Positions 1 through 60,043 of a DNA stretch of 60,043 bases are shown here, piece by piece. This DNA comes from a virus: positions 1 through 60,043 of the IMG/VR virus record IMGVR_UViG_3300018035_000100. One strand, given 5' to 3'. Within the stretch, counting starts at the first letter, position 1. Every line of letters begins with the position of its first letter. Made by a program: the position numbers and the translations under genes. The notes under the pieces were generated by a model. The model saw only the letters and a list, made by a program, of their open reading frames with translations. It was not told where the DNA came from and did not search any database.

Positions 1-519
1 CATTTAACATGGGGTGGGGATTCTACTATATTATTATCTTACTCAAATCCATTATTTTATACAATAGGAGATATGACTTCTTATATTAATACTAATGTTC
101 CAGGTTTAATATCTACTTCAAATTATAGTTATGAAAATGCGTGTTTTCAACCTGTATCAATAAGTGAAGTTTCTAATTCTCAACTTTTTGCAGGTCTAAG
201 AGATTGTACGATAACTTATGAAACTATTGATATGGACAATTTAAATGGAAGATTAAATGAAGTTACTGCACGAATAGCAACAACCCAAAATAGACAAACA
301 TTTTTAAATACTGTTCGAGAGTCAGGAATTATCCAAAATATTTTGTCTGAAGAAAGTTTTGTTTCACAAAACGGAAGCACGGGAAATTTATATGATTGGA
401 TAAATAATAAATTTAATCGTAGTACAGGATCGGATGCAAAATTAGCACAAATTCAAGCTCAAATTTCTAGAATGCAAAATGATACAAAAGTAAATCAAAA
501 ACTTTTATACGATACTTAA
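1..519 (+). CDS. Virion-type protein, 3' part (5' end outside window)
   Basis: The reading frame is open from base 1 (HLTWGGDSTILLSYSNPLF...) through the first in-window ATG at 73 to the stop at 517-519, so this is the C-terminal part of a longer protein and the ATG at 73 is probably internal. The C-terminal 60 residues are Gln/Asn-rich and look helical or coiled-coil (AKLAQIQAQISRMQNDTKVN). I recognise no family. It lies directly upstream of baseplate-region genes on the same strand with a 3-nt gap to the next start, so a tail or baseplate role is inferred from context only. Confidence 0.7.
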   Translation, partial: HLTWGGDSTILLSYSNPLFYTIGDMTSYINTNVPGLISTSNYSYENACFQPVSISEVSNSQLFAGLRDCTITYETIDMDNLNGRLNEVTARIATTQNRQTFLNTVRESGIIQNILSEESFVSQNGSTGNLYDWINNKFNRSTGSDAKLAQIQAQISRMQNDTKVNQKLLYDT

Positions 520-522
520 ACT

Positions 523-699
523 ATGGATATAAATTTAGATTCTACATCAACTGAATTGCAATGGATCAAAATTGGTCCAAATAATCTTCTAGTACAGTCT
601 TTAAAAGACTTAACTAGACAATATGGGCATAATTTAGAGTTGAAAATGAAAAAATCTTTAAAAGATATTGAAAAGGCAAAAAAAATATATGGCAAATAA
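523..699 (+). CDS. Small hypothetical protein (58 aa) in the baseplate operon
   Basis: ATG at 523 lies 3 nt after the upstream stop and the frame runs to TAA at 697-699, overlapping the next gene start (689) by 11 nt. The product begins MDINLDSTSTELQWIKIGPN and ends in a lysine-rich helix (KMKKSLKDIEKAKKIYGK). The exact packing between neighbours and a protein-like composition support it as a real gene. No family recognised; perhaps a small virion or assembly factor. Confidence 0.65.
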   Translation: MDINLDSTSTELQWIKIGPNNLLVQSLKDLTRQYGHNLELKMKKSLKDIEKAKKIYGK

Positions 700-2272
700 A
701 TGGGCATCTATAGGGTTTACAAATGTTTTTCCTACTGGGATTATAAATCAGCTTAATACTGGCTTACAAAAAGTTAGCGCAGCAGTTAATATTTTAAGCA
801 AAATTACTTCCTTATTACAATTATTTGTTACTTCATTTAATTCTTTTTCTGCTATACTCGAGACTTTTATTAATTATGCATCAAATAAAATAGGATCATT
901 CGCAACAAATTTTTCAACAGGTCCTGGAGTTTATTATAATGTATTAGTTCCCCCGGCTTTTTTACAAGCTTCAAAAAATAATAATTTATTTTCAAATATG
1001 GCGTATGGAGGTTTTCAGGGATTTATAAATCGACTTACAGTATCTCTTACAAATAAAGCTGATCCTAATATTCCCACTTTTTCCAATGACGCCGTAGTGG
1101 GGGGATGTTTAATAGTTCTTGATACGTCTGGTTTATATGATTTTTTTAATGGGTGGAATTTTTTATCAGGGATGTTTAATTTTTTAAATTTTGTACCAGT
1201 AAATATGACGCCTCCCCCACCTGTACATATTAAAGTATTTCCAGGTATTTATCCTGACCCGTCTGGAAAAACTTCCGGAAAATTTGGAATAAAAATAGAA
1301 TGGGATGCTCCACCTTTGGGGCTTACTACAACTAGAATTTTTAGATCTCAAATATCAGGAGGAGTTTATACCCCCAATTCTAATCCTCCTGTACAATTAA
1401 TTGGACCTCAGGGGCATCCAGAAGATGGAATTATAACATATTGGAGCCACCAAATTTCTGGAGGCAATCCCCCAGATAGATATACATATGAATATAATGA
1501 TCCTACTTTTAATAAGGGGCAACCAGTAGTAGTGGAGGGAAATGTTATTACTGGAAATGGATCATACATAGACTACGATGTGGATACAAAAACTGGAAAT
1601 AAAAAATATTATTATGTTTTACAAACAGGGGTTATAGGGGCATCATCAGCCGGAATTTGGGGTCCGCAATCTAAAGAAATAGCAGTCTTAGCCAGAGCCC
1701 AAAATTGTATTGCACAAAACGAATATGCTTTTACGACCCATCAAACATCTCAAGGACCGTTCGTGGAAACTGTGATTTCGGGAGTTCCTTCTCTTGGTCG
1801 GTGGGGTTCCATACAAATAAAAAGTGTATTACCGTTTATGGGTCCTTTAACAGATTTATTTACTAATTTTTTAACTGCTTTATCCGGATCTTTAAAAACA
1901 AATAGCAGTGCTTTTTCAGATTTTTTACAGGGGGTTGCACAAAAGTTTAAACAACAAATTGCAGTTTTAACTGCTTTATCAGGGTTAATAAACGGGGTAG
2001 ACAATTTTTTTGCAAAAACCCCTAATATTTCTTTTTTAAATATTCCTCCTACATCTGGAGGTATTTCAAATTTTATTAATCAAATTAATAATGCAAAACT
2101 TCCTGCAGGGGGATTTTCTGGCCCAAATGGTCTTACAGCAGGAATTGTTTTGATTTATGGATATGATGCCGTAAACGCTATAAGTACAACAGGACAGGAT
2201 TTACAAGCTGCTTCTCAAGGAATATCAAAATCGTTTTCTCTTATACAAACTTTTTTAGCATCTAAAAGCTAA
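689..2272 (+). CDS. Virion protein with fibronectin-III-like region (tail/baseplate)
   Basis: I place the start at ATG 689 (MANKWASIGF, preceded by AAAAGG) and not at the upstream ATG 668, whose extension MKRQKKY lies wholly inside the preceding gene. The 527-aa product has an N-terminal hydrophobic/amphipathic part (1-110). From about residue 177 to 340 there is a fibronectin-III-like beta sandwich (FGIKIEWDAPP..., then YIDYDVDTKTGNKKYYYVLQ). The C-terminal half is helical and Gly/Ser-rich. FN3-like modules are common in tail and baseplate proteins. It sits 2 nt before the baseplate lysozyme gene. Precise role unknown. Confidence 0.65.
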   Translation: MANKWASIGFTNVFPTGIINQLNTGLQKVSAAVNILSKITSLLQLFVTSFNSFSAILETFINYASNKIGSFATNFSTGPGVYYNVLVPPAFLQASKNNNLFSNMAYGGFQGFINRLTVSLTNKADPNIPTFSNDAVVGGCLIVLDTSGLYDFFNGWNFLSGMFNFLNFVPVNMTPPPPVHIKVFPGIYPDPSGKTSGKFGIKIEWDAPPLGLTTTRIFRSQISGGVYTPNSNPPVQLIGPQGHPEDGIITYWSHQISGGNPPDRYTYEYNDPTFNKGQPVVVEGNVITGNGSYIDYDVDTKTGNKKYYYVLQTGVIGASSAGIWGPQSKEIAVLARAQNCIAQNEYAFTTHQTSQGPFVETVISGVPSLGRWGSIQIKSVLPFMGPLTDLFTNFLTALSGSLKTNSSAFSDFLQGVAQKFKQQIAVLTALSGLINGVDNFFAKTPNISFLNIPPTSGGISNFINQINNAKLPAGGFSGPNGLTAGIVLIYGYDAVNAISTTGQDLQAASQGISKSFSLIQTFLASKS

Positions 2273-2274
2273 TT

Positions 2275-4209
2275 ATGAGTAATATATATAAAACATCCTA
2301 TAAAGAATTTCTTGATAAAATAACTTTTGTTCAATCAATAAAGTTGCGTCGATTACGGGCTGAAGTAGCTTTTTATAAATCAAAAATATTGTCTGCACAA
2401 AACCATTTGGAATCTCTTAAACTTGTAGAAGCTCAAATATTACAAAAGCTAAATCCAACTCAAGACACAATTTATTTACAAACATATTATACAGCAGACG
2501 CAAACCAGCAAACCAACCCTAAACAGTCTATTGCCCCTCTTATACCTTATGATATGTATGGCTTTCATCCGTCTATTTCGTTGTATGAAAAAAAAGTAAT
2601 GGTTGGAACGGAGAAGATTATTTCGGAACAATATCGTATAGGAAATGAAATACAACATTTAAATAGAAATATAATGCAATGGACAAATGAATTATCAAAT
2701 AAAACAACGGAATTAATTTCCCTTCAAGTAACAAACTCTAATAGTGAACAAACTGTATTAAGTTTGGATAATATTTCTGCAATTTGTTATCAAGAAATTT
2801 ATGCCCTAAATGAAATTAGTATACATTATAAAAACATTACTAGGGACGCAAATGGAAATATTGCTTTCCAAACTGATCCTAAATCTTTACGGGATTATAA
2901 TAATTTACGTATAAAATTTAAAAATTTAGCCTCTAAAAATCAATTTGTAATTAATGGGCAATTGCCTTTAGAATATGATGACCCGGGATCAGAATTGACT
3001 CGTTTATCCCTTATAACTTTTTTATCAATAGCAACTCAAGTTTTATCCCAGAGTACTCAAGATTGGAAAGACCCTATACAGAAGTATCAAAAACAATTAT
3101 CAGCTTTAATAAATGATCCTAGTTTTAATGTAAATATAGAGTCAGATTTTTACACTATTGGTGCTGACGAACAAATATCTTCTCAATTAGCGTCTCAACC
3201 AGCAGCCACTAATTTTGTAAACACTACTGTTGGAAATGCCGGATCAAACGAACTTATATCGGGAACCAATATAAGTAATGTTATAAATAATATTAATTCA
3301 AACCCACAAGATCAAAATAAAGTGGGGGTCCCGGTGCGACAAACAACATTACTTACTTTTTCCAATACAAGTTTAGTTGCTAGTATTCAAAGTTTTATGT
3401 CTAATAAAATTTCTCAACTTAATAGTTCTCTTATTAACGGGGTAACAGGAACCACCCCAATTTGCTCAGCCCCTACTAAATCGGTCCCAGAACAAACTAT
3501 AAGTTTATCGAATTCAGATATTGTTACAGCTGAGGCAAATGCATCTGCTTTATTTTCTTCGCAAATTGCATCTGCAGAAGCTCAATACACAGATGTTATG
3601 TCTTCCGTTAGCTCACAAATACAACAAGAAGAAACATCTCCCGCACCTGTAATTGCTACTGTAATTTCAAACCCATCAACAGATAATCTCGATCCATCAA
3701 CTTATAGAATTTTACAAAATTATTTAAATATTGCTGAGGGAAATGTATTAACCGCATACCTTGATACTAATGGGGTCCTAGCAATCGGAAGGGGGCATCA
3801 AGTAGATGGGGGGTCTTTGCCCAATGTGGATATAAACGGGGCTCCAATTACAATGCAAGGGCAAATGATCTCTCAAGCTCAAAGTGATGCATTTTTTGCT
3901 CAAGACATACAAATAGCTATAGATGGGGCTCGCTCTGTTCTTTCAACTATCGGTCTTATATATGATAGTCAACAACCTAATGTTCAAGTTGTTTTAGCTG
4001 AATTAGCCTATGAAATGGGAGAAGGAGGATTAGCAACATTTAGCAGAGGAATTATCCCCTTACTGTGTGATAATCAATTTTCTACTGCAGCAGATTCTTT
4101 CTCAGAACAGTTTAATAAAGGATTAATTAATATGCCTGCTGCTCGAGCAGATAGTACTATTCAGCTTATAAATATGTCGGGTATATGGACTCAAATCTCA
4201 ACACCTTAA
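2275..4209 (+). CDS. Baseplate-associated protein with C-terminal T4-type lysozyme (GH24) domain
   Basis: A 644-aa protein. Residues about 1-130 are helical with coiled-coil character and the middle is Ser/Asn/Gln-rich linker. Residues about 478-640 form a T4-lysozyme-like GH24 domain: E488 (AEGN), D497 (YLDT), then GRGH at 505-508, and later AELAYEMGEGGLATFSRG as in the second T4 lysozyme lobe. The E and D match T4 E11 and D20, but the residue aligned with T4 Thr26 is Ala503 (VLAIG where T4 has YYTIG). Its place among baseplate genes suggests local peptidoglycan cleavage during DNA injection, like T4 gp5, rather than host lysis. Lysozyme fold is sure; activity is less sure because of the Thr26 change. 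Confidence 0.85.
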   Translation: MSNIYKTSYKEFLDKITFVQSIKLRRLRAEVAFYKSKILSAQNHLESLKLVEAQILQKLNPTQDTIYLQTYYTADANQQTNPKQSIAPLIPYDMYGFHPSISLYEKKVMVGTEKIISEQYRIGNEIQHLNRNIMQWTNELSNKTTELISLQVTNSNSEQTVLSLDNISAICYQEIYALNEISIHYKNITRDANGNIAFQTDPKSLRDYNNLRIKFKNLASKNQFVINGQLPLEYDDPGSELTRLSLITFLSIATQVLSQSTQDWKDPIQKYQKQLSALINDPSFNVNIESDFYTIGADEQISSQLASQPAATNFVNTTVGNAGSNELISGTNISNVINNINSNPQDQNKVGVPVRQTTLLTFSNTSLVASIQSFMSNKISQLNSSLINGVTGTTPICSAPTKSVPEQTISLSNSDIVTAEANASALFSSQIASAEAQYTDVMSSVSSQIQQEETSPAPVIATVISNPSTDNLDPSTYRILQNYLNIAEGNVLTAYLDTNGVLAIGRGHQVDGGSLPNVDINGAPITMQGQMISQAQSDAFFAQDIQIAIDGARSVLSTIGLIYDSQQPNVQVVLAELAYEMGEGGLATFSRGIIPLLCDNQFSTAADSFSEQFNKGLINMPAARADSTIQLINMSGIWTQISTP

Positions 4210-4238
4210 AAATATTCTTCTAATAATAATGATCTAAT

Positions 4239-4964
4239 ATGTCTTATGATCTTAATCTTACAACTTTATGTGATCATCTCGTTTTTAAAGAACTTACATT
4301 TTTAGAAACAGATGCTCAAACTATATATTTATCTAGACCTGTGGCTTCTTCCACGGCGTTAACTGTTTGGATAACAGGTAATGTTTTGCCTTTTAGTTTT
4401 TATAATCTTATAACAAATCCGGATACAACAAATCCTAGTCAAGTTCGATACATAAAATTAAATCAACCTTGGCCTTCACCAACAGATTATTTTGAAATTA
4501 ATTATATTACCAGATCTCCATTTTGTACTAAATGCCAAGGATTTAATTATTTAGATGATATATCTTATGATATAAATGGGGATATAGTAGAAATTTCAAA
4601 TGAGCCGTTATTAATGCAAAATATAGAGAAGTTTGTAATTACAGAAATAGGAAGCAATCCATTTTTTACATTTATAGGGTCAGGTCTTGGGGCTTTAATT
4701 GGAACAAGAGTTACCAACCCCCAATTTTTAATTTCTCAAATTACAAGTCAAATTACAAACAGTCTTAATCAGTTAAAATCTTTACAACAACAATATGCTT
4801 TAACTGGAAGACCAATGACTCCTGGTGAACTTTTAGCTACAATAAATAATATTTCAGTACAACAAGATAATAATGATCCAACTATTTTTAGAGCAGATAT
4901 ATCGGTAACAGCACAATCAGGAAATACTGTACAAACCACACAAGTTATTAAAGCAATAGGTTAA
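4239..4964 (+). CDS. Baseplate wedge protein, gp25-like (tentative)
   Basis: A 241-aa protein between the tail lysozyme and the gpJ-like protein, 3 nt before the latter. The N-terminal half is beta-rich and holds a CxxC pair (PFCTKCQGF). The C-terminal half reads EPLLMQNIEKFVITEIGSNPFFTFIGSGLGALIG, then a helical Gln-rich stretch, and ends in ISVTAQSGNTVQTTQVIKAIG. That pattern (secondary-structure order, GSxxF...G near the middle, final beta strands) resembles the gp25/DUF2634-type baseplate wedge family, which usually lies just upstream of gpJ/gp47-like genes. The assignment rests mainly on gene order. The CxxC is unusual and could bind metal. Confidence 0.5.
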   Translation: MSYDLNLTTLCDHLVFKELTFLETDAQTIYLSRPVASSTALTVWITGNVLPFSFYNLITNPDTTNPSQVRYIKLNQPWPSPTDYFEINYITRSPFCTKCQGFNYLDDISYDINGDIVEISNEPLLMQNIEKFVITEIGSNPFFTFIGSGLGALIGTRVTNPQFLISQITSQITNSLNQLKSLQQQYALTGRPMTPGELLATINNISVQQDNNDPTIFRADISVTAQSGNTVQTTQVIKAIG

Positions 4965-4967
4965 ATA

Positions 4968-7900
4968 ATGTCAGATTCAACTGTAACTCTTATTAGTCCT
5001 TTAAACGATTCTACTGGACAACTTTTAGAGACTAATTTTTCGTGGTCGTTATATCCCACAGATTCAAGTGCAACTTATGAACTTCAAGTTGCTACTGATA
5101 GTTCATTTTCTAATATAATTTTTGATTTAACAGAAATACCTTTTACATCGAGAATAGTTAGTAATTTAGATTCTGGGATCGAATATTATTGGCAAGTTAT
5201 AGCTTTTTCAGACTCTAGTTATTTTGATTCTTCTACTTGGTCTTTTACAACAGCTTCAATTGCTGCTCCTAATATTATTCTTCTTTCTGGAGGAACGGAT
5301 TATAGCACGGATGATGCTATACAGACTATTTCTGGAATGGCCCCCTCTAATACAGTTCAAATTCAAGTTAATGGCTCTCTTTTTGGAGTATCTTATACTG
5401 CTGGTGAAAATATATGGTCTTGGACTGGGACTCTTTCTTTGGGAGTAAATGAAATACAAGTTACTGCAATCATTCAAGTCGGATCTACGTATGTCACATC
5501 AGCCCCAGCTTTTATTAATATTACTTTAGTTCAACAACAAGAATCATTTTTAACGGTGTCGGCTCCTACAGGTGTTAGTCTCAGGTCATATCAAAATATG
5601 GTACAGATTATAACATCTGAAAGCATTAACCAAAATATAGTAGGTTATAATTTTTATGTAAGTTATCAAAGTGGTGGAGTTAATGGATCTTACGTTAAAA
5701 TAAATAGTTCTGCTATAACTGAAATGTCTTTTTATCAAGATTCTACGTCACTTATTAATTCCTCAACTGAAACCGTTGGTGAAATAAGTGTGACTACTCT
5801 TACTCAACAAATTACTAGAAATTATTATTATTCAACGAATTTTGATAGTACTGCATATAATACAATGGTTCAAAATAATCAACTTCCTAATGTAGGATTC
5901 AATCAAGGGACAGATTTTTATTTTGTTGTAACTGAAACTATTTATGATCCTACACAAGGAAAAGTTACAGAAAGTCCTTATTCTATAGAATTAGAAGGTT
6001 CGCCATTAACTATTTTAAGTGGATTGACTGATCTTCCTGCAAGAACTAGACAAGACATAAGTTTAACTTTTAATACTGAACTTATGAGTGCTGATACTGG
6101 AATAGATTCGATGTCTGGAACTGTTTTTAGAGATATTACAGATCCAATAGCAGAAGAAAATGCTCGTTTGTATGTAATACAAGATTTTTTATCAATAGCA
6201 AATTCAGTAAGTACTTTACAGGATTTTGATGATCCAACTGGATCGGGAGTGAGTATTCCCCCATCAAACTCCCCTGCAAAAACTGCTTTGCAAATAGCCC
6301 TTAATTTGACAACAGCCGATGCCGTTCAAGCCCTTATAGATAATCAATTTGATAAACTTGCTTCAAATTGTAATACTTATCGTTTACCAGCAACATCTGC
6401 AGTTGGATCGGTAGTGTTTTATACCGTCACTGCTCCTATCAGGGATATGCAAGTATCGGCTGGAGCAATAGTTTCAACTCTCGGAGATGTAAACAATAAT
6501 ATTCAAGCCCAATCATATAGTGTACTAGAAACAAAGGTTTTATCAGCAGCAAACAAAGCCCAATATTTTAATAGTTCTACACAACAATATGAATTAGAAT
6601 GTGCTGTGCAAGCTATAACTCCTGGGTCGGCTGGAAATACCGATGCGGATACGATTAGGGCTATTGGAACAGGAGTAGATTCCGGATTCTCTGTTGAAAA
6701 TCCTAATCCAATATCTTTTGGAACAGATTTAGAAAGTAACTATGAATTAGCGGGTCGTATGCAATTAGCTTTTTTTGCGGATACTGGAACCAAAGGTGGA
6801 TACGCTAAAACAACAATTGCAGTTCCCTATGTACAAAATGTGGTTGTGCAAGGAGCGGGTGATCCCCTTATGATAAGAGATTATGATCCAACCACTGAAG
6901 AACATATAGGAGGTAAAGTCGATATTTATGTTCAGGGATCTATCGTTCAACAAGAAGTTGATAATATTTCATTTGCTTTTAGTTCAAGTGAAAATATGGG
7001 TCAACAAATAGGGGAACGTTTTGATATCGTGAATGCTGTAGCTTTCCAAATAGAATCTTTAAATCCATTAGTTACAGCTCATACTCCTATTTTTGATGTT
7101 TTAAATGTATATAATGCTACTCGAGGGGCATCATACAATCTCGGTGGGTTAACAATTATTGGAGACGGAAATATTATTGCTTTAAATGTTGCACTAAATT
7201 CCAGTATAGGAATGGCTACTACAGATATTATTTATGTTGATTATTTATATCGAAGTTCGGATACTATTATTTTGCAAAATCAACCTGTTATCGATATTGT
7301 GTCTATAGTCGGTCAATTATCTGGTGTTTTAACTTCCGATAACTGGGAACTTGTTAAGTTACAAGACCCGTTAGATACGGGAAATTCTACTATTTCACAA
7401 GATGGGGTTCTTATACAATATGCAAATGGAATTCCTGGAGACGCAACTCAAGCTATTTCTCAAGAACAACACGTTCTTATATACGGAGTTACGGAACCTT
7501 TAGATCTTTTGGGAATTATTCCGTCTACCATAGTAGTAACTAGTACCACTTTTCCTACTGTAACTTACACTGAAAATTTAGATTATAATATTTTTCCTGG
7601 TAGTAATACAACAGCAATAAATATAGAGCCTATTACATCTGGAGCTATTAAAAATGGAGAAACTGTTTATGTTAATTATTCAGCTTTTGAAAATTTTGCA
7701 ATAACATATACAACTAATGCTCTACTTGAAAATGTTCAAACTAAAATCAATTTAATGAAACATGCTTGTGCTGATGTTATAGTTAAACAAGCTGTTAATA
7801 ATAATGTAAATATTACTATGACAGTTGTTCCATTACCTATGGTTATAACGACTCCAAACTCGTCCCTTGCTTTAACTTCTCAAATTACATCAACACTTGC

Positions 7901-8438
7901 AAATTTTATAAGTAATCTTGGAGTGGGGGTTTCTTTAACACAAAGCGATGTAGTAAAAACTGTTAATTCTGTTACTGGGGTTGATTATGTTGTGTTGCCC
8001 TTTTCAACTATGATTAAAGCTGACGGGTCGTTTATTACACGAGATAATATAGGATCCCCAACATTTGAAATATATATAAGTGGAAATTCAATCGCATATA
8101 TTACAACTGAACCCGTACTATCATACTCAACGATAGATCAAGGTGGTCCATCAACTTTATTTAAAGCTATTTTTGAGAATAATGTGCCATTAATTTTACA
8201 GACAGATCCATTAGCTGTTTCAAAGGGTCCTGGTCTTGGTTATATTCTCAGTACAGGGCAAATTATAATTAGTACTATAGATGGGTCATTACCAGATATT
8301 AATTCTTATCAAGTTGCATATTGGGTGTACGGAGAAACTGGATCAAATGATATTCAAGTTAACGAACTAGAATATTTGTCTTTAGGTGTATGCAATATTT
8401 CTTATGGTCCAGTCAGAACAATTAAACAAACTTTATAA
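4968..8438 (+). CDS. Baseplate J-like (gp6/gpJ family) protein with N-terminal FN3/Ig modules
   Basis: An 1156-aa protein. Residues 1-95 form an FN3-like domain (LISPLNDSTG...YYWQVIAF...WSFTT), about 98-185 a bacterial Ig-like module (TVQIQVNGSLFGV...WSWTGTLSLGVNEIQV), and about 195-345 another FN3-like region. Residues about 580-655 carry the hallmark of baseplate J-like proteins: GTDLESNYELAGRM, GTKGGYAKTTIAVPYVQNVVV, and GGKVDIYVQG. This family forms the baseplate wedge that links the hub to the fibres. The N-terminal Ig/FN3 modules are an extension over the classical gpJ and may decorate the outer rim. Starts 3 nt after the gp25-like gene. Confidence 0.85.
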   Translation: MSDSTVTLISPLNDSTGQLLETNFSWSLYPTDSSATYELQVATDSSFSNIIFDLTEIPFTSRIVSNLDSGIEYYWQVIAFSDSSYFDSSTWSFTTASIAAPNIILLSGGTDYSTDDAIQTISGMAPSNTVQIQVNGSLFGVSYTAGENIWSWTGTLSLGVNEIQVTAIIQVGSTYVTSAPAFINITLVQQQESFLTVSAPTGVSLRSYQNMVQIITSESINQNIVGYNFYVSYQSGGVNGSYVKINSSAITEMSFYQDSTSLINSSTETVGEISVTTLTQQITRNYYYSTNFDSTAYNTMVQNNQLPNVGFNQGTDFYFVVTETIYDPTQGKVTESPYSIELEGSPLTILSGLTDLPARTRQDISLTFNTELMSADTGIDSMSGTVFRDITDPIAEENARLYVIQDFLSIANSVSTLQDFDDPTGSGVSIPPSNSPAKTALQIALNLTTADAVQALIDNQFDKLASNCNTYRLPATSAVGSVVFYTVTAPIRDMQVSAGAIVSTLGDVNNNIQAQSYSVLETKVLSAANKAQYFNSSTQQYELECAVQAITPGSAGNTDADTIRAIGTGVDSGFSVENPNPISFGTDLESNYELAGRMQLAFFADTGTKGGYAKTTIAVPYVQNVVVQGAGDPLMIRDYDPTTEEHIGGKVDIYVQGSIVQQEVDNISFAFSSSENMGQQIGERFDIVNAVAFQIESLNPLVTAHTPIFDVLNVYNATRGASYNLGGLTIIGDGNIIALNVALNSSIGMATTDIIYVDYLYRSSDTIILQNQPVIDIVSIVGQLSGVLTSDNWELVKLQDPLDTGNSTISQDGVLIQYANGIPGDATQAISQEQHVLIYGVTEPLDLLGIIPSTIVVTSTTFPTVTYTENLDYNIFPGSNTTAINIEPITSGAIKNGETVYVNYSAFENFAITYTTNALLENVQTKINLMKHACADVIVKQAVNNNVNITMTVVPLPMVITTPNSSLALTSQITSTLANFISNLGVGVSLTQSDVVKTVNSVTGVDYVVLPFSTMIKADGSFITRDNIGSPTFEIYISGNSIAYITTEPVLSYSTIDQGGPSTLFKAIFENNVPLILQTDPLAVSKGPGLGYILSTGQIIISTIDGSLPDINSYQVAYWVYGETGSNDIQVNELEYLSLGVCNISYGPVRTIKQTL

Positions 8439-8459
8439 TTTTTTTAAGGCGGTTTAATT

Positions 8460-11400
8460 ATGAATTTAGGTAATAAAGTTACTGTGACAAATTCAGATGA
8501 AAATTATAATTATGATTCGGTCATATTTGCTTCTCGAAAGCCTATGATTGATTCAGATTTTAATTCTGCTCAAGAGATACAAAATATTATCTCTCAGCGA
8601 GAGATATCTGATTTACCTTCAGGTTGGATAACCTCATATCCGTTTTATTTTGATTCTGATAGCACTAATGGATTTTATACTCAAAATCCTGATGGAGCTA
8701 AACCAGAAATTGCTTTAGTTAATGGAAGAACTCTTTATATAACTGGAACTAATACCACTATAGCAAACACTAATTTTATTGATCTCGGGTCCCCTCCAAC
8801 TAGCGGAAATGCTATAAATGGAATTATTCTTGAAATGTGGCGTTCTGTTATAAGTTATGATTCTTCAGCAAATCGACCCGCCCCTGAAATTGTTTTAGAT
8901 AATTTAAATAGTATTAATTTTTTAAGTGATCAAAGTACAGGGTGGTCATGTGGAAATAACGGAATTATTATACAAACTTTTGATGCTGGACAAAATTGGA
9001 CTACCCAAACTATTAATACTAGTGTGAATCTTAATAGTATAATGTTTGCAAATTCAAATACTGGGTATGTGGTAGGCGATACCGGATTTATTTCTAAAAC
9101 CGATACAGGTGGGGCGACATGGTATGATAATTTGTCAAACATTGATGCTAATTTATCCTCGGTATTTGTTTACGATGTAACGGGTAATCCATCGTCTATT
9201 TCCGTGTGGGCTGTTGGAGAATATGGAACTATTTTAAAAGCGCAACCTGACGGGGTTACTTTTATACCTGTAAATAGTAATGTTACGTTTACTCTTAATA
9301 AAGTATATTTTACAAGTCCTTTAATTGGATGGGCTGTTGGGGATTCCGGTACAATTTTAAAATCTGTAACAGGAGGAAATACTTGGACTCAATCTATAAG
9401 TGGAGTCACGGTAGATTTAAATTCAATATATTTTTATGATGAAAATTATGGTTTTGCAGTAGGGGATTCTGGTACAATTTTACGTTCTTCTGATGGCGGA
9501 GCAACTTGGATTAATCAATCCTCGAATATAATTGGGGGACCTGTTACGCAAGATCTGTTAGATATTGCAATGTTTCCTCAAATATATGTGTCTATAACAA
9601 ATGAAGAAATTACATCTCAGTTATTAAATAATAATACTACGTTTTTTACGCAACAAAAACCTATTGTAGATATTTATGGAAATACTGTTGAATTTCCATC
9701 TTCTGATGCATCAAGTTGGATTTCCGTTGTATCAGATGGAACAAATAGAACAATTTTAAATGTTGATGGACTTACTGGATTAGTGACTATTGCTGCTGCT
9801 GATACTACTTATACATCAACTTTTGTAAATTATAATTATGCCCCCACAAACGCAGTATATGCGGGGCAAGCTTGGGCTGTAGGCACAGAGGGTACGATTT
9901 TATATACATCAAATATTGGGGCTGATTGGACCCAGCAAACAAATTCATTTACAGATATAAATCTAAACGCTGTAGATTTTTTATCGCAAACCAACGGTTT
10001 TATATGTGGATCGGATGCAACTATTATTCAAACTTTAGATGGGTCTAATTGGAGCTTTGTACCTAATAATATACAACCAAATGAAATACAGAGACTATAT
10101 TTTGAAGGCAATATACAATCAAATGTTTTTCTTAATGATAATATAATTAACAGTCAACTAAACATTGGTGCTTCTCAGAGGGTTCAAGTTCAGTATCAAA
10201 TAAGAGTCTTACCTTTTGCAAACCCTGATTATGCCGAAGCGGGATTGAATTCTGATATTCTAGGGCTAGGACCGAATAGTGTTGGATATTACGGGTACGA
10301 AAATATGGGCCCCATAAATGGAGATTCTGGGTGTTGGCAAGCTGTTTGTCCAAATACTGTAGACGGGTATGTTTATGCGATACCTATAGCATTTGTAGGT
10401 CGTAGAAACACTTCTCCTTGGTCTAGTCAAAATTTAAATGGTGGACATCAACCAAATACAGAATATGTACGATTAGATCTATTAGAAGCTACAGAAATTG
10501 TAGAGTCTGATGTTCTTGATGTTAGACATCAAGTTATAATACCTTCTATAGAAGAATATTTTAATGTTTCTGTCGATCAATTATTATCTAATAACTTACA
10601 AACAGTTCTTGGAACGACAACGGGTCCTCAATATGGAATTGAACTGTTACAAGTAGATAGAGTAGATGGCGCATCAACAGATGGAGGAACTTTACTTTCT
10701 ACATCTCTTTCTAATTTATATTTATCTCCAATTCCCGGATCGGGAGATAGTACTGTCGGTCTTTTTTCAGGGTCCTCTATTATAACGGAACCTACAGATC
10801 AAACGGGTACAGCAACTTTAACTTTAAACGGATCCGGTAATGGATATTTCACTTTTGATCCTGCCCATTATTTTGTGTATGATATAGATTCCTCTGCTTT
10901 TATGCAAGGTAGTTTTACGGGATTCGGAACTCCAACCGTAACATTTCAATTTAGTGGAAATATTCCTGATTCCTCACATGTATTCTCGGCATCTGGGGAC
11001 TTTATTAGTTACGGTCTTAATACGTTAACATATACCCCATCAGAAGCACAATTAGTTAAAGTTTATGGTTCAAGTGCATCTATTTTTTATAAAGGAATTT
11101 TAGATACTGACACAAATAATATTATAGAATCTTGGGATTCTGGGGTTTATGGATACACAAATTATGCAACCATTTATCAAACCGAACAATTATCTTCCAT
11201 TCAAGCTTCTAGAGGATCTAATGTTCAGATAACATTTTATGTTCAAGCATCATCTTCTAATTTAATAAATGGGGTTTTAACAATACCTAATACATTACAG
11301 CCAAATCCTACTGATAGTGCCGTGTACACAATTTATACTCCAACTATAGTATATAATGTATTGTCTGAATTTAACCATCAAATAAGTTCTATTATTAAGA

Positions 11401-12434
11401 ATACAACCTCGATTTCTATAACCGGGGCTACAGGATATACATTTACTAATGGAATGATTCTGGAAATTACCGCCGATGTACTATCAATTCCAAGTTTGCA
11501 GAATACTCGTAATGGAGCAACTGTTAATTTTAGTCAACAACAAAGATCCATTTATAGTTTTACAGAATCGTTATCTTTAAGTGGAACAATTACTAATAAC
11601 AGTATAACATTTAATGCTTCAACAGGAGATTTTATTTTAGGATGTTCCTCTATAGGCACATCTTCAGGATCTTCTGCTGTATGTTTTTTAAACGATTCTA
11701 CAGCTCTTTTTGGAACCTTGGCTTATCCAATTTTAGATGGTACATCTTCTATAATTTTTAATATTAATAATTTTAATAATCAAACTGGGACGGCATCTAT
11801 ACAAGCTCTTATTCTTGAATATACTGTGCCTAGTACAATAGGAGATTCCTCTACAGGAGCTCTTATAGGCTATGATTATATACCAGTACAAACTGTTGTA
11901 TCAACCCCCAATCTGGAAATACAGACTATTACCGAGTATCCAGCAATGATTATAAGCAATAATGGTTGGGGGTCTTCTACTCAAGGAACTCCTTATATTA
12001 ATCCCATAGAACAAATTCCTATTACTTTAACGGGATATTATACAGATCAATTATTTTCTATGGATCTTATACAATTTTTAAATTATAATGTGGATAATGG
12101 TTTTATTAAGGTACCCGTTTTGATAGACGGTCAATTATATAATGTACCAATTACTTTATCTACTACTGCCATAGATTCTTTGGGGAGACAATATTTCACA
12201 TCCAGTACTCCACAAATTTCATTTATGTCTGAAGGTCTTCAACAAGAAACCTATAGAAAAATAATGGTCCCGGTCCTGGCCCGGGTCTTGGCCCCGTCTG
12301 GGCCCTTTTTGGCAGGGGAATGTGTATTGGTAGTTTTTACTTCTACTACGGCTTCTCTTGCAAATACAATAAACGGGAATGGAATAGCGGTTTATAAAAT
12401 AGCGGGGAGACCGTTAATTAGATTTACGAGATAG
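8460..12434 (+). CDS. Large virion adhesin-like protein with seven-repeat YCF48/BNR-type propeller
   Basis: A 1324-aa protein after a good ribosome site (AAGGCGG). Residues about 155-535 contain seven copies of a repeat of the type xGWAVGDSGTILKSxxGGxTW, starting TGWSCG, TGYVVG, SVWAVG, IGWAVG, YGFAVG, QAWAVG and NGFICG. This is what a seven-bladed YCF48/BNR-like beta-propeller would show, with an insertion of roughly 100 residues between repeats 5 and 6. The flanks match the 1045-aa protein at 19877-23014: IILEMWRS, TVDGYVYAIPIAFVGRRNTSPW, DVRHQV, NNLQTVL and a C-terminal AGRPL. Likely an adsorption or baseplate-peripheral protein. The propeller is absent from the paralogue, so it is a gained or lost module. 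A GC-rich cluster lies near the 3' end. Confidence 0.75.
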   Translation: MNLGNKVTVTNSDENYNYDSVIFASRKPMIDSDFNSAQEIQNIISQREISDLPSGWITSYPFYFDSDSTNGFYTQNPDGAKPEIALVNGRTLYITGTNTTIANTNFIDLGSPPTSGNAINGIILEMWRSVISYDSSANRPAPEIVLDNLNSINFLSDQSTGWSCGNNGIIIQTFDAGQNWTTQTINTSVNLNSIMFANSNTGYVVGDTGFISKTDTGGATWYDNLSNIDANLSSVFVYDVTGNPSSISVWAVGEYGTILKAQPDGVTFIPVNSNVTFTLNKVYFTSPLIGWAVGDSGTILKSVTGGNTWTQSISGVTVDLNSIYFYDENYGFAVGDSGTILRSSDGGATWINQSSNIIGGPVTQDLLDIAMFPQIYVSITNEEITSQLLNNNTTFFTQQKPIVDIYGNTVEFPSSDASSWISVVSDGTNRTILNVDGLTGLVTIAAADTTYTSTFVNYNYAPTNAVYAGQAWAVGTEGTILYTSNIGADWTQQTNSFTDINLNAVDFLSQTNGFICGSDATIIQTLDGSNWSFVPNNIQPNEIQRLYFEGNIQSNVFLNDNIINSQLNIGASQRVQVQYQIRVLPFANPDYAEAGLNSDILGLGPNSVGYYGYENMGPINGDSGCWQAVCPNTVDGYVYAIPIAFVGRRNTSPWSSQNLNGGHQPNTEYVRLDLLEATEIVESDVLDVRHQVIIPSIEEYFNVSVDQLLSNNLQTVLGTTTGPQYGIELLQVDRVDGASTDGGTLLSTSLSNLYLSPIPGSGDSTVGLFSGSSIITEPTDQTGTATLTLNGSGNGYFTFDPAHYFVYDIDSSAFMQGSFTGFGTPTVTFQFSGNIPDSSHVFSASGDFISYGLNTLTYTPSEAQLVKVYGSSASIFYKGILDTDTNNIIESWDSGVYGYTNYATIYQTEQLSSIQASRGSNVQITFYVQASSSNLINGVLTIPNTLQPNPTDSAVYTIYTPTIVYNVLSEFNHQISSIIKNTTSISITGATGYTFTNGMILEITADVLSIPSLQNTRNGATVNFSQQQRSIYSFTESLSLSGTITNNSITFNASTGDFILGCSSIGTSSGSSAVCFLNDSTALFGTLAYPILDGTSSIIFNINNFNNQTGTASIQALILEYTVPSTIGDSSTGALIGYDYIPVQTVVSTPNLEIQTITEYPAMIISNNGWGSSTQGTPYINPIEQIPITLTGYYTDQLFSMDLIQFLNYNVDNGFIKVPVLIDGQLYNVPITLSTTAIDSLGRQYFTSSTPQISFMSEGLQQETYRKIMVPVLARVLAPSGPFLAGECVLVVFTSTTASLANTINGNGIAVYKIAGRPLIRFTR
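12266..12305. repeat. GC-rich palindromic cluster A (in frame)
   Basis: Forty bases with 32 G/C in an AT-rich gene. It is built from overlapping GGTCC, CCTGG, CCCGGG, TTGGCC and GGGCCC units and is translated in frame as part of MVPVLARVLAPSGPF. The same kind of cluster occurs at 22361, 23086, 24930, 45566, 53261 and 58359. Confidence 0.7.
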
Positions 12435-12753
12435 AAGATTTTTCAAGAAGATACCAGAATCGTTCTGTTTTTACGGGCCAATGAGAATATAATATAAGAT
12501 TTTGGGGTTCAATAAATCGTTTTAAAGAAGTTCCATGAATTCGTTGTCCGACTATAGAATTTTTTGTAAAACCCAATAAATTCCTGTAGTTTTTAGAAGC
12601 TATATCTTTAGCAATGTATGGTGGATCGTTACTTGACAGATAATCCGTATCAATATATTCTGCTATCCACTCATTTTCCTCTCCTTCATAAAATACAAGT
12701 TGACCTGGTCTATAACCAGAAGCAGAAGAATATAATAATTTTTTTGTTTTCAT
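12424..12753 (-). CDS. Small dispersed-family protein with C-terminal LILYSHW motif (copy A)
   Basis: A 109-aa protein translated after DnaJ (ATGA overlap, 4 nt), converging with the end of the + strand adhesin gene (11-nt overlap). The N-terminal part, GYRPGQLVFYEGEENEW, looks like a small beta-barrel entry strand. The C-terminus NLILYSHWPVKTERFWYLLE matches copies at 35543, 40424, 46951 and 54497 and in part 49593. Function unknown. It is small, soluble, without signal peptide or obvious catalytic residues, and conserved mainly in the last 25 residues. Confidence 0.75.
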   Translation of the reverse strand: MKTKKLLYSSASGYRPGQLVFYEGEENEWIAEYIDTDYLSSNDPPYIAKDIASKNYRNLLGFTKNSIVGQRIHGTSLKRFIEPQNLILYSHWPVKTERFWYLLEKSSIS

Positions 12754-13877
12754 AAACCTTCTTCTGCCAATTTCTCTAAAAGTTCCCGAGCACTATGAGA
12801 AAGTTTTTCTGGTGTTTTTACATGAACTTGAACTAGTTGGTCTCCATAATCTTTTTGTTGTAATAGAGGGAGTCCTTTACCTTTAAGTTTTAGAACTTTT
12901 TCTGATTGTGTTCCTGCTGGAATTTTTAAACTAACTTTACCGTAAATAGTTTCTATTTCTTGAGATGCTCCCAAGGCTGCTTGAGAAAAAGTTATATCAA
13001 GTTTAGATAAAAGATCTGCTCCATGTCGTTGGAAAATAGGGTGTTGTTTTTCATTAATTATTACAATAAGATCCCCTATATCTCCACCATTAGCTCCTGC
13101 ATTTCCTTGATCTGGAATTGTTATATAATTTCCCTCAGAAATTCCTGCAGGTATAGAAACTTTTACTGTACTTTCTACAGATTCTATTCCTTCTCCGTTA
13201 CACTTAGAACAAGGATTAGAAATACTTGATCCGGTACCTCCACAAGTTGGGCATCCGTAATCCTGAATAGTTTGTCCAAAGATAGATTGGGAAACTTTTC
13301 TTACTCGTCCTTGGCCATTACAAGAAGTACATTTTTGTTTATGGCCATCTTTAGAACCGGATCCTGAACATACTGAACATCTATCTTTACGTTTTATTTT
13401 TAAAACTTTTTGGATTCCAGTGGATATTTCTTCTAAAGATAATGGTAATTTAATTTGAAGGTCACTACCCTTTACAGAATGGTTTTTAGTTCTACGTGAT
13501 CTACGACCAAAAATATTTCCGAAGGGGGATTCTCCAATATCATATTCAGTTTCTCCTTCAAAATCTTGCATAAAAGCACGGAGAGCGTCTGAAATATCGA
13601 ATCCTGCAAAACCAAAACCATTGCTGAACCCACCCGGTCCCCGTCCTTGCTGGAATGTAGATTTACCAAATTGATCATATTGAGATCTTTTTTGTGGATC
13701 CTTTAATATTTCATAAGCTTCTGTAACTTCGCGAAATTTTTCTTCTGCAATTTTATCTCCAGGATTTTTATCTGGATGAAGTTTCAAAGCTAGTTTTCGA
13801 TAAGCCGTTTTGATTTCTTCTTCAGAAGAATTTTTTTGTACACCTAAAATGTTATAATAGTCATTTGTGGTAGCCAT
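12750..13877 (-). CDS. dnaJ: Chaperone DnaJ (Hsp40, type I)
   Basis: A 375-aa full-length type I J-protein. The J domain is at residues 1-70 with HPD at 34-36. A Gly/Phe-rich linker follows (GRGPGGFSNGFGFAGF). Four CxxCxGxG zinc motifs lie at about 163-230 (CSVCSGSG, CTSCNGQG, CPTCGGTG, CSKCNGEG), then the C-terminal substrate-binding domains. It should stimulate the ATPase of a host DnaK and deliver substrates. The start sits exactly where the promoter at 13884-13912 (- strand) predicts +1, with no ribosome site upstream, so the mRNA may be leaderless. Its position between virion genes suggests a role in folding large virion proteins; no DnaK or GrpE is seen here. Confidence 0.95.
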   Translation of the reverse strand: MATTNDYYNILGVQKNSSEEEIKTAYRKLALKLHPDKNPGDKIAEEKFREVTEAYEILKDPQKRSQYDQFGKSTFQQGRGPGGFSNGFGFAGFDISDALRAFMQDFEGETEYDIGESPFGNIFGRRSRRTKNHSVKGSDLQIKLPLSLEEISTGIQKVLKIKRKDRCSVCSGSGSKDGHKQKCTSCNGQGRVRKVSQSIFGQTIQDYGCPTCGGTGSSISNPCSKCNGEGIESVESTVKVSIPAGISEGNYITIPDQGNAGANGGDIGDLIVIINEKQHPIFQRHGADLLSKLDITFSQAALGASQEIETIYGKVSLKIPAGTQSEKVLKLKGKGLPLLQQKDYGDQLVQVHVKTPEKLSHSARELLEKLAEEGL

Positions 13878-13883
13878 AACTTA

Positions 13884-13912
13884 ATTATATAATTTTTTCT
13901 TAAAAAAGTAAA
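13884..13912 (-). promoter_or_regulatory. Sigma70-type promoter of dnaJ, leaderless geometry
   Basis: On the minus strand: -35 TTTACT (13907-13912), a 17-nt spacer, and -10 TATAAT (13884-13889). The predicted +1 falls on the A of the dnaJ ATG (13877). The spacer begins TTTTT, as at the other promoters here. Confidence 0.7.
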
Positions 13913-13919
13913 ATGTTTT

Positions 13920-16900
13920 TTATATGGGCAAAACTTCAGCTATTACTATTTGTTGCCATGCCGAGGTAATTGTTCCATCCATATAAGGAGTAAAACCTGG
14001 AAGAAAGAACGAGGAATAATCTGGCATTATTTGATAATATGTTGAATCTCTTAATATAACTGACGAATCTCCTAGGAAAGGGGCCCATATAGAAGTAGAG
14101 TCTATAAGCTGGGTTGGAGTTTCCGTTCTATAATTATATGGTACTAAAACTTGTGGGTTTTTGCTTGAAAATGAAGCTAATGTCCCGGTTAAATCCGAAG
14201 CAGGGTTATAGCTTGTAATCAATGGATTAATAAAAGGATAATATGAAATCTGCGGGGATGTTGTATCTAATGATAGATATACTAATGGTATATCATCCGC
14301 AAATCCTGGGTATAAATTACTTCCATCATAAATACACGACATTTCTTCATTGATTACTGATAAAACGGCACTATTAGCAATAAGATATGTAAATGACACA
14401 GTTTCTAATTCAAGAGAATATGCAGGATATATTAAACGTACAACATCTCCAGCTTGAATAATGTTACTATTCCAATAAATAATATCTTGATCGAAAGCAT
14501 AATCTTCCCCGTACATTTGAGGAGTCCCACCTTGTACATCAAAAATAACATCTTGCATATTTGTGGGAATTCGTGAAAGTGCAAGGGATTGTTCAATGGC
14601 CATTGTTGGGGTAATTATAAAATTTTCAATAATGACTGTTTCCCCTTGCCCTGTAAGTTGTATATAAAGATTAGTGTCATTATTAATAAACGTAGATTGA
14701 TTAATGATATTAGAATATGGCACCCCATTAATAGAAACAATTATATCTGAAGTAGTAGCTAAAGTTGTACTATCATGCAAAGCTGGGTATGCAGGAAAAT
14801 TAACCCATATTGTTGCTCCAGAAGTAGTGTCTGTGTATTGTACCGGTACCGTAGGGGGTAAAGTAAAACTAGTGACATCAGACATATTTTCATAAAAACT
14901 ATAAGTTATTTGATAGCATCCAGTAGGGAGTGAAAGACCTATATTAGTTACATCTACAGTAGCATCTTTAAGTGTAGCGACATCATAAAATTCCCACGGT
15001 GCATCGTCCAAAGGGGTTTCAGTTTGTTCATAAAGTGTAAATGCTGTAGTTAATCGAGTATCTTCAAGACTGGAAAGGCAACATGTTTCTCCGGTTGTAT
15101 TTTCTACTAATAATAGATCATTGTATAATTGTAATCTATTGTTAATTGATAAATCTTGTATTCGTTGTTCGTGGGTAAGATTAGTAATTGTTCCGTCATA
15201 TATCCATCTACTTTGATCAGACCAAGTTTTTTGAAACGGGGGAGTTCCAGGATTTAATATAATAGATGCAGGAATATTTTTTTTAAGATAATCATCGTTT
15301 AGAATTATGTTTTCTTCCGTATCAGTTAAGAACTCGGGACTGAAAAAATAATTATAATGATTAAAAGTACCTTTTAAATCTTTCGATGAAGCTTTGGGAC
15401 CCGGTTTTTGATAAGTATTTAACAATGTGTCAAAAGAATTAAAACTATCAGAACGGGATAAGAGATCTGTCCGGAATTTATACCCTATTTGTAATTGTTC
15501 TGGAAAGGGAACAGGATTAACGAAAGTCCCATCAATTAAATCTTCCCCATCATAAACTAAGTTGGTATCTAAATTTCGAGCTTCATCATCATATAAAAGC
15601 GAATACTCATCTGTTCCACTTTGAAAATAATTAAAAGTAAATGTATTGTCAATTGTTGGAGTATAACCAGCTGGAGAAGCTAACCAAAATGATTGATAAG
15701 GATTTAATGTAAGAAACCCACCTACAGGTTCTATATCCAAAACTGCATTAGGAATAATAGTCCCGTCTAATTGCACTATAACATCATTTGGAGAAGCTAA
15801 TATATTGCTTCCATCACCGTTTGAAATCGGAGGGTTTTGTAATTGCCATTGAGATATTCCAAAAACTATGTTTTCAACTGTAGTGTCTACGGTGGAATCA
15901 TTATAAATATAAGAGATATTTACCTGTAAAATATCCCCCAAAACGGGACGCATAAAATTCCAAGCTGTAGCATCTGTTTTTAATAAAACAGCTGAATTTA
16001 TACCTTCGTCAACCGTGTCTAATACTACATTTGTAAATGTAGTGTCTGTGGAAATATTTATAATTTCTGTTATTGATGGTACGAGATATGGTTCTGAAGA
16101 TCCTGTAGTTAAAAGATATGGGGTTATTAATGTACAATTTGATTGGGATAATAATTCGTAAGTTGTCCCATAAGATAAATTACCAATTGTGTTTATTGGT
16201 GTTATTCCGGTAAATCCTGGATAAGAGCTTAACGGGGTGGTTTCTATAGGAGATGAAAGTTGTGTAAATGGGGTTGTAAGAGATAATGTAAACCACGCTT
16301 CCCCTGTTATAGGATAAATAGAGGGATTAGAAATATCCCCACTAGTGGCATTAACACCAATGGTGTTTATTTGTATATTACCAAATGAGTCAACAATAAT
16401 TCCATTAGAGGGCTGTGAACTAATAATTGTCAAGGTTGCATTGTTATATATCGACGTATTTAATATTGATGTAATTGTAAGGCCATAGCCAGGACCATCA
16501 ATGCCCTCTATAAAAATCGAAAGAGGTCTCGACGCATATTGTTTTCCAGTGGACGGTTCTGTGACTTCTAAATATGTTTCGGAATTTATAATACTAGAAA
16601 AAACATTACTTGCAGCTTGAGTAGTGTAAGATGTTATATAACTCGTGGTTCCATCAATTAAAGATATAGTTGAATCAATATAAAAATAATTTGGAAGTAT
16701 AAGAGTATAAACATCTCCTAATAATTCTCTATCGTTAGAACTATCTCGAGCAATGGAAAATCTTGGATTTCCCATTCTTTCTTGTAAAATTATAATGTCA
16801 GTTTGATTAGTGTCAGAACCGCTACATAAATTATGACGTGTATCTTCATAGAACGAAGAAACAGAATGTTGAACTAAACTGTCGTACATTGTTGTGGGAG

Positions 16901-18200
16901 TAGTTTTAGAAGTATCTGCTAAACCCCAATGATAACTAACCCAAGGAGTGGTTCCATCTAAAGGACAGGTCGTGTCAATTCCTGTCCAAGTCCTTTGAAT
17001 AAATTCTTGAAAAAATGGAAGTTGATAATTACTTTGATAGAATTTTGCATAACTATTGTCCGACAACGTGGATATCTGATAATCTTCTATAGTTGTTTTA
17101 TCTTGATTTCCGTAGAAACTAATTCCATTGTATGGCAAATATGACAAATAATTATTAAATCCATTAATATTTCCAGGATAAAAGTTTACATCTCCTGGAA
17201 TTGTTAAATATTCCATTGTAAAAGTACTATCTAATAAAGAATTTAAATTTGTATCCTTTCCTGTTGCATCAAAGATTTCGGTTCCAGTCGAACTTGGGTC
17301 TATAACAATTCCGCAAGTATTATTATTCTGGTCTAGTGCAAATATTATTGAGTTTGTAGTGTCTATTGAAACTGTGGTATAAAAAGAATTTAATAATTTT
17401 GTGGAAGTCACTTCCATTATTTTTAAAGCAAGTAAGGCTTGATCTTGATTAAATAGGTCAGGTTCAGTAATAGAATTAAATGTAGTAAAATTATATCCAG
17501 GTATAGACCCTGCTCCCGGGTCACCCCATATAATATCGTGAGTTTTGTTTACATCTATTGTGTCTACCCATATTAATTTTGTATCGTATAAAACATGGGC
17601 AGGTTTAATAAGATTTATATAAAAATCAAGATTTTCTAAAATTAATGCTACATTAGATCCATTAGACAAAAGATCATCTATAAATAATTCTATGATCATT
17701 TTATTTGTGTCTTTTAACCCATATCCAGAGTTTGATTTACGGGCTTCTAAATATAATTCTTTAACTACTACATTTAAATTGATTAAGTTGTTAACAACAG
17801 TTTCTATAGTAGATACGGTACTTCCATTTAAATAGGCATTTCGTAATGTGAGTAATATGTTTCGAAGATCATAGTCGCTTATTGAAGAAGATAGTTGTTG
17901 TCCATATAAAAGACGATTTCCTAAAACCGGGTATAGAAAATCAGGTCTGGTAGTAGCATAAATTCCATCATTACTTACTAATTGCCCGGATAATTGTATA
18001 CGACCCGCTTCTCGAGCCAGAACCAAAAAGAGTTGGGATAAATTTGTATTTACATTTTTAGGATAATTGCTAGGGAGAAAAGTTAATAATGTAGATAGAA
18101 TAAGAGATGACTGGCTATTTAAAGATGCCCTGAATTGTTTATTATCGGGGAGTCGGTTTCTACCAATTTTTTCAGAATTAAAATAGTAATTTTGGGACAT
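13920..18200 (-). CDS. Very large beta-rich virion-type protein (1426 aa)
   Basis: A 1426-aa protein, rich in Thr, Ser, Asn, Ile and Tyr with few charged residues, the composition of an extended virion protein. The N-terminal 180 residues are more helical (LSTLLTFLPSNYPKNVNTNLSQLFLVLAREAGRI). The rest is predicted to be beta-strand, with many short strand-turn units. I find no enzymatic motif. It is transcribed opposite to the flanking tail genes and is the first gene from the divergent region at 18201-18370; no terminator or clear promoter separates it from the dnaJ promoter downstream. Probably a tail or baseplate structural protein, by size, composition and neighbours only. Confidence 0.6.
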   Translation of the reverse strand: MSQNYYFNSEKIGRNRLPDNKQFRASLNSQSSLILSTLLTFLPSNYPKNVNTNLSQLFLVLAREAGRIQLSGQLVSNDGIYATTRPDFLYPVLGNRLLYGQQLSSSISDYDLRNILLTLRNAYLNGSTVSTIETVVNNLINLNVVVKELYLEARKSNSGYGLKDTNKMIIELFIDDLLSNGSNVALILENLDFYINLIKPAHVLYDTKLIWVDTIDVNKTHDIIWGDPGAGSIPGYNFTTFNSITEPDLFNQDQALLALKIMEVTSTKLLNSFYTTVSIDTTNSIIFALDQNNNTCGIVIDPSSTGTEIFDATGKDTNLNSLLDSTFTMEYLTIPGDVNFYPGNINGFNNYLSYLPYNGISFYGNQDKTTIEDYQISTLSDNSYAKFYQSNYQLPFFQEFIQRTWTGIDTTCPLDGTTPWVSYHWGLADTSKTTPTTMYDSLVQHSVSSFYEDTRHNLCSGSDTNQTDIIILQERMGNPRFSIARDSSNDRELLGDVYTLILPNYFYIDSTISLIDGTTSYITSYTTQAASNVFSSIINSETYLEVTEPSTGKQYASRPLSIFIEGIDGPGYGLTITSILNTSIYNNATLTIISSQPSNGIIVDSFGNIQINTIGVNATSGDISNPSIYPITGEAWFTLSLTTPFTQLSSPIETTPLSSYPGFTGITPINTIGNLSYGTTYELLSQSNCTLITPYLLTTGSSEPYLVPSITEIINISTDTTFTNVVLDTVDEGINSAVLLKTDATAWNFMRPVLGDILQVNISYIYNDSTVDTTVENIVFGISQWQLQNPPISNGDGSNILASPNDVIVQLDGTIIPNAVLDIEPVGGFLTLNPYQSFWLASPAGYTPTIDNTFTFNYFQSGTDEYSLLYDDEARNLDTNLVYDGEDLIDGTFVNPVPFPEQLQIGYKFRTDLLSRSDSFNSFDTLLNTYQKPGPKASSKDLKGTFNHYNYFFSPEFLTDTEENIILNDDYLKKNIPASIILNPGTPPFQKTWSDQSRWIYDGTITNLTHEQRIQDLSINNRLQLYNDLLLVENTTGETCCLSSLEDTRLTTAFTLYEQTETPLDDAPWEFYDVATLKDATVDVTNIGLSLPTGCYQITYSFYENMSDVTSFTLPPTVPVQYTDTTSGATIWVNFPAYPALHDSTTLATTSDIIVSINGVPYSNIINQSTFINNDTNLYIQLTGQGETVIIENFIITPTMAIEQSLALSRIPTNMQDVIFDVQGGTPQMYGEDYAFDQDIIYWNSNIIQAGDVVRLIYPAYSLELETVSFTYLIANSAVLSVINEEMSCIYDGSNLYPGFADDIPLVYLSLDTTSPQISYYPFINPLITSYNPASDLTGTLASFSSKNPQVLVPYNYRTETPTQLIDSTSIWAPFLGDSSVILRDSTYYQIMPDYSSFFLPGFTPYMDGTITSAWQQIVIAEVLPI

Positions 18201-18243
18201 TTAAAAACCTTAATGGAATAACAGGAGTAGCTATAAAATTCCA

Positions 18244-18271
18244 TAGAATAGTGGCTTATTGCCTTATTCTA
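18244..18271. promoter_or_regulatory. Inverted repeat in divergent intergenic region
   Basis: TAGAATA (18244-18250) pairs with TATTCTA (18265-18271), and GGC/GCC pair inside around a TTATT loop. It lies between the divergent starts at 18200 (-) and 18371 (+). It may be an operator or a bidirectional stem-loop. It is not followed by a clean U-run on either strand, so I do not call a terminator. Confidence 0.45.
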
Positions 18272-18370
18272 TTAGAAGATTATTTTTTATTTAAGTCGAT
18301 AATCTTTTAATAAATCCACCTATAATGAAAGCTATACATATTCCATAAATATATAAGAGGTTTCATTAAT

Positions 18371-18985
18371 ATGGTATTTAAAGACCGAATCCGAAAGATG
18401 TCTGAAAATTTTCTTAATTGTTTCAATTTTAAATCTGAGGACAAAATCAACGGATTACATGGAGAATATTGGATCCGCTTATATGACTCCACAACAAAAG
18501 AATTAGTAGAAGAACATCACGGGCACAATATAATTGTTAGTTCCGCTTCTACTCTTATTGCTTGGCTTTTAAAAGATACAGTTTATTCTTCAAGCCCAGT
18601 AACTAATAGCGTCGGTGGTATAGCATATTTGGCTGTAGGGAGTGGAAACCCAGCTTGGAACTTACAGAATCCTCCTGCCCCACAAATTACGCAAACAGCT
18701 CTAGTATCAGAAACTGCTAGAGTACCTTTTGGTTCTGAAAATACTACTTTCATAGATCCAGTTTCTGGAGATACAGTCTCATATCCCACAAATATTGTAG
18801 ATTATACGGCTACTTTTTCTGAAACTCAAGCAGTAGGTCCTATTGTCGAAATGGGGCTTATAGGCGGAGATGCTCAAGATACCCCGGATCCTTCTTCGGA
18901 TATTTTAGTTAGTTATAGAACTTTTCCTGTTATAAATAAATCCAATTCATTAATAATGTCCTTTACATATAGAATCACCTCTTAA
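18371..18985 (+). CDS. Tail-associated virion protein (hypothetical)
   Basis: A 204-aa protein with AAGAGG 10 nt before the ATG. The sequence has the layout often seen in small phage tail proteins: LIAWLLKD, then YLAVGSGNP, a variable loop (TARVPFGSENTTF), ATFSETQAVGPIVEMGLIGG, and a final SYRTFPVINKSNSLIMSFTYRIT. In related phage proteins the same order (A.G.G...ET.R......TF....A.G.I.E.GL....RT.F..I.K......W.I) ends in the tail or collar region. That similarity is from memory. First gene of the rightward virion block; no membrane segment. Confidence 0.55.
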   Translation: MVFKDRIRKMSENFLNCFNFKSEDKINGLHGEYWIRLYDSTTKELVEEHHGHNIIVSSASTLIAWLLKDTVYSSSPVTNSVGGIAYLAVGSGNPAWNLQNPPAPQITQTALVSETARVPFGSENTTFIDPVSGDTVSYPTNIVDYTATFSETQAVGPIVEMGLIGGDAQDTPDPSSDILVSYRTFPVINKSNSLIMSFTYRITS

Positions 18986-18990
18986 TAAAA

Positions 18991-19857
18991 ATGAAAATTA
19001 TATCAAATATAAATTGCGATATGGGAAAATTTGTGATTGGGTCGGAAGATTCAAATGTTTCGTGTTTTTTTAACGGATCAAAAGTTTTGTCGTGTTCTTT
19101 AGAAGATTTATCTTCTATTGTTCCAATTATAGGAGTTCTAGTAAGTTCAGCGTGTAATAAACCTGATTCAGAAATAAAAATTATAGCGGATTCCACAAAT
19201 TCAGATTTTATAAAAGATATACAAGACACTATTGGGGATTCTGAATCAATGAAAATAAAAGTTCTCAAAAGCAAACCAGATGAAATAGAAGATAATAAAC
19301 CTGTAGAAGCAAGAATTTCTCACGATCAACTAGACAATTATAATACATCGATAAAAAATTGTGCAGATAGTGTAAATGATACTTTAGATTTGTTAAAAAT
19401 ATTATCAAAAACCAAACTACCTAAAAGTATATTATCTTCTACTGAACTTAATAATAAAATTGAAAATATGAAAACAAGCTCTTTGACTAACGTATCGGAT
19501 TATAGTATTCTATCCGAACAAACAGCAAAAGATATATATACATTAAAAATAATTAATAAACAAAGAATTGCCAGTACATTAAAAAAGAAAATAATGTTTA
19601 GAACATCACATCAAATAATAAAAAATTATAATGATTTAAAAACTGTTACAGCAACATTACTTCGAACTTATTACCCAATGTATAATATTAATTCCAGCTT
19701 TAAACAATATACAGGATATCCAGCGACTTGGTATTATGACCCATCAGTTTTTTATAATTTTGTAGAACGATACAAAGATGCTTCAGATAATCTTATTGAA
19801 TTAACCAAATATGATAATTCAATTATTGCTCCACTAACTCTAGTGGGACGAAAATAA
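18991..19857 (+). CDS. Hypothetical protein (288 aa) in virion block
   Basis: The gene starts 5 nt after the previous stop without an obvious ribosome site, which points to translational coupling. The N-terminus (1-90) is a mixed alpha/beta domain with three cysteines (NINCDMGKF, VSCFFNG, LSCSL). The middle (about 100-200) is Lys/Asp/Ser-rich and helical. The C-terminus is aromatic (YPMYNINSSFKQYTGYPATWYYDPSVFYNFVERY). No family recognised. It lies just upstream of the second large tail protein and may be its assembly partner. Confidence 0.6.
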   Translation: MKIISNINCDMGKFVIGSEDSNVSCFFNGSKVLSCSLEDLSSIVPIIGVLVSSACNKPDSEIKIIADSTNSDFIKDIQDTIGDSESMKIKVLKSKPDEIEDNKPVEARISHDQLDNYNTSIKNCADSVNDTLDLLKILSKTKLPKSILSSTELNNKIENMKTSSLTNVSDYSILSEQTAKDIYTLKIINKQRIASTLKKKIMFRTSHQIIKNYNDLKTVTATLLRTYYPMYNINSSFKQYTGYPATWYYDPSVFYNFVERYKDASDNLIELTKYDNSIIAPLTLVGRK

Positions 19858-19876
19858 ATTTTTAAGAGGTTACAAA

Positions 19877-22800
19877 ATGCCCGATAATTTAGGTTTAAAT
19901 CAAACCCGCGTTCTAGACGACACAGACAGAAATTTTGAAGCTGTTATATCTCAAATTCGCAAACCACCCTTATCTTGTGAAGCAAACCTTCAAGATAAGA
20001 TCAATATGACACGTTTACAAAATACTGTTAGATCTATTACTACGAGTGGGTGGACTTCAGTTGGAGCTATAGTAAATAATGTCCCCGTTAGTGAATGTGC
20101 TGTTGGAGATGTTCTTTGTAGTACATTCAGTGCTAATACAATAAATTTAATTGCTACTAATAATGGGCAAGAAACTTATAAAAATACAGCTTGGGTAAAT
20201 GGTTGGGAAGTTCTTGTACAAGCTTCTTCTGCTGCGGGGGATAGCGGTGCGGTTCCCATCACTAATGCTACTTTAAATAACTATATAACCCTTACTTCTC
20301 CTTCTGCAGGAAGTCCTCCGCCTTGGGGCATAGATTTTGTTTATCTTGAAGTATGGCGCGAACTTTTAGATCCTACAGACACTGTTTATCAATATGGAAA
20401 TGTTTGTGGCCCTTCCCTTACAAATGATCTTATAGATCCTGCTCGTGGTTTTGAAACTACTTTACGTATTCAAACTCAATATAGAATTAGAGCAACTAGA
20501 ATACAGGACGTCAATATTAATGTTGATCAAGGATTTGACAACATTCCTCCTCAAGGCCCTATGAGTATTCCTGTAACAGGCTCGCGAGATAGTACGTCAC
20601 CTTGGACATATAGCAAAGATATTTCTGATCCCGGGCTTTGGAAAGCCGGTTATGGGGATACAACTTCACAGGCTATTTTAGGAACCGTAGACGGATATAT
20701 TTACGCTATTCCAATGTTTGCTGTAGCACGACGAAATTCTAGCCCCTATGTTCCTGGTACAAACTCTAATGAAGCTGGAGTAAATTTAGCAGGATATTTA
20801 GATGGAACAGCTTCAGATAGACCAGATAATCTTTATAGCGATTATATTGTAGCCCAAGATATACTTGATCTTAGACATAAAGTTTTTTATAAAGAAAGTC
20901 TTACTGAAATGTGTGCCGATGCTTTTACTAGATTAGAATATAATAATTTACAAACTGCAATGTACTATAATCAATCGGGTGAAGCTTATATGTCTGTTTA
21001 TAGAACCCAATCAGATTTTATAGGGCCTGGTAATTACACGTGGGCAAATTCACTTGGAATCGGAGATGGAATTAGAAATGTATTTTCAAATGCAGGCGAC
21101 ACACAATACTTTGCTTTAAAAGAAGTCTACCCATCTCCTACTTGGACAACAGGACAAACTGTTACTATTACACCTATTGGGGCCTCATATCCAGCAGGAA
21201 CTACTTTTGATTTTCAAGCAGCTTATTTTAATGCAACCGGAGATCAAACTAATACAATAGTTGGTGATACAACTGTTAGTGTTATATTAAACTCGATAGC
21301 TTCATCACAAGATAGTACGTCACCATTAATTTTTAATTATAATATAAATTATCCAATAGGGTCCTATGGATTATCAGAAGTACCAACAAGGTTTTTGGAA
21401 GCACGTAATATGGCAGGTAGTAGTGTTGGTTTACCAATAGCTTTTCCTGGAAATCCAATCCCTGTACGCTTAGATCCTCTCAGCCAAGGGGTAAATATTG
21501 TAGTCGATACAAGTACGGGCGATTTTACAAATATGTTACAAAATATGACCGGATCAGTTTATGATTTATATAACTTTGGTCATCAAATGATTTATAATAT
21601 AGAAGGAACAGGAAGCAATTTATTTACTATAGATAGAACATTAGGTGGATACAATATTATTGGAGTAGCAGATGTCTCATATAATGGCTCTTCGGTACCA
21701 AGCAATCTATTAACTGTATCCCGAACCCCTACAGCATATACAGTAAATACAGACAATGCTGTAGCCGATGGAACTAATGTCACCTTTACATTATATACGG
21801 GCACTAAATTCTTTGAAGTTAATAAACAAGCTAGAGCTATTACTGGTTGTTATGAAATGCTAGAAATTGTAGCAGATCAAACAGGAGGAGGTGGTAGAAC
21901 GCAGTTTACTATAGACGCCTCTAATTTTTACATTATAGCTTTAGGAGCGTATTCACAATCTGACGGAACTGCTTATGCTTATGTCACATCTGGTGGGGAT
22001 TCGTCCAGAGCAATTATTACATCTCCAAATAATACTAATCTTTTTTTAAATCCTTTAAATGTAATAGACGAAAACAGTAATCCTGATTCAACCATTACAA
22101 TAACTCTCGCATCTACTCCTGCAAGCGGATCTATTATTAGTGTACCAGTTTTAAGAACAAGTGCTGTTCAACCTTCAGAAAACTATATGTTTTTCTATGA
22201 ATATCTTCCTTATCAAGGACTAATTGGAAACGATGCTATAACAGGAAATATTGTGGCTACAGGCCCGTCCATAACCACAACTTATGGTTCAGGAGCCATA
22301 ACACCTATTATATCGGGTGGGGGTGTAGGTAGTATTAGTGGAAGCACTCTAACTCTTGATGTCCCGGGTCTGGGCCCGGGCCCGTTTTTTCCTGAACGGA
22401 TAGGGGATATTATAAATATCTATGATTACTACAATTTTAGAATTACAGAAATAATAGATTCTACATCGGTGGTAATAAATTATCCAATTCCGAATACTTT
22501 TCCGGGTGGGGATAGTTTTTCTACCTACAGCTCCACAACATATTTTGATAAATATAATATAATTGATAGATTCCCAGCAGCGAACTCAGAAAATGACCCT
22601 CTGGGCACTTCTGCGGATACTTCATCCGTGTCTGGTGTATCGGACCCTGTTATCGAGAATCGAGCCGTAGCGCGACCCCAGCCCTTTAATAGCTATACAG
22701 AACCCTTGATTGGGGTAAACTCTGCAGACCGAGGTCGTACAGGTATCATTGCTAACAATTCCCCATATGGAATAAATCCAGGTGGATTAGGAATGACCTA

Positions 22801-23014
22801 TGAATCCTTATCAACCACATCTCCATATCAAAAGACTTATCAATCCTATATTATAAATAAAAATAATTCTGGGGAATTATATATGGTTGTGGTAGGGTCA
22901 GAAGACGATAATTTAGGATCTACGTGTTATTTAAATCCATATTCCCTTGATGATGTCGTGGATTATTTTGCTCTTCCAGGTCGACCTTTACTCCCTAATG
23001 TGGATCCACAATAA
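19877..23014 (+). CDS. Large tail/baseplate protein, paralogue of the propeller adhesin
   Basis: A 1045-aa protein preceded by AAGAGGTTACAAA. It shares landmarks with the 1324-aa protein at 8460-12434: an N-terminal RxFEAVISQIRKPP versus SVIFASRKPMIDSDFN, VYLEVWRELLDP, TVDGYIYAIPMFAVARRNSSPY, LDLRHKVF, NNLQTAMYY and a C-terminal PGRPLL. It lacks the seven-repeat propeller. The two probably occupy related positions in the tail, or are alternative fibre-base proteins. Beta-rich, with no enzymatic motif. A GC-rich cluster near residue 830 encodes VPGLGPGPFF. Next gene starts with no gap. Confidence 0.7.
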   Translation: MPDNLGLNQTRVLDDTDRNFEAVISQIRKPPLSCEANLQDKINMTRLQNTVRSITTSGWTSVGAIVNNVPVSECAVGDVLCSTFSANTINLIATNNGQETYKNTAWVNGWEVLVQASSAAGDSGAVPITNATLNNYITLTSPSAGSPPPWGIDFVYLEVWRELLDPTDTVYQYGNVCGPSLTNDLIDPARGFETTLRIQTQYRIRATRIQDVNINVDQGFDNIPPQGPMSIPVTGSRDSTSPWTYSKDISDPGLWKAGYGDTTSQAILGTVDGYIYAIPMFAVARRNSSPYVPGTNSNEAGVNLAGYLDGTASDRPDNLYSDYIVAQDILDLRHKVFYKESLTEMCADAFTRLEYNNLQTAMYYNQSGEAYMSVYRTQSDFIGPGNYTWANSLGIGDGIRNVFSNAGDTQYFALKEVYPSPTWTTGQTVTITPIGASYPAGTTFDFQAAYFNATGDQTNTIVGDTTVSVILNSIASSQDSTSPLIFNYNINYPIGSYGLSEVPTRFLEARNMAGSSVGLPIAFPGNPIPVRLDPLSQGVNIVVDTSTGDFTNMLQNMTGSVYDLYNFGHQMIYNIEGTGSNLFTIDRTLGGYNIIGVADVSYNGSSVPSNLLTVSRTPTAYTVNTDNAVADGTNVTFTLYTGTKFFEVNKQARAITGCYEMLEIVADQTGGGGRTQFTIDASNFYIIALGAYSQSDGTAYAYVTSGGDSSRAIITSPNNTNLFLNPLNVIDENSNPDSTITITLASTPASGSIISVPVLRTSAVQPSENYMFFYEYLPYQGLIGNDAITGNIVATGPSITTTYGSGAITPIISGGGVGSISGSTLTLDVPGLGPGPFFPERIGDIINIYDYYNFRITEIIDSTSVVINYPIPNTFPGGDSFSTYSSTTYFDKYNIIDRFPAANSENDPLGTSADTSSVSGVSDPVIENRAVARPQPFNSYTEPLIGVNSADRGRTGIIANNSPYGINPGGLGMTYESLSTTSPYQKTYQSYIINKNNSGELYMVVVGSEDDNLGSTCYLNPYSLDDVVDYFALPGRPLLPNVDPQ
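22361..22384. repeat. GC-rich palindromic cluster B (in frame)
   Basis: Twenty-four bases with 21 G/C, made of CCCGGG, GGGTC and two GGGCCC units. It encodes VPGLGPGP in the large tail protein, inside sequence that is otherwise AT-rich. Confidence 0.7.
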
Positions 23015-23875
23015 ATGGAATCGATACACGAATATATTAGATATTTAGCCGGTACATTTAAAAAAGCTGATGATCCAATGATCAAGGCCCCGGACCCGGG
23101 CCCTGTCCCAGAACCGACCCCTGATGGAAAGAATCCGATCGATCAAAAGACGCATAAATTAAAACTTGAAAAAATAGATATATCTTTTTTTGCCCCATAT
23201 CAAAATAATACCGAAACTTTAACTATAGAAAAGAATAAAAGCCATGAAGCTAATTTTCAATGGAATCAATACTCTTTATTGCTTTCGGATGGGAATGTAA
23301 ATCCCGTTAAAAAGCAATGGTATAGGTTTTATGAAAAATTGGAAGCTTGGGGCACTGTACAGCCTGGAAATGCCCAAATCAAACGGGTAAATGAAAAAGG
23401 TGTACCAACCGATGAGCTTACGAAACAGCCCCTTCCAGAGTCCTTAACGGTTCAATCTATTCAAGCCCAGTTCCGGGACCTGTTACAAAAACCTGATTTG
23501 GAACCTAATAAACCTGAATCTATGGTTGAATATATAAATGGGCAAAAACCTGTAAAAACCTATAGCCCAACAGAATTCAAAAATACGTATGAAAATGGGA
23601 CTTTAAATAAAGACGGGACACATTTTTATGTTCTAGTCAGTAAGAGTAATGATATACTTAGCCCATTAGGGAAAAAGTTAGGTGCAAATCCTGAAATGGA
23701 ATCCGCTAAAAAGGAACCCGTTACTAAGGAACCTCAAACGACAGGAAAACCAGAACACGGTGGTTCTCCGATTCCAGAATCTAAAGGTCCGGAAATGGCT
23801 CCAACTAATCAATCTACGGCTCCTTTATCTGCTCCGGAACAACATACTCCGAATCTTCAAAATCTTAAATCTTAA
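23015..23875 (+). CDS. Pro/Lys-rich hypothetical protein (286 aa)
   Basis: The ATG follows the stop of the large tail protein directly. It begins with a short helix (MESIHEYIRYLAGTFKKA), then a Pro-rich run encoded by a GC-rich cluster (KAPDPGPVPEPTPDG). A folded middle of about 45-165 follows (FFAPYQNNTETLTIEKN, WYRFYEKLEAWGTVQPGNAQI). The C-terminal 60 residues are a disordered Lys/Pro/Glu tail. No family recognised. Last gene of the rightward virion block before a promoter, so it may be a scaffold, tail accessory or host-directed protein. Confidence 0.6.
   Translation: MESIHEYIRYLAGTFKKADDPMIKAPDPGPVPEPTPDGKNPIDQKTHKLKLEKIDISFFAPYQNNTETLTIEKNKSHEANFQWNQYSLLLSDGNVNPVKKQWYRFYEKLEAWGTVQPGNAQIKRVNEKGVPTDELTKQPLPESLTVQSIQAQFRDLLQKPDLEPNKPESMVEYINGQKPVKTYSPTEFKNTYENGTLNKDGTHFYVLVSKSNDILSPLGKKLGANPEMESAKKEPVTKEPQTTGKPEHGGSPIPESKGPEMAPTNQSTAPLSAPEQHTPNLQNLKS
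23086..23109. repeat. GC-rich palindromic cluster C (in frame)
   Basis: Twenty-four bases with 21 G/C (GGCCCCGG, ACCCGGGCCC, TGTCCC), encoding APDPGPVP. It shares AAGGCCCCGG with the clusters at 45566 and 53261. Confidence 0.7.
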
Positions 23876-23892
23876 AAATAGTTTATTTTTTT
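23874..23892 (+). terminator. Weak AT-only stem plus T-run
   Basis: AAAAATA (23874-23880), loop GTT, TATTTTT (23884-23890), then more T. It overlaps the stop of the Pro-rich gene and the following promoter. A similar terminator/promoter overlap occurs at 31925-31965. Confidence 0.4.
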
Positions 23893-23910
23893 ATTTTTTA
23901 GGTATATAAT
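23882..23910 (+). promoter_or_regulatory. Sigma70-type promoter before the SNF2 helicase gene
   Basis: -35 TTTATT (23882-23887), 17-nt T-rich spacer, -10 TATAAT (23905-23910), with a second TATAAT overlapping at 23910-23915. Predicted +1 is near 23917, giving a leader of about 40 nt. Confidence 0.55.
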
Positions 23911-23958
23911 ATAATTAAGGTAGGTTTTTGTCCCTAAATAAAATAGGATTGCAGAGCG

Positions 23959-25647
23959 ATGCCTTTTGATCAAGTTCCTTCCGTTTACCCACAATTACTT
24001 GAACTTCGAAAATCTAAAACGGCAGATTTTAAACCTAATTCATATTTAAAAGAATCTACTAAACTCCGCTACTATCAAGTGATTGGAGCTTTACATATGA
24101 TTCTTTTGAATAGGATGGTTCTCGGGGATGCTACTGGAGTAGGTAAAACGGCTATGGCTATAGGGGCCTATTCTTGGATTTTGTCTAGAGAACCAACAAT
24201 GAAATTATTGGTTGTGGCACCCAAATCTGCCCTATTTCAATGGGCAGATGAGTTTGATAAATTTACGCAAAATATTTCTGTACGAGTATTAACTTTAGAA
24301 TATGCCGGTCTATCGGGGATAGATGCTAGAAAGAAACAATATGAGGATTTTAAAGAAAATGTATTAATCGTTGGGTATGCACAAATACGTTCTGATTATA
24401 TATTTTTGAAAAAAGCTTTGGGGGCTAATTATACCGTAATCTATGATGAAGCGACGGCTTTTAAAGGACGAAAAACTCAAACTTATTTTGCTGCCCAAGA
24501 ACTAGCCCAGTCCGCGTCCCGGGTTTATGGTCTTTCCGCTACTATTATAAAAAATAGTCTTGAAGAAGTTTGGTCAATATATTCAGTTATAGTCCCCGGT
24601 CTTTTTGGGAAGATCACAAACTTTCTTCGTACCTATACACATCAGAAATTATTAAAATTAAAAATAAATGGTCAAGATCGATACATACCACAAATAGATT
24701 TGACCAAGGGTCATTTAGGGCATAAGAACCTTGAACAATTTAAAAAACTTATAGATCCTTATATATTGGTTCGTAAAAAAGAAGAAGTCGAATCCGAGCT
24801 CCCGCCGATTATATCTAAAAAAGTAATTCTAGAAATGGAACCCGATCAGAAAGCTCTTTATAAAAAAGCTGTTCAAGGAATCATTTATGAAGAAAATGTA
24901 AAACGGGACTTTTTCGAGATCTCGGACAAGGTCAGGGCCGGGACCCGGGACCCGAAGATTTTAGAAAAGTATGAGGATATGAAAGAGAAATATGAAAAAC
25001 TTTTAACTGGGGAATCTAAAAAGCATGGGAAACTTGCTGCTTTAACATATTGTCAAATGATCTCTAATGGGCCTGGGCTTATAGGAGAACCGGGTGAGTC
25101 CAGTAAAGAAATAGAATTTGAAAGATTACTAACTGAAGAACTTCTTACAGAAAAGATAATTGTATTTAGTCGTTTTAAAAGGGGGATACCTAATCTTGAA
25201 ATAATATGTGATAGAAAACATATTCAATATTCAAAAATTACAGGAGATGTTTTAGATGCTCAAGAGCGGGATAATGCTAAGAAAAAATTCTTGAATAATC
25301 CAGAATGTCGGATCATTTTTATTACTATGGCCGGGGCCGAGTCTTTAAATCTACAAGCTGCTTCTGTAGTTTTATTTTATGACACGCCGTGGTCTTATGG
25401 GGATCTTGTTCAAATTATTGGTAGAGCGCAAAGAATAGGATCGATACAAAATCATATTCTATTAATACATTTTGCTAATAAAGGAACGATTGATATGCGG
25501 GTGATCGATCGTGTAAGTGGAAAAAAAGAGTTGTCGTCAGAAATTATTGGAGATACTTCTAAAGGGGCTTTAGATTTCAGTTCTGGGGAAGAAAATGTAG
25601 TAGATGATCTGTTCAATGAACTTTTAGAGGACGGGGATAAACTTTAA
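23959..25647 (+). CDS. SNF2-family DNA helicase/translocase
   Basis: A 562-aa superfamily 2 ATPase of the SNF2 type. Motif I is GDATGVGKT (56-64, K63), motif Ia VVAPKSALFQW, motif II DEAT (163-166), motif III GLSAT. The second RecA lobe has IIVFSRFK, motif V ITMAGAESLNLQAA and motif VI QIIGRAQRIGS. SNF2 proteins translocate on double-stranded DNA; phage versions are linked to recombination and replication restart (T4 UvsW is a functional analogue but a different subfamily). Motif II is DEAT rather than the usual DEAH. A GC-rich cluster encodes KVRAGTRDPK near residue 325-334. The stop overlaps the next ATG (TAATG). Confidence 0.9.
   Translation: MPFDQVPSVYPQLLELRKSKTADFKPNSYLKESTKLRYYQVIGALHMILLNRMVLGDATGVGKTAMAIGAYSWILSREPTMKLLVVAPKSALFQWADEFDKFTQNISVRVLTLEYAGLSGIDARKKQYEDFKENVLIVGYAQIRSDYIFLKKALGANYTVIYDEATAFKGRKTQTYFAAQELAQSASRVYGLSATIIKNSLEEVWSIYSVIVPGLFGKITNFLRTYTHQKLLKLKINGQDRYIPQIDLTKGHLGHKNLEQFKKLIDPYILVRKKEEVESELPPIISKKVILEMEPDQKALYKKAVQGIIYEENVKRDFFEISDKVRAGTRDPKILEKYEDMKEKYEKLLTGESKKHGKLAALTYCQMISNGPGLIGEPGESSKEIEFERLLTEELLTEKIIVFSRFKRGIPNLEIICDRKHIQYSKITGDVLDAQERDNAKKKFLNNPECRIIFITMAGAESLNLQAASVVLFYDTPWSYGDLVQIIGRAQRIGSIQNHILLIHFANKGTIDMRVIDRVSGKKELSSEIIGDTSKGALDFSSGEENVVDDLFNELLEDGDKL
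24930..24954. repeat. GC-rich palindromic cluster D (in frame)
   Basis: Twenty-five bases made of GGTC, GGGCC, GGGACCCGGG and ACCCG, encoding VRAGTRDP between the two helicase lobes. The flanking sequence is AT-rich. Confidence 0.65.
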
Positions 25648-26096
25648 TGTTCAAAACCTCGCATCCTGAATTTTATACCACCGATATAATTAATTTTGAA
25701 AAATGGATTGGAGACAGGCCTAATTTTGTAATAGACCCATTCATAGATTTTGACGGATTTAAAAATTCAGAAGAAAATTTTGATTATAATACTAAAAAGT
25801 ATAAAGATAAGATTATAAAAATAAAAGGATATTCACAAATTGAATTAAGAAAAATTGATGGATCGTTTGATTTTATTTATATAGATGGATCGCACACAAG
25901 TTGGGATACATTAGAAGATTTGATATTATCTTTTAGAATTTTAAAACACAATGGTATAATTATTTGTGATGATTATGAATGGTATAAGCAAGATTTATAT
26001 GGCCCAAAACCAGGAATAGATGCATTTCTGAATATTTTTATAAATAGCTATGATTTATTATTCAAAGAATATCAAGTCGGAATAAAAAAGCGATGA
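25647..26096 (+). CDS. SAM-methyltransferase-like protein lacking motif I (short)
   Basis: A 149-aa protein. The second half is typical of class I methyltransferases of the Methyltransf_24 type: FDFIYIDGSHTSWDTLEDL, then SFRILKHNGIIICDDYEW. The glycine-rich SAM motif (E.G...G.S), which is present in the related protein at 30411-30977 (IEIGVYNGES), is missing; the N-terminal 55 residues do not supply it. It is therefore a truncated or strongly diverged copy, perhaps inactive or a partner subunit. Overlaps the helicase by 1 nt and the next glycosyltransferase by 4 nt (ATGA), so it is still translated within the operon. Confidence 0.65.
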   Translation: MFKTSHPEFYTTDIINFEKWIGDRPNFVIDPFIDFDGFKNSEENFDYNTKKYKDKIIKIKGYSQIELRKIDGSFDFIYIDGSHTSWDTLEDLILSFRILKHNGIIICDDYEWYKQDLYGPKPGIDAFLNIFINSYDLLFKEYQVGIKKR

Positions 26097-26836
26097 AAGA
26101 TTTAGCAATATGTTGTATTGCAAAAGACGAAAATCCATATTTAAATGAATGGATAGACCATCATTTAGCTATTGGGGTTCAACATATTTTTCTTTACGAT
26201 AATAACTCTAAAGAATCTATAAAAGATTTTTTAGGAAATCAAGATAATATTACAGTTTATAATTGGCCTGGAACAAATAGGCCACAACTTCCAGCCTACA
26301 ACAACTGTTTAGACAATAATAGAAAAGAATTTAAATGGATAGGGTTTATTGATGCAGATGAATTTATTGTTCCTAAATCAACGAATAATTTGGTAGAGTT
26401 TTTAAAAAATTATGAAAAGGAATATATTGCTGGATTATCTATTAATTGGAAAGTTTTTGGATCTAACGGACATTTAACTAGGCAAAAATCTCAAATCAGA
26501 TCTTATACCAAATGTTTTAAAGATAAACATTGTAAAGTAATAACAAGACCTGAATATACAATATCCTTTGCTAATCCTCATTTTGGAAATTTTATTGGAG
26601 GGTTTTGGAGTGTAGATGAGAACGGAAAAGAAACTCGTGGTCCGTTTAACGCGCACAGTTCCTCTCTTATTCAAATAAATCATTATGTAAATAGATCTCT
26701 AGAAGAGTTTAAAGAAAAAATACAAAAAGGTCGGGCAGATTGCGAGGATATTCGTGACATATCCCAATTTTATGGGATAGATAAAGATTGTGTTGAAGAA
26801 GATACCTATTTAAAAGATTTAAAATTATTTGTTTGA
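26093..26836 (+). CDS. Glycosyltransferase, GT92/GT2-like
   Basis: A 247-aa GT-A fold protein. It opens CCIAKDENPYLNEWIDHHLAIGVQHIFLYDNNS, the pattern of GT92 (DUF23-type) and related GT2 enzymes, followed by the metal-binding DADEF at about 86-90 and a late HYVNRS. It should transfer a sugar from a nucleotide sugar to a surface glycan or virion glycoprotein; the acceptor cannot be read from sequence. It is the first of several glycosyltransferases between the SNF2 helicase and the helicase-loader-like gene. Overlaps the methyltransferase-like gene by 4 nt. Confidence 0.8.
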   Translation: MKDLAICCIAKDENPYLNEWIDHHLAIGVQHIFLYDNNSKESIKDFLGNQDNITVYNWPGTNRPQLPAYNNCLDNNRKEFKWIGFIDADEFIVPKSTNNLVEFLKNYEKEYIAGLSINWKVFGSNGHLTRQKSQIRSYTKCFKDKHCKVITRPEYTISFANPHFGNFIGGFWSVDENGKETRGPFNAHSSSLIQINHYVNRSLEEFKEKIQKGRADCEDIRDISQFYGIDKDCVEEDTYLKDLKLFV

Positions 26837-26856
26837 AATAAAGGAGAATTATTTTT

Positions 26857-27578
26857 ATGGACATTTTACATACCTATTTATATTGCTATAATGAAGAAAA
26901 ACTTCTTCCATATGTTTTAAATCATTATAATACAATTTTTATGATAATGGTAGTACAGATAGTAGTGATGAAATTTATAAGAGATATGATAAAATAAAAG
27001 TTATAAAATATTTTACGGATACTTTTGATGAATTAGATTTTGTTAAAAGAAAATCTAATGATTATAAACAAAGTAGAGGAGTAGCAAACTGGGTTGCCAT
27101 ATGTGATGTCGATGAAATTATAGATCACCCACAGTTAAAAAACTTTTTAAATAAATATACGGAAAATAATATAACAATGGCTGATTTAAACGCACAATGG
27201 CTAGTTGGAACAGATTGGGGCAATCCAGAAAAAGACACTATTTTTCAAATAATGAAATTTAGGTCTTGCAAAGAACCACATAATGGAAAGGCGCAACTAA
27301 TAAGTCCAAATATCGATATAGAATATGGACCCGGATGTCACACATTTAAATGTAATAAATATTTAAAATCCAAAAAAGAAATCTACACTTTTCATTGTCA
27401 AATGTACGATTCAGATTATATTTTTAAACGAAATCAAACATTTGCAAAAAGAAAAAGTGAAAGAACAAAAAAATTTGGCTATGATTTTCATTGGGGGTGG
27501 AACAAAGACCAATTATTACTTCCTATTAAGAATATTGTTGATAAGGGAATATTATTCAATTCAACTGATATAAAATAA
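26857..27578 (+). pseudogene. Glycosyltransferase (GT2/GT92-like) interrupted by a one-base frameshift
   Basis: A strong ribosome site (AAGGAG, 26841-26846) precedes ATG 26857, which opens MDILHTYLYCYNEEKLLPYVLNHY. This matches the start of the neighbouring glycosyltransferase. After NTI the frame runs to a stop at 26995-26997. The frame one base back continues FYDNGSTDSSDEI, then CDVDEI (metal motif), and stays open to 27578. The shift lies at a five-T run near 26937-26942; one extra T would restore a 240-aa protein. It could be a real mutation, a sequencing indel or ribosomal slippage. The piece from ATG 27177 alone lacks the nucleotide-sugar site. Confidence 0.75.
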
Positions 27579-27584
27579 ATTTAT

Positions 27585-28478
27585 ATGAAACATTTTCTTT
27601 TAAAAAGACGAGAAACGATGGGGGATGTTTTCCTTTTAACTGTTTGTGTAAAAGCCCTTAAAAAAAGATTTCCTGATTGTAAGATAGATGTGGCTACTTA
27701 TTTTCCTGAAGTCTTACAAAATAATCCAAATATTAATGGAATCTATCGTGATCGTGATATTCTTGGTATAACATATGACAATATTTTTGATTTAAATGAT
27801 GCTTATGAAATTAATCCGCGTATAAAAATAGCTGTAAACTATTTAAATTCTTGTAATATTACTGATGAAGTTGATACAATAGGAGATATGTGGTTTAATG
27901 AAAACTTAATAAAATTTGGAAGCAATGTTTGTTCCGGAGAATTTATAGTTTTTGAAGCTTCAAAAACTAATAATAGATTACAGCAAAATAGATTTTTTCC
28001 ACGGATGAATGAAGTCCACGATAGAATAAAACAAATGGGATTTAAAACAATGATAGTAGGAATAAATAACGCTTCTAATATTATAAATTCTGATATAGAT
28101 TTTACCGGAAAATTAAATTTAATGCAAACTACTGTTGTAATAGCACAGCACGGATTAGTGTACATAGGATATCACGGTGGAATGGCTCATCTTTTACAAG
28201 CCATTCCAATGCCAACAGTAATATATTATACTGTGCACAGTGCTGAATTTACTCAAACCATTAATGATTTTCTAAAAATTATTAATGTAAAAACGGAGTG
28301 CTTTAATTGTCGAAGTAGATTTGGAAATGGAAAAATGTCACCATGGCCCTCTTGTTATCATCCTGAAATAAACTGTTCAGAAACTATATCTGTTGATGAA
28401 TTAATTGAAGGAATTTTGGAACAATACGAAAAATTTAAAGGACAGATTAATGAAAGAAGATTACAAGTACATTTCTGA
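27585..28478 (+). CDS. Glycosyltransferase family 9-like (heptosyltransferase-like)
   Basis: A 297-aa GT-B protein. The N-terminus RRETMGDVFLLTVCVKALKKRFP and IDVATYFPEV is the GT9 signature, and YIGYHGGMAHLLQAIPMPTVIYY is the nucleotide-sugar-binding segment of the C-terminal lobe (usually D.G..H), here YHGGMAH. The tail has Cys-rich spacing (CFNCRSRF, PSCYH, INC), common in GT9 relatives. It probably adds a heptose-like sugar to a glycan. Part of the sugar island; next gene starts 29 nt before its end. Confidence 0.8.
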   Translation: MKHFLLKRRETMGDVFLLTVCVKALKKRFPDCKIDVATYFPEVLQNNPNINGIYRDRDILGITYDNIFDLNDAYEINPRIKIAVNYLNSCNITDEVDTIGDMWFNENLIKFGSNVCSGEFIVFEASKTNNRLQQNRFFPRMNEVHDRIKQMGFKTMIVGINNASNIINSDIDFTGKLNLMQTTVVIAQHGLVYIGYHGGMAHLLQAIPMPTVIYYTVHSAEFTQTINDFLKIINVKTECFNCRSRFGNGKMSPWPSCYHPEINCSETISVDELIEGILEQYEKFKGQINERRLQVHF

Positions 28479-29022
28479 AACGGGGCGTCATCGTTCAATA
28501 ACTGTTCAAAAAATAGAGAAATATTTTGGATCTCTCAGTCAACTAAATGGCTTAGACATAGGATTCGGTGGAGACCCATTATTGATTAATTCTATATGTA
28601 TGGATATGCCTGAACGATATTCTATTAATGTAATAGAAACTGCTCCGCAGAATTTATTTGGAGATTGCAGAAATTTATATTGGTTTTCTGATTGTTGTTT
28701 AGATTATGTTTATTCGGCACATGTATTAGAAGACTTTCTTGAATCTGAAATAAAATTAATTCTTAAAGAATGGGTTCGGATAGTAAAAAACGGAGGTTTA
28801 TTAATCTTAGATTTGCCAAATGAAAGAAAATATAGAGATGTATGTAAACAAAGAGGCTATAGGTCTAATCCTCGACATTTAATTATTGATATGTCCCCAA
28901 ATTATATTTTAGATAAAACAAGAGATCTTGAAATTTCTTTGATAGACCTTGTGGAGGACCTTCCTCCAGACAATTATTCTTTTCTTATGATTTGGAAAAA
29001 ATTAGCAACGGATCAGTTTTAG
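28450..29022 (+). CDS. Class I SAM-dependent methyltransferase
   Basis: I choose ATG 28450 (after AAAGGAC, 28438-28444), not the in-frame ATG 28405 that lies deeper inside the previous gene. The 190-aa product has motif I LNGLDIGFGGDPL, an acidic NVIETAP, motif IV-like LDYVYSAHVLEDFLES, and IVKNGGLLILDLPNE, the order of Methyltransf_11 enzymes. It lies among glycosyltransferases, so methylation of a sugar is likely, but small-molecule or protein substrates cannot be excluded. Confidence 0.8.
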   Translation: MKEDYKYISETGRHRSITVQKIEKYFGSLSQLNGLDIGFGGDPLLINSICMDMPERYSINVIETAPQNLFGDCRNLYWFSDCCLDYVYSAHVLEDFLESEIKLILKEWVRIVKNGGLLILDLPNERKYRDVCKQRGYRSNPRHLIIDMSPNYILDKTRDLEISLIDLVEDLPPDNYSFLMIWKKLATDQF

Positions 29023-29056
29023 GGATAAATAAACTACAGTTCCAAAAGGAGTTTTT

Positions 29057-29728
29057 ATGACAGTACATCACCCAGTTACGCTTATTGGAAATGATATTTT
29101 TGCAAGAAAAATTATAGAAGCGTCGTCATTTGATTTTATTCACGTAGCTGTAGATATTGGAGCTCATACAGGAGAAAGTTCCACTCATTGTATTTTTCAA
29201 GGATTGGAACAAAAGCAAATAAAAAAACTTTATGCTCTTGAACCTCAAAAAGAACCATTTAAAAAACTTTGTGAAAATTATAAAAATTATAGTTGGGTCA
29301 TTCCTGTTAATAAAATGACTGGAAAATTTTGTGATTATAATACCCCTGAAGAAATAAAAATTTTTTATGATAATCATTTTGGATCATTAAATAGAATGCC
29401 ATTTAATAATGTTATGAATATTGTAAATGAAGAAATTGGATATCTTAAACAGGAAAAAGTAGAAGAAGATGGAATTGATTGGATAATAAAAGATAATAAA
29501 GGCTTACCTGATTTAATTATGCTTGACGCCTCTTCTTTTACTCATACATATGAAATTGAATTTCCAAAATATTATGGAACAAAAGTTATTATTCTTGATG
29601 ATACGAGATGTATGAAAAATATGCTTATTCGTACTCATTTGCTTAATGATAAAACATATAATTGTTTTTTTGATAATATTAACTATAGATACGGGGTTTC
29701 TATTTTTATAAAAGAAAAGTCGATATGA
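29057..29728 (+). CDS. FkbM-like SAM methyltransferase
   Basis: A 223-aa protein with a strong ribosome site (AAAAGGAG). Motif I is VAVDIGAHTGESS, followed by KLYALEPQKEPFKKLCENY, as in FkbM-type O-methyltransferases. Later LPDLIMLDASSFTHTYEIEF and KVIILDDTRC take the place of the substrate loops. FkbM enzymes often methylate sugar hydroxyls in glycan clusters, which fits the surroundings. Its last 4 nt overlap the next gene (ATGA). Confidence 0.7.
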   Translation: MTVHHPVTLIGNDIFARKIIEASSFDFIHVAVDIGAHTGESSTHCIFQGLEQKQIKKLYALEPQKEPFKKLCENYKNYSWVIPVNKMTGKFCDYNTPEEIKIFYDNHFGSLNRMPFNNVMNIVNEEIGYLKQEKVEEDGIDWIIKDNKGLPDLIMLDASSFTHTYEIEFPKYYGTKVIILDDTRCMKNMLIRTHLLNDKTYNCFFDNINYRYGVSIFIKEKSI

Positions 29729-30429
29729 AGGTTATAGGATTTTCTTGTTGCGTTAATTACGCGGATATACTTGCTCTAACTTATCCTATTAACCAAAATT
29801 TTTTAGATGATTATATAATTAGTACATCTTATGAAGATGTGGAAACTCAAACTTTTTGTTCTGAAAATAAAATAAAATATGTAATATCAGATGCATATAA
29901 AAAATATAATGCTTCTTTTAACAAATCAGCAATGCTTAATGAGTGTTTAAAATATATTTATAACAATAATTTTTATAAAGATTTCTGGAAAGTCTCTCTA
30001 GATGCAGATATAGCTATAGATAATATAAAATTTGATAAAAATAGGATTCTTAACAATGATTTTATTTATGGAACTATGCGAAAAATTATTGACGATAAAA
30101 ATTTTTTTAAAGAAAAAATTTTTACAATAAATAGTTTAAGAAAAGCCCCAAGTTGGCAACAAAATTTACCAGAGAATTTTCCTCATCCCAATGTTGGATA
30201 TTTTCAAATGTTTAAAAAAGAGGTGTTTTTTAATGAATCGTTTTTAACATGTTCTCATTGCGACACGCAATTTTTTTATGAGCATTTTTCTCGAGATAGA
30301 TCATTCACATTTTTAGAAACTGAGATTTTATCTTATCATCTTGGAAAAATAGAACAAAATTGGTGTGGAAGAAGGACAAAAAAATTAGATACTATATTAG
30401 GAAAAGATAAATGGGTTATAATCCGTTAG
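29725..30429 (+). CDS. GT-A-type glycosyltransferase-like protein
   Basis: A 234-aa protein. It starts KVIGFSCCVNYADILALTYPINQNFLDDYIISTS, as in GT-A enzymes that first bind the nucleotide. SLDADIAID holds a DxD metal-binding site at about residue 94-96. FPHPNVGYFQMFKK and a CSHCDTQFFYEHFSRD segment form the second half. Lys-, Asn- and Phe-rich and very AT-rich in coding. Overlaps both neighbours by 4 and 19 nt. Sugar and acceptor unknown. Confidence 0.65.
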   Translation: MKVIGFSCCVNYADILALTYPINQNFLDDYIISTSYEDVETQTFCSENKIKYVISDAYKKYNASFNKSAMLNECLKYIYNNNFYKDFWKVSLDADIAIDNIKFDKNRILNNDFIYGTMRKIIDDKNFFKEKIFTINSLRKAPSWQQNLPENFPHPNVGYFQMFKKEVFFNESFLTCSHCDTQFFYEHFSRDRSFTFLETEILSYHLGKIEQNWCGRRTKKLDTILGKDKWVIIR

Positions 30430-30977
30430 TACGGGGCGATATGTGGTCATTACAATCCTTAATAGAGACTCTACCCCAAAATATAATTATGATTGAAATA
30501 GGGGTTTATAATGGGGAATCCACTGAACAATTTCTTAAGTCTGGAAAAATTATAAAAACATATTGTATAGATCCTTTTTTAAATGGGTATGATGATAGCG
30601 ATCCAACGTCTTCTTTTGATATGTTCTTGGCAAGAAAAAATTTTTATAATTTAATTTCAAAATATAATAATATTATTCACATTGAAAAAAAATCTGATCA
30701 ATCTTTAAACGATGTACCGGATCAAGTAGATTTTGTTTATATAGACACAGTACATACCTATCAAGGGTTAAAAAAAGATATTTTGAACTATTATAAAAAG
30801 ATTAAAATTGGGGGGATTTTAGCGGGGCATGACTATGGTCATCCCACTCATCCTGGAGTAAAAGTTGCTGTCGATGAATTAATAGAAAATCCTATAACTT
30901 TTCCTGACTTTTCGTGGAGTAAACAATTAGAAGATAAAAGAGTTAAGAATTTTATTTCTATGCAAGGAAAATTATAA
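30411..30977 (+). CDS. Class I SAM methyltransferase, Methyltransf_24 type
   Basis: A 188-aa protein. Motif I is IMIEIGVYNGESTEQF, followed by KTYCIDPF, VDFVYIDTVHTYQGLKKDI and KIGGILAGHDYGHPTHPGV, the complete Methyltransf_24 pattern including the HDY metal-site-like segment. The start ATG 30411 has AGGA 8 nt upstream and overlaps the previous gene by 19 nt; ATG 30441 is the alternative. The truncated relative at 25647 shares the second half but lacks motif I, so the pair marks the two ends of the sugar island. Confidence 0.8.
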   Translation: MGYNPLVRGDMWSLQSLIETLPQNIIMIEIGVYNGESTEQFLKSGKIIKTYCIDPFLNGYDDSDPTSSFDMFLARKNFYNLISKYNNIIHIEKKSDQSLNDVPDQVDFVYIDTVHTYQGLKKDILNYYKKIKIGGILAGHDYGHPTHPGVKVAVDELIENPITFPDFSWSKQLEDKRVKNFISMQGKL

Positions 30978-31005
30978 AAACTAAAATCTTTAAAAGGAAT
31001 TAAAA

Positions 31006-31878
31006 ATGAAACCAATCAGAGAAATGTGGGCTGGTATGATTGATATTACTTATTATTGTGGTCGCGAGTGTGTTTATTGTACCCGATGTGATAGACATTT
31101 AGGTAAAAAACGTTATCATATGTCCCTTGAAGATGTAGAAAAAGCTTTAATAAGTTATAAAGATTTTCCTGGTTGGATTGGAATTATAGGTGGAGAACCT
31201 CTTTTTTATCCTTATCTCAGTGAAGCGTGTGAGCTTATACGACACTATTTTCCAAATCCTGCTAATAAAGTAGCAATATGGACTAGTATAGATCCCCAAA
31301 AATCAAAATACGGAAATGATATTTTTCGTACTTTCGGACACGTTCATTACCATCCTCACACTAAAGAACAAGAACAGGAATTTAGTCATCAGCCATTAAC
31401 TATTTCAATAAAAGATGTAATAAAAAATGAAAAACTACGAAATGCTCTTATAGATGATTGTTGGCTTCAAAGAAAATGGTGCCCTACAATAACAAATGAC
31501 GGGGCTTTTTTTTGTGAAACAGCTGCTTCTATAGCAAAACTTTTAGGAATTAAAGGATGGGAAGTAGAACCTACATGGTGGAAAAGAAATCCATCAGAAT
31601 TTGGATATCAAAAAGATTTATGTCAATACTGCGGAATGTGCATTCCTATGGAACGACAAAAAATGGAAGAAAAACAACAAAAAATATCTCCCAGTTTTTT
31701 AAAAATTCTTCGAGATAATAATTTACCCACCGGAAATTATGAGTTATTTGATAAACAAATTACAATTAAAGAAATGGTAGAATGTGTGCCAAATTGGAAA
31801 CCCGGAGTCTATAAAACAGAATTATTATATGAAACCTTCCCTTTTAGTACTATAGATTTTTCAAAATTTGAGGATTAA
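31006..31878 (+). CDS. Radical SAM protein with C-terminal cysteine cluster
   Basis: A 290-aa protein with AAAGGAATT before the start. The [4Fe-4S] motif CGRECVYC (CxxxCxxC) is at about residues 18-25, followed by a GGEPLFYPYL segment that binds the SAM amino group. Later cysteines (CWLQRKWC, GAFFCETA, CQYCGMC) resemble a SPASM/twitch-like extra cluster. Related proteins with GGE and a SPASM tail modify peptides or act in sugar clusters. It closes the glycosyltransferase/methyltransferase run and precedes a terminator. Substrate unknown. Confidence 0.8.
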   Translation: MKPIREMWAGMIDITYYCGRECVYCTRCDRHLGKKRYHMSLEDVEKALISYKDFPGWIGIIGGEPLFYPYLSEACELIRHYFPNPANKVAIWTSIDPQKSKYGNDIFRTFGHVHYHPHTKEQEQEFSHQPLTISIKDVIKNEKLRNALIDDCWLQRKWCPTITNDGAFFCETAASIAKLLGIKGWEVEPTWWKRNPSEFGYQKDLCQYCGMCIPMERQKMEEKQQKISPSFLKILRDNNLPTGNYELFDKQITIKEMVECVPNWKPGVYKTELLYETFPFSTIDFSKFED

Positions 31879-31924
31879 AAATCCTTTCACAAAATAATTA
31901 CTGAATCAAAAGATTTAGATCTTT

Positions 31925-31949
31925 CTAAAAATTGTTTTTAGTTTTTTTT
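31925..31949 (+). terminator. Intrinsic terminator after the sugar island
   Basis: CTAAAAA (31925-31931), loop TTG, TTTTTAG (31935-31941), then a run of eight T. Its right arm is also the -35 region of the next promoter, so one operon end and the next operon start overlap. Confidence 0.55.
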
Positions 31950-31965
31950 AAAAAAAGTGTATAAT
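31937..31965 (+). promoter_or_regulatory. Sigma70-type promoter of the helicase-loader-like gene, leaderless geometry
   Basis: -35 TTTAGT (31937-31942), 17-nt spacer, -10 TATAAT (31960-31965). Predicted +1 is 31972, the A of the start codon, and there is no ribosome site upstream. The geometry is identical to the dnaJ promoter, down to TATAATTAANNTATGG. Confidence 0.7.
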
Positions 31966-31971
31966 TAAAAT

Positions 31972-32658
31972 ATGGAAGAAGATCCTTGCCCATATTGTGA
32001 TGGTTCAGGGTATAACCTCACCGCTATAAAACACACTCAGACGGGTATAGATAAGCTTGTATCTCAGCCTTGCTTCTGCTACTGTTCCCGGCTTATATCG
32101 TCTGAAAATAGCATCCTAGGGGGTTTAGGAGGACAATATACGCACCCAGATAAATTGGATCCTCTTTTGGACGTAAATTTTTCTGATCTGGCTTTAATTC
32201 CAAATTATTTAATCGCCGGTAACACAGACGATTTTCTATTACAAATTAAAGCTTTGTTGATGAAATATCGTTTTGATTCTCGTCATATCAAAATATTATT
32301 GAGTCGATCAATTGATGTGATACAAGATTTTCATGTCCCACAAGGAATTGAAGAAGAAGCTCCTAAAAAACTCTCATTTTTAACTAATTTTGATTTAGTA
32401 ATACTAGAATTCGAAACTGCAGAGCATAATAAAGCCCTAGCTCCTGGTATGCATCAAGTAGTCTGGACCCGTATAGAAGAAAAGAAACCTGTCTGGGTTT
32501 TTTTCCGTAGTGGTTTCGGAAATATGACGTCATGTAATGAACAATCCCCGGGTCTTTTAGAGTTATTCAATAAGCATTTCCAACAAATAGAATTAAAAGC
32601 AAGTCAAAATATTATACAAAATCAAAGTGAAAGTAAAAATCTAGCCACAACCTTTTAG
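31972..32658 (+). CDS. Helicase-loader-like protein: zinc ribbon plus degenerate DnaC-type ATPase fold (tentative)
   Basis: A 228-aa protein. The N-terminal zinc ribbon has CPYCDGSG, later CFCYC, as in phage DnaC/DnaI-like loaders. The rest follows the order of a DnaC core: LIPNYLIAGNTDDFLLQIKALL, then FDLVILEFETAEHNKAL, then MHQVVWTRIEEKKPVWVFF. However, there is no GxxGxGK(S/T), so ATP binding by a classical P-loop is lost; NTDDFLLQ stands at that place. It lies 19 nt before the DnaB-like helicase gene, the usual loader position. The loader role is inferred. Confidence 0.5.
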   Translation: MEEDPCPYCDGSGYNLTAIKHTQTGIDKLVSQPCFCYCSRLISSENSILGGLGGQYTHPDKLDPLLDVNFSDLALIPNYLIAGNTDDFLLQIKALLMKYRFDSRHIKILLSRSIDVIQDFHVPQGIEEEAPKKLSFLTNFDLVILEFETAEHNKALAPGMHQVVWTRIEEKKPVWVFFRSGFGNMTSCNEQSPGLLELFNKHFQQIELKASQNIIQNQSESKNLATTF

Positions 32659-32677
32659 AAAATATAGAGTTAATGAA

Positions 32678-34144
32678 ATGAAAAAAGTATTTAGATCAAT
32701 AATCGATATACAATCCAGTGTTCCAATGGAAGAGCTCGTTAGAAATTATCGGGCATTCATAACATCTAGAGTACAGGCAGAAGATCCCTCTTATATTAAA
32801 TTATATCATTGGATTGAAGCACATTTTAGAGAATACAAAGAAATCCCTTCCTATACTCTTTTGTATAAGAGAGCCGAAAAAGAAGGTAACGAAGGAGTAT
32901 TAGTCTCGTTAAGAGATCTTGTTTCAGAAGTTGCACAAATTCGATCTAATTATAAAGAAATCCTTAAAGATAAGTTTGAAGAACAATGTAAAAATAATCT
33001 TCAAGATTTAATGCAGAAAACATATCAAATAGCAAGTTCAGGTTTAAAAACTGGGAAAAAGGAAATAAAAGGTATAGAATCTGCTATAGAATATTTTATT
33101 TCTGAATCCCGAAACTTTAGAATGAGAAATTTAAATACTAAAACAGAAGGAAATATTAGAACAGAACAAGACCGCTCTGAATTAATGCAAGAATATCAAA
33201 AAAGTAAAACTGATCACGGTGTGACTTTAAGTATGTATTCTTTTCTTGATAAAATGGATAGTATAACAAGAGGTTTGAAGCCTGGCGAATTAATGCTAGT
33301 AGCTGGATTTGTAAAACATGGAAAAACTATTCTTGCAACTAATCTAGCTTATAATGGAATTGTTCAAGGGCTTAATGGGATGTTTGTTTCTTTGGAAATG
33401 TCTTTTGAAGAAATGCGACGCTCTTTTTATACTCTTCATACGTGTAATCCATATTGGCTTAATATTCCTAAATATAAAAATCTTATAGGAAAAATCGATA
33501 TTGAAAAAATTATAGGAGGAGAGTTATCCGAGTTAGAACATGAGTTTTATGATACAGCAGGAAAACATTTTATTAATCAACCGGACTACGGTCAATTATA
33601 TATGTATCAACCTATAGAAGATTTAACTCCATCTAGACTAGAATCTTTAGCTTATGATTACGACTCGCAATTAAAAGATCAAGGAAAGCAACTGGATTTT
33701 TTGGTAGTAGATTATGTAGGATTAATGCACGGAGATAAAAGTGGGAGTGACTGGAATAACGAACTTAATGAAATTATAAAAAAACTTAAAAATCTTGCTT
33801 TAGGTTTTGATAACGGTAGAAAAATTCGTATTATCAGTCCTTTTCAAATAAATAGAACTGGTTATAAAGAAGCGGAAAAAACCGAGGGTATGTTTAAACT
33901 TACAGCTCTTTCTAATGCAAATGAAGCCGAACGATCTGCAGATGTTGTTGTTACTACTTATATGACTGAAGAAATGAAAAAAGCAAAAATTATAAAAATA
34001 GCATGTTTGGCTCAACGTCGTGGAAGTACTTTTGATCCATTTGAAGCTCGAATAGATTTTGGCCCCAAATATATACACGATATTATTCAAACCAGAACCT
34101 TACGACCAGAAGATGAAGGTCTAACAGAAATTCCAATAGATTAA
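32678..34144 (+). CDS. DnaB-like replicative DNA helicase
   Basis: A 488-aa RecA-fold helicase. The N-terminal 190 residues are helical. LKPGELMLVAGFVKHGKT holds the Walker A at about 210-217. MFVSLEMSFEEMRR is the H1a region, and QLDFLVVDYVGLM the Walker B at about 339-350. IRIISPFQINR, ANEAERSADVVVT and a C-terminal R-rich strand complete the DnaB pattern. It should be the hexameric 5'-3' helicase of the replisome with the primase zinc-finger protein and family A polymerase just downstream. Two nt separate it from the radical SAM gene. Confidence 0.85.
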   Translation: MKKVFRSIIDIQSSVPMEELVRNYRAFITSRVQAEDPSYIKLYHWIEAHFREYKEIPSYTLLYKRAEKEGNEGVLVSLRDLVSEVAQIRSNYKEILKDKFEEQCKNNLQDLMQKTYQIASSGLKTGKKEIKGIESAIEYFISESRNFRMRNLNTKTEGNIRTEQDRSELMQEYQKSKTDHGVTLSMYSFLDKMDSITRGLKPGELMLVAGFVKHGKTILATNLAYNGIVQGLNGMFVSLEMSFEEMRRSFYTLHTCNPYWLNIPKYKNLIGKIDIEKIIGGELSELEHEFYDTAGKHFINQPDYGQLYMYQPIEDLTPSRLESLAYDYDSQLKDQGKQLDFLVVDYVGLMHGDKSGSDWNNELNEIIKKLKNLALGFDNGRKIRIISPFQINRTGYKEAEKTEGMFKLTALSNANEAERSADVVVTTYMTEEMKKAKIIKIACLAQRRGSTFDPFEARIDFGPKYIHDIIQTRTLRPEDEGLTEIPID

Positions 34145-34146
34145 AT

Positions 34147-35001
34147 ATGCAAAAAATTATATTACATTATAATAAAAAGTTATGGAAAGAAATCATTCCT
34201 AAGCCATATAACACTTTGCAAATATTTATTACCAATAAGTGTAATCTTAGGTGTAAGGGATGTTTTTATGAATCCCGTATAGAGAATTCAGAAATGTCCT
34301 TTGATAATTACAAGAATATAGTTAATCGAGCTCCAAAAGACATACATAAAATTGTACTTATGGGAGGGGAACCAACTTTACATCCAGATATTATAGAAAT
34401 GATTAAATATAATCAAAACAAAAATTTAAAAACTACTATTTATACTAATGGAGTAAATCTTTCTATTTTAGAAAAAATAAATCTTAAAAATGTTGATGTC
34501 AGAATTGGAGTTTTAGGGGCAATTACAGGAGAAAAAAATCTTAAAGATATTATGCCCTCGGATATACCAGTCACAATAGTTTATATGCTTCGAAAAAATA
34601 ATATAGGAGAATTGTTAATAGCTTCTAAAATGGCAGAGACATTTAACTGTAAACAATTCTTTTTATCGTCTATTCGAGATATAACAGTAACAGGGAACTT
34701 TTGGAAAGATACAGATGATACAGTTTCAAATGAAGAATATTGCGAAATTGTACAAAATTTTTTAAATTTTTATAATGGAAAAATAAAAAAGATTCATATA
34801 GCGTCTAGAGGAATACTTGAAACAACACAAAATAAAATGACGTGTCAGACATGTCGATTTGGTAATATTTTTCCTAATGGAGAAATTATAACTTGCCCAT
34901 TCGATATAGCATTAAATAAAATTTCTACAGATTTTGAATATGGTAGATTATGTAATAAAAATGGCTGTGTACTACAAAAAATAATACTCGAACGAAAATG
35001 A
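34147..35001 (+). CDS. Radical SAM protein inside the replication operon
   Basis: A 284-aa protein. CNLRCKGC (CxxxCxxC, about residues 31-38) binds the SAM iron-sulfur cluster. MGGEPTLHPD and a TTIYTNG strand follow, as in MoaA/AlbB-type enzymes. C-terminal CQTCRFGNIFPNGEIITCPFD and NKNGC look like a SPASM-type extra cluster. It is sandwiched between the DnaB-like helicase (2-nt gap) and the primase zinc-finger gene (4-nt overlap), so it is co-expressed with the replisome. Substrate unknown. It has a different sequence from the radical SAM protein at 31006. Confidence 0.8.
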   Translation: MQKIILHYNKKLWKEIIPKPYNTLQIFITNKCNLRCKGCFYESRIENSEMSFDNYKNIVNRAPKDIHKIVLMGGEPTLHPDIIEMIKYNQNKNLKTTIYTNGVNLSILEKINLKNVDVRIGVLGAITGEKNLKDIMPSDIPVTIVYMLRKNNIGELLIASKMAETFNCKQFFLSSIRDITVTGNFWKDTDDTVSNEEYCEIVQNFLNFYNGKIKKIHIASRGILETTQNKMTCQTCRFGNIFPNGEIITCPFDIALNKISTDFEYGRLCNKNGCVLQKIILERK

Positions 35002-35546
35002 AGGATATACTAAAACTAAAGGAATTAGTAATAGAACAAGTTCCACTTGCTGAAGTAATGTTATCATATGGAGTTCGGTTTCAATTAGACCCACGCATAG
35101 CAAATGAAGTTCAGTTTCAATGTCATTTTCACGGTAAAGATACAAAACCCTCTGCTAGGTTATATAACAGTACAAAAACCTGTTTCTGCTGGGTATGTAG
35201 AAAAACTTGGAATGTTATTTCATTTACAATGGATGCGGAGAGATTTACTTATAAACAAGCTATAAAATATTTAATCAACAAATACCATATAGATACTTCA
35301 TCGATTCCGGACGAACCAGTATTTGAATTCCCTAAAATTCAAATTTCCGAAACTAGAATAGCGTTAAATCTTATAGAAAAACATATTTTGGAATTACGAA
35401 GAAAAATTAAATTCGAACAATATAGAAATTTTTGTGTAGCATTGTATCTTCTTAAGTATCAGGATTTTCAAGGATTTAAAATTTTAGATGGTATAACAAA
35501 AATACAAAATAAAATTAATGAAGTAAAAGGAACATTAGCCTTATGA
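34998..35546 (+). CDS. DnaG-type CHC2 zinc-finger protein (primase fragment or partner)
   Basis: A 182-aa protein. Residues about 28-72 form a CHC2 zinc finger as in DnaG: QCHFHGKDTKPSARLY, then TCFCWVCRKTWNVISFTM. No TOPRIM catalytic domain follows; the C-terminal 90 residues are helical and Lys/Ile-rich. In a phage with a separate primase polymerase domain it would read the priming signal. The catalytic primase is not visible in this window. ATGA overlaps with both neighbours. Confidence 0.75.
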   Translation: MKDILKLKELVIEQVPLAEVMLSYGVRFQLDPRIANEVQFQCHFHGKDTKPSARLYNSTKTCFCWVCRKTWNVISFTMDAERFTYKQAIKYLINKYHIDTSSIPDEPVFEFPKIQISETRIALNLIEKHILELRRKIKFEQYRNFCVALYLLKYQDFQGFKILDGITKIQNKINEVKGTLAL

Positions 35547-35875
35547 AAGACGGTCTTGATCGAAAGGATTTAGAAAGTTGGGAACAATGTAAAAAAGATG
35601 ACGTGATTTTTGTATATGATAATAGAAGTGAAACAGGATTTTTATACAAAATCATAAAAGAAGGAATTCCTCCTGAATTAGAAAAAATTGCTGAAGAAAA
35701 TTTAATTAATTTTAGTAGTATATTTGTACCCATTTTTTCTAATAATTTACAGAATTTTAAAGAACAAGGGTATAAAGTAAAATTAGTTAATAAAAAAGAC
35801 TTAGTTCTTTATAGTCATTGGCAAACCAAAACAAAAAAATATTTTGATCTTTTAGAAGAAATAACAGAGGAATAG
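35543..35875 (+). CDS. Small dispersed-family protein with LVLYSHW motif (copy B)
   Basis: A 110-aa protein between the primase zinc-finger gene (4-nt overlap) and DNA polymerase (3-nt gap). N-terminal CKKDDVIFVYDNRSETGF corresponds to the GQLVFYEGEENEW entry strand of copy A. The C-terminus is DLVLYSHWQTKTKKYFDLLE. Its location inside the replication operon is notable, as the other copies lie in unrelated places. Function unknown. Confidence 0.75.
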   Translation: MKDGLDRKDLESWEQCKKDDVIFVYDNRSETGFLYKIIKEGIPPELEKIAEENLINFSSIFVPIFSNNLQNFKEQGYKVKLVNKKDLVLYSHWQTKTKKYFDLLEEITEE

Positions 35876-35878
35876 TAA

Positions 35879-38332
35879 ATGGGAACATCTGAAGTTCAAA
35901 CCATGACTTTAACCGAGTTTATTGAAGAAAACATGCGTTCTGCTGTTGCAGAACTTCCGTGGATGAAAGGAAAGAATATTCGACTATGTAAATCTATAGA
36001 AGATCTTCGTTCCTACATAGACCAAGGAATCAATAATGGGCGATGTGCACTCGATCTTGAAACCACCGGTCTTAATACACGATTAGATTTAAACGGCAAC
36101 CCCATAGAAAAAATAGTGGGTATAGCCCTTGCTATAAACGAAGACGATGGAATATATGTGGCTATAAATCACCAGGAAGGAAACGAAGATAATCTTCGAG
36201 AACAAGAAGTTTTGGAAGAAATTCGTCGTTTATGCTCGTGTTGTGTAATTTTAGTTTTCAACGCTAAATTTGATTTACAGTTCCTTAAAAATTACGGTAT
36301 AATTGTCTCCGATCCGTCTATGTTTGAAGATGTACTTATTCTTGCCCGTCTATATGATGCGGGACAGAAAATAAACAATCTTAAAACTTTAGGGGATACC
36401 CTTCTTAAACGTCCTCAAATTGATTTTAAAAAAGCTACCGGTGGTACTACCCGTTTTGATTTTACCCCGCCTAGTAGCGGGTATCTTTATGCCGCACCCG
36501 ATGCGATGAATACTTTTGGTTTATACAATTTTTTTATAAATCATCCAATTATAATTTCCCAGAAAAATATTTATGCCATAGAAAAGAAATTGTGCCCCGT
36601 AATAATGCAGATGGAACAAAATTTGGTACTCATAGACAAGCCATATTTAGAAGAACAAAAAATAAAAGCCACGAAAATTTTGGGTAATATAGAAAAAGAA
36701 GTTCAAGCTTTAGCCAAAAAAGATTTCAATCTAGGTTCAACTCAACAACTTGGAAAAATTCTTTTTGAAGATCTTAAATTTGATTATCCTGAAAAAGATA
36801 AGACTAAGAGTGGACAATATAAAACTGATGATGCAACTCTTAAAAAAATAGCAGATAAATATCCAATCGTTAAAAAGATAGTAGAATATAGAGAATTGGA
36901 TAAATCACTAGGAACTTATGTCACTAATTTATTAATAAATTGTGATGAAAATAATTGTATAAAACTAGGATTTAATCAGAATGGAACAGATACAGGAAGA
37001 TTTTCTTCCCCCGGGGGAATGGGACTTAAACTTGACGGATATTGTGGGGTTAATGTTCAATCTATTCCTGCTAACGATTCAGATAAAGTGTCAGATAATC
37101 TCCCTGATATACGAAGGTCATTTATTGCACGTCCGGGGAAAAAAATTCTTGCTATGGATTTTTCCGGAGAAGAACTTCGAGTAGCAGCAAATCTTTCTAA
37201 TGAGCCTGTGTGGATTAAAGAATTTTTACACGGATCAGCTGATATGCACACGGCTACGGCTTGTGCTGTGTATAATAAAGAAGCCAAAGACATTTCTAAA
37301 TCTGAAAGGAAAATTGCAAAAACTGTAAATTTTTTGATTTTATATGGTGGAGGAGTAACAAAATTATCTGAAAATGCTCATATACCTTTTAATGAAGCTA
37401 AACGTATTATTGGAACATTTTTTGAAAAATTATCAAAACTTAAAAACTGGATCGATACTGAAACTAAACTTGCAAGAAAACTGAAATATGCAGAAACTTC
37501 CTTCGGGAGACGACGTCCCCTTCATGAAATGTATGATTCTGGAGATGAGCGTCAAATGGCACACGCCGATCGATGTGCCGTAAATTTTAAAATTCAAGGA
37601 GCTTGTGCTGATATTTGTAAAATAGCTATGGTACGAGTTCAAAATTGGATATATAATAATAATTTACAAAATAGTATTAAACTTTTAGTTACAGTGCATG
37701 ATGAGTTGGTCTTTGAAATTGATAATGATAAATTAGATCAATGTATTCCAGTAATTAACAAAATTATGTGCTTGCAAGATATTCTGCAGGATAAATTTCA
37801 TTGGCCTGTGCCATTAGTAATAGATGCTGAATATGGTGATTCCTGGCATGTTGAACATAATTTTTTTAAAGAACATCCAGAACTTAGAAACTTAAATCTT
37901 GATATAAATTATGAAGCGCCCACTGCAATTAATAGATTGATGTCAGTAGATACAAAAGTTTCTCCTACAAATATTAAAGAAAATATTGAGCCCTTAATAG
38001 TTCAAGACCCAGTCGTAGAAAAAGTAATAGAAAATATTGAAATAGTAGAATCTGAAATTGAAGAACCAGTTAAAGAATCAGAGTCAGAATCACAAATAGA
38101 GATGGGGGATGACGGAGAATTGATTTACACAGTTCGAGAGATGTCCCTTCCGGTTTCTAGAAAAATAAATGATATTATAGAATTTTTAAAAAGTGAGTGT
38201 AATAACGAATTTTATAGCGGAGCAATAAAAAAAATTCGTGTCCGGGATTTGTCTGGTTATGATTTGATTATCTCGGACATACGTGTAAGAGCGGATAGTT
38301 TCTTGGCCTTGGCCAGATTCTACGGACTTTAA
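35879..38332 (+). CDS. Family A DNA polymerase with 3'-5' exonuclease and C-terminal extension
   Basis: An 817-aa polymerase. The exonuclease domain has ALDLETTGL (about 57-65), FNAKFDLQFL and YAAPDAMNTF. Polymerase motif A is LAMDFSGEELR (about 424-434), where DYSQIELR is usual, motif B is RKIAKTVNFLILYGG (about 477-491), and motif C is VTVHDELVF (about 603-611). No 5'-3' exonuclease domain. After about residue 660 there is an acidic linker (IVESEIEEPVKESESES) and a 70-residue folded end (KIRVRDLSGYDLIISDIRVRADSF) not found in ordinary Pol I. This is the replicative polymerase. The extension may bind a replisome partner. Confidence 0.9.
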   Translation: MGTSEVQTMTLTEFIEENMRSAVAELPWMKGKNIRLCKSIEDLRSYIDQGINNGRCALDLETTGLNTRLDLNGNPIEKIVGIALAINEDDGIYVAINHQEGNEDNLREQEVLEEIRRLCSCCVILVFNAKFDLQFLKNYGIIVSDPSMFEDVLILARLYDAGQKINNLKTLGDTLLKRPQIDFKKATGGTTRFDFTPPSSGYLYAAPDAMNTFGLYNFFINHPIIISQKNIYAIEKKLCPVIMQMEQNLVLIDKPYLEEQKIKATKILGNIEKEVQALAKKDFNLGSTQQLGKILFEDLKFDYPEKDKTKSGQYKTDDATLKKIADKYPIVKKIVEYRELDKSLGTYVTNLLINCDENNCIKLGFNQNGTDTGRFSSPGGMGLKLDGYCGVNVQSIPANDSDKVSDNLPDIRRSFIARPGKKILAMDFSGEELRVAANLSNEPVWIKEFLHGSADMHTATACAVYNKEAKDISKSERKIAKTVNFLILYGGGVTKLSENAHIPFNEAKRIIGTFFEKLSKLKNWIDTETKLARKLKYAETSFGRRRPLHEMYDSGDERQMAHADRCAVNFKIQGACADICKIAMVRVQNWIYNNNLQNSIKLLVTVHDELVFEIDNDKLDQCIPVINKIMCLQDILQDKFHWPVPLVIDAEYGDSWHVEHNFFKEHPELRNLNLDINYEAPTAINRLMSVDTKVSPTNIKENIEPLIVQDPVVEKVIENIEIVESEIEEPVKESESESQIEMGDDGELIYTVREMSLPVSRKINDIIEFLKSECNNEFYSGAIKKIRVRDLSGYDLIISDIRVRADSFLALARFYGL

Positions 38333-38374
38333 TAAAACAAAAACTTTTATAAACGACCTAAAAAGGAATCAAAC

Positions 38375-39091
38375 ATGGCTACCACTGATATAATAATAGT
38401 TTCATATCAAGATAAAGAAGATTTAGAAAAGTGTGTGGCTTCTATAGAAAAAAATTGTACAGATTATAATTTAATAATTGAAGACAATAATATTCCAGGT
38501 CAGAATATAGGATATACTAAGGCAGTTAATGCAGGAATAAAAAAAGGTTCTGGTCAGTTTTTTTGGTTATTAAATTCTGATACAATTGTATTAGAGGGGA
38601 CGCAACAAGAGCTGATAAAACAACTCTCTTATAGTGAAAAAACCGGAATTGCAGGATCGATGCAAAGAGATCCGGACAATTTAGATAGGATCCGTTTTGG
38701 TGGTGTACTCAAGCTTTTTCCTGGGGGGGTCCATGAACCGGGAAGTATGTCTAAAGGGGATTGCAGATTTCCTAAAAAACAAACTTGGACTAATTTTGCA
38801 TCAGCAATGATAAAAAATTCTGTTTTTGAAAAAATAGGGTTACTTGATGAAAGATATTTTCTTATTTTTTCAGACAGTGATTTTTGTCTTATGGCTCGAG
38901 AAAAATCTTTTGAAGTATGGTATTGCCCGACTAGCCAAGTATTACACAAACTCAAAGCATCAGCGTCATCGACTGAATGGCATCAGAAAGATATGCTCGC
39001 ATTTATGAAGAAATGGGGCATCACATATAATCAATCAACTCAAACATTTAATTATTCAGAAAGGTTCAGAAATTTGGACCTATTCCCCTGA
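38375..39091 (+). CDS. Glycosyltransferase family 2
   Basis: A 238-aa GT2 enzyme with AAAAGGAA upstream. DIIIVSYQDKEDLEKCVASIEKN and LIIEDNN open it, FFWLLNSDT holds the DxD-like metal site (NSD), and ERYFLIFSDSDFCLMAREKSFEVWYCPTSQVLHK is the acceptor half, as in rhamnosyltransferase-like GT2 proteins. It follows the polymerase and stands apart from the main sugar island. Probably a glycan or virion-surface modification enzyme. Confidence 0.85.
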   Translation: MATTDIIIVSYQDKEDLEKCVASIEKNCTDYNLIIEDNNIPGQNIGYTKAVNAGIKKGSGQFFWLLNSDTIVLEGTQQELIKQLSYSEKTGIAGSMQRDPDNLDRIRFGGVLKLFPGGVHEPGSMSKGDCRFPKKQTWTNFASAMIKNSVFEKIGLLDERYFLIFSDSDFCLMAREKSFEVWYCPTSQVLHKLKASASSTEWHQKDMLAFMKKWGITYNQSTQTFNYSERFRNLDLFP

Positions 39092-39113
39092 TAAAAAATA
39101 ATAAAAAAACAGG

Positions 39114-39142
39114 TTGACTTTTTTTGTGGCAAGAATTATATT
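39114..39142 (+). promoter_or_regulatory. Sigma70-type promoter, first copy of a direct repeat
   Basis: -35 TTGACT (39114-39119), 17-nt spacer beginning with T6 then GTGGC, -10 TATATT (39137-39142). A near-identical copy lies at 39592-39620. The two share AGGTTGACTTTTTTTGTGGC and AATTATATTTAAAA. Predicted +1 is near 39149, the start of the structured RNA. Confidence 0.7.
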
Positions 39143-39148
39143 TAAAAA

Positions 39149-39258
39149 CAAGCATAATAACTCCTTCTGGAGCGACCGGGATTATTTAAGTCCCGCCTTT
39201 AAATTTTCTTGTTTTGCATTCACGGACAATGAAAATTAAAATCTCGGTCGCTTTTTAA
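39149..39258 (+). ncRNA. Candidate structured RNA (three-way junction) ending in a U-run
   Basis: The outer stem is AGCGACCG (39171-39178) with CGGTCGCT (39245-39252), followed by TTTT. Inside are a hairpin CGGGA (39177-39181)/TCCCG (39191-39195) and a longer hairpin AATTTTC-TTGT (39202-39212) with ACAA-T-GAAAATT (39226-39237). A small CTCC/GGAG hairpin precedes. The outer and first inner stems share bases and could be alternative states. With its own promoter it may be a trans-acting RNA or a leader that controls the next gene. No protein-like frame fits. Confidence 0.55.
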
Positions 39259-39275
39259 TTTTAAAGAAATAAAAA

Positions 39276-39595
39276 ATGAAATCCAATAGAAAATTTACAA
39301 AACTCCGCGAAAAAATAATTTCTTTTAGGTTACTTGAAAATGGTTGGGATTCTTATGGTGCAGAAAAACCAACCGATTCTGCAATTACTGACTACTCCCA
39401 CGGCTTAAGCCGTGGGGTTCTGATATTAATCAGATACAGTTTCAGCTATCTTTTGATCAAACTAAAATATTTCCGTCAAATGAGTATACTGAAGACTTGA
39501 TGAAACGGGTGTTGTCGGATAATGAAAAAGAAGCAAATGAATTAAATCCTGCGTCGGATAATTTTTCAAATCCAGAAAATAAAAATTTAGGTTGA
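39276..39595 (+). pseudogene. Broken small gene (GWDSYGAEKP family) interrupted by a hairpin insertion
   Basis: The N-terminal part MKSNRKFTKLREKI...LENGWDSYGAEKP with TDSAI matches the GWDxYGAxxP...AI signature of a known family of uncharacterised proteins. Right after TDSAI comes a perfect 20-bp palindrome. The frame then leads into unlikely sequence to 39500. Another frame (39418 to stop 39593-39595) gives a sensible C-terminus: NQIQFQLSFDQTKIFPSNEY to NPENKNLG. The frames differ, so an insertion of a length not divisible by 3 split the gene. Its stop lies within the next -35 box. Confidence 0.6.
39386..39425 (+). mobile_element. Solo IS200/IS605-family-like end (hairpin after TTAC)
   Basis: TTAC (39385-39388), then TGACTACT, then the perfect palindrome CCCACGGCTTAAGCCGTGGG (39397-39416), then GTTCTGAT. 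This is the form of an IS200/IS605 left-end hairpin next to its cleavage tetranucleotide. No tnpA or tnpB is present. A similar hairpin, CCCACGACTTCAGCCGTGTGG, lies at 59960-59980. Confidence 0.5.
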
Positions 39596-39620
39596 CTTTT
39601 TTTGTGGCGGAAATTATATT
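39592..39620 (+). promoter_or_regulatory. Sigma70-type promoter of the sigma-like gene, second copy of repeat
   Basis: -35 TTGACT (39592-39597), 17-nt spacer, -10 TATATT (39615-39620), +1 near 39627. The 94-nt leader holds CCGGTT (39640-39645) pairing with AACCGG (39675-39680), then a strong ribosome site AAGGAG. It overlaps the end of the broken gene. Confidence 0.7.
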
Positions 39621-39720
39621 TAAAATAATCAAAAATAATCCGGTTCCAAAAAACTGCGACTCAATCAAAAAGTAAACCGGGACATTAAGTAAAAATTCTC
39701 ATCTTCAAGGAGTTTTATCA

Positions 39721-40434
39721 ATGGTCTTTTCGTCTGACCCACACGCGTTTATATCCAAAAATGATAGTGAAATAAAAAAAATAATATATGTGTTGTGTTT
39801 AAAAAATCATATGAATATCCATAATATAGAAGATTTTTTTCAAGACTTTTACGTTAGATTTGTAACTCAAGATGCTCTTAAAAAATATGATTCTACCCAA
39901 GTAAAAATATCCACCTATGTATATACGATAATTAAAAATATGATTCGTCAGCAAAAAAAATCTAATGAGCATAAAGTCCGTTCCCACGAAATAACCTCTT
40001 TTTTTCAAGACTCTCCAACCTCTACTTCTGTTTCCAGTATTGATACTTTTCAATTTACTGTAAAATGTGCTCCGGATTACGAAACTACTTTATCTATTAA
40101 TAATACAACCGATCAAATAGATGGTATAAATTTTGATTTTGATTTGTTTGAAGATTGGCTACAGAAACATAATAAAATTTATAAACTAACACATCGAAAA
40201 AATCAAAACATAACTATAAAAGTAACTATGCTTAAAATATTTAAAATGATGCGAAAAGGTCATACAAATCGATCAATAGCCTCGTATTTCGGAGTATCTG
40301 ATATGTTTATTACATATATACGGGATGATATAAAAGAAAAAATGAAGCGTTTTGGCTTTAGATGGGCAGAAAAGAAACGGATAGTAGAATCTAAGAAAGT
40401 TGAGAATACAAAAAAGATTTCTTATGAATATTAA
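39721..40434 (+). CDS. Sigma-factor-like protein (regions 2 and 4)
   Basis: A 237-aa protein with ribosome site AAGGAG. IEDFFQDFYVRFVTQDALKKYDSTQVKIST and YVYTIIKNMIRQQKK follow sigma region 2 (core binding and -10 melting). VTMLKIFKMMRKGHTNRSIASYFGVSDMFITYIRDDIKEKM is a region 4-like helix-turn-helix. The linker between them is Ser/Thr/Asp-rich. Size and layout resemble compact phage sigma factors such as T4 gp55, which direct host polymerase to late genes. Its own promoter is host-type, which fits an early-to-middle gene that switches on late genes. The late promoter sequence is not clear here. Confidence 0.7.
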   Translation: MVFSSDPHAFISKNDSEIKKIIYVLCLKNHMNIHNIEDFFQDFYVRFVTQDALKKYDSTQVKISTYVYTIIKNMIRQQKKSNEHKVRSHEITSFFQDSPTSTSVSSIDTFQFTVKCAPDYETTLSINNTTDQIDGINFDFDLFEDWLQKHNKIYKLTHRKNQNITIKVTMLKIFKMMRKGHTNRSIASYFGVSDMFITYIRDDIKEKMKRFGFRWAEKKRIVESKKVENTKKISYEY

Positions 40435-40738
40435 TAAAGGGGAATTGGTTTTAATTAAAAAATCAAAAGAACATACTGTTATAAAAACAGAGTTTGGATA
40501 TGGATTATATGGAGTATCAATTCCCTCATCCTTATATCCCATTGCTACAGATAAATTAGAAGTTTTATATGAAAATATAGGAGAAGATTCAATTCATTTA
40601 GATGAAGAAACCGTTACCAAAGATGGAGTAATTTATAATTATAAAAAATTGTGTAATCAAGATATAATTTTGTATAGTTTTTTTAAAAATAAAATTAAAA
40701 AATTTTACGAACTTTTAAATTCTGAAAATAATCTTTAA
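40424..40738 (+). CDS. Small dispersed-family protein (copy C)
   Basis: Start taken at ATG 40424 (MNINKGELVLIKK), overlapping the sigma-like gene by 11 nt; the upstream ATG 40400 adds only MRIQKRFL from the other frame's coding region. The 104-aa product has the GELVLIKK entry strand and the C-terminal DIILYSFFKNKIKKFYELLN, so it belongs to the LILYSHW family, with FF in place of HW. Function unknown. Confidence 0.7.
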   Translation: MNINKGELVLIKKSKEHTVIKTEFGYGLYGVSIPSSLYPIATDKLEVLYENIGEDSIHLDEETVTKDGVIYNYKKLCNQDIILYSFFKNKIKKFYELLNSENNL

Positions 40739-40762
40739 TTTTTTATTATAAAAGTATATAAT
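40734..40762 (+). promoter_or_regulatory. Sigma70-type promoter of the MqsA-like regulator gene
   Basis: -35 TTTAAT (40734-40739), 17-nt spacer, -10 TATAAT (40757-40762), +1 near 40769. The 64-nt leader contains an 11-codon frame from ATG 40779 (MGKLNPRVKSI) that might be a leader peptide. Confidence 0.55.
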
Positions 40763-40832
40763 ATAAGGAACAATATAATGGGAAAGCTCAATCCGCGAGT
40801 AAAGTCTATTTAACATTCTAAAGTACAACTCT

Positions 40833-41318
40833 ATGAAAACAATAAACACCAGCGCATTTAAAAAAAATAAAATAATCTGTAATGTTTGTGGTTCGGATCA
40901 AGTTAATGTTGTTAAAAATCCCGTATCAATAAGCATTCCTTTGGGGGAAGACGCTGTTTATGAGCAGATTATTACTGTGTGCAAAAAATGTGGGGAAGAA
41001 ATTGATATAACAAATAAAGAGAGTCGAAATAAAGCCATTTCAACATCAGAAAAAAAATCATTAAAAGCAATTATTCAGTTTATTGTTGATCAAGGTTATT
41101 CTTTAGCAAACATTGAAAGAGTTCTTAATCTTCCTCAAGGGACAATTTCAAAATGGAAAAATGATCATAAATTGAATCCAACTGGGCTGGCATTATTAAG
41201 ATTTATTCGAATCTTTCCGTGGCTTTTATCTGTTGCGGAAAAAAATTATGATATTTCGTTTTTACAGCAAACTCTTATAAAATCTATTAATGAATGTGAA
41301 AATCACATAAAAACTTAA
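40833..41318 (+). CDS. Zinc-finger/helix-turn-helix regulator, MqsA/YgiT-like
   Basis: A 161-aa protein. Two CxxC pairs (CNVCGSD and CKKCGEE) form an N-terminal zinc finger. The C-terminal half is a helix-turn-helix (DQGYSLANIERVLNLPQGTISKWKN) followed by LALLRFIRIFPWLLSVAE, the layout of MqsA/YgiT-type antitoxins and related regulators. No MqsR-like toxin is next to it, so it is probably a phage transcription regulator rather than half of a toxin-antitoxin pair. Own promoter at 40734. DNA target unknown. Confidence 0.65.
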   Translation: MKTINTSAFKKNKIICNVCGSDQVNVVKNPVSISIPLGEDAVYEQIITVCKKCGEEIDITNKESRNKAISTSEKKSLKAIIQFIVDQGYSLANIERVLNLPQGTISKWKNDHKLNPTGLALLRFIRIFPWLLSVAEKNYDISFLQQTLIKSINECENHIKT

Positions 41319-41341
41319 AATCTTTTAGAAAGGAGCAGTAA

Positions 41342-41524
41342 ATGTCATTTCCAGACTCAGACATTATCATTAAAAAGGACGGATCAAAAGTTGAGCTAGA
41401 ATCTTTAGAACATAGTGAAAGATGTTTTAAGCTTCGGGACTTGGCCAAGAAACTTGGAAAAGTAACTGAAGACAAGGATAAGGACCATGTCCCGGCATAT
41501 CAGGAAACACACATTAACAACTAA
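41342..41524 (+). CDS. DUF2997-like small protein, first gene of the Ycf triad
   Basis: A 60-aa protein with a strong ribosome site (AAAGGAG). DIIIKKDGSKVELESLEHSERCF, then LAKKLGKVTEDKDKDHVPAY, follows the short DUF2997 layout: beta strand with dG, a central Cys, LG, and an aromatic end. It sits 30 nt before a DUF1257 gene and a Ycf46-type AAA+ gene. This grouping is what makes the assignment credible. It is encoded partly by GC-rich codons (CGGGACTTGGCCAAG). Function unknown. Confidence 0.55.
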   Translation: MSFPDSDIIIKKDGSKVELESLEHSERCFKLRDLAKKLGKVTEDKDKDHVPAYQETHINN

Positions 41525-41554
41525 TTAAAAACAATTTTTTACGGAGGCTTATTT

Positions 41555-41866
41555 ATGTCTATGAAAGCTGTAATACACACGGAAATTCGTAATATGTCGA
41601 TTTTAAAGGATACCTTAACCGAAATGGGGTATAAGTTTTCTGCTGTCGGGGCCGATGCTCTATCTATCCAAGCTGCCTATCCTATGTCGATTAATTGTGC
41701 TAAAGGTGAAATTAATTATGATTCATCTGATAAGACAGCGGTAGAAAAAATTATGGTCTCATATCAGAGAAAGTTTATTCGAGATCAAGCTATCGCTGAG
41801 GGATCACAAGTTTATGAAGAAGTCTTGGATAATGGAGATATTCATATTTCCATCCGTAACAGCTAA
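41555..41866 (+). CDS. DUF1257 (Ycf35-like) protein
   Basis: A 103-aa protein with an ACGGAGG ribosome site. The N-terminus IHTEIRNMSILKDTLTEMGY and the C-terminus VSYQRKFIRDQAIAEGSQVYEEVLDNGDIHISIRN match the DUF1257/Ycf35 pattern (I.T.I.....L...L...G, then Y....v...a...G..v......dG.i.i...). The middle is shorter than in plastid Ycf35. It lies between a DUF2997-like gene and a Ycf46-type ATPase. Function unknown in any organism to my knowledge. Confidence 0.7.
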   Translation: MSMKAVIHTEIRNMSILKDTLTEMGYKFSAVGADALSIQAAYPMSINCAKGEINYDSSDKTAVEKIMVSYQRKFIRDQAIAEGSQVYEEVLDNGDIHISIRNS

Positions 41867-41915
41867 TTTTTTAAGAGTCTTCCCCGAGTGTGCTGGGGTA
41901 TTTTCCTTTTAACGA

Positions 41916-41954
41916 AAAACACACTCTTAAAAGAAAAACTTAAGAGTGTGTTTT
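41916..41954 (+). terminator. Perfect 15-bp stem-loop terminator before the AAA+ gene
   Basis: AAAACACACTCTTAA (41916-41930) pairs perfectly with TTAAGAGTGTGTTTT (41940-41954) around a 9-nt loop. The right arm ends in four T, with TATAT after. The segments TTAAGAGT (41871-41878) and GAGTGTG (41886-41892) upstream can pair with the left arm instead, so the terminator could be switched. Confidence 0.65.
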
Positions 41955-41976
41955 ATATCCGTGATTGGAACTAAAA

Positions 41977-43560
41977 ATGCTTTCAATTAATGATTGTCTA
42001 TTAGGAAATAGACCGCTTATTTTTGTTGTGTGTGAAAATGATATAGAATTATTAAATTATTTAAACGAAAATAAAGCCCATAATTTTTTCATTTACAGTA
42101 AAACTCTTACTAATTTAGTTCCACTAGATGATCTTTTATCCACGCAATATCAACCTAAAATTGCTTCCAGAAAAACTGATATTGAAGTTCTAGACACCAT
42201 TCTTCATTGGGAATTTAAAGAAGTTAAAGCTAACGATACTTATATCTTTTTGGATTGTGATTTAAATGATAAACAAGTAATCAGAAAAATTAAAGATATA
42301 CTCGGTAGGTTTCAATTGGATACCGAATTTCTTATAAGTATGGTATTCGTGTCACAATGCATTTCCATTCCACAACCTTTAGAACGAATGGGTGAACTCG
42401 TATTTTTTGATACTACTGAAAAAGCTGCTCGAGAAAAAGTAGAGACTATAACTGCAAGAATGGATCTATCAGATGAAGAACGTCCATCAGAAGAAGTAAT
42501 AAGTAATCTTAAAGGGCTCACACTATTTGAAATAGAACAAGCTTTTACTCAAAGTTGGCAGCTTCACGGAAAGATTGATATAGATTTTATACGATCATTT
42601 AAAAAATCTGCTATTGTTAAAACTGGATTTTTAAGTCTTATAGAATCGGATGTAACATTTAATCATATAGGTGGAATGGATGTACTTAAAGAATGGATTC
42701 GAAAAAGTTCGGGTGGATGGACGGTTAAGGGACAAGAATACGGTCTCCCAAATTTAAAAGGTGTACTTTTAATAGGTTTACCTGGATGCGGAAAATCTCT
42801 TGCAGCTAAAGCTTTAGGAAATGAGTGGAAACTACCTTTAATACAATTTGACCCATCAAAAGTTTTTTCGTCTCGAGTTGGAGAAAGTGAATCTAATCTT
42901 CGCCGAGTTTTACAAATGATAGAGAATATTTCTCCTTGTATTCTTTTTATAGATGAAATTGAAAAAGGATTTGCAGGATCTCAATCCTCTTCTTTTAGTG
43001 ATGCTGGGGTTACGGCCCGGATTTTGGGTACATTCCTTACGTGGATGCAGGATTGTGTTAAACCTGTTTTTACAGTTGCCACATCAAATAATATAGCTTA
43101 TTTACCACCTGAAATGATTCAACGTTTTGACGAGAAGTTTTTTGTTAATCTTCCGTCTCCATCGGAGCAATCTGAAATTTATAATATTCAACTTAAAAAA
43201 GTTCGAAGGGATCCTGTTAAATTTGATATAGAAAAATTAGTGAAAAACAGTAAAGATTTGTCGGGTCGTGAAATCGAACAAGTTATAAAAGAATCTATGT
43301 ATGATTCTTTTTATAAAGGAAAAGAAATTGATACTGAAAATGTGTTGGAAGTTTTAAAAAAGAAGACTAATTTACTTTCTACTATGGCGGAACAATTAAA
43401 ATTTATTTTAGATTGGGTTGAGTGGGATGAAGAAAAGAAAGATGGCAAGCGAGCTCGATTTGCAAGCAAACCAGATAGCATTGAAATTTATAAAATACAA
43501 AGTGAAATTGATTCTCTTATAAAAGACATAGAAAAAAAGAAGCCGTTTTCAAGAGAATAA
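41977..43560 (+). CDS. Ycf46-type AAA+ ATPase
   Basis: A 527-aa protein. I take ATG 41977 (GGA 7 nt upstream); TTG 41965 would add MELK. The N-terminal domain, residues 1-200, starts MLSINDCLLGNRPLIFVVCENDIELLNYL, as in Ycf46, with IFLDCDLND. The AAA+ module has GLPGCGKS (about 266-274), CILFIDEIEKG (about 321-331), ATSNNIAYLPPEMIQRFD (sensor 1 and arginine finger) and SGREIEQVIKES (sensor 2 region). Ycf46-type proteins are found in cyanobacteria, plastids and large phages, with function unknown. Co-located with DUF2997 and DUF1257 genes; a switchable terminator precedes it. Confidence 0.85.
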   Translation: MLSINDCLLGNRPLIFVVCENDIELLNYLNENKAHNFFIYSKTLTNLVPLDDLLSTQYQPKIASRKTDIEVLDTILHWEFKEVKANDTYIFLDCDLNDKQVIRKIKDILGRFQLDTEFLISMVFVSQCISIPQPLERMGELVFFDTTEKAAREKVETITARMDLSDEERPSEEVISNLKGLTLFEIEQAFTQSWQLHGKIDIDFIRSFKKSAIVKTGFLSLIESDVTFNHIGGMDVLKEWIRKSSGGWTVKGQEYGLPNLKGVLLIGLPGCGKSLAAKALGNEWKLPLIQFDPSKVFSSRVGESESNLRRVLQMIENISPCILFIDEIEKGFAGSQSSSFSDAGVTARILGTFLTWMQDCVKPVFTVATSNNIAYLPPEMIQRFDEKFFVNLPSPSEQSEIYNIQLKKVRRDPVKFDIEKLVKNSKDLSGREIEQVIKESMYDSFYKGKEIDTENVLEVLKKKTNLLSTMAEQLKFILDWVEWDEEKKDGKRARFASKPDSIEIYKIQSEIDSLIKDIEKKKPFSRE

Positions 43561-43591
43561 TGAAATTTTAAAACATCTTAGGAAAAAAATT

Positions 43592-43966
43592 ATGACTACA
43601 CCATGTAGCGAGTATGAGCAAGTTATTACTGATGATAAGAGCCAAACAGATGACAAAAATCAAACAGCGTTAAAGTTCTCTGATCCTAATGAGCCTTTAA
43701 CATTGAAACAATTAGAGTTGTTTGGGGCACATTTTCAAGGTAAGCGATACTCAGGTGAAACGGTAATAAGAACATGGGAAATAAGCATCCCCGATTTCGA
43801 TTCAGATTTTAAGAAGGCTAGGACTTATTTGTCATTGGTAGATGATAGAAACCCAACGGCCAATGAAATAATAAAAGCAATATGCCTGGAGATTAAACGC
43901 GAGACGGCATTTGTGGTGACGGAAGCAATTGAGAAAACGTTAATGAAGTTTCGGTTGTGGATTTAA
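43592..43966 (+). CDS. Hypothetical protein (124 aa)
   Basis: Starts 31 nt after the AAA+ gene with AGGAAAAAAA upstream. The N-terminal 35 residues are polar and disordered (ITDDKSQTDDKNQT). The rest is a compact helical domain (KQLELFGAHFQGKRYSG, FKKARTYLSLVDDRNPTANEII, EKTLMKFRLWI). No family recognised. Its codons are slightly richer in G/C than those of its neighbours. Follows the Ycf triad and may be its fourth member. Confidence 0.6.
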   Translation: MTTPCSEYEQVITDDKSQTDDKNQTALKFSDPNEPLTLKQLELFGAHFQGKRYSGETVIRTWEISIPDFDSDFKKARTYLSLVDDRNPTANEIIKAICLEIKRETAFVVTEAIEKTLMKFRLWI

Positions 43967-44014
43967 AGCGTATATTTTCATTGTTTTAATAAAGTAAAAA
44001 AGGAAATTAGCAAG

Positions 44015-44323
44015 GTGGAAAAAACTATAAAAGTAAAATTAGAATATGGTTTACATGCCAGACCTTCTGCTTTTATTGTAGCTAAACTTTCCAAAATGAA
44101 TCTTACTGAGGCAATTTTAATCCATAAAGAATGTGAAATAAGTCTCAAAAGTGTATTATCACTTATCGCAGAATGTATTGAAACTGATGATGAGGTTATA
44201 GTAAAAATATCGGGTCCTGATGAAATTGAAGCAATGAAAATAGTAGAAGATACTTTAGAATCTACAAATAAAAAAGATGTTTTTGGAATTGAACCTTATG
44301 AATCAAAAGAAAAGAAAAAATAA
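44015..44323 (+). CDS. HPr-like phosphocarrier protein
   Basis: A 102-aa protein starting with GTG (AAAAAGGAAA upstream). YGLHARPSAFIVAKL carries the active-site histidine (H14; His15 in bacterial HPr) with the invariant RP. EISLKSVLSLIAECIETDDEVIVKISGPDEIEA has S46 at the regulatory serine place, with the usual K-S pair. The core fold is complete and there is a short charged tail (YESKEKKK). It could be phosphorylated by host Enzyme I and divert PTS flux or HPr-dependent regulation. Unusual as a phage gene. Confidence 0.8.
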   Translation: MEKTIKVKLEYGLHARPSAFIVAKLSKMNLTEAILIHKECEISLKSVLSLIAECIETDDEVIVKISGPDEIEAMKIVEDTLESTNKKDVFGIEPYESKEKKK

Positions 44324-44534
44324 AAAAGATATCCCTCAAATTAATGAATATTCTGTAAAATATCTGGAACATTTATGGGATTGGGATAAAAGTTGGAATG
44401 ATGTCCCGACAAATCAAGTATTTAGAACAGATTTAAAACACCGGTCCTCAAAAAAACAAAATAAAAAGAAAGTTGTACCTAAAATAAATAAAACATCACG
44501 ATACGAACTTTTAAAAAAATTATGGTCAAAATAA
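44298..44534 (+). CDS. Small basic hypothetical protein (78 aa)
   Basis: Start placed at ATG 44298 (MNQKKRKNKKDIPQ), overlapping the HPr-like gene by 26 nt; an in-frame ATG at 44277 lies deeper in that gene. The protein is strongly basic (about one quarter Lys/Arg) with aromatic residues in the middle (YLEHLWDWDKSWNDVP). It could bind nucleic acid. No family recognised. Confidence 0.55.
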   Translation: MNQKKRKNKKDIPQINEYSVKYLEHLWDWDKSWNDVPTNQVFRTDLKHRSSKKQNKKKVVPKINKTSRYELLKKLWSK

Positions 44535-44546
44535 TGTGGAGCAATT

Positions 44547-44888
44547 ATGAATTTAGCTCGAATTTATCCTAATACATGTCCGATATGTGGTGGTAATAAA
44601 AAGAAAGAGCAGAAAGGTTGTTTCCATTGTGCCAGATGTGAAATCTTCGAGGCATGTAACTATACGGATGATCCTATAGCAGAATATTTAGATTTGATCA
44701 AGCAACGTCTTGTAACGTTCTACCAAAAAGTTTATGCTAAGGATATAAAGAATGGTTGCACTTATGTTGATTTTATGAAAAAATATGAAAAATATTTGCA
44801 AAAAATGGAGCGAGCGCGAAAGAAATGGGAAAAGAATCCGTTTAATCTTAAAAATTCGTATAAGAAAGTAAAAAAGAAGGATGCATAA
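44547..44888 (+). CDS. Zinc-ribbon hypothetical protein (113 aa)
   Basis: The N-terminus has a CPICGG and CFHCARC four-Cys ribbon within residues 10-33. The remainder is a long lysine-rich helix (YEKYLQKMERARKKWEKNPF). It looks like a small nucleic-acid-binding or RNA-polymerase-directed protein, by composition only. Starts 12 nt after the basic protein and overlaps the next small gene by 8 nt. Confidence 0.6.
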   Translation: MNLARIYPNTCPICGGNKKKEQKGCFHCARCEIFEACNYTDDPIAEYLDLIKQRLVTFYQKVYAKDIKNGCTYVDFMKKYEKYLQKMERARKKWEKNPFNLKNSYKKVKKKDA

Positions 44889-45009
44889 TATAATTCCTAT
44901 TTATTTTGGTATAATTATAGGATTTATCGTAGGTTGGCTGATCAATGAAACAGTTCACGTTGTGGAAACTCGAAAGGGAAAGAATATCTCAAAAAAGGAA
45001 AGGGGTTAG
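44881..45009 (+). CDS. Small membrane protein (42 aa)
   Basis: ATG 44881 overlaps the end of the zinc-ribbon gene and runs to TAG 45007-45009. Residues 4-21 (IIPIYFGIIIGFIVGWLI) form one transmembrane helix, followed by a basic cytoplasm-type tail (RKGKNISKKERG). One-helix small membrane proteins cluster further on at 47312-48126. Function unknown. Confidence 0.5.
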   Translation: MHNIIPIYFGIIIGFIVGWLINETVHVVETRKGKNISKKERG

Positions 45010-45010
45010 T

Positions 45011-45076
45011 ATGCCTGAAGAATTTCTTACCAAAGACGATAAAAAAGGGAAGTTGTGGTTGGGTTATGAAGTGTGA
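45011..45076 (+). CDS. Possible very small protein (21 aa)
   Basis: ATG 45011 after GGGG runs to TGA 45074-45076 (MPEEFLTKDDKKGKLWLGYE). It overlaps the next gene by 11 nt in another frame. A one-base shift would join it to that gene, so it may be the lost N-terminus of the neighbour rather than a gene. Confidence 0.3.
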   Translation: MPEEFLTKDDKKGKLWLGYEV

Positions 45077-45359
45077 AGATGGCAGGTGGGTAAATGAGGA
45101 AGGAAAATACCAACCTCAACTTGAAGAAAAATCAAAAACAGAAAGAGGTTTTATAACCCTAAATGTTGGAGCTCTAGCAAGAGGAACCGCTCGTAGTTTC
45201 TTGACAAACTCGAAATTTATAGGTCGAGACATTGAATGGACAGAAACTAAAACTTTTCTTGCAAGTGAATTTTGTATTAAGGGGCCTAAAATCACCTTGC
45301 AAACTATGATGAAGGAAATAAGAGATTGGCAAAAAGGAATAGATCTTGTTCAAGGCTAA
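45066..45359 (+). CDS. Hypothetical protein (97 aa)
   Basis: The product is MKCEDGRWVNEEGKYQPQL..., then TERGFITLNVGALARGTARSFLTNSKFIGRDIEWTETK and a helical end (KITLQTMMKEIRDWQKGIDLVQ). No clear ribosome site precedes ATG 45066, which fits coupling to, or a former fusion with, the 21-aa frame upstream. No family recognised. It precedes the VWA gene. Confidence 0.5.
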   Translation: MKCEDGRWVNEEGKYQPQLEEKSKTERGFITLNVGALARGTARSFLTNSKFIGRDIEWTETKTFLASEFCIKGPKITLQTMMKEIRDWQKGIDLVQG

Positions 45360-45483
45360 AGGGTCTTTGAAGCGATCGCTGGTTTTATACAAAAATTAGA
45401 TGAACTTTTTATTATCAGTTGTGGATTTACTATCATCAGCAGTCCAGCCTGAGATAGGAAGTAAATCAAACCCGGAGGTTTTT

Positions 45484-46860
45484 ATGATTAAAATTTCAAC
45501 GTTGTTCGATTTTGACAAAGTATCTTTTGAAAAAGAAAGTGATGTCCATCTTGATGTCATTCTCAAGGCCCCGGCCCGGGACATGTCCAAGCGCATTCCA
45601 TTACACCTGATTCTTGCAATAGATTGTTCAGGTTCTATGATAGGAACTAAACTTTCTCAAGTAAAATCCACAGTTAAAAAGTTAGTAGATCATCTTACAG
45701 AAAATGATAGCTTAGGTATTATTTCTTTTGCTAGCAATGCTCAAGAAGTCACATCTACTGTTCCTATGACAGATGCGAACAAAAAATATGCAAAAGAGCA
45801 GATAGACGGAATTCAAGCATCTAGTGTAACTAATCTTAGTGAAGCTATTACTTTTGCTACTGAACGATCGATTTCAGCAGATAAATCTAAAGTATGTAGA
45901 ATAATACTTTTAACTGATGGTCAGCCCACTTGTGGAACATGTGATCGTGATAGTCTTATAAAACTTGTAGAAACCATAAACCCCTCAATTTCTATATCTA
46001 CATTTGGATATGGCTCAGATTTTGATTCAGATCTTATGTCCTCTATTTCTACAACGGGTCGAGGAAATAATTTTTATATTAAAGAAGATTTAGATTGTAA
46101 TAGTGCTTTTGCTGCAGAACTAGGGGGATTGTTATCTCTTTATGGTCAAAACATAAAAATACGGTTATCCCCCTCTTCTAATATGTCTTTTACGGAACTT
46201 TTAAGTGAGTATAAATGCGAGCAAAAAAATGGATATCGTTTAATTACTCCTTCTAAATTTGATGTTTCTATAGACGATATATTTGCTGGAGAAAGTAAAC
46301 ATATTATTATGAAATTAAAAGTTCCTAAGGCTACAGAGGCGGTGTGTGCTAGAGAAACTTCTGTTTGTAAAATTATTGTTGATTATTTAGATGTAGAAAC
46401 AAAAGTTACTCAATCTGTTTCAGCTACCGCAAAAATACAATATGTGAAAGAAGACAAGACTTCCAAAATAGCGAATAAAACTGTCCGGGAACAATTGGCA
46501 ATTATTGAGGCTATTAAAATCCAGAAAGCTGCAAAAGAAGAAGCTGAAAAGCAGAATTATACTGCGGCACAGGAAATTCTTACTAAAGGGATTGCTTGGG
46601 CAGCCAATAATATAGATCTTGGAGCTATGGCTCCTGCCTTAACAGGGACTTATTCTGCTATGTCTATAAGTTATTCCTCAGCAACTAATTATAATTTGGT
46701 AGGTTCAAAACTATCAAATTCTTTTTATCAAACAATGGCAAAAGGTAGAGCGGCTACGTCAAATGATATTGGCAGTGGGATTATTTATGAAACTTCCACA
46801 ATGCAGGAAGTAGAAAAATCTTTTAAAGATGATACATCTAAAAAGAAAAGGAATAAATAA
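45484..46860 (+). CDS. Von Willebrand factor A (VWA) domain protein
   Basis: Start at ATG 45484 with a strong ribosome site (GGAGG, 8 nt upstream); the open frame extends to 45400 but is unlikely to be used. In the 458-aa product, residues about 40-220 are a VWA domain with a complete-looking MIDAS: DCSGSM near residue 47, a Thr in SVTNLSEA, and ILLTDGQP near 143. The second half is beta-rich, then helical (KIQKAAKEEAEKQNYTAAQEIL). VWA proteins often work with AAA+ ATPases as metal-dependent adaptors; a Ycf46-type AAA+ protein is encoded 2 kb upstream. That link is inference. A GC-rich cluster encodes LKAPARDMS. Confidence 0.85.
   Translation: MIKISTLFDFDKVSFEKESDVHLDVILKAPARDMSKRIPLHLILAIDCSGSMIGTKLSQVKSTVKKLVDHLTENDSLGIISFASNAQEVTSTVPMTDANKKYAKEQIDGIQASSVTNLSEAITFATERSISADKSKVCRIILLTDGQPTCGTCDRDSLIKLVETINPSISISTFGYGSDFDSDLMSSISTTGRGNNFYIKEDLDCNSAFAAELGGLLSLYGQNIKIRLSPSSNMSFTELLSEYKCEQKNGYRLITPSKFDVSIDDIFAGESKHIIMKLKVPKATEAVCARETSVCKIIVDYLDVETKVTQSVSATAKIQYVKEDKTSKIANKTVREQLAIIEAIKIQKAAKEEAEKQNYTAAQEILTKGIAWAANNIDLGAMAPALTGTYSAMSISYSSATNYNLVGSKLSNSFYQTMAKGRAATSNDIGSGIIYETSTMQEVEKSFKDDTSKKKRNK
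45566..45588. repeat. GC-rich palindromic cluster E (in frame)
   Basis: Twenty-three bases, AGGCCCCGG, CCCGGG and ACATGTCC, encoding KAPARDMS at the start of the VWA protein. It shares AAGGCCCCGG with the clusters at 23086 and 53261, and GGCCCGGGAC with 53261. Confidence 0.65.
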
Positions 46861-46865
46861 ACCTT

Positions 46866-46934
46866 ATAAGAGTTACGAACGGTTCGCAACCGGAGCGGTG
46901 AACGAAGCATTTTTTCTACTAACCGCTCTCTTAT
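46866..46934 (+). promoter_or_regulatory. Structured intergenic element between VWA gene and copy D
   Basis: ATAAGAG (46866-46872) can pair with CTCTTAT (46928-46934), enclosing AGCGGT (46894-46899) with ACCGCT (46922-46927). A small CGAA/TTCG or GGTT/AACC hairpin lies in between. No U-run follows, so a leader, RNA-processing or pause element is more likely than a terminator. Confidence 0.45.
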
Positions 46935-46950
46935 CTTACAGGAATAAATT

Positions 46951-47181
46951 ATGAAAATTTATTTAAGTCACGATAAGAAACATATGTGTATTCGAGAAGG
47001 AGAAGAAAATCGTTGGCTTGCTCAGGAAGATATAAATAGACCCTGTGGAACCTTCAAACCTTGTACTCTTTGGGAAGAAAGAAGAAATTGTTTATATCAA
47101 GAAATTCCTCTTTCGGATCTTATTCTTTATACACATTGGAAACAGAAAGATGAAGAATTTTTTAAATTATTAGAAAAGTAA
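46951..47181 (+). CDS. Small dispersed-family protein (copy D)
   Basis: A 76-aa protein with ACAGGAA upstream. CIREGEENRWLAQEDI closely resembles the GEENEWIAEYID of copy A, and the C-terminus DLILYTHWKQKDEEFFKLLEK is the family motif. It is the shortest full copy, so it defines the core: an N-terminal GEENxW strand and the LILY(S/T)HW end. Two CxxxxxxC-spaced cysteines in the middle are not shared with other copies. Confidence 0.75.
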   Translation: MKIYLSHDKKHMCIREGEENRWLAQEDINRPCGTFKPCTLWEERRNCLYQEIPLSDLILYTHWKQKDEEFFKLLEK

Positions 47182-47192
47182 TTAAAAGAGAT

Positions 47193-47264
47193 ATGATGCA
47201 AAAGCTAGTTAATGGAAGAGTTGCAGTCATTTTTACCAAAAGTAAAAAGGATAACCCCAAGTAA
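47193..47264 (+). CDS. Possible very small protein (23 aa)
   Basis: ATG 47193 to TAA 47262-47264, MMQKLVNGRVAVIFTKSKKD... Weak ribosome site (AAGAG). It lies in the 400-nt stretch before the membrane-protein genes, which otherwise holds only the frame at 47312. Low support. Confidence 0.25.
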   Translation: MMQKLVNGRVAVIFTKSKKDNPK

Positions 47265-47311
47265 AATGGGAAATACTAGACCCGTCGATTGATCTCAGAG
47301 AAGGATAAAAT

Positions 47312-47488
47312 ATGAAAAATCTATTGCGATTGGGTTTATTGTTATCAGGGATTGGATTAGTTTATTTTTCCGGTCGTCATACAACCCTAACCATTATTTC
47401 TGCTGTGTTTTTCGTAGCAATTGTTGGGGTAATACAATTCAGGGAATTGGGCATATTTCTTAAAACGAAGCACGGTAAGAAAGGATAG
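47312..47488 (+). CDS. Small two-helix membrane protein (58 aa)
   Basis: ATG 47312 after GAGAAGGA runs to TAG 47486-47488. Two transmembrane helices: LLRLGLLLSGIGLVYFSG (about 4-21) and LTIISAVFFVAIVGVIQF (about 26-43), then a basic tail (KTKHGKKG). Good ribosome site and typical topology support it as a real gene. First of three small membrane protein genes in a row. Confidence 0.6.
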   Translation: MKNLLRLGLLLSGIGLVYFSGRHTTLTIISAVFFVAIVGVIQFRELGIFLKTKHGKKG

Positions 47489-47578
47489 ATATCGAGGTAA
47501 TTGGGTAAAATGTGAAAAGCCAAAATGGGCAGAACAAATAGTTTGCTGGGGATTGTAACAAACGAGAAAGAGGTAAAT

Positions 47579-47788
47579 ATGGGTCTAATAAAGATCTATT
47601 GCTTAATGGCTATTATAACTACAATTGTTATTTTGACGCTTAATAGCCTCAAAGTAGTGATATTGCGCCCCGGTGGTGTATGGGTAATAATAGCTTATTT
47701 GGCATTGAATATTTGCGGACTGTTGTGGATATTTCTTAAGGAGAATGCTAAGATAAATAAAATCAAATTTAGAAAGGACATACTATGA
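47579..47788 (+). CDS. Small two-helix membrane protein (69 aa)
   Basis: Start at ATG 47579 with AAGAGG upstream, in preference to ATG 47525, which has no ribosome site. Helices: IYCLMAIITTIVILTLNSL and GVWVIIAYLALNICGLLWIF, then a lysine-rich end (KINKIKFRKDIL). Overlaps the next membrane protein gene by 4 nt (ATGA). Function unknown; perhaps holin- or superinfection-related, without direct evidence. Confidence 0.55.
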   Translation: MGLIKIYCLMAIITTIVILTLNSLKVVILRPGGVWVIIAYLALNICGLLWIFLKENAKINKIKFRKDIL

Positions 47789-48126
47789 ATGATTCGGGGA
47801 CTCAAACTGCAGTATTACCAGAGGAATTAAGAGGATTTAACTGGGGTGCTTTGCTTCTCACACTTATCTGGGGCTTAGTGCATCGTTGCTGGATCGTTTT
47901 ATGTATTATTCCTTTAGCTTTTCTTCCGGCTCCAATAGGGACTATAGCGCTAATTTGTTTTTACTTGTATTTTGGATTTAAAGGTAATGATATTGCCTGG
48001 AAAAATAAAAAATGGGATTCTATTGAACATTTTCAAAGGATTCAAAACCTTTGGGTTAAATGGGGAATTGGAGTTTTTGTTGTGGCGTTTATTTTTGGTG
48101 CTTTAAAAGTAATTTGTAATTTTTAA
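47785..48126 (+). CDS. Membrane protein with FNWGALLLTLIWG motif
   Basis: A 113-aa protein. GFNWGALLLTLIWGLVHRCWIVL, then GTIALICFYLYFGFKGNDIAWKNKKWDSIEHFQRIQNLWVKWGI, follows a bacterial family (DUF2628-like) with FNWGAF...IWG and KGN.WAW.NK. Three transmembrane helices. Similarity to that family is from memory and strong in pattern. Role unknown. Confidence 0.65.
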   Translation: MNDSGTQTAVLPEELRGFNWGALLLTLIWGLVHRCWIVLCIIPLAFLPAPIGTIALICFYLYFGFKGNDIAWKNKKWDSIEHFQRIQNLWVKWGIGVFVVAFIFGALKVICNF

Positions 48127-48543
48127 ATGACTCGATTAAACAGATTTCAACTTGTAAGAAAAAATCGAGGGGGTATTTCTTCTGTTAAACCTATATCGGT
48201 TGCTTATAGATTTAAATCTTCTATTAGTATAAACACAGTATGTTCTTATATGAAGAAATGCATTCAAGAAGATGTTTTATTTGATTCATCAAATATTGAT
48301 ATAGGAATTTTAGATTCAGCCATACGAAAAATTTTAGATGAATTTAAAGTACCAATTTTAGTTGATGACACAAATGCTCTTATATTCTCTGCTTCTTATG
48401 GGATTGATCATTTATGTTCTTTTTCAAATTTTGATAAAAATAAATCGATTATAATTTTATGGAATTTAAAATCTGAAGACCTCTCCCGTTTGGGAGTAGG
48501 ACCCTCCAACATCTTTTTGAGGATTATCCGCAATGACAATTGA
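48127..48543 (+). CDS. Hypothetical protein (138 aa)
   Basis: Starts directly after the previous stop. Basic N-terminus (MTRLNRFQLVRKNRGG), then a mixed alpha/beta domain with CSYMKKCIQED, ILDSAIRKILDEFKVPILVDDTNALIFSASYGID and LSRLGVGPSNIFLRII. No family recognised and no catalytic motif. Overlaps the next gene by 11 nt. Confidence 0.55.
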   Translation: MTRLNRFQLVRKNRGGISSVKPISVAYRFKSSISINTVCSYMKKCIQEDVLFDSSNIDIGILDSAIRKILDEFKVPILVDDTNALIFSASYGIDHLCSFSNFDKNKSIIILWNLKSEDLSRLGVGPSNIFLRIIRNDN

Positions 48544-48724
48544 AGAGGATATCAATATTTTATTAAATGATATTAAAGAATTACGTAAATCAAAATCTGG
48601 GTCCTTGGAATATCGTAATAAAATATTAGAATTGGATAAATTACGTCGTAAACAAACTCGCTTAGGAAATAAAAAGAAGAAAAACAAATCTACAGAATGG
48701 GGGGATAGAAATGCAAAATCTTAA
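48533..48724 (+). CDS. Small coiled-coil basic protein (63 aa)
   Basis: MTIEEDINILLNDIKELRKSK, then EYRNKILELDKLRRKQTRL and a lysine-rich end. Helical throughout, probably a coiled coil. Overlaps both neighbours (11 and 14 nt), so it sits in a tightly packed operon. Function unknown. Confidence 0.55.
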   Translation: MTIEEDINILLNDIKELRKSKSGSLEYRNKILELDKLRRKQTRLGNKKKKNKSTEWGDRNAKS

Positions 48725-48941
48725 AGATTTGATTTATATTAAGAACCATCTTTTAACTTTAGAAGAACGTTTTGAACTTTTAAATATTGCCAATCGAGAA
48801 GATTGGGTTGAAGGATTGATTGACTATATTATCGCGCAAAATTACACTTCTTATACTAATAAAGAATTTGAGTCTATAAAAGAAGAAAATGAAAGATTAA
48901 AAGAGATAATTGATGATGCAAGAAATACTTTGGACCGATAA
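48711..48941 (+). CDS. Small helical acidic protein (76 aa)
   Basis: MQNLKDLIYIKNHLLTLEERFELLNIANREDW..., ending in an acidic coiled coil (SIKEENERLKEIIDDARNTL). GGGG lies 6-9 nt before ATG 48711. ThyX starts at the very next base. Possibly a small regulatory partner; no family recognised. Confidence 0.55.
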   Translation: MQNLKDLIYIKNHLLTLEERFELLNIANREDWVEGLIDYIIAQNYTSYTNKEFESIKEENERLKEIIDDARNTLDR

Positions 48942-49568
48942 ATGAAAGTCATTAAACCAAGTTTTTCTATTCTTGGAAATCCTGATGGGGAAAAAATATT
49001 GCAATTTATAGAAATTGCAGGTCGAGTATGCTATAAATCAGAAGCTAAAATAACCCATGAATCTTCCAAAACTTTTGTATTGAACCTTATTAAAAATAAG
49101 CACGAATCAGTGCTTGAACATCAATCTATTTCGGTAAAAATAATATGTGATTGTGGAATATCAAAAGAAATTACACGACATCGTATTGCAAGTTTTTCTC
49201 AATTATCAACTCGATATTACAATTTTTCTAAAGAAAAAAACATAGAATTTATAAAACCTTGCTATTGGAATGAAGGTACTACTTCTTATAATGTTTGGGA
49301 AAATATTTGTATTGAAGCTGAACGAGCGTATTTCTTTTTAATAAAAAACGGATCTACTCCCCAAGAAGCCCGGTCTGTGTTGCCTAGCTCGCTGAAGACT
49401 GAACTAATAATGACCGCAAATTTAAGAGAATGGCGGCATTTTTTTAATGTTAGAGCCGCAGGAATAGTGGGAAAGCCACACCCTCAAATGTTAGAAATAA
49501 CTATTCCTATGTTAAGGGAATTCAAAAATATTATACCAATTATATTTGATGATATATTAACTACTTAA
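48942..49568 (+). CDS. thyX: Flavin-dependent thymidylate synthase ThyX
   Basis: A 208-aa enzyme. The signature RHRxxxxxxxS is present as RHRIASFSQLS (79-89), followed by TRY. HESVLEHQSISV and the C-terminal NLREWRHFFNVRAAG match ThyX. It makes dTMP from dUMP using CH2-THF, FAD and NADPH, and so supplies thymidine nucleotides for an AT-rich genome. Length is at the short end of the family. A member of the dispersed small-protein family follows 24 nt downstream. Confidence 0.95.
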   Translation: MKVIKPSFSILGNPDGEKILQFIEIAGRVCYKSEAKITHESSKTFVLNLIKNKHESVLEHQSISVKIICDCGISKEITRHRIASFSQLSTRYYNFSKEKNIEFIKPCYWNEGTTSYNVWENICIEAERAYFFLIKNGSTPQEARSVLPSSLKTELIMTANLREWRHFFNVRAAGIVGKPHPQMLEITIPMLREFKNIIPIIFDDILTT

Positions 49569-49592
49569 AATTTAGTGAGTTTTTATCTAATT

Positions 49593-49715
49593 ATGAAATT
49601 TATTGATTTTAAAAAAGGTGATTTAATTATTTTTGAGGGTTCTATTTGTACAGAGATTTTAGAATATAATGATAGATATTCTACATATTTTGAATTATTA
49701 GAAAATAATGAATAA
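49593..49715 (+). CDS. Miniature member of the dispersed LILYSHW family (40 aa, copy F)
   Basis: ATG 49593 to TAA 49713-49715. MKFIDFKKGDLIIFEGS matches the family's N-terminal strand (GQLVFYEG, GELVLIKK, GDILLRQ), and YSTYFELLENNE matches the end of the C-terminal motif (YSHW......F..LLE). The middle 30-70 residues and the LIL segment are missing. It is either a deleted relic or a minimal functional form. It overlaps the next gene by 8 nt. Confidence 0.55.
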   Translation: MKFIDFKKGDLIIFEGSICTEILEYNDRYSTYFELLENNE

Positions 49716-50112
49716 AGATAACACAAAAAAATTGTTTGATAAATATCCTAAAATTTTTGCAGACAAACCTGGTCCAGAGTATCTAATATCCCCATGTCAA
49801 TATTATGGGATCGAGTGTGGAGATGGATGGTATAATATTATTGACGCATTGTGTTGTTCCATCCAGCATCATATCGATATTACAAAATGCCAACAAGTTA
49901 TTGTAGAACAAATAAAGGAAAAGTTTGGAGAACTTAGATTTTATATTCAAGGTGGAGACGATACTGTACGGGATTTGATATCTTTTGCAGAAATATTATC
50001 TATAAAAACTTGTGAAATATGTGGGAGCCCTGGAATAACCCGAAATAAGCAGTGGATACAAACTCTATGTAATAAATGCGAGACTTTAGAAGATGATACG
50101 TCAACAGAATAA
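49708..50112 (+). CDS. Phage hypothetical protein, GDGWY / EKFGELRFY family
   Basis: A 134-aa protein. LFDKYPKIF, GIECGDGWYNIIDALC, VIVEQIKEKFGELRFYIQGGDDTV and TCEICGSPG with LCNKC at the end form a pattern I know from many phage genomes as a conserved protein of unknown function. The C-terminal four cysteines probably bind zinc. It overlaps the helicase start by 20 nt. Confidence 0.7.
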   Translation: MNKDNTKKLFDKYPKIFADKPGPEYLISPCQYYGIECGDGWYNIIDALCCSIQHHIDITKCQQVIVEQIKEKFGELRFYIQGGDDTVRDLISFAEILSIKTCEICGSPGITRNKQWIQTLCNKCETLEDDTSTE

Positions 50113-52735
50113 TAATATCTTCAATAAAGAATTTTTCCCCCCTATTTCTAATCCCCAAGAAAAAAATTATGGATTGAATGCGGAACAGTATTCCGCTATT
50201 TTATCTAGCCCAGTAACATATATCAATGCAAGTGCCGGGTCTGGAAAAACTAGATGTCTAATTGCTAAAATTCGTCTGCTTTTAGATTCTGGTACAAAAC
50301 CAGAAAATATTTGCGCTATCACATTTACGAATAAAGCAGCTAAAGAAATACTAGATCGGCTTTCTAAATATACTGATGTCTCAGCAATGCAAATATCAAC
50401 GATACATTCAATGTGTGTGAAAATTATTAAAAAATTTTTACACCATACTTATTTAAAATCACCTTTTTCTATTTACGATGATTCGGATTCGGAATCGATA
50501 ATCAGAACCGTTATTAAAGCAATGAAAAAAGACGAGTTAACTGTAGAAGAATGCTCAAAATTTATTAGTAAATTTAAAGAAGAAGGAATAAATGCATTAC
50601 AAGAATTTAATGGAAATGAACAAATTTTTATGGAGATTCTGAATAGATATCAGAAAATTTTACAAAAAAATAATGCTTGCGATTTTGATGACCTTTTAGT
50701 TTTAGCTTTAAATTGTTTAAAACAAGATGATTGTAGATATTATTTTACACATTTATGGACATCAATACTAGTTGATGAATTTCAAGATACTAGTACATGT
50801 CAATATGATATAATTAAATTATTATATGATCCAACTATAACAAAAGATATATTTGTTGTAGGAGATTTAAATCAATGCGTGACCGAACAAACAGTTATAG
50901 AAACTGAAAACGGGATAAAACAGTTTAAAGATTTTAATGAAAAAGACTGCATGATAAGATGTGCGACGGGATCTGGAAAAAGCGGAATGGGAAATATAAC
51001 TGGACGATACCAGAAATTTGTGGAAGATTTTCCAGTTATAACTGTAACAACAAAAGAAGGATTTACTTTAACTTCCTCCTATAACCACATTTATTTTGCA
51101 GGATTTAATAAATTATCGATGACAAAATCATTTTATGTGTATCTTATATATAAAAAAGATTTAGGCTATAGAATTGGATTAACAGGAGGGATGTTTAACG
51201 ATTTTACAGTAATATTAAATCAAAATCTGGGGGATGCTCTTTGGATCTTGGGAGTATTCAAAAAAGAAAAAGAAGCTAAATATCATGAATATTTTTATTC
51301 AATAAAATATGGGATTCCAACTTGGGCTTTTCAAATTTCTTATAGAAACCTTAATACAGGATACGATGACGAAAGTATAAAAAAACTATTTTTAAATATA
51401 GATACAAGAAAAAATGCACAAAAATTATTTGATAACTTATTTTTATCTACAGAATTTCCACATTACATATCTCAAGCAAAAAAAATAAATAAAATAGAAA
51501 GCGGAAAACTCACAGAATTTTCTTTAGCAAAAATTCCTGCATCAAATCTCATAATAGGAATGAGTTGTTTTATTTATAAAAACAATACTATAGAAATGGA
51601 TACGATAGTAAGTTTAAATAAAGATTTGTATACTGGATTTTTGTATGATATAGACGTAAACCATTCTCATAATTTTATAGGAAATGGAATTGTAACTCAT
51701 AATTCCATTTATGGGTGGAGATCAGCAAAACCAGAAAACGTACAAAAATATATAAAAGAATTCGGGGCGCAAACTCATTGGCTCACCTATAATTATAGAT
51801 CCTCTCCAGAAATATGTACTCATGCTTCTAAATTTTTACAGTTTGGACCTCCAATGGTCCCAAAAATAGTTTCTCCCGGAAAAGTATCAATTACAGTTTT
51901 TGAATCTTTTGAAGACGAAGCTAGAAAGATAACTGCAAATATATTTCAAAAAGGTAAAGAATATTATTCTGAAACTGCAATTATATATCGAATGAATTCA
52001 AGATCCTTGTTTTTTGAAAGAGAATTAACAAAAGCAAACATACCCCACAAAGTTGTTAATTCTTTACCATTTTACCAGCATAAAGTTATAAAAGATCTTT
52101 TGGCAGCCCTTAAAGCCTCTAATAATATGGAGGACCGAGAGAGTTTGGCTAGAATTATTAATAGGCCAAAAAGAGGCTTTGGTGATGCTAAAAAAGAACA
52201 ACTTTTATTACATGGTCAGGATTATATAAAAGAAATAAGAAAAGATCTTCCACATATCGATAATTTTTTACATATTTTAGAAGACATAAAAGGAAAGCGC
52301 CCTGCCGACGCCATCACGGAATATTTAAATAGAACGAAATATTTAGAAATTGTCGAAACAGATGACGATCGATCTTTAATTGATTCTTTACGAAATATAA
52401 TTTTAGAATATAATAATGTTGAAGAACTATTATTAGCCAGTACATTTTTAGAAAAAGAAAAGAAAAATGGAGTAACTTTAACAACAGCTCATGGAGCAAA
52501 AGGACTGGAATGGAAAAGAACTTTTGTTACATCCCTTGATTGTTGGCCCCACCCCAACTCTCTTGACATATTAGAGGAAAATCGACTTTACTATATGGCG
52601 ATTACTAGAGCACACGATTTTGTGAACATTAGCTATTCAAAAACCAGACCCTATAGAGGAACCATTATAGAGTGCTATCCCAGTAATCTATTCAAAAAAA
52701 GCTATAAAGAAATTTATGGCAGAGATTATAATTAA
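50093..52735 (+). CDS. UvrD/Rep-type superfamily 1 DNA helicase carrying an intein
   Basis: An 880-aa precursor. Extein motifs: INASAGSGKTR (motif I, about 44-54), AITFTNKAAKEI (Ia), VDEFQDTS (II), VVGDLNQ then SIYGWRSA (III, split by the intein), LTYNYRSS (IV), VTLTTAHGAKGLEWKRTFV (V) and LYYMAITRA (VI). After removal of residues 262-537 the helicase is about 604 aa, a normal UvrD/Rep length. A 3'-5' helicase for repair, recombination or fork restart. The intein sits within the most conserved helicase loop (GDLNQ|C...N|SIYGW). Confidence 0.92.
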   Translation: MIRQQNNNIFNKEFFPPISNPQEKNYGLNAEQYSAILSSPVTYINASAGSGKTRCLIAKIRLLLDSGTKPENICAITFTNKAAKEILDRLSKYTDVSAMQISTIHSMCVKIIKKFLHHTYLKSPFSIYDDSDSESIIRTVIKAMKKDELTVEECSKFISKFKEEGINALQEFNGNEQIFMEILNRYQKILQKNNACDFDDLLVLALNCLKQDDCRYYFTHLWTSILVDEFQDTSTCQYDIIKLLYDPTITKDIFVVGDLNQCVTEQTVIETENGIKQFKDFNEKDCMIRCATGSGKSGMGNITGRYQKFVEDFPVITVTTKEGFTLTSSYNHIYFAGFNKLSMTKSFYVYLIYKKDLGYRIGLTGGMFNDFTVILNQNLGDALWILGVFKKEKEAKYHEYFYSIKYGIPTWAFQISYRNLNTGYDDESIKKLFLNIDTRKNAQKLFDNLFLSTEFPHYISQAKKINKIESGKLTEFSLAKIPASNLIIGMSCFIYKNNTIEMDTIVSLNKDLYTGFLYDIDVNHSHNFIGNGIVTHNSIYGWRSAKPENVQKYIKEFGAQTHWLTYNYRSSPEICTHASKFLQFGPPMVPKIVSPGKVSITVFESFEDEARKITANIFQKGKEYYSETAIIYRMNSRSLFFERELTKANIPHKVVNSLPFYQHKVIKDLLAALKASNNMEDRESLARIINRPKRGFGDAKKEQLLLHGQDYIKEIRKDLPHIDNFLHILEDIKGKRPADAITEYLNRTKYLEIVETDDDRSLIDSLRNIILEYNNVEELLLASTFLEKEKKNGVTLTTAHGAKGLEWKRTFVTSLDCWPHPNSLDILEENRLYYMAITRAHDFVNISYSKTRPYRGTIIECYPSNLFKKSYKEIYGRDYN
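50876..51703 (+). other. Intein in motif III of the UvrD-type helicase (276 aa)
   Basis: It starts at Cys262 (GDLNQ|CVTEQTVIETENG) and ends at Asn537 (GNGIVTHN|S), with Ser538 as the +1 residue, so all splicing residues are present. Block B-like TVTTKEGFTLTSSYNHIYF and block F-like YDIDVNHSHNFIGNG are visible. The middle has YLIYKKDLGYRIGLTGG and ALWILGVFKKEKEAKYHEYFYSIKYGIPTWAF, a domain found in some UvrD inteins that resembles a GIY-YIG-like module. No LAGLIDADG motif. Confidence 0.9.
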
Positions 52736-52812
52736 GAAATTTATCCCGGCATTGAAATTAATAATCCTTTAATAAATTATGGTTTCCGTACATTTAAACG
52801 GAGCCCAAAAAT

Positions 52813-53079
52813 ATGTCTGACGCAACAACCTACCAAACACCAATATCTATTGTGAGCCCTAGTGGTATAACTTATACACAAAATTATATTTATACTATTG
52901 ATTCTACAACCTTAGTTCCGATCCTAGGTGTCTCTACAACCTCTGTAACGACCCAGAACCCAGTTATTTCAGCACCAACCCCAGCACCCTATGGAACACC
53001 CCCAATTCAAGGCGGACAAGCTCCTATGGCTTTTACAGCGGGTCCTCAAGGCGATCTAACAACAGATACCGCAAACTAA
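52813..53079 (+). CDS. Pro/Thr-rich hypothetical protein (88 aa)
   Basis: A CGGAG ribosome site lies 8 nt before the ATG and is partly held in a TCCGT/ACGGA hairpin. The product is MSDATTYQTPISIVSPSG..., with a low-complexity end (APTPAPYGTPPIQGGQAP). No hydrophobic helix, no family. Could be a minor virion or decoration protein by composition only. Confidence 0.5.
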   Translation: MSDATTYQTPISIVSPSGITYTQNYIYTIDSTTLVPILGVSTTSVTTQNPVISAPTPAPYGTPPIQGGQAPMAFTAGPQGDLTTDTAN

Positions 53080-53081
53080 CT

Positions 53082-53246
53082 ATGACTTTCATAAAAGATA
53101 TCACATTTTTACTTGCTGGATTAACTATAGTAGGAATAATTGTAGGAGTAATAATTCAATACGGTTTTTTTTTGGGTATGGCAGTTGTAGCGTTAGTTTT
53201 AACAGTTTGTTCACCGTTTATAATCAAACATATCAAGGACTTATAG
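53082..53246 (+). CDS. Small two-helix membrane protein (54 aa)
   Basis: ATG 53082 is 2 nt after the previous stop and runs to TAG 53244-53246. ITFLLAGLTIVGIIVGVIIQYG and FFLGMAVVALVLTVCSPFII form two transmembrane helices. It converges on the deaminase gene with a 14-nt overlap. Function unknown. Confidence 0.55.
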   Translation: MTFIKDITFLLAGLTIVGIIVGVIIQYGFFLGMAVVALVLTVCSPFIIKHIKDL

Positions 53247-53553
53247 TTATAATTTTTATTCCCAAGTCCCGGGCCTTGGCCTCGCACACGGGACAGGGTC
53301 CTATCCGGGCCAAGGCCCCGGCCCTTCCCACTCTACATAATAATAAAGTTTTTAACGATTTTGGGTGTTCTTTCATTAGTGCCATTTCAGCATGAATTCC
53401 GCCCCCATGTCTATAAAATCTAGGACGATTTGTAGCGGTTGCAACTAATTCTCCGCGTTTATTAAACCCTAACGCTGAAATTTTATATCTACAAGATGAA
53501 GTCGCAGCTTTTTTGATTGCGATATTTATATGATTATGATGTAAACGTGACAT
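53233..53553 (-). CDS. Zinc-dependent deaminase (cytidine/dCMP deaminase fold)
   Basis: A 106-aa minimal deaminase. HAE at 54-56 and PCPVC at 86-90 are the zinc and proton-shuttle residues of the cytidine-deaminase superfamily. It is shorter than typical dCMP deaminase (about 150-190 aa) and lacks its allosteric extensions, more like small nucleic-acid or unknown-substrate deaminases. It could supply dUMP for ThyX or edit a nucleobase. The last third is encoded by the largest GC-rich cluster (GRAGALARIGPCPVCEAKAR). Confidence 0.8.
   Translation of the reverse strand: MSRLHHNHINIAIKKAATSSCRYKISALGFNKRGELVATATNRPRFYRHGGGIHAEMALMKEHPKSLKTLLLCRVGRAGALARIGPCPVCEAKARDLGIKIITISP
53261..53330. repeat. 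GC-rich palindromic cluster F (largest, in frame)
   Basis: Seventy bases, about 70 % G/C, with CCCGGGCC, TTGGCC, GGGACAGGGTCC, CCGGGCCAAGGCC and CCGGCCC. CCTTGGCC (53274-53281) and CCAAGGCCCC (53310-53319) are near-complementary and can form a stem. It covers the catalytic PCPVC region of the deaminase. Confidence 0.7.
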
Positions 53554-53624
53554 AATAACGTACTTATTCCATTAAATAAATGATATAACCATAATCTTCG
53601 TTTATTAAATTTCATAGGTCTCTA

Positions 53625-54143
53625 TCAAGATTCTAAAATTTTATCCAATTCCAAATATAATTCTTCATCTTTGGTTATAGAGAGAAGATCTTTAACTTTA
53701 TCAAAATCCTTTTCTTTTTGTATAGAGACTACTGACAAAATCGCGGAAATTGAAGAATATCGATGGCCAGATAAAACTTCAGGTACATTTGGTCCCAGCG
53801 AAGTTGTAAACAACGGTAACCCACCAGTAGTTATAAGTAATCTTTCTACGTCCACATTGACATTTTCTTTTGAAAGAAGGTCATAAATATAAACACCCGT
53901 AAATAGATACTTCATTGCAGTTTCGTCACCAGAAAAGATGGTAGTATTCTTACACTTAAGAATTGAGAGTACAACAGTGAGTGAATTCGGCGTAACTTCT
54001 TTAATTGCCCCTCCATAACCAAGTTCAAAATAGAGTAAACTCCGCAATGCCTTGGCAATTGATGTAACGTGTTTCGCAGGACAATCGTTAAAGTGTTCTT
54101 CTCCACGGTCATTGTAACCTTCAATTGTAATCTGGCCTTTCAT
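53625..54143 (-). CDS. Hypothetical protein (172 aa)
   Basis: Start at ATG 54143 with AGGAGA upstream, which removes 16 residues from the longest frame. The product is MKGQITIEGYNDRGEEHFNDCPAKHVTSIAKALRSLLYFELGYGG..., a mixed alpha/beta fold, then LFTGVYIYDLLSKENVNVDVERLLITTGGLPLF. No family recognised. It lies in a leftward run with the next two genes. Confidence 0.55.
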   Translation of the reverse strand: MKGQITIEGYNDRGEEHFNDCPAKHVTSIAKALRSLLYFELGYGGAIKEVTPNSLTVVLSILKCKNTTIFSGDETAMKYLFTGVYIYDLLSKENVNVDVERLLITTGGLPLFTTSLGPNVPEVLSGHRYSSISAILSVVSIQKEKDFDKVKDLLSITKDEELYLELDKILES

Positions 54144-54156
54144 AAATTCTCCTATT

Positions 54157-54450
54157 TTAATCTTTAATAAAAGAGCGGCATATTTCATCAATACCGTCGT
54201 TTGGTAATCCGAATTCGTCGTTCTTGCTTTTTAGATAATCCCTAATGACTTCAAAATTACTTCTTGGGTCCCCTTGCACTATGATAGAGCGAGCTTCCTC
54301 ATCCGTATCTGCAAAACCGAGAATTTTATACGTTACGGTCCCATCGTTCAATCTTATGATAGAATCTTCGGTTTCTTCCGCTCCCGCAGTTGTATAAAAC
54401 CTATTTCCTTCTTTTAAACCTTCCAAAACTACATATTGTTTTCGTGACAT
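54157..54450 (-). CDS. Hypothetical protein (97 aa)
   Basis: Start at ATG 54450 (MSRKQYVVLEGLKEGNRF); the longer reading begins at TTG 54480 directly against AGGAG and is less likely. The protein is acidic with a beta-rich first half (TAGAEETEDSIIRLNDGTVTYKILGFADTDEEAR) and a helical end. No family recognised. Confidence 0.5.
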   Translation of the reverse strand: MSRKQYVVLEGLKEGNRFYTTAGAEETEDSIIRLNDGTVTYKILGFADTDEEARSIIVQGDPRSNFEVIRDYLKSKNDEFGLPNDGIDEICRSFIKD

Positions 54451-54496
54451 GTTAATTTGGTTTTTAAGGAGTCCTTTCAACTCCTGAGAGAAAAGA

Positions 54497-54838
54497 TTAT
54501 TTTGTTAAAAGTTCAAAAAATCTCTTGGATTTGTATGGATAATTACTATATAGAATTAAATCTTTAGGATTAATAATTTCTCCTTCTCGGTTTCTTGAGA
54601 TTTCGCACCATAATATGTCCCAATTCGAGTCTTCTTTAGCAATTGAGGCAATATTTAAAAAATTAAACATTAAAAATCGATCTCTTTTTCCCCGATTTTT
54701 TATTTTAAAATTATCAGGTATTTTCCATTGTGGATTTTTAGCAAAATTCACGACACTAATATCCACACATTCAACGATAACAAGCCGATCTCTGGTATGC
54801 TGTCGCAATAATATGTCGCCAATTTTAATGGGTTTCAT
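54497..54838 (-). CDS. Small dispersed-family protein (copy E)
   Basis: A 113-aa protein directly before the transglycosylase on the minus strand (start 54838; the transglycosylase stop ends at 54839). N-terminal IKIGDILLRQHTRDRLVIVE and C-terminal NPKDLILYSNYPYKSKRFFELLTK place it in the LILYSHW family. It has the longest middle part, beta-rich with a WDILWCEI strand. Function unknown. Confidence 0.75.
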   Translation of the reverse strand: MKPIKIGDILLRQHTRDRLVIVECVDISVVNFAKNPQWKIPDNFKIKNRGKRDRFLMFNFLNIASIAKEDSNWDILWCEISRNREGEIINPKDLILYSNYPYKSKRFFELLTK

Positions 54839-55591
54839 TTAAAGACTACGTTTCAAATGGTCAAAAATTACTGCTATAAGACCTTTTTTCTGTTCATCTC
54901 GAAGTTCTTTTAAAACTGTATCATATAAGACACCCTTCGAAATATAAGTAAAATGTGCGTATTCTTGATCAGTTGTGGTTGTGTATTCCTTGACATATAC
55001 TTGTGCCGAATCGTTAAGCAGTCTATGATTCGGGCCTCCAACATAACATCTCAATGCTTCGTCAATTGCTTTGTGCATATTTACCGAAGATGTGTCTCCG
55101 TCTTTAATATTCATACGAACAAGTTGACTGAAATATATGCAGCCAATTCTGATCCCATCAGGTCCATATAATATTTCCGGTTTGTATTTAATTTTTAGCA
55201 TAGCACATATTGGAATTGCTGTTTGTGGCTCTACTTGCATTAGTCCCAAGGCCCCTTTATCTGAATGAGCAATAGGATTAAAATTAGACTCAATATGAGC
55301 CACTGAAGCATATGCTTGCCACGGGACATGATACTGTCTTGACATTGTATCAAAAACGGAAGCGCACATCGCTGCCATAGATGTATCAATATCATAAGCC
55401 GCGAGAATAGTATTTTGAATTATACATATTCGTGCCGCTTTCTCTTCGTGAGCGGAAAGTTTAGAATTAATTGATATTGTATAACCTATAAGTTTATAAG
55501 TTCCATAAGACAATCCAGCCAATAATAATATCAAAACTATGGTCAAAGTTTTATGGTGATGCTTTACTTTATCAAGTATTTGTCTATACAC
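54839..55591 (-). CDS. Membrane-anchored lytic transglycosylase (SLT-type)
   Basis: A 250-aa protein. Residues 15-37 (LTIVLILLLAGLSYGTYKLIGY) are a signal anchor. Residues about 85-200 are an SLT domain: VAHIESNFNP with catalytic Glu101, SDKGALGLMQVEPQTA, and CYVGGPNH in place of the usual AYNAGP. It cleaves peptidoglycan between MurNAc and GlcNAc from the periplasmic face of the inner membrane. It could help release, virion assembly across the wall, or superinfection exclusion. Four cysteines (55, 76, 128, 152-region) could form disulfides. Confidence 0.85.
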   Translation of the reverse strand: MYRQILDKVKHHHKTLTIVLILLLAGLSYGTYKLIGYTISINSKLSAHEEKAARICIIQNTILAAYDIDTSMAAMCASVFDTMSRQYHVPWQAYASVAHIESNFNPIAHSDKGALGLMQVEPQTAIPICAMLKIKYKPEILYGPDGIRIGCIYFSQLVRMNIKDGDTSSVNMHKAIDEALRCYVGGPNHRLLNDSAQVYVKEYTTTTDQEYAHFTYISKGVLYDTVLKELRDEQKKGLIAVIFDHLKRSL

Positions 55592-55636
55592 AATATTTGC
55601 TCCTTGTTATGGATTAAATCTACAAAAACTTCAAAA

Positions 55637-55744
55637 ATGATCTTTTACTGTGGCCCTGAGGCTATATATGAAAACGACCTATTTATAGGTCGGAGAAGTC
55701 TAAAAACAGAAGATTTTAAAAATACAAAAAATATTAGAAGATAA
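55637..55744 (+). CDS. Possible small protein (35 aa) before a terminator
   Basis: ATG 55637 to TAA 55742-55744, MIFYCGPEAIYENDLFIGRRS... No ribosome site. A CGACCTAT/ATAGGTCG hairpin lies inside, and a strong terminator begins within its 3' end. The region 55592-55796 may instead be a structured leader or a small RNA. Confidence 0.3.
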   Translation: MIFYCGPEAIYENDLFIGRRSLKTEDFKNTKNIRR

Positions 55745-55788
55745 TTAAATTTTATACCCAGTTTATAGATAATCTCCTAATATTTTTT
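55726..55788. terminator. Long bidirectional terminator-like inverted repeat
   Basis: AAAAAATATTAG (55726-55737) pairs perfectly with CTAATATTTTTT (55777-55788). Inside, AGAT (55739-55742) pairs with ATCT (55772-55775) around one mismatch. A/T runs at both ends give U-runs on both strands. It ends 8 nt before the HNH gene, so it may also insulate that gene. Confidence 0.6.
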
Positions 55789-55796
55789 GTTATTAC

Positions 55797-56189
55797 ATGA
55801 AAAAATACAAAATAGACCCCGGTAGTGAAGTTATTTCTGGAAGTAGCGGAAAATTATATGTTACAACTACTCCAGACTATGAAGGCCCATCTGGTATTAA
55901 ACTAAAAGACCATGATAAAACATACGTTTACAAGCATATTCTTCTTTGTGAACAGAATAAATTACATCGGTATCTTTCAAAGGACGAAGATGTTCATCAC
56001 AAAGACGAAAATCCAAAAAATAATGCATTATCAAATCTTGAAGTTAAAACTCACGGTGAACATTCTCGAGGTCATGCTCTCAAGAAAAAGTTCTGGAAAA
56101 AAAGTCCTCGTACTAAACCCGGACAAAAAAGAAAAGCTGCTCAAAATGTAATTTCTAAATTTAGAAATATCCTATTAAATAATGATTAA
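55797..56189 (+). CDS. HNH endonuclease (homing type)
   Basis: A 130-aa protein. DVHHKDENPKNNALSNLEVKTHGEHSRGHA is the HNH beta-beta-alpha-metal motif (HH...N...H) of phage HNH_3-type free-standing homing endonucleases; the N-terminal part (KDHDKTYVYKHILLCEQNKL) fits the same group. Basic C-terminus (KSPRTKPGQKRK). It is followed on the opposite strand by thioredoxin, with a 4-nt overlap of the 3' ends. It would nick or cut near its insertion site in phages lacking it. Confidence 0.85.
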   Translation: MKKYKIDPGSEVISGSSGKLYVTTTPDYEGPSGIKLKDHDKTYVYKHILLCEQNKLHRYLSKDEDVHHKDENPKNNALSNLEVKTHGEHSRGHALKKKFWKKSPRTKPGQKRKAAQNVISKFRNILLNND

Positions 56190-56506
56190 ACGCGATCGAT
56201 TCCTATAGTTTTCCTATAAGTTTTTTCAGTTTGAAGACCCACGAGCGTGTCTCGAAGAGCACCTTTTTGAAAAACAAGAACAGTGGGAACCGCAGTAATA
56301 TTAAATCGCTCTGATAAACCTGGATTATCATCTACATTTACTTTAAACATTGAAACTTTATCGCTATCGACCAAAGAAGTATCAATACGATCTAAGATAG
56401 GACTCAATGTTTTACAGGGACCGCACCAAGAGGCCCAAAAATCTAGCACCACTGTCTCATTACTCGTAACATCTTGATCAAATGTTTTGTCTGTAGTTTC
56501 TTTCAT
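56186..56506 (-). CDS. Thioredoxin
   Basis: A 106-aa thioredoxin. VLDFWASWCGPCK has the redox pair C28-C31 with the W and GP of true thioredoxins. FKVNVDDNPGLSERFNITAVPTVLVFQ has the cis-proline (VPT). It could serve ribonucleotide reduction or general thiol exchange, or be a polymerase processivity partner as in T7. Family A polymerase is present here but has no obvious T7-type thioredoxin-binding loop. It has its own promoter at 56571-56599. Confidence 0.95.
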   Translation of the reverse strand: MKETTDKTFDQDVTSNETVVLDFWASWCGPCKTLSPILDRIDTSLVDSDKVSMFKVNVDDNPGLSERFNITAVPTVLVFQKGALRDTLVGLQTEKTYRKTIGIDRV

Positions 56507-56570
56507 TTTTACTTTCCTTTCTTTAAGTTTAACACGCTTTTAAATTGATTATAACCTATCCCTTATTATA

Positions 56571-56599
56571 ATTATATAGTTTTATCACAAAAAAGTAAA
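56571..56599 (-). promoter_or_regulatory. Sigma70-type promoter of the thioredoxin gene
   Basis: On the minus strand: -35 TTTACT (56594-56599), 17-nt spacer starting TTTTTGTG, -10 TATAAT (56571-56576), and a second TATAAT adjacent at 56565-56570. +1 is near 56564, giving a leader of about 58 nt with an AAAGGAAAG ribosome site. Confidence 0.7.
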
Positions 56600-56657
56600 G
56601 AAGTTTTTTAAATCATAAATTTTCAATTAATAATCTTTTTATAAATATTTTAATTAT

Positions 56658-57398
56658 ATGGAAAGAAAATATTGTGAAAAATGTGGAATACTTTTAGGAC
56701 TTACAACAAAGGGTTCATTATGCAATAAACACAGAGATCGAGCAGGAATTAACAACCCATTTTACGGAAAAACTCATTCAAAAGAAACAATTGATAAAGC
56801 AAAAATAAAATGTAAGACCTCTTCAGAAAAATTGTGGAAAGATCCTCTTTATCGAGAAAAAGTAATAAAAGCAATTTCTAAACCTAGACCAAAGAGTTTC
56901 AAAGATGAACAAAGCCTGCGTATAAAACAATGGTATCAAAATAACCCTGAACAAAAAGAGTTTCGAAGCAAATCTATGAAAAAAAATTGGAGTGAGGGAA
57001 AAATAAAACCTAATTCATGTGCTATTCATAATTCTACTTCTAAGCAAGAAGCAAAGTTTTTTTCCGACATTAAAAGCATTTTTGGCGATTACGCTATTAA
57101 AAAATCCCTGAGATTGGGAAAAAAATGGATTATTCCAGATGTTCTTTTAAAAGATATTCATTATGTAATAGAATATTATGGAGATTTTTGGCACGCAAAT
57201 CCAGAAAAATATAAGGCTAATGATATTATTTATTTTAAAACTGCTAAAGAGGTATGGGATAGAGATGCATATCGAATAAAATTATTAAAAGAGGCTGGAT
57301 ATGAGGTTATAATTGTTTGGGACTCAGATTATAAGAAAAATAAAGAAAAAATATTAAATAACCTCTCTTATCTTTTATGGGATAGTTGCATTTTTTAA
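56658..57398 (+). CDS. NUMOD3-containing EDxHD/Vsr-like homing endonuclease
   Basis: A 246-aa protein. An N-terminal CEKCG zinc knuckle is followed by NNPFYGKTHSKETIDKAK, a NUMOD3 DNA-binding repeat. The C-terminal 110 residues resemble the Vsr/EDxHD nuclease core (IPDVLLKDIHYVIEYYGDFWHANPEKY, RIKLLKEAGYEVIIVWDSDY), as in I-Bth0305I. No ribosome site is seen. TATAAATA at 56640-56647 (T4-late-like) would place +1 close to the ATG. Its 3' end overlaps RtcB by 4 nt on the opposite strand. Confidence 0.8.
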   Translation: MERKYCEKCGILLGLTTKGSLCNKHRDRAGINNPFYGKTHSKETIDKAKIKCKTSSEKLWKDPLYREKVIKAISKPRPKSFKDEQSLRIKQWYQNNPEQKEFRSKSMKKNWSEGKIKPNSCAIHNSTSKQEAKFFSDIKSIFGDYAIKKSLRLGKKWIIPDVLLKDIHYVIEYYGDFWHANPEKYKANDIIYFKTAKEVWDRDAYRIKLLKEAGYEVIIVWDSDYKKNKEKILNNLSYLLWDSCIF

Positions 57399-58744
57399 TG
57401 TTCCTCTCGTATTATTTTTCCTGCTTTCATATTTATTAATGGTTTGATTCTATTTAAAATCACTGCTGTTGGTTTAAGTGCCTCTTCAATGATTCGTGAG
57501 TCTTTATATGCACTAGGAGATTCATCTAAAGTATCCGTTGCAATAGTTGTAGAATAAATCCCGGTCATTTGCCTTTTGTATGTATTAACATCAAGTGTTT
57601 TTTTGGCTTTTGCTCTAGACATATTCCTACCAGCTCCATGCGGGGCACTATAATTCCATTCCGGGTTAGATAGACCCTCACATATTAATATCCCATCTCT
57701 CATATTATAAGGTATCAACATTCGTTCCCCAATATAAGATCTGATTGCCCCCTTACGGATTATAAAATCTCTGAAATCGATATAGTTGTGTGTTGTTGAA
57801 ATAGAATCTTTAATTTCTGTTTCGGGATAATCAGATTTAATTATTTCAACAATTTTTTTAATAATTAAATTACGATTGGTTTCTGCATAATGTTGAGCAA
57901 AAATCATATCATATAAATACCCAATTGCTTGGTCACCTTCAAGCCATCGAAGCTCATCTGAACAGGGATAAGTCGGAACCGGGTCTGGGGACGCTTTATA
58001 AGCTTTGATTTGCTCATAAAGTTCTTTACCAGTATACCGGGATTTTAAATCAGCTATAGCTTCTTGGCGATCAGCTTTTGATCGTTTAGTAAAATTTTTA
58101 ATAGCTGTGCCTTGCCAATAACCACAAATAGCTTTACCAAGATTACGGGATCCAGTATGATCGGTAATCCAAATATTTTTATTCAAATCTTTTCCAATTT
58201 CAATAAAATGATTTGATCCTCCATTTGACATTAAGCTATTTAAAACTCTTTTTGGATCACACCCTATTAAATGGCATTTATCAAGGAGCCATTTAATATC
58301 ATAATAAGGGGGTGGAGGAACCGCAATAGAAAATCGATTTTGATAAGCTACAGCGAAGGACTGGGCCCGGGCCCGGGCCTCTTTCCAGTCATATTCCCGT
58401 TCCACATTTATAACTGATCGATCATTAATATCGAACCCGAATGGAATATGTTGTCGTATACGTTGCTCAATTCTTGCCAAGTCCAAATTTTCTAAACGTC
58501 CAAGATTAGTTGACAAAAGCCCACACCCTATGTCAACCGAAACGGTGTTTGGGACTATATACGGACCTATAGGCATCGTAAAACCGATCGGTGACGAAGT
58601 CCCTTGATGTATATCAGGCATCATCACCACAGAATTCGTAAACCCTTTATGATTAATGAGTTCCGTAACCTGTCCTATTGCAGACGGTTCAACATCATCG
58701 ATCATTATTTTTGCAGACGTATATTTTCCAAATAATTCAATCAT
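57395..58744 (-). CDS. rtcB: RtcB-type RNA ligase
   Basis: A 449-aa protein with GAAAGGAC upstream. MPDIHQG, SVDIGCG with C74, GGSNHFIEIG with H179, TGSRNLGKAI and APHGAGRNMSR are the metal-binding and guanylylation-site motifs of RtcB. It joins RNA 2',3'-cyclic phosphate or 3'-phosphate ends to 5'-OH ends with GTP and Mn2+, and repairs tRNAs cut by host anticodon nucleases. tRNA genes and a HAD phosphatase lie just upstream in the same direction. APHGAG replaces the more usual SCHGAG. A GC-rich cluster encodes EARARAQ at 122-128. Confidence 0.92.
   Translation of the reverse strand: MIELFGKYTSAKIMIDDVEPSAIGQVTELINHKGFTNSVVMMPDIHQGTSSPIGFTMPIGPYIVPNTVSVDIGCGLLSTNLGRLENLDLARIEQRIRQHIPFGFDINDRSVINVEREYDWKEARARAQSFAVAYQNRFSIAVPPPPYYDIKWLLDKCHLIGCDPKRVLNSLMSNGGSNHFIEIGKDLNKNIWITDHTGSRNLGKAICGYWQGTAIKNFTKRSKADRQEAIADLKSRYTGKELYEQIKAYKASPDPVPTYPCSDELRWLEGDQAIGYLYDMIFAQHYAETNRNLIIKKIVEIIKSDYPETEIKDSISTTHNYIDFRDFIIRKGAIRSYIGERMLIPYNMRDGILICEGLSNPEWNYSAPHGAGRNMSRAKAKKTLDVNTYKRQMTGIYSTTIATDTLDESPSAYKDSRIIEEALKPTAVILNRIKPLINMKAGKIIREEH
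58359..58383. repeat. GC-rich palindromic cluster G (in frame)
   Basis: Twenty-five bases with two overlapping GGGCCCGGGCCC-type palindromes. On the minus strand it encodes EARARAQS in RtcB, using GAG GCC CGG codons that are rare in this genome. Confidence 0.7.
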
Positions 58745-58838
58745 ATAGTCCTTTCAATTTGGCTATTCAATGGGTATTGTTACATACTCCAAAGATTTAC
58801 AAAGCTTTCCTTCCTCTTGCCAAAATGTCAGATAGTTC

Positions 58839-59057
58839 TTACATCAGTTTCATGTTCCCTATACGCATGTTTCCCAAGTGCATGTTTGACAAGGAACTAA
58901 TAACTCCAAACGCGCTCAACAGCCACAGTATCACCAGGACGACCACCACAACATTCAAGATAGTCTTGATTTTCCCGTCCATGGGAATGTACTTGTTGAT
59001 GAGCCACAGCACGACGCCGACGATAATGAGAATGAAAAGAATAGAGATTATTGTCAT
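58839..59057 (-). CDS. Small membrane protein, Thivi_2564-like
   Basis: A 72-aa protein with AAAGGG before the start. IISILFILIIVGVVLWLINKYIPMDGKIKTILNVVVVVLVILWLLSAFGV matches a widespread two-helix bacterial family (Thivi_2564 type: VGV.LWLINkYIPM...IK.ILN.VVvI.VvlWLL..FG). In bacteria its role is unknown. More conserved with cellular proteins than most genes here, so perhaps recently acquired. A TGGTATAAT extended -10 box lies at 59103-59111 (- strand). Confidence 0.75.
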   Translation of the reverse strand: MTIISILFILIIVGVVLWLINKYIPMDGKIKTILNVVVVVLVILWLLSAFGVISSLSNMHLGNMRIGNMKLM

Positions 59058-59132
59058 GATTTTTACCCTTTCTTTGTAAATGATGAACTATCACGATTTA
59101 TTATTATACCACGCAATAGTCATGCCATAGCT

Positions 59133-59465
59133 TTAAATTCGACCTGTATTTGTTTCAACAGAAATCGCCCTATCGTCCCATAGTTCTATCATACCATAAT
59201 CTTTTTCATTCGTAATCTCCAAAAGTGGAAGACCGTGCTTCTTGAGCCAACAATGAATAAGGACTTTTTGTTCTTTACGAGTTCCTTTTATCAACTTTTT
59301 CGCAGCTCGAGCCGTAAATATTTTTACGGTTGTTCCTTCCTGAAGCCATTTTTTAATTCTTTCTACCATTGACGGAATAGGGTCTCCTATATGATTTGGA
59401 TCATTTGGATCATAATTATAAACTGCAAGAGTTCCGTCTAAATCCACTCCTATCCAAGGTTTCAT
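59133..59465 (-). CDS. HAD-superfamily phosphatase
   Basis: A 110-aa protein. GVDLDGTLA (8-16) holds the catalytic DxD, VKIFTARAAKK gives motif II (T/R), and ELWDDRAISVETNTG the motif IV acid pair. There is no large cap domain. This minimal form is common in phages. With RtcB nearby it might process RNA ends or nucleotides, but the substrate cannot be read from sequence. Confidence 0.8.
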   Translation of the reverse strand: MKPWIGVDLDGTLAVYNYDPNDPNHIGDPIPSMVERIKKWLQEGTTVKIFTARAAKKLIKGTRKEQKVLIHCWLKKHGLPLLEITNEKDYGMIELWDDRAISVETNTGRI

Positions 59466-59499
59466 TTTATATTTTCTTTCTCAAATTTATTTTCCTTTA

Positions 59500-59769
59500 T
59501 TATCTATGGTTTATTGCTCTTACTAGTGCAAGGGTGTCTTCTGGACTCGGATTAATTACTTCCGACTGTAATTTTAAAAGAGAATTGCAACAGGGACAAT
59601 TAATTTGATAAAGTTTTCCTGTTCCAGCAGGACCTAAAAGTGTGGCTGGGGTACATCCTTCCCACATTGCAAATTCATGCTTAAGAGGTTCGAAAGGGAT
59701 TTGAGGATTTTTTTGTTGAGTATTCTCTTGATCTCCTTTATAAAAATGTTTTCTTCGTTTTTTGCTCAT
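59500..59769 (-). CDS. Small zinc-binding-like protein (89 aa)
   Basis: MSKKRRKHFYKGDQENTQQ..., then PATLLGPAGTGKLYQINCPCCNSLLKLQSEV. A CPCC pair and one earlier Cys could bind metal, but there are too few for a classical ribbon. Basic N-terminus. No family recognised. First protein gene after the tRNAs. Confidence 0.5.
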   Translation of the reverse strand: MSKKRRKHFYKGDQENTQQKNPQIPFEPLKHEFAMWEGCTPATLLGPAGTGKLYQINCPCCNSLLKLQSEVINPSPEDTLALVRAINHR

Positions 59770-59801
59770 AAGATTCCACCCTAATTCTAATAACCGTTAA
59801 A

Positions 59802-59859
59802 CGAATCCTCAACCTGTTGTTTTTGAAACAACCGCTTCTACCAATTGGGCTACGTGCAC
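59802..59859 (-). tRNA. Truncated tRNA-like gene with CAA anticodon (Leu), ends in T-loop
   Basis: The 5' acceptor strand GTGCACG, TA, D-arm (GCCCAATTGGTAGAAGC), anticodon arm GTTGT-TTCAAAA-ACAAC (anticodon CAA), short variable loop and T-arm start GAGGATTCG are intact. The sequence then leaves the tRNA pattern: the expected AATCCTC and CGTGCAC are absent. So it is a pseudo-tRNA or a partial copy. It lies 3 nt from the tRNA at 59863. Confidence 0.5.
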
Positions 59860-59862
59860 TTA

Positions 59863-59936
59863 TAAGCGCGATGGGATTCGAACCCATGGATGTCAGATCT
59901 TAAATCTGATGTGTCTACCAATTGCACCACGCGCCT
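59863..59936 (-). tRNA. tRNA-Leu(UAA)-like with short variable loop
   Basis: The acceptor AGGCGCG pairs with CGCGCTT (one G-U). The D-arm GTGCAATTGGTAGACAC resembles bacterial tRNA-Leu. The anticodon arm is TCAGA-TTTAAGA-TCTGA with anticodon TAA. The variable loop has 5 nt (CATCC), T-arm ATGGG-TTCGAAT-CCCAT, discriminator A. Bacterial tRNA-Leu normally has a long variable arm; this one has none. Confidence 0.85.
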
Positions 59937-59950
59937 GTTTACGAAAGTGA

Positions 59951-59990
59951 GCGGGAAAGCCCACGACTTCAGCCGTGTGGATGAGAGCGA
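59951..59990 (+). repeat. Second IS200/IS605-like hairpin
   Basis: GCGGGAAAGC, then CCCACGACTTCAGCCGTGTGG and ATGAGAGCGA. It shares CCCACGRCTTNAGCCGTGKGG with the palindrome at 39397-39416 and has the look of a TnpB-associated right end. No transposase gene lies next to it within the window. Confidence 0.45.
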
Positions 59991-60043
59991 ACATGTATAA
60001 TAGTCTTTTAATAAAACGATTGTAATATATAAAAGACCAGAAA

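Follow-up and report, generated by a model that had tools for sequence, protein, structure and literature searches.

How does a bacterial virus come to carry several versions of one small protein, each beside a different operon, and what could these proteins do there? We address this question with positions 1 to 60,043 of IMGVR_UViG_3300018035_000100, a stretch of 60,043 nucleotides from a bacterial virus that is referred to as the window. A preliminary description had listed five full copies (m1 to m5) and one miniature (m6) of a dispersed family, and all six open reading frames are present. The copies lie on both strands, as had been stated: m1 (12424..12753, 109 aa) and m5 (54497..54838, 113 aa) on the minus strand, and m2 (35543..35875, 110 aa), m3 (40424..40738, 104 aa, the most divergent full member), m4 (46951..47181, 76 aa, the shortest full member), and the 40-aa m6 (49593..49715) on the plus strand. 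A common C-terminal block (C-block) is present in only five open reading frames of the window, at 12427..12513 (m1) and 54500..54574 (m5) on the minus strand and at 35786..35872 (m2), 40649..40735 (m3), and 47104..47178 (m4) on the plus strand.

Membership was examined with profiles of the C-terminal 25-29 residues from which the tested copy was left out, using the 1569 stop-to-stop frames of the window as target. Each of the five full copies was retrieved, with E-values between 4.6e-6 and 8.2e-11 (m1, 8.2e-11; m2, 3.1e-10; m3, 4.6e-6; m4, 6.8e-8; m5, 5.3e-10), and the best non-member appeared at 0.11-0.81, depending on the profile. Members scored 22.9-38.1 bits when left out and 51.9-63.6 bits with the five-copy profile, for which the best score in 20 residue-shuffled frame sets was 13.5 bits. 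The preliminary description had made its claim of a dispersed paralogous family depend on the copies retrieving each other above background, and m1 to m5 do so; a chance motif is ruled out by these leave-one-out profiles and shuffles.

Three tandem copies of the family, one of them frame-broken, were found in a second phage, IMGVR_UViG_3300018046_000004 (the same contig is also recorded as 3300039310_000236). Its readable copies are labelled c2 and c3, the latter being the third copy with 102 aa (L012:10368-10673). In all, the family comprises eight readable genes plus the broken copy, on two phage contigs, and no other protein common to the window and the second phage was detected by tblastn (E 1e-3). 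By eye, two TnpB-like open reading frames lie about 2.5 kb from the array.

The miniature m6 joins the family through its N-terminus and not through the C-terminal motif. An N-terminal profile built from the copies of the second phage only returned m6 as the top frame among the 1569 (E 3e-5, 20.2 bits), and a profile of the same type reached at most 9.9 bits on 20 shuffles. This N-terminal block is common to the miniature and the second phage, and none of the five full window copies rose above background with its profile. With the C-block profile, m6 appeared at E 1.5 behind three non-members; a full-length profile built without m6 gave it an E-value of 0.014, with the next frame at 2.1. By eye, m6 consists of the N-terminal block and the very end (a few residues) of the C-terminal helix, without the middle and without the LILYSHW part.

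Relatives were then sought elsewhere. Scans of viral contigs, some of which shared a single motif pattern and each gave 126 stretches with 4 confirmed (in effect one search), turned up, apart from three distant phages, nothing but the two records of the second phage and two fragments that belong to the phage of the window (3300018038_000057 and 3300018034_000032). The distant phages L015, L035, and L036 from the same scans contained no copy at E up to 10 in follow-up searches, one with and one without a positive control. Strict motif scans of GTDB genomes, which would miss diverged members, gave 8 and 35 pattern stretches and no relative. In annotated phages, tblastn with m1, m2, m5, c2, and c3 found no relative: m1 had no match at all, and m2, m5, c2, and c3 had matches only at E 4 and above (for c3, among the best 20 of 22). 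A search of plasmids with c2 gave a single match at E 8. Three matches of c3 were taken, untranslated, as chance: one in Vibrio nt-1 on the opposite strand to annotated genes, one in Stenotrophomonas inside a long gene, and one in Klebsiella inside a 257-codon gene (E 9).

The claim that the motif matches no described family was borne out by the family databases. Hmmscan of all eight members (m1 to m6, c2, c3) against Pfam, NCBIfam, and PHROGs gave nothing at E 0.001 or better, the best E-values being 0.0021, 0.0031, and 0.017, respectively. Sequence searches of the PDB returned unrelated proteins at best (E 1.2 with the profile, 0.29 with c3), and searches of the open PMC literature for the motif letters and for phage proteins that are small and paralogous or SH3-like yielded no matching paper. 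To judge from the sequences, m1 to m6 and the copies of the second phage are one undescribed family of small proteins.

The copies are homologous, and their divergence tells something about their history. Full copies have 76-113 aa and end 2-6 residues past the LL of the C-block, in which only L, Y, L, and L are invariant over seven copies and mean column identity is 58-59%. The middles differ in length and sequence, as had been described, but in the alignments they do not look wholly unrelated, with an I/L-A pair lined up in most copies. Over a C-block of 24 residues, the window copies are 38-54% identical to each other and 29-58% identical to those of the second phage; the window copies are thus as distant from each other as from the copies of the second phage, which points to old duplicates or separate acquisitions. 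At the DNA level, pairs of window copies agree at 33-51 positions of the 72-base block, which does not support a recent copying event or gene conversion there. Identical C-block residue pairs (M and W excluded) are encoded by different codons in 107 of 230 cases when the seven copies are pooled and in 38 of 106 cases for the window's five copies alone. The gene amplification that had been suggested is directly visible in the second phage, with its recent tandem copies, but not directly in the window. The family appears to be old and diverged in the window and recently amplified in the second phage.

All window copies are closely packed behind other genes. The start of m1 and the stop of dnaJ overlap by 4 bases, and the 3' end of m1 overlaps the convergent gene at 8460-12434. 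At its start, m2 overlaps the primase gene by 4 bases, and DNA polymerase A begins 3 bases after m2 ends. m3 overlaps the end of a sigma-like gene by 11 bases, m5 directly abuts the SLT transglycosylase gene, and 24 bases separate thyX from m6. m4 overlaps by 4 bases a 41-aa open reading frame (46829-46954) that lies after the VWA gene and is uncertain as a gene. The neighbours named earlier (DnaJ, SLT transglycosylase, primase zinc ribbon, DNA polymerase A, VWA, and ThyX) are supported by Pfam; the sigma factor, with 24.3 bits, passes the cut-off of 24.0 by a very narrow margin. A probable homing endonuclease gene lies in the window at 56658-57398. In five of six family genes the gap to the upstream gene is zero or negative, in comparison to 19 of the 55 other genes (p 0.031, Fisher test), a weak statistic that uses an in-house gene list and in which the count for m4 hinges on the uncertain 41-aa frame.

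Our tentative reading, held with somewhat less than even confidence, is that these are undescribed binding proteins with an SH3/KOW-like barrel and a conserved C-terminal helix, probably coupled to the upstream gene. The N-terminal block 'KKGDLIIY...EILEC' would form the first hairpin of the barrel, and the variable middle would supply the remaining strands and loops. The C-block of about 24 residues would follow a strand, close the fold as last strand or helical turn at 'KDLILY', and end in the amphipathic helix 'FF.LLE'. As the invariant residues of the C-block are hydrophobic or aromatic, binding of protein or nucleic acid is most likely, and not catalysis. The common C-terminal part could serve as the core of the structure, as a surface on which a single partner of all copies docks, or as both, and the variable part may give each copy its own target. 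The copies are situated behind genes of different modules, and translational coupling would probably tie the synthesis of each one to the operon in which it lies. Tandem duplication may enlarge the family, with copies decaying or shrinking.

The structural evidence for such a barrel is weak, and part of it speaks against the fold. Structures were predicted for m5 and c2 (mean pLDDT 65.1 and 58.3), and both low-confidence models begin with a hairpin at the N-terminus, have a strand immediately ahead of the motif, and end in a helix. A 'DLILY' strand is found in neither: this part is helical in c2 (77-83) and unassigned in m5, where a helical turn of three residues precedes it. The middles disagree as well, with a helix in c2 and a hairpin in m5. 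Among the 50 rows listed in a structural comparison with m5, 25 were titled Tudor, PWWP, chromodomain, or SH3 (Z 2.7-4.1, several from the same protein), whereas nothing useful was matched by c2, for which one of 161 chains reached Z of 2 or more. Foldseek returned no row at E of 0.001 or less in the PDB (c2 and m5) or BFVD (m5), the best E-values being 0.86 (c2) and 0.61 (m5) in the PDB and 0.026 (m5) in BFVD. The small binding module with a variable insert that was suggested earlier would fit an SH3-like barrel, as far as such poor models can indicate.

If the common motif were simply a folding requirement of the family, the functions of the copies could be unrelated. The hydrophobic or aromatic nature of the invariant positions and the differing operons agree with this, but the identity of the C-block is high for pure fold maintenance given the variable remainder, and in m6 the end of the helix is, as judged by eye, apparently retained while the LILYSHW part is lost. 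We regard this explanation as unlikely, though as a serious contender.

Slightly less probable is a role as counter-defence or host-takeover inhibitors, with tandem copies that arise under dosage selection and later acquire new targets by divergence. The second phage's recent tandem array, in which one copy is broken, would suit such a role, and amplification of phage counter-defence genes has published precedents (PMC13096335, PMC9391042). However, in the window the copies are scattered next to core genes (dnaJ, primase/polA, thyX) and do not form a single accessory cluster.

It is improbable that the family is a selfish or hitchhiking cassette of small open reading frames that land at stop codons, are expressed by overlap, and have no role for the phage: abutment or overlap in five of six copies, occurrence in two phages between which no further common protein was detected, the miniature and the broken copy, and mobile-type genes not far away (the homing endonuclease and the TnpB-like frames) would fit, but no nuclease or recombinase was seen directly beside a window copy, no conserved flanking DNA was visible by eye within 45 bases on each side or among the direct repeats listed (20 of 44 families), and codon-level divergence with kept residues speaks for use.

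There is a slim chance that the C-block is a common docking tag by which small proteins that otherwise differ are brought to a single hub in infected cells, such as a replication or transcription complex. The products of several operons would then be controlled via one set of interchangeable adaptors that are multiplied by tandem duplication, and m6, reduced to the hairpin and the end of the helix, would represent the smallest unit able to dock. Whatever their function, these genes constitute a new small phage protein family in two contigs that have no other detectable protein in common, and within this one family there are old copies scattered over a genome, a tandem array of recent origin, a copy with a broken frame, and a miniature. 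It is therefore a compact case for the question of what leads phages to multiply accessory proteins of small size and to put them beside unrelated operons.

Among known domains, the KOW-like domain of EF-P (PF08207) comes closest in sequence, as c3 residues 7-55 align with profile positions 4-51 of 58. This match (E 0.0021, 18.5 bits) is below the Pfam gathering cut-off of 23 and occurs in only one of the eight members scanned; one member also matched NCBIfam efp at E 0.0031. In contrast to EF-P, the family has no room for domains II and III, no further domain was found, and an extra conserved C-terminal block is present. In the open PMC literature, a search for KOW domains listed two papers, both on transcription elongation. 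The m5 model is weakly similar to Tudor and PWWP barrels, with a PWWP domain as top row (Z 4.1; residues 4-113, 81 aligned, rmsd 5.6), but these Z-scores are too low for a common fold, there is no sequence match, and the rows are mainly eukaryotic histone readers. A further comparison is offered by phage genes that were amplified under selection, reportedly tifA in one of the studies mentioned above. The family differs from such amplified genes (PMC9391042, PMC13096335) in that its window copies are old and dispersed, and it resembles them in the tandem small-gene copies of the second phage.

The six small ORFs claimed in the preliminary description are all present in the window: the full members m1 (12424-12753, minus strand), m2 (35543-35875, plus), m3 (40424-40738, plus), m4 (46951-47181, plus), and m5 (54497-54838, minus), and the miniature m6 (49593-49715, plus). 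We cut the window stop-to-stop into frames of at least 20 residues (n = 1569) and searched for each full member with a profile built on the C-terminal 25-29 residues of the other four. All five were retrieved above background, as had been proposed (E = 8.2e-11, 3.1e-10, 4.6e-6, 6.8e-8, and 5.3e-10 for m1 to m5), with the top non-member across the five profiles at E = 0.11-0.81. Members scored 51.9-63.6 bits with the five-copy profile versus 22.9-38.1 bits when left out, and 20 residue-shuffled frame sets reached a maximum of 13.5 bits with the five-copy profile. When single sequences were compared among 221 ORFs, seven of the ten m1-m5 pairs were linked at E <= 0.001, the five forming one group to which m6 was not linked. 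Outside this group, only two pairs were linked, one of them consisting of two doubtful short ORFs and the other being a second paralogous protein pair (25647-26096 and 30411-30977, plus strand; phmmer E = 3.4e-7). The long proteins encoded at 8460-12434 and 19877-23014 (plus strand) also have a common stretch of ~190 residues with ~31% identity, as seen via the near-identical contig L014.

A scan of viral contigs with the conserved C-terminal block (C-block, 'KDLILY...FF.LLE') returned the window's own phage (two fragments) and one further phage (two records, IMGVR_UViG_3300018046_000004 with 36,229 bases and 3300039310_000236 with 28,288 bases), which carries three consecutive copies, c1, c2, and c3. 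A profile of the C-blocks of this second phage alone detected m1, m2, m5, and m4 at E = 3e-8 to 6.9e-7, and m3 only at E = 0.24, ranked under two non-members. No other window ORF of at least 60 aa had a match in the entire 36-kb contig of the second phage (tblastn, E 1e-3). Pairwise identity over the 24 residues of the C-block is 38-54% among the window copies and 29-58% between these and the second-phage copies; the window copies are hence not recent duplicates of one another. Identical C-block residue pairs, M and W excluded, used different codons in 38 of 106 cases among the window's five and in 107 of 230 among seven copies. Judged from its sequence, the second-phage array is recent: c1 and c2 are 96% identical in the 24-residue C-block, 95% across 78 C-block bases, and 93% across 68 bases of the middle. 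As c1 is without 32 bases present in c2, its halves lie in different frames. Near the array, on contig L044, two minus-strand ORFs (7158-8414 and 8493-9275) encode what we take, by eye, to be TnpB-type transposon proteins.

The miniature was found to belong to the family by its N-terminal block, and not by the C-terminal motif. With the C-terminal profile, m6 stayed within the background of the 1569 frames (E = 1.5), whereas an N-terminal profile of the three second-phage copies ranked it first of these frames (E = 3e-5; 20.2 bits versus at most 9.9 bits in shuffles). A full-length profile made without m6 placed it at E = 0.014, with the following frame at 2.1. The second-phage N-terminal profile raised none of the full window members above the background of 1569 frames (m3 0.2, m2 0.9, m5 1; m1 and m4 absent up to E = 5), and one non-member scored E = 0.0073. 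Because this profile misses the full copies, the alignment is the sole basis for their N-terminal block.

The window (60,043 bases, 32.5% G+C, a single IMG/VR virus record) is, as read from its genes, a fragment of a tailed phage. It contains matches to tail tape-measure, endolysin, and baseplate-wedge proteins, as well as to DnaJ, SLT transglycosylase, primase zinc ribbon, SNF2 helicase, DNA polymerase A, radical SAM proteins, ThyX, VWA, UvrD helicase, and RtcB. The gene order SNF2, DnaB-like helicase, primase, PolA, and AAA (23959-43560, plus) is repeated in two high-GC contigs of distant phages, L035 and L036 (PolA identity 34% and 33%), in which no copies of the small family were found. 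In the UvrD-like helicase gene (50093-52735, plus), an intein-splicing match (PF14890, residues 268-537) separates the N- and C-terminal helicase parts, its 34.1 bits lying marginally below the cut-off of 35.8. Next to RtcB, an ORF that matches NUMOD3 and the I-TevI zinc finger (56658-57398, plus) probably encodes a homing endonuclease. Two 61-base direct repeats that are 80% identical (39100-39160 and 39578-39638; core TTGACTTTTTTTGTGGC...TATATT) flank a small ORF (39276-39500) and resemble a repeated promoter.

Two AlphaFold2 models, each from a seven-row alignment, were generated for c2 and m5 (mean pLDDT 65.1 and 58.3). Both contain an N-terminal hairpin, a strand entering the motif, a C-terminal helix, and some helix at 'KDL', which comprises seven residues in c2 (77-83, running through 'ILY') and three in m5 (91-93); in neither model is 'DLILY' a strand. 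The middles of the models disagree, with low confidence in both. The m5 model weakly resembles Tudor, PWWP, and SH3 domains (25 of the 50 matches listed, by title; Z 2.7-4.1), and the fold search with the c2 model found no resemblance. Together with a KOW-like match of c3, the m5 resemblance makes an SH3-like barrel our best guess for the fold, and not a result. A Solivirus protein with ankyrin repeats (E = 0.026, prob 0.93) was the best match of the m5 model among viral structures, and at least three further Solivirus proteins occur among the 50 matches listed.

Across seven copies, only L, Y, L, and L are invariant in the C-block, and nothing among them looks catalytic. Of the six family genes, five adjoin the preceding gene directly or overlap it, compared with 19 of the 55 other genes in our list (Fisher p = 0.031). 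This close packing fits translational coupling, with the ORF upstream of m4 being uncertain, although phage genes are tightly packed in any case. Our preferred reading is a family of predicted small binding barrels that would be co-produced with different operons. Rival readings are that the copies may have been amplified for counter-defence, that they may be hitchhiking cassettes, or that it may be only the fold core that is conserved.

With respect to known families, hmmscan of eight members gave best E-values of 0.0021 (Pfam EFP_N), 0.0031 (NCBIfam efp), and 0.017 (PHROGs), the EFP_N match being that of c3 with 18.5 bits, under the cut-off of 23. No relative was found by a PDB sequence search or by two strict motif scans of GTDB genomes, and annotated phages (five copies as query) and plasmids (one copy) gave nothing under E = 4 among the matches listed. 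In none of the libraries or papers that we searched does the family appear to have been described. Dispersed small paralogous families as such are common in large phages.

Follow-up and report, generated by a model that had tools for sequence, protein, structure and literature searches.

The window analysed here is the whole of an IMG/VR virus record (IMGVR_UViG_3300018035_000100; 60,043 bases), which we judge by its gene content to be a fragment of a tailed-phage genome. Five open reading frames, all on the plus strand, lie where a sequence-only reading of this DNA had placed them, and an inverted repeat separates the second from the third:

41342..41524, plus strand: DUF2997-family protein, divergent, 60 aa (strong ribosome-binding site AAGGAG; assigned by hhalign)
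41555..41866, plus strand: DUF1257 (Ycf35-family) protein, divergent, 103 aa (ribosome-binding site GGAGG; assigned by iterated HMM and hhalign)
41916..41954, plus strand: perfect 15-bp inverted repeat with a T tract, terminator- or attenuator-like
41977..43560, plus strand: Ycf46-type AAA+ ATPase (assigned by Pfam AAA, PHROG 8638, motifs and tree)
44015..44323, plus strand: HPr-like protein, a neighbour outside the conserved set (assigned by Pfam PTS-HPr)
45400..46860, plus strand: VWA protein with an intact MIDAS, a possible accessory (assigned by Pfam VWA)

Good ribosome-binding sites precede both small genes, and for the ATPase, whose reading frame as listed opens at a TTG (41965), comparison with a relative in another viral locus, L002, makes the ATG at 41977 the better start. 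The first three genes have clear orthologues in L002 and L003, where their order is kept (the 60-aa gene at 5446-5622 and 3501-3674, respectively), and intermediate forms of the small proteins, with the same gene order, are found in L004 and L005. The inverted repeat between the DUF1257 and AAA genes (hairpin z=-3.6) is missing from the corresponding loci of L002 and L003, both of which were looked at. Since this strong hairpin is terminator-like, the small genes and the ATPase gene need not share one transcript, and transcription of the ATPase gene in the window may be separate or attenuated.

The ATPase is matched by Pfam AAA (PF00004) over residues 267-395 (E=8.7e-27) and by PHROG 8638 (E=2.9e-92); as the AAA_3 model gives only E=0.15, a MoxR-type ATPase was ruled out. 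Walker A (GLPGCGKS, 271-278), Walker B (FIDE, 328-331) and the sensor 1 asparagine (N375) are all intact, and these elements are nearly invariant among 49 relatives. In the same alignment, pore loop 1 carries an arginine in the window protein, a leucine in most relatives and an aromatic residue in a few. The first arginine finger has gone through a two-residue deletion that is confined to the window clade, while the second (R387) is kept, and with this loss ATPase activity appears less than certain. The N-terminal half can be aligned to the stretch from sensor 1 to the lid of the C-terminal AAA domain (hhalign 89%, P=2.5e-6), and because of this resemblance we take it for a dead AAA domain, so that the protein would consist of a dead N-terminal and an active-looking C-terminal AAA domain. 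Among cellular proteins it is best matched by the AAA genes of cyanobacteria and, in other phyla, by AAA genes that are linked to the triad. A tree of 54 sequences, which contained neither outside AAA families nor plastid Ycf46, joins the ATPases of the window, L002, L003, L020, L004 and L005 in one phage-only clade with full SH-aLRT support but does not settle its sister group. This phage form constitutes a clade of its own, in which the gene order is reversed and the first arginine finger lost. The earlier identification as a Ycf46-type AAA+ protein is supported by the classical AAA domain, the intact Walker motifs and the putatively dead first AAA domain. The classical AAA core is shared with IetA (PADLOC model, 3e-27 over ~210 aa) and with p97-type proteins (p97/Cdc48 in the PDB, 1e-41); a full-length IetA match is absent, and no model match to the partner IetS was obtained among the ten window proteins scanned. 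Membership of a defence system was rejected on the PADLOC results, where only the core ATPase matches.

Neither small protein has a direct usable match in Pfam, NCBIfam or PHROG. The 60-aa protein shows no match to DUF2997 (PF11211) at the Pfam gathering score, and the 103-aa protein does not reach that of DUF1257 (PF06868, Ycf35), with no match at E<1. Profiles for both were built from relatives, direct family models giving nothing usable. The DUF1257 profile was seeded with the viral members found by the Pfam model and iterated over the retrieved loci; the resulting HMM matches the 103-aa protein with E=1.2e-15, and hhalign aligns the protein with DUF1257 over 101 columns (99.6%, E=8.5e-25). 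Its orthologues in L003 and L020 match Pfam DUF1257 weakly (0.018 and 3.8e-4). The 60-aa protein and its orthologues align with the DUF2997 family (hhalign 90%, P=1.6e-6) with a profile-profile score of 30.5, as against 8.9 for the column-shuffled null (sd 2.0, maximum 14.8), a score that none of 300 shuffles reached; compared with DUF1257, the 60-aa protein gave no match. Two of its residues, G14 and C28, are those that are invariant across 45 DUF2997 sequences, the window's included. Thus, both small proteins belong where the sequence-only reading had put them, as divergent members, and all three families are backed by profile searches, the small proteins only when sensitive profiles are used.

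The AlphaFold2 model of the DUF1257 protein (pLDDT 82) has the arrangement beta-alpha-beta4-alpha-beta2, and a PDB fold search with it found no significant match (best E=0.011). Confidence in the DUF2997 model is low (pLDDT 51), and a sequence search of solved structures gave no convincing match for either family. Weak TBP-like or KA1-like resemblances of the DUF1257 model were observed to RnlA, the Chk1 KA1 domain and the N-domain of RNase H3 (TM 0.33-0.49).

To see how often the three genes occur together, forty viral records were scanned whole and the retrieved loci were then searched with the iterated profiles; viral AAA relatives were clustered at 90% identity into 38 clusters, and a gene was counted as a neighbour if it lay on the same strand and no more than 4 kb away. 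DUF2997 accompanies the AAA gene in 33 of the 38 clusters, DUF1257 in 30 and both in 30, a count in which the DUF2997 genes of the six window-clade members entered by position, the shuffle test being their sequence support. Of the remainder, the record of L007 stops at its AAA gene, and the AAAs of L078, L083, L084 and L085 are divergent or satellite ones. Among cellular AAA relatives one or both small genes adjoin in 77 of 80 loci. A converse survey sampled Bacillota, where only 8 of 398 genomes carry DUF2997, and Myxococcota, where 33 of 141 do; it started from 37 loci chosen by PF11211 alone and found the AAA gene beside 34, DUF1257 beside 33 and both beside 31. All AAA-bearing genomes tested (18/18) contain DUF2997 somewhere. 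Single-protein fusions of DUF1257 with DUF2997 occur in several Bacillota, the true cases being L130, L186 and L188/L189; an apparent AAA-DUF1257 fusion in L115 and long reading frames in L098 and L151 proved to be frame-overlap artefacts and were discarded.

Several cultured phages possess the set. In Rhizobium phage L338C and Pseudomonas phage SM1 both small genes pass the Pfam gathering score, in Aeromonas phage HJ05 DUF1257 is over the cut-off and DUF2997 is found by profile, and in Rhodobacter phage RcTiptonus the set is found by profile. The order is DUF2997-DUF1257-AAA in the window clade and AAA-DUF1257-DUF2997 in other phages and most cells. Many phages and bacteria that are not related to one another keep the triad together, and this neighbourhood survey strongly favours the three-gene grouping that had been proposed from the window. 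In the searchable literature, outside which most subscription papers lie, we found no paper that treats Ycf46, DUF1257 and DUF2997 as one system, and the only two that name DUF1257 and DUF2997 together have neither phages nor a joint system as their topic.

The genes ycf35 and ycf46 have long been orphans of plastids and cyanobacteria, the setting that the sequence-only reading had given to all three families. This setting is too narrow, as the set is also present in Myxococcota, Spirochaetota, Planctomycetota, Bacillota, Nitrospirota and others. In red-algal plastids the losses of ycf35 and ycf46 follow similar patterns (PMC5940233). In Synechocystis, slr0373-slr0374(Ycf46)-slr0376 is a known co-regulated operon induced by blue light and stress, and a ycf46 mutant affects carbon use (PMC7496141). 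The cyanobacterial loci that we retrieved have a 116-aa gene, the AAA gene and DUF1257 in a row, AAA being followed by DUF1257 in every photosynthetic cyanobacterial locus sampled, and this row fits the Synechocystis operon, slr0376 being taken as DUF1257 from the gene order. The operon resembles the phage set in that a Ycf46-type AAA gene adjoins DUF1257, but in the phage the order is reversed, DUF2997 comes first and there is no upstream 116-aa gene. Cyanobacteria keep DUF2997 apart from the AAA gene, in a second locus with the order DUF2997-Ycf35-ferredoxin-like; in Synechocystis this is cluster g, duf2997-ycf35-fed7 (PMC4284462). As in the phage, DUF2997 adjoins DUF1257 (Ycf35) there with the small gene first, whereas an AAA gene is missing and a 4Fe-4S ferredoxin-like gene is found instead.

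Going by what is established for classical AAA proteins, the window ATPase should assemble into a ring and spend ATP on pulling at or rearranging a client. We consider it reasonably probable that the AAA+, DUF1257 and DUF2997 proteins constitute one machine, a remodelling ring driven by ATP with two small subunits dedicated to it. That DUF1257 and DUF2997 keep so strictly to this ATPase, and are in places fused to each other, argues for such dedicated partners; the conserved catalytic motifs, the cyanobacterial AAA-DUF1257 pairs and the parallel plastid losses also favour this reading. Counting against a single machine are L078, L083, L084 and L085, in which both partners are missing nearby, the hairpin in the window and the lost first arginine finger. 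The Ycf46-type protein would probably form a hexamer with an inactive N-terminal and an active C-terminal AAA layer. DUF1257 and DUF2997 may bind each other, the ring, or both, and would select or hold the client, which ATP hydrolysis would then remodel, taking apart or re-forming a protein or complex. As most members lack an aromatic residue in pore loop 1, remodelling seems a better description than full threading or unfolding. In infection, the phage would turn the machine on a client of its own or of the host. The poor DUF2997 model and the want of a significant fold match for DUF1257 leave the adaptor role a putative one.

A larger machine, in which the VWA protein joins the AAA+ ring and its small adaptors in the manner of the MoxR/RavA type, had been suggested from the window, where an AAA+ ATPase indeed has a VWA gene not far off. 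The VWA protein itself is as had been described (Pfam VWA E=1.3e-19; intact MIDAS D75-x-S77-x-S79/T144/D173), and in L003 a VWA gene (6857-8269; 48% identity, MIDAS intact) directly follows the AAA gene, while L002, with L003 the closest of the phages, has a truncated remnant near its AAA gene. Nevertheless, a VWA gene is near the AAA gene in just three of the 38 viral clusters, one of them truncated; it is absent from that position in L020, L004, L005 and the larger phage clade, and no cellular triad has one at close range. An IMG/VR scan with the window VWA protein retrieved only the record of L003 and L166. At the family level the analogy with MoxR/RavA-ViaA itself fails, because the ATPase belongs to another AAA family and the VWA protein is ITIH/sortase-target-like rather than of the CoxE/ViaA type (VWA_CoxE only E=0.085). 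The HPr-like protein is a good match to its family (Pfam PTS-HPr E=4.5e-16; His14 and a Ser46-type serine retained), but it never recurs: relatives were found neither near any triad nor in an IMG/VR pattern scan. We therefore regard this larger assembly as improbable. The proposal of one ATP-driven system is supported for AAA, DUF1257 and DUF2997 by two-way adjacency and fusions, and is not supported for the VWA and HPr-like proteins, scans of viral contigs having given no sign of a conserved link. These two genes lie outside the conserved three-gene set, and the VWA protein is possibly, at most, a lineage-specific accessory.

One may also consider that adjacency reflects a mere clustering of early-region or cargo genes that have no joint function. 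Phage genomes do keep neighbours by descent, the gene order differs between phage clades, and in the window the hairpin splits the set. This explanation would have to account for the fact that the three families stay associated, in either order, in phages of unrelated kinds and in bacteria of many phyla, and for the fusion of two of them, and we think it very improbable. A reading that we give somewhat more weight, while still holding it unlikely, is that the module serves Fe-S or radical-SAM chemistry: the AAA ring would load, repair or release a radical-SAM/Fe-S client, handled by the invariant cysteine of DUF2997, and phages would have taken up the module to direct it at an Fe-S enzyme of their own or of the host. 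An NrdG/PflA-like radical SAM gene lies beside AAA/DUF2997 in 17 cellular loci, many non-cyanobacterial loci having such a gene next to the set, and in phage L006; a 4Fe-4S ferredoxin-like gene adjoins the cyanobacterial DUF2997-Ycf35 pairs (PMC4284462, cluster g); a single cysteine is invariant in the 45 DUF2997 sequences; and in Synechocystis, the operon that holds ycf46 is responsive to a deficiency of iron (PMC7496141). On the other hand, Myxococcota have an FHA coiled-coil gene upstream in place of the NrdG-like gene, cyanobacterial ycf46 loci have no NrdG-like gene nearby, and most phages with the set, the window included, have none beside it. The window does encode a radical SAM protein (34147-35001), which was rejected as the counterpart of the linked cellular gene, being of another family and 7 kb away.

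Within the preferred reading, a remodelling ring with two small subunits, the recurrent neighbours of the Fe-S and radical-SAM kinds offer the best clue to the client. It is conceivable, if rather doubtful, that Ycf46, DUF1257/Ycf35 and DUF2997 form a single undescribed and widespread machine of plastids, cyanobacteria, heterotrophs and phages, which acts on Fe-S/radical-SAM clients and has repeatedly been captured by phages for control of these clients in infection. The phage and bacterial gene sets would place ycf35 and ycf46 together with DUF2997 in one system that is open to direct test, and would offer a likely frame for the role of many phage proteins whose annotation goes no further than AAA-ATPase or hypothetical. 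The sets of L338C, HJ05 and SM1 are a case in point: they comprise the same three families in one stretch as in the window, annotated as an AAA ATPase and hypothetical proteins, but differ from it in having the opposite order, at least one extra gene between AAA and DUF1257, and an ATPase of another AAA clade.

A short way upstream of the DUF2997-DUF1257-AAA triad lies a gene for a sigma-70 region-2-like protein (39721-40434), which is conserved in L002 and L003, the nearest phage relatives of the window. Between the DUF1257 gene and that of the Ycf46-type AAA+ ATPase (AAA) one finds a 15-bp perfect inverted repeat with a T tract (41916-41954), absent from the nearest relatives. Regarding other neighbours, one large phage clade regularly has a DUF3150 gene 3' of DUF2997 (viral locus L012, 8525-9436, and 17 more viral loci), and in Myxococcota and similar loci an FHA-domain coiled-coil protein is encoded directly upstream of the AAA gene:

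L088, L089, L098, L105, L112, L152: cellular loci with the FHA-domain gene

An NrdG/PflA-like radical SAM gene adjoins the AAA/DUF2997 genes in phage L006 (3967-4581) and in 17 cellular loci; no glycyl-radical enzyme was recognised next to it.

L090, L091, L097, L099, L117, L118, L127, L138, L141, L142, L146, L150, L154, L155, L158, L159, L160: cellular loci with the NrdG/PflA-like gene

The window has a radical SAM gene of its own (34147-35001), flanked by DnaB-like helicase and primase-like genes; its product has partial matches to MoaA/viperin-like proteins.

The HPr-like protein (44015-44323), in which the phospho-His and Ser46-type residues are retained, is rare in phages: all records that matched it are unannotated, and a scan of IMG/VR for it found none.

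The UvrD-like helicase of the window (ORF 50093-52735) carries a 276-aa intein (50876-51703; flanks GDLNQ / SIYGWR). Inteins also occur in the AAA genes of phage relatives L003 (4930-6000) and L020 (4477-6000), one within Walker A and the other immediately ahead of Walker B; the two are unlike each other and represent separate insertions, both at the ATPase core.
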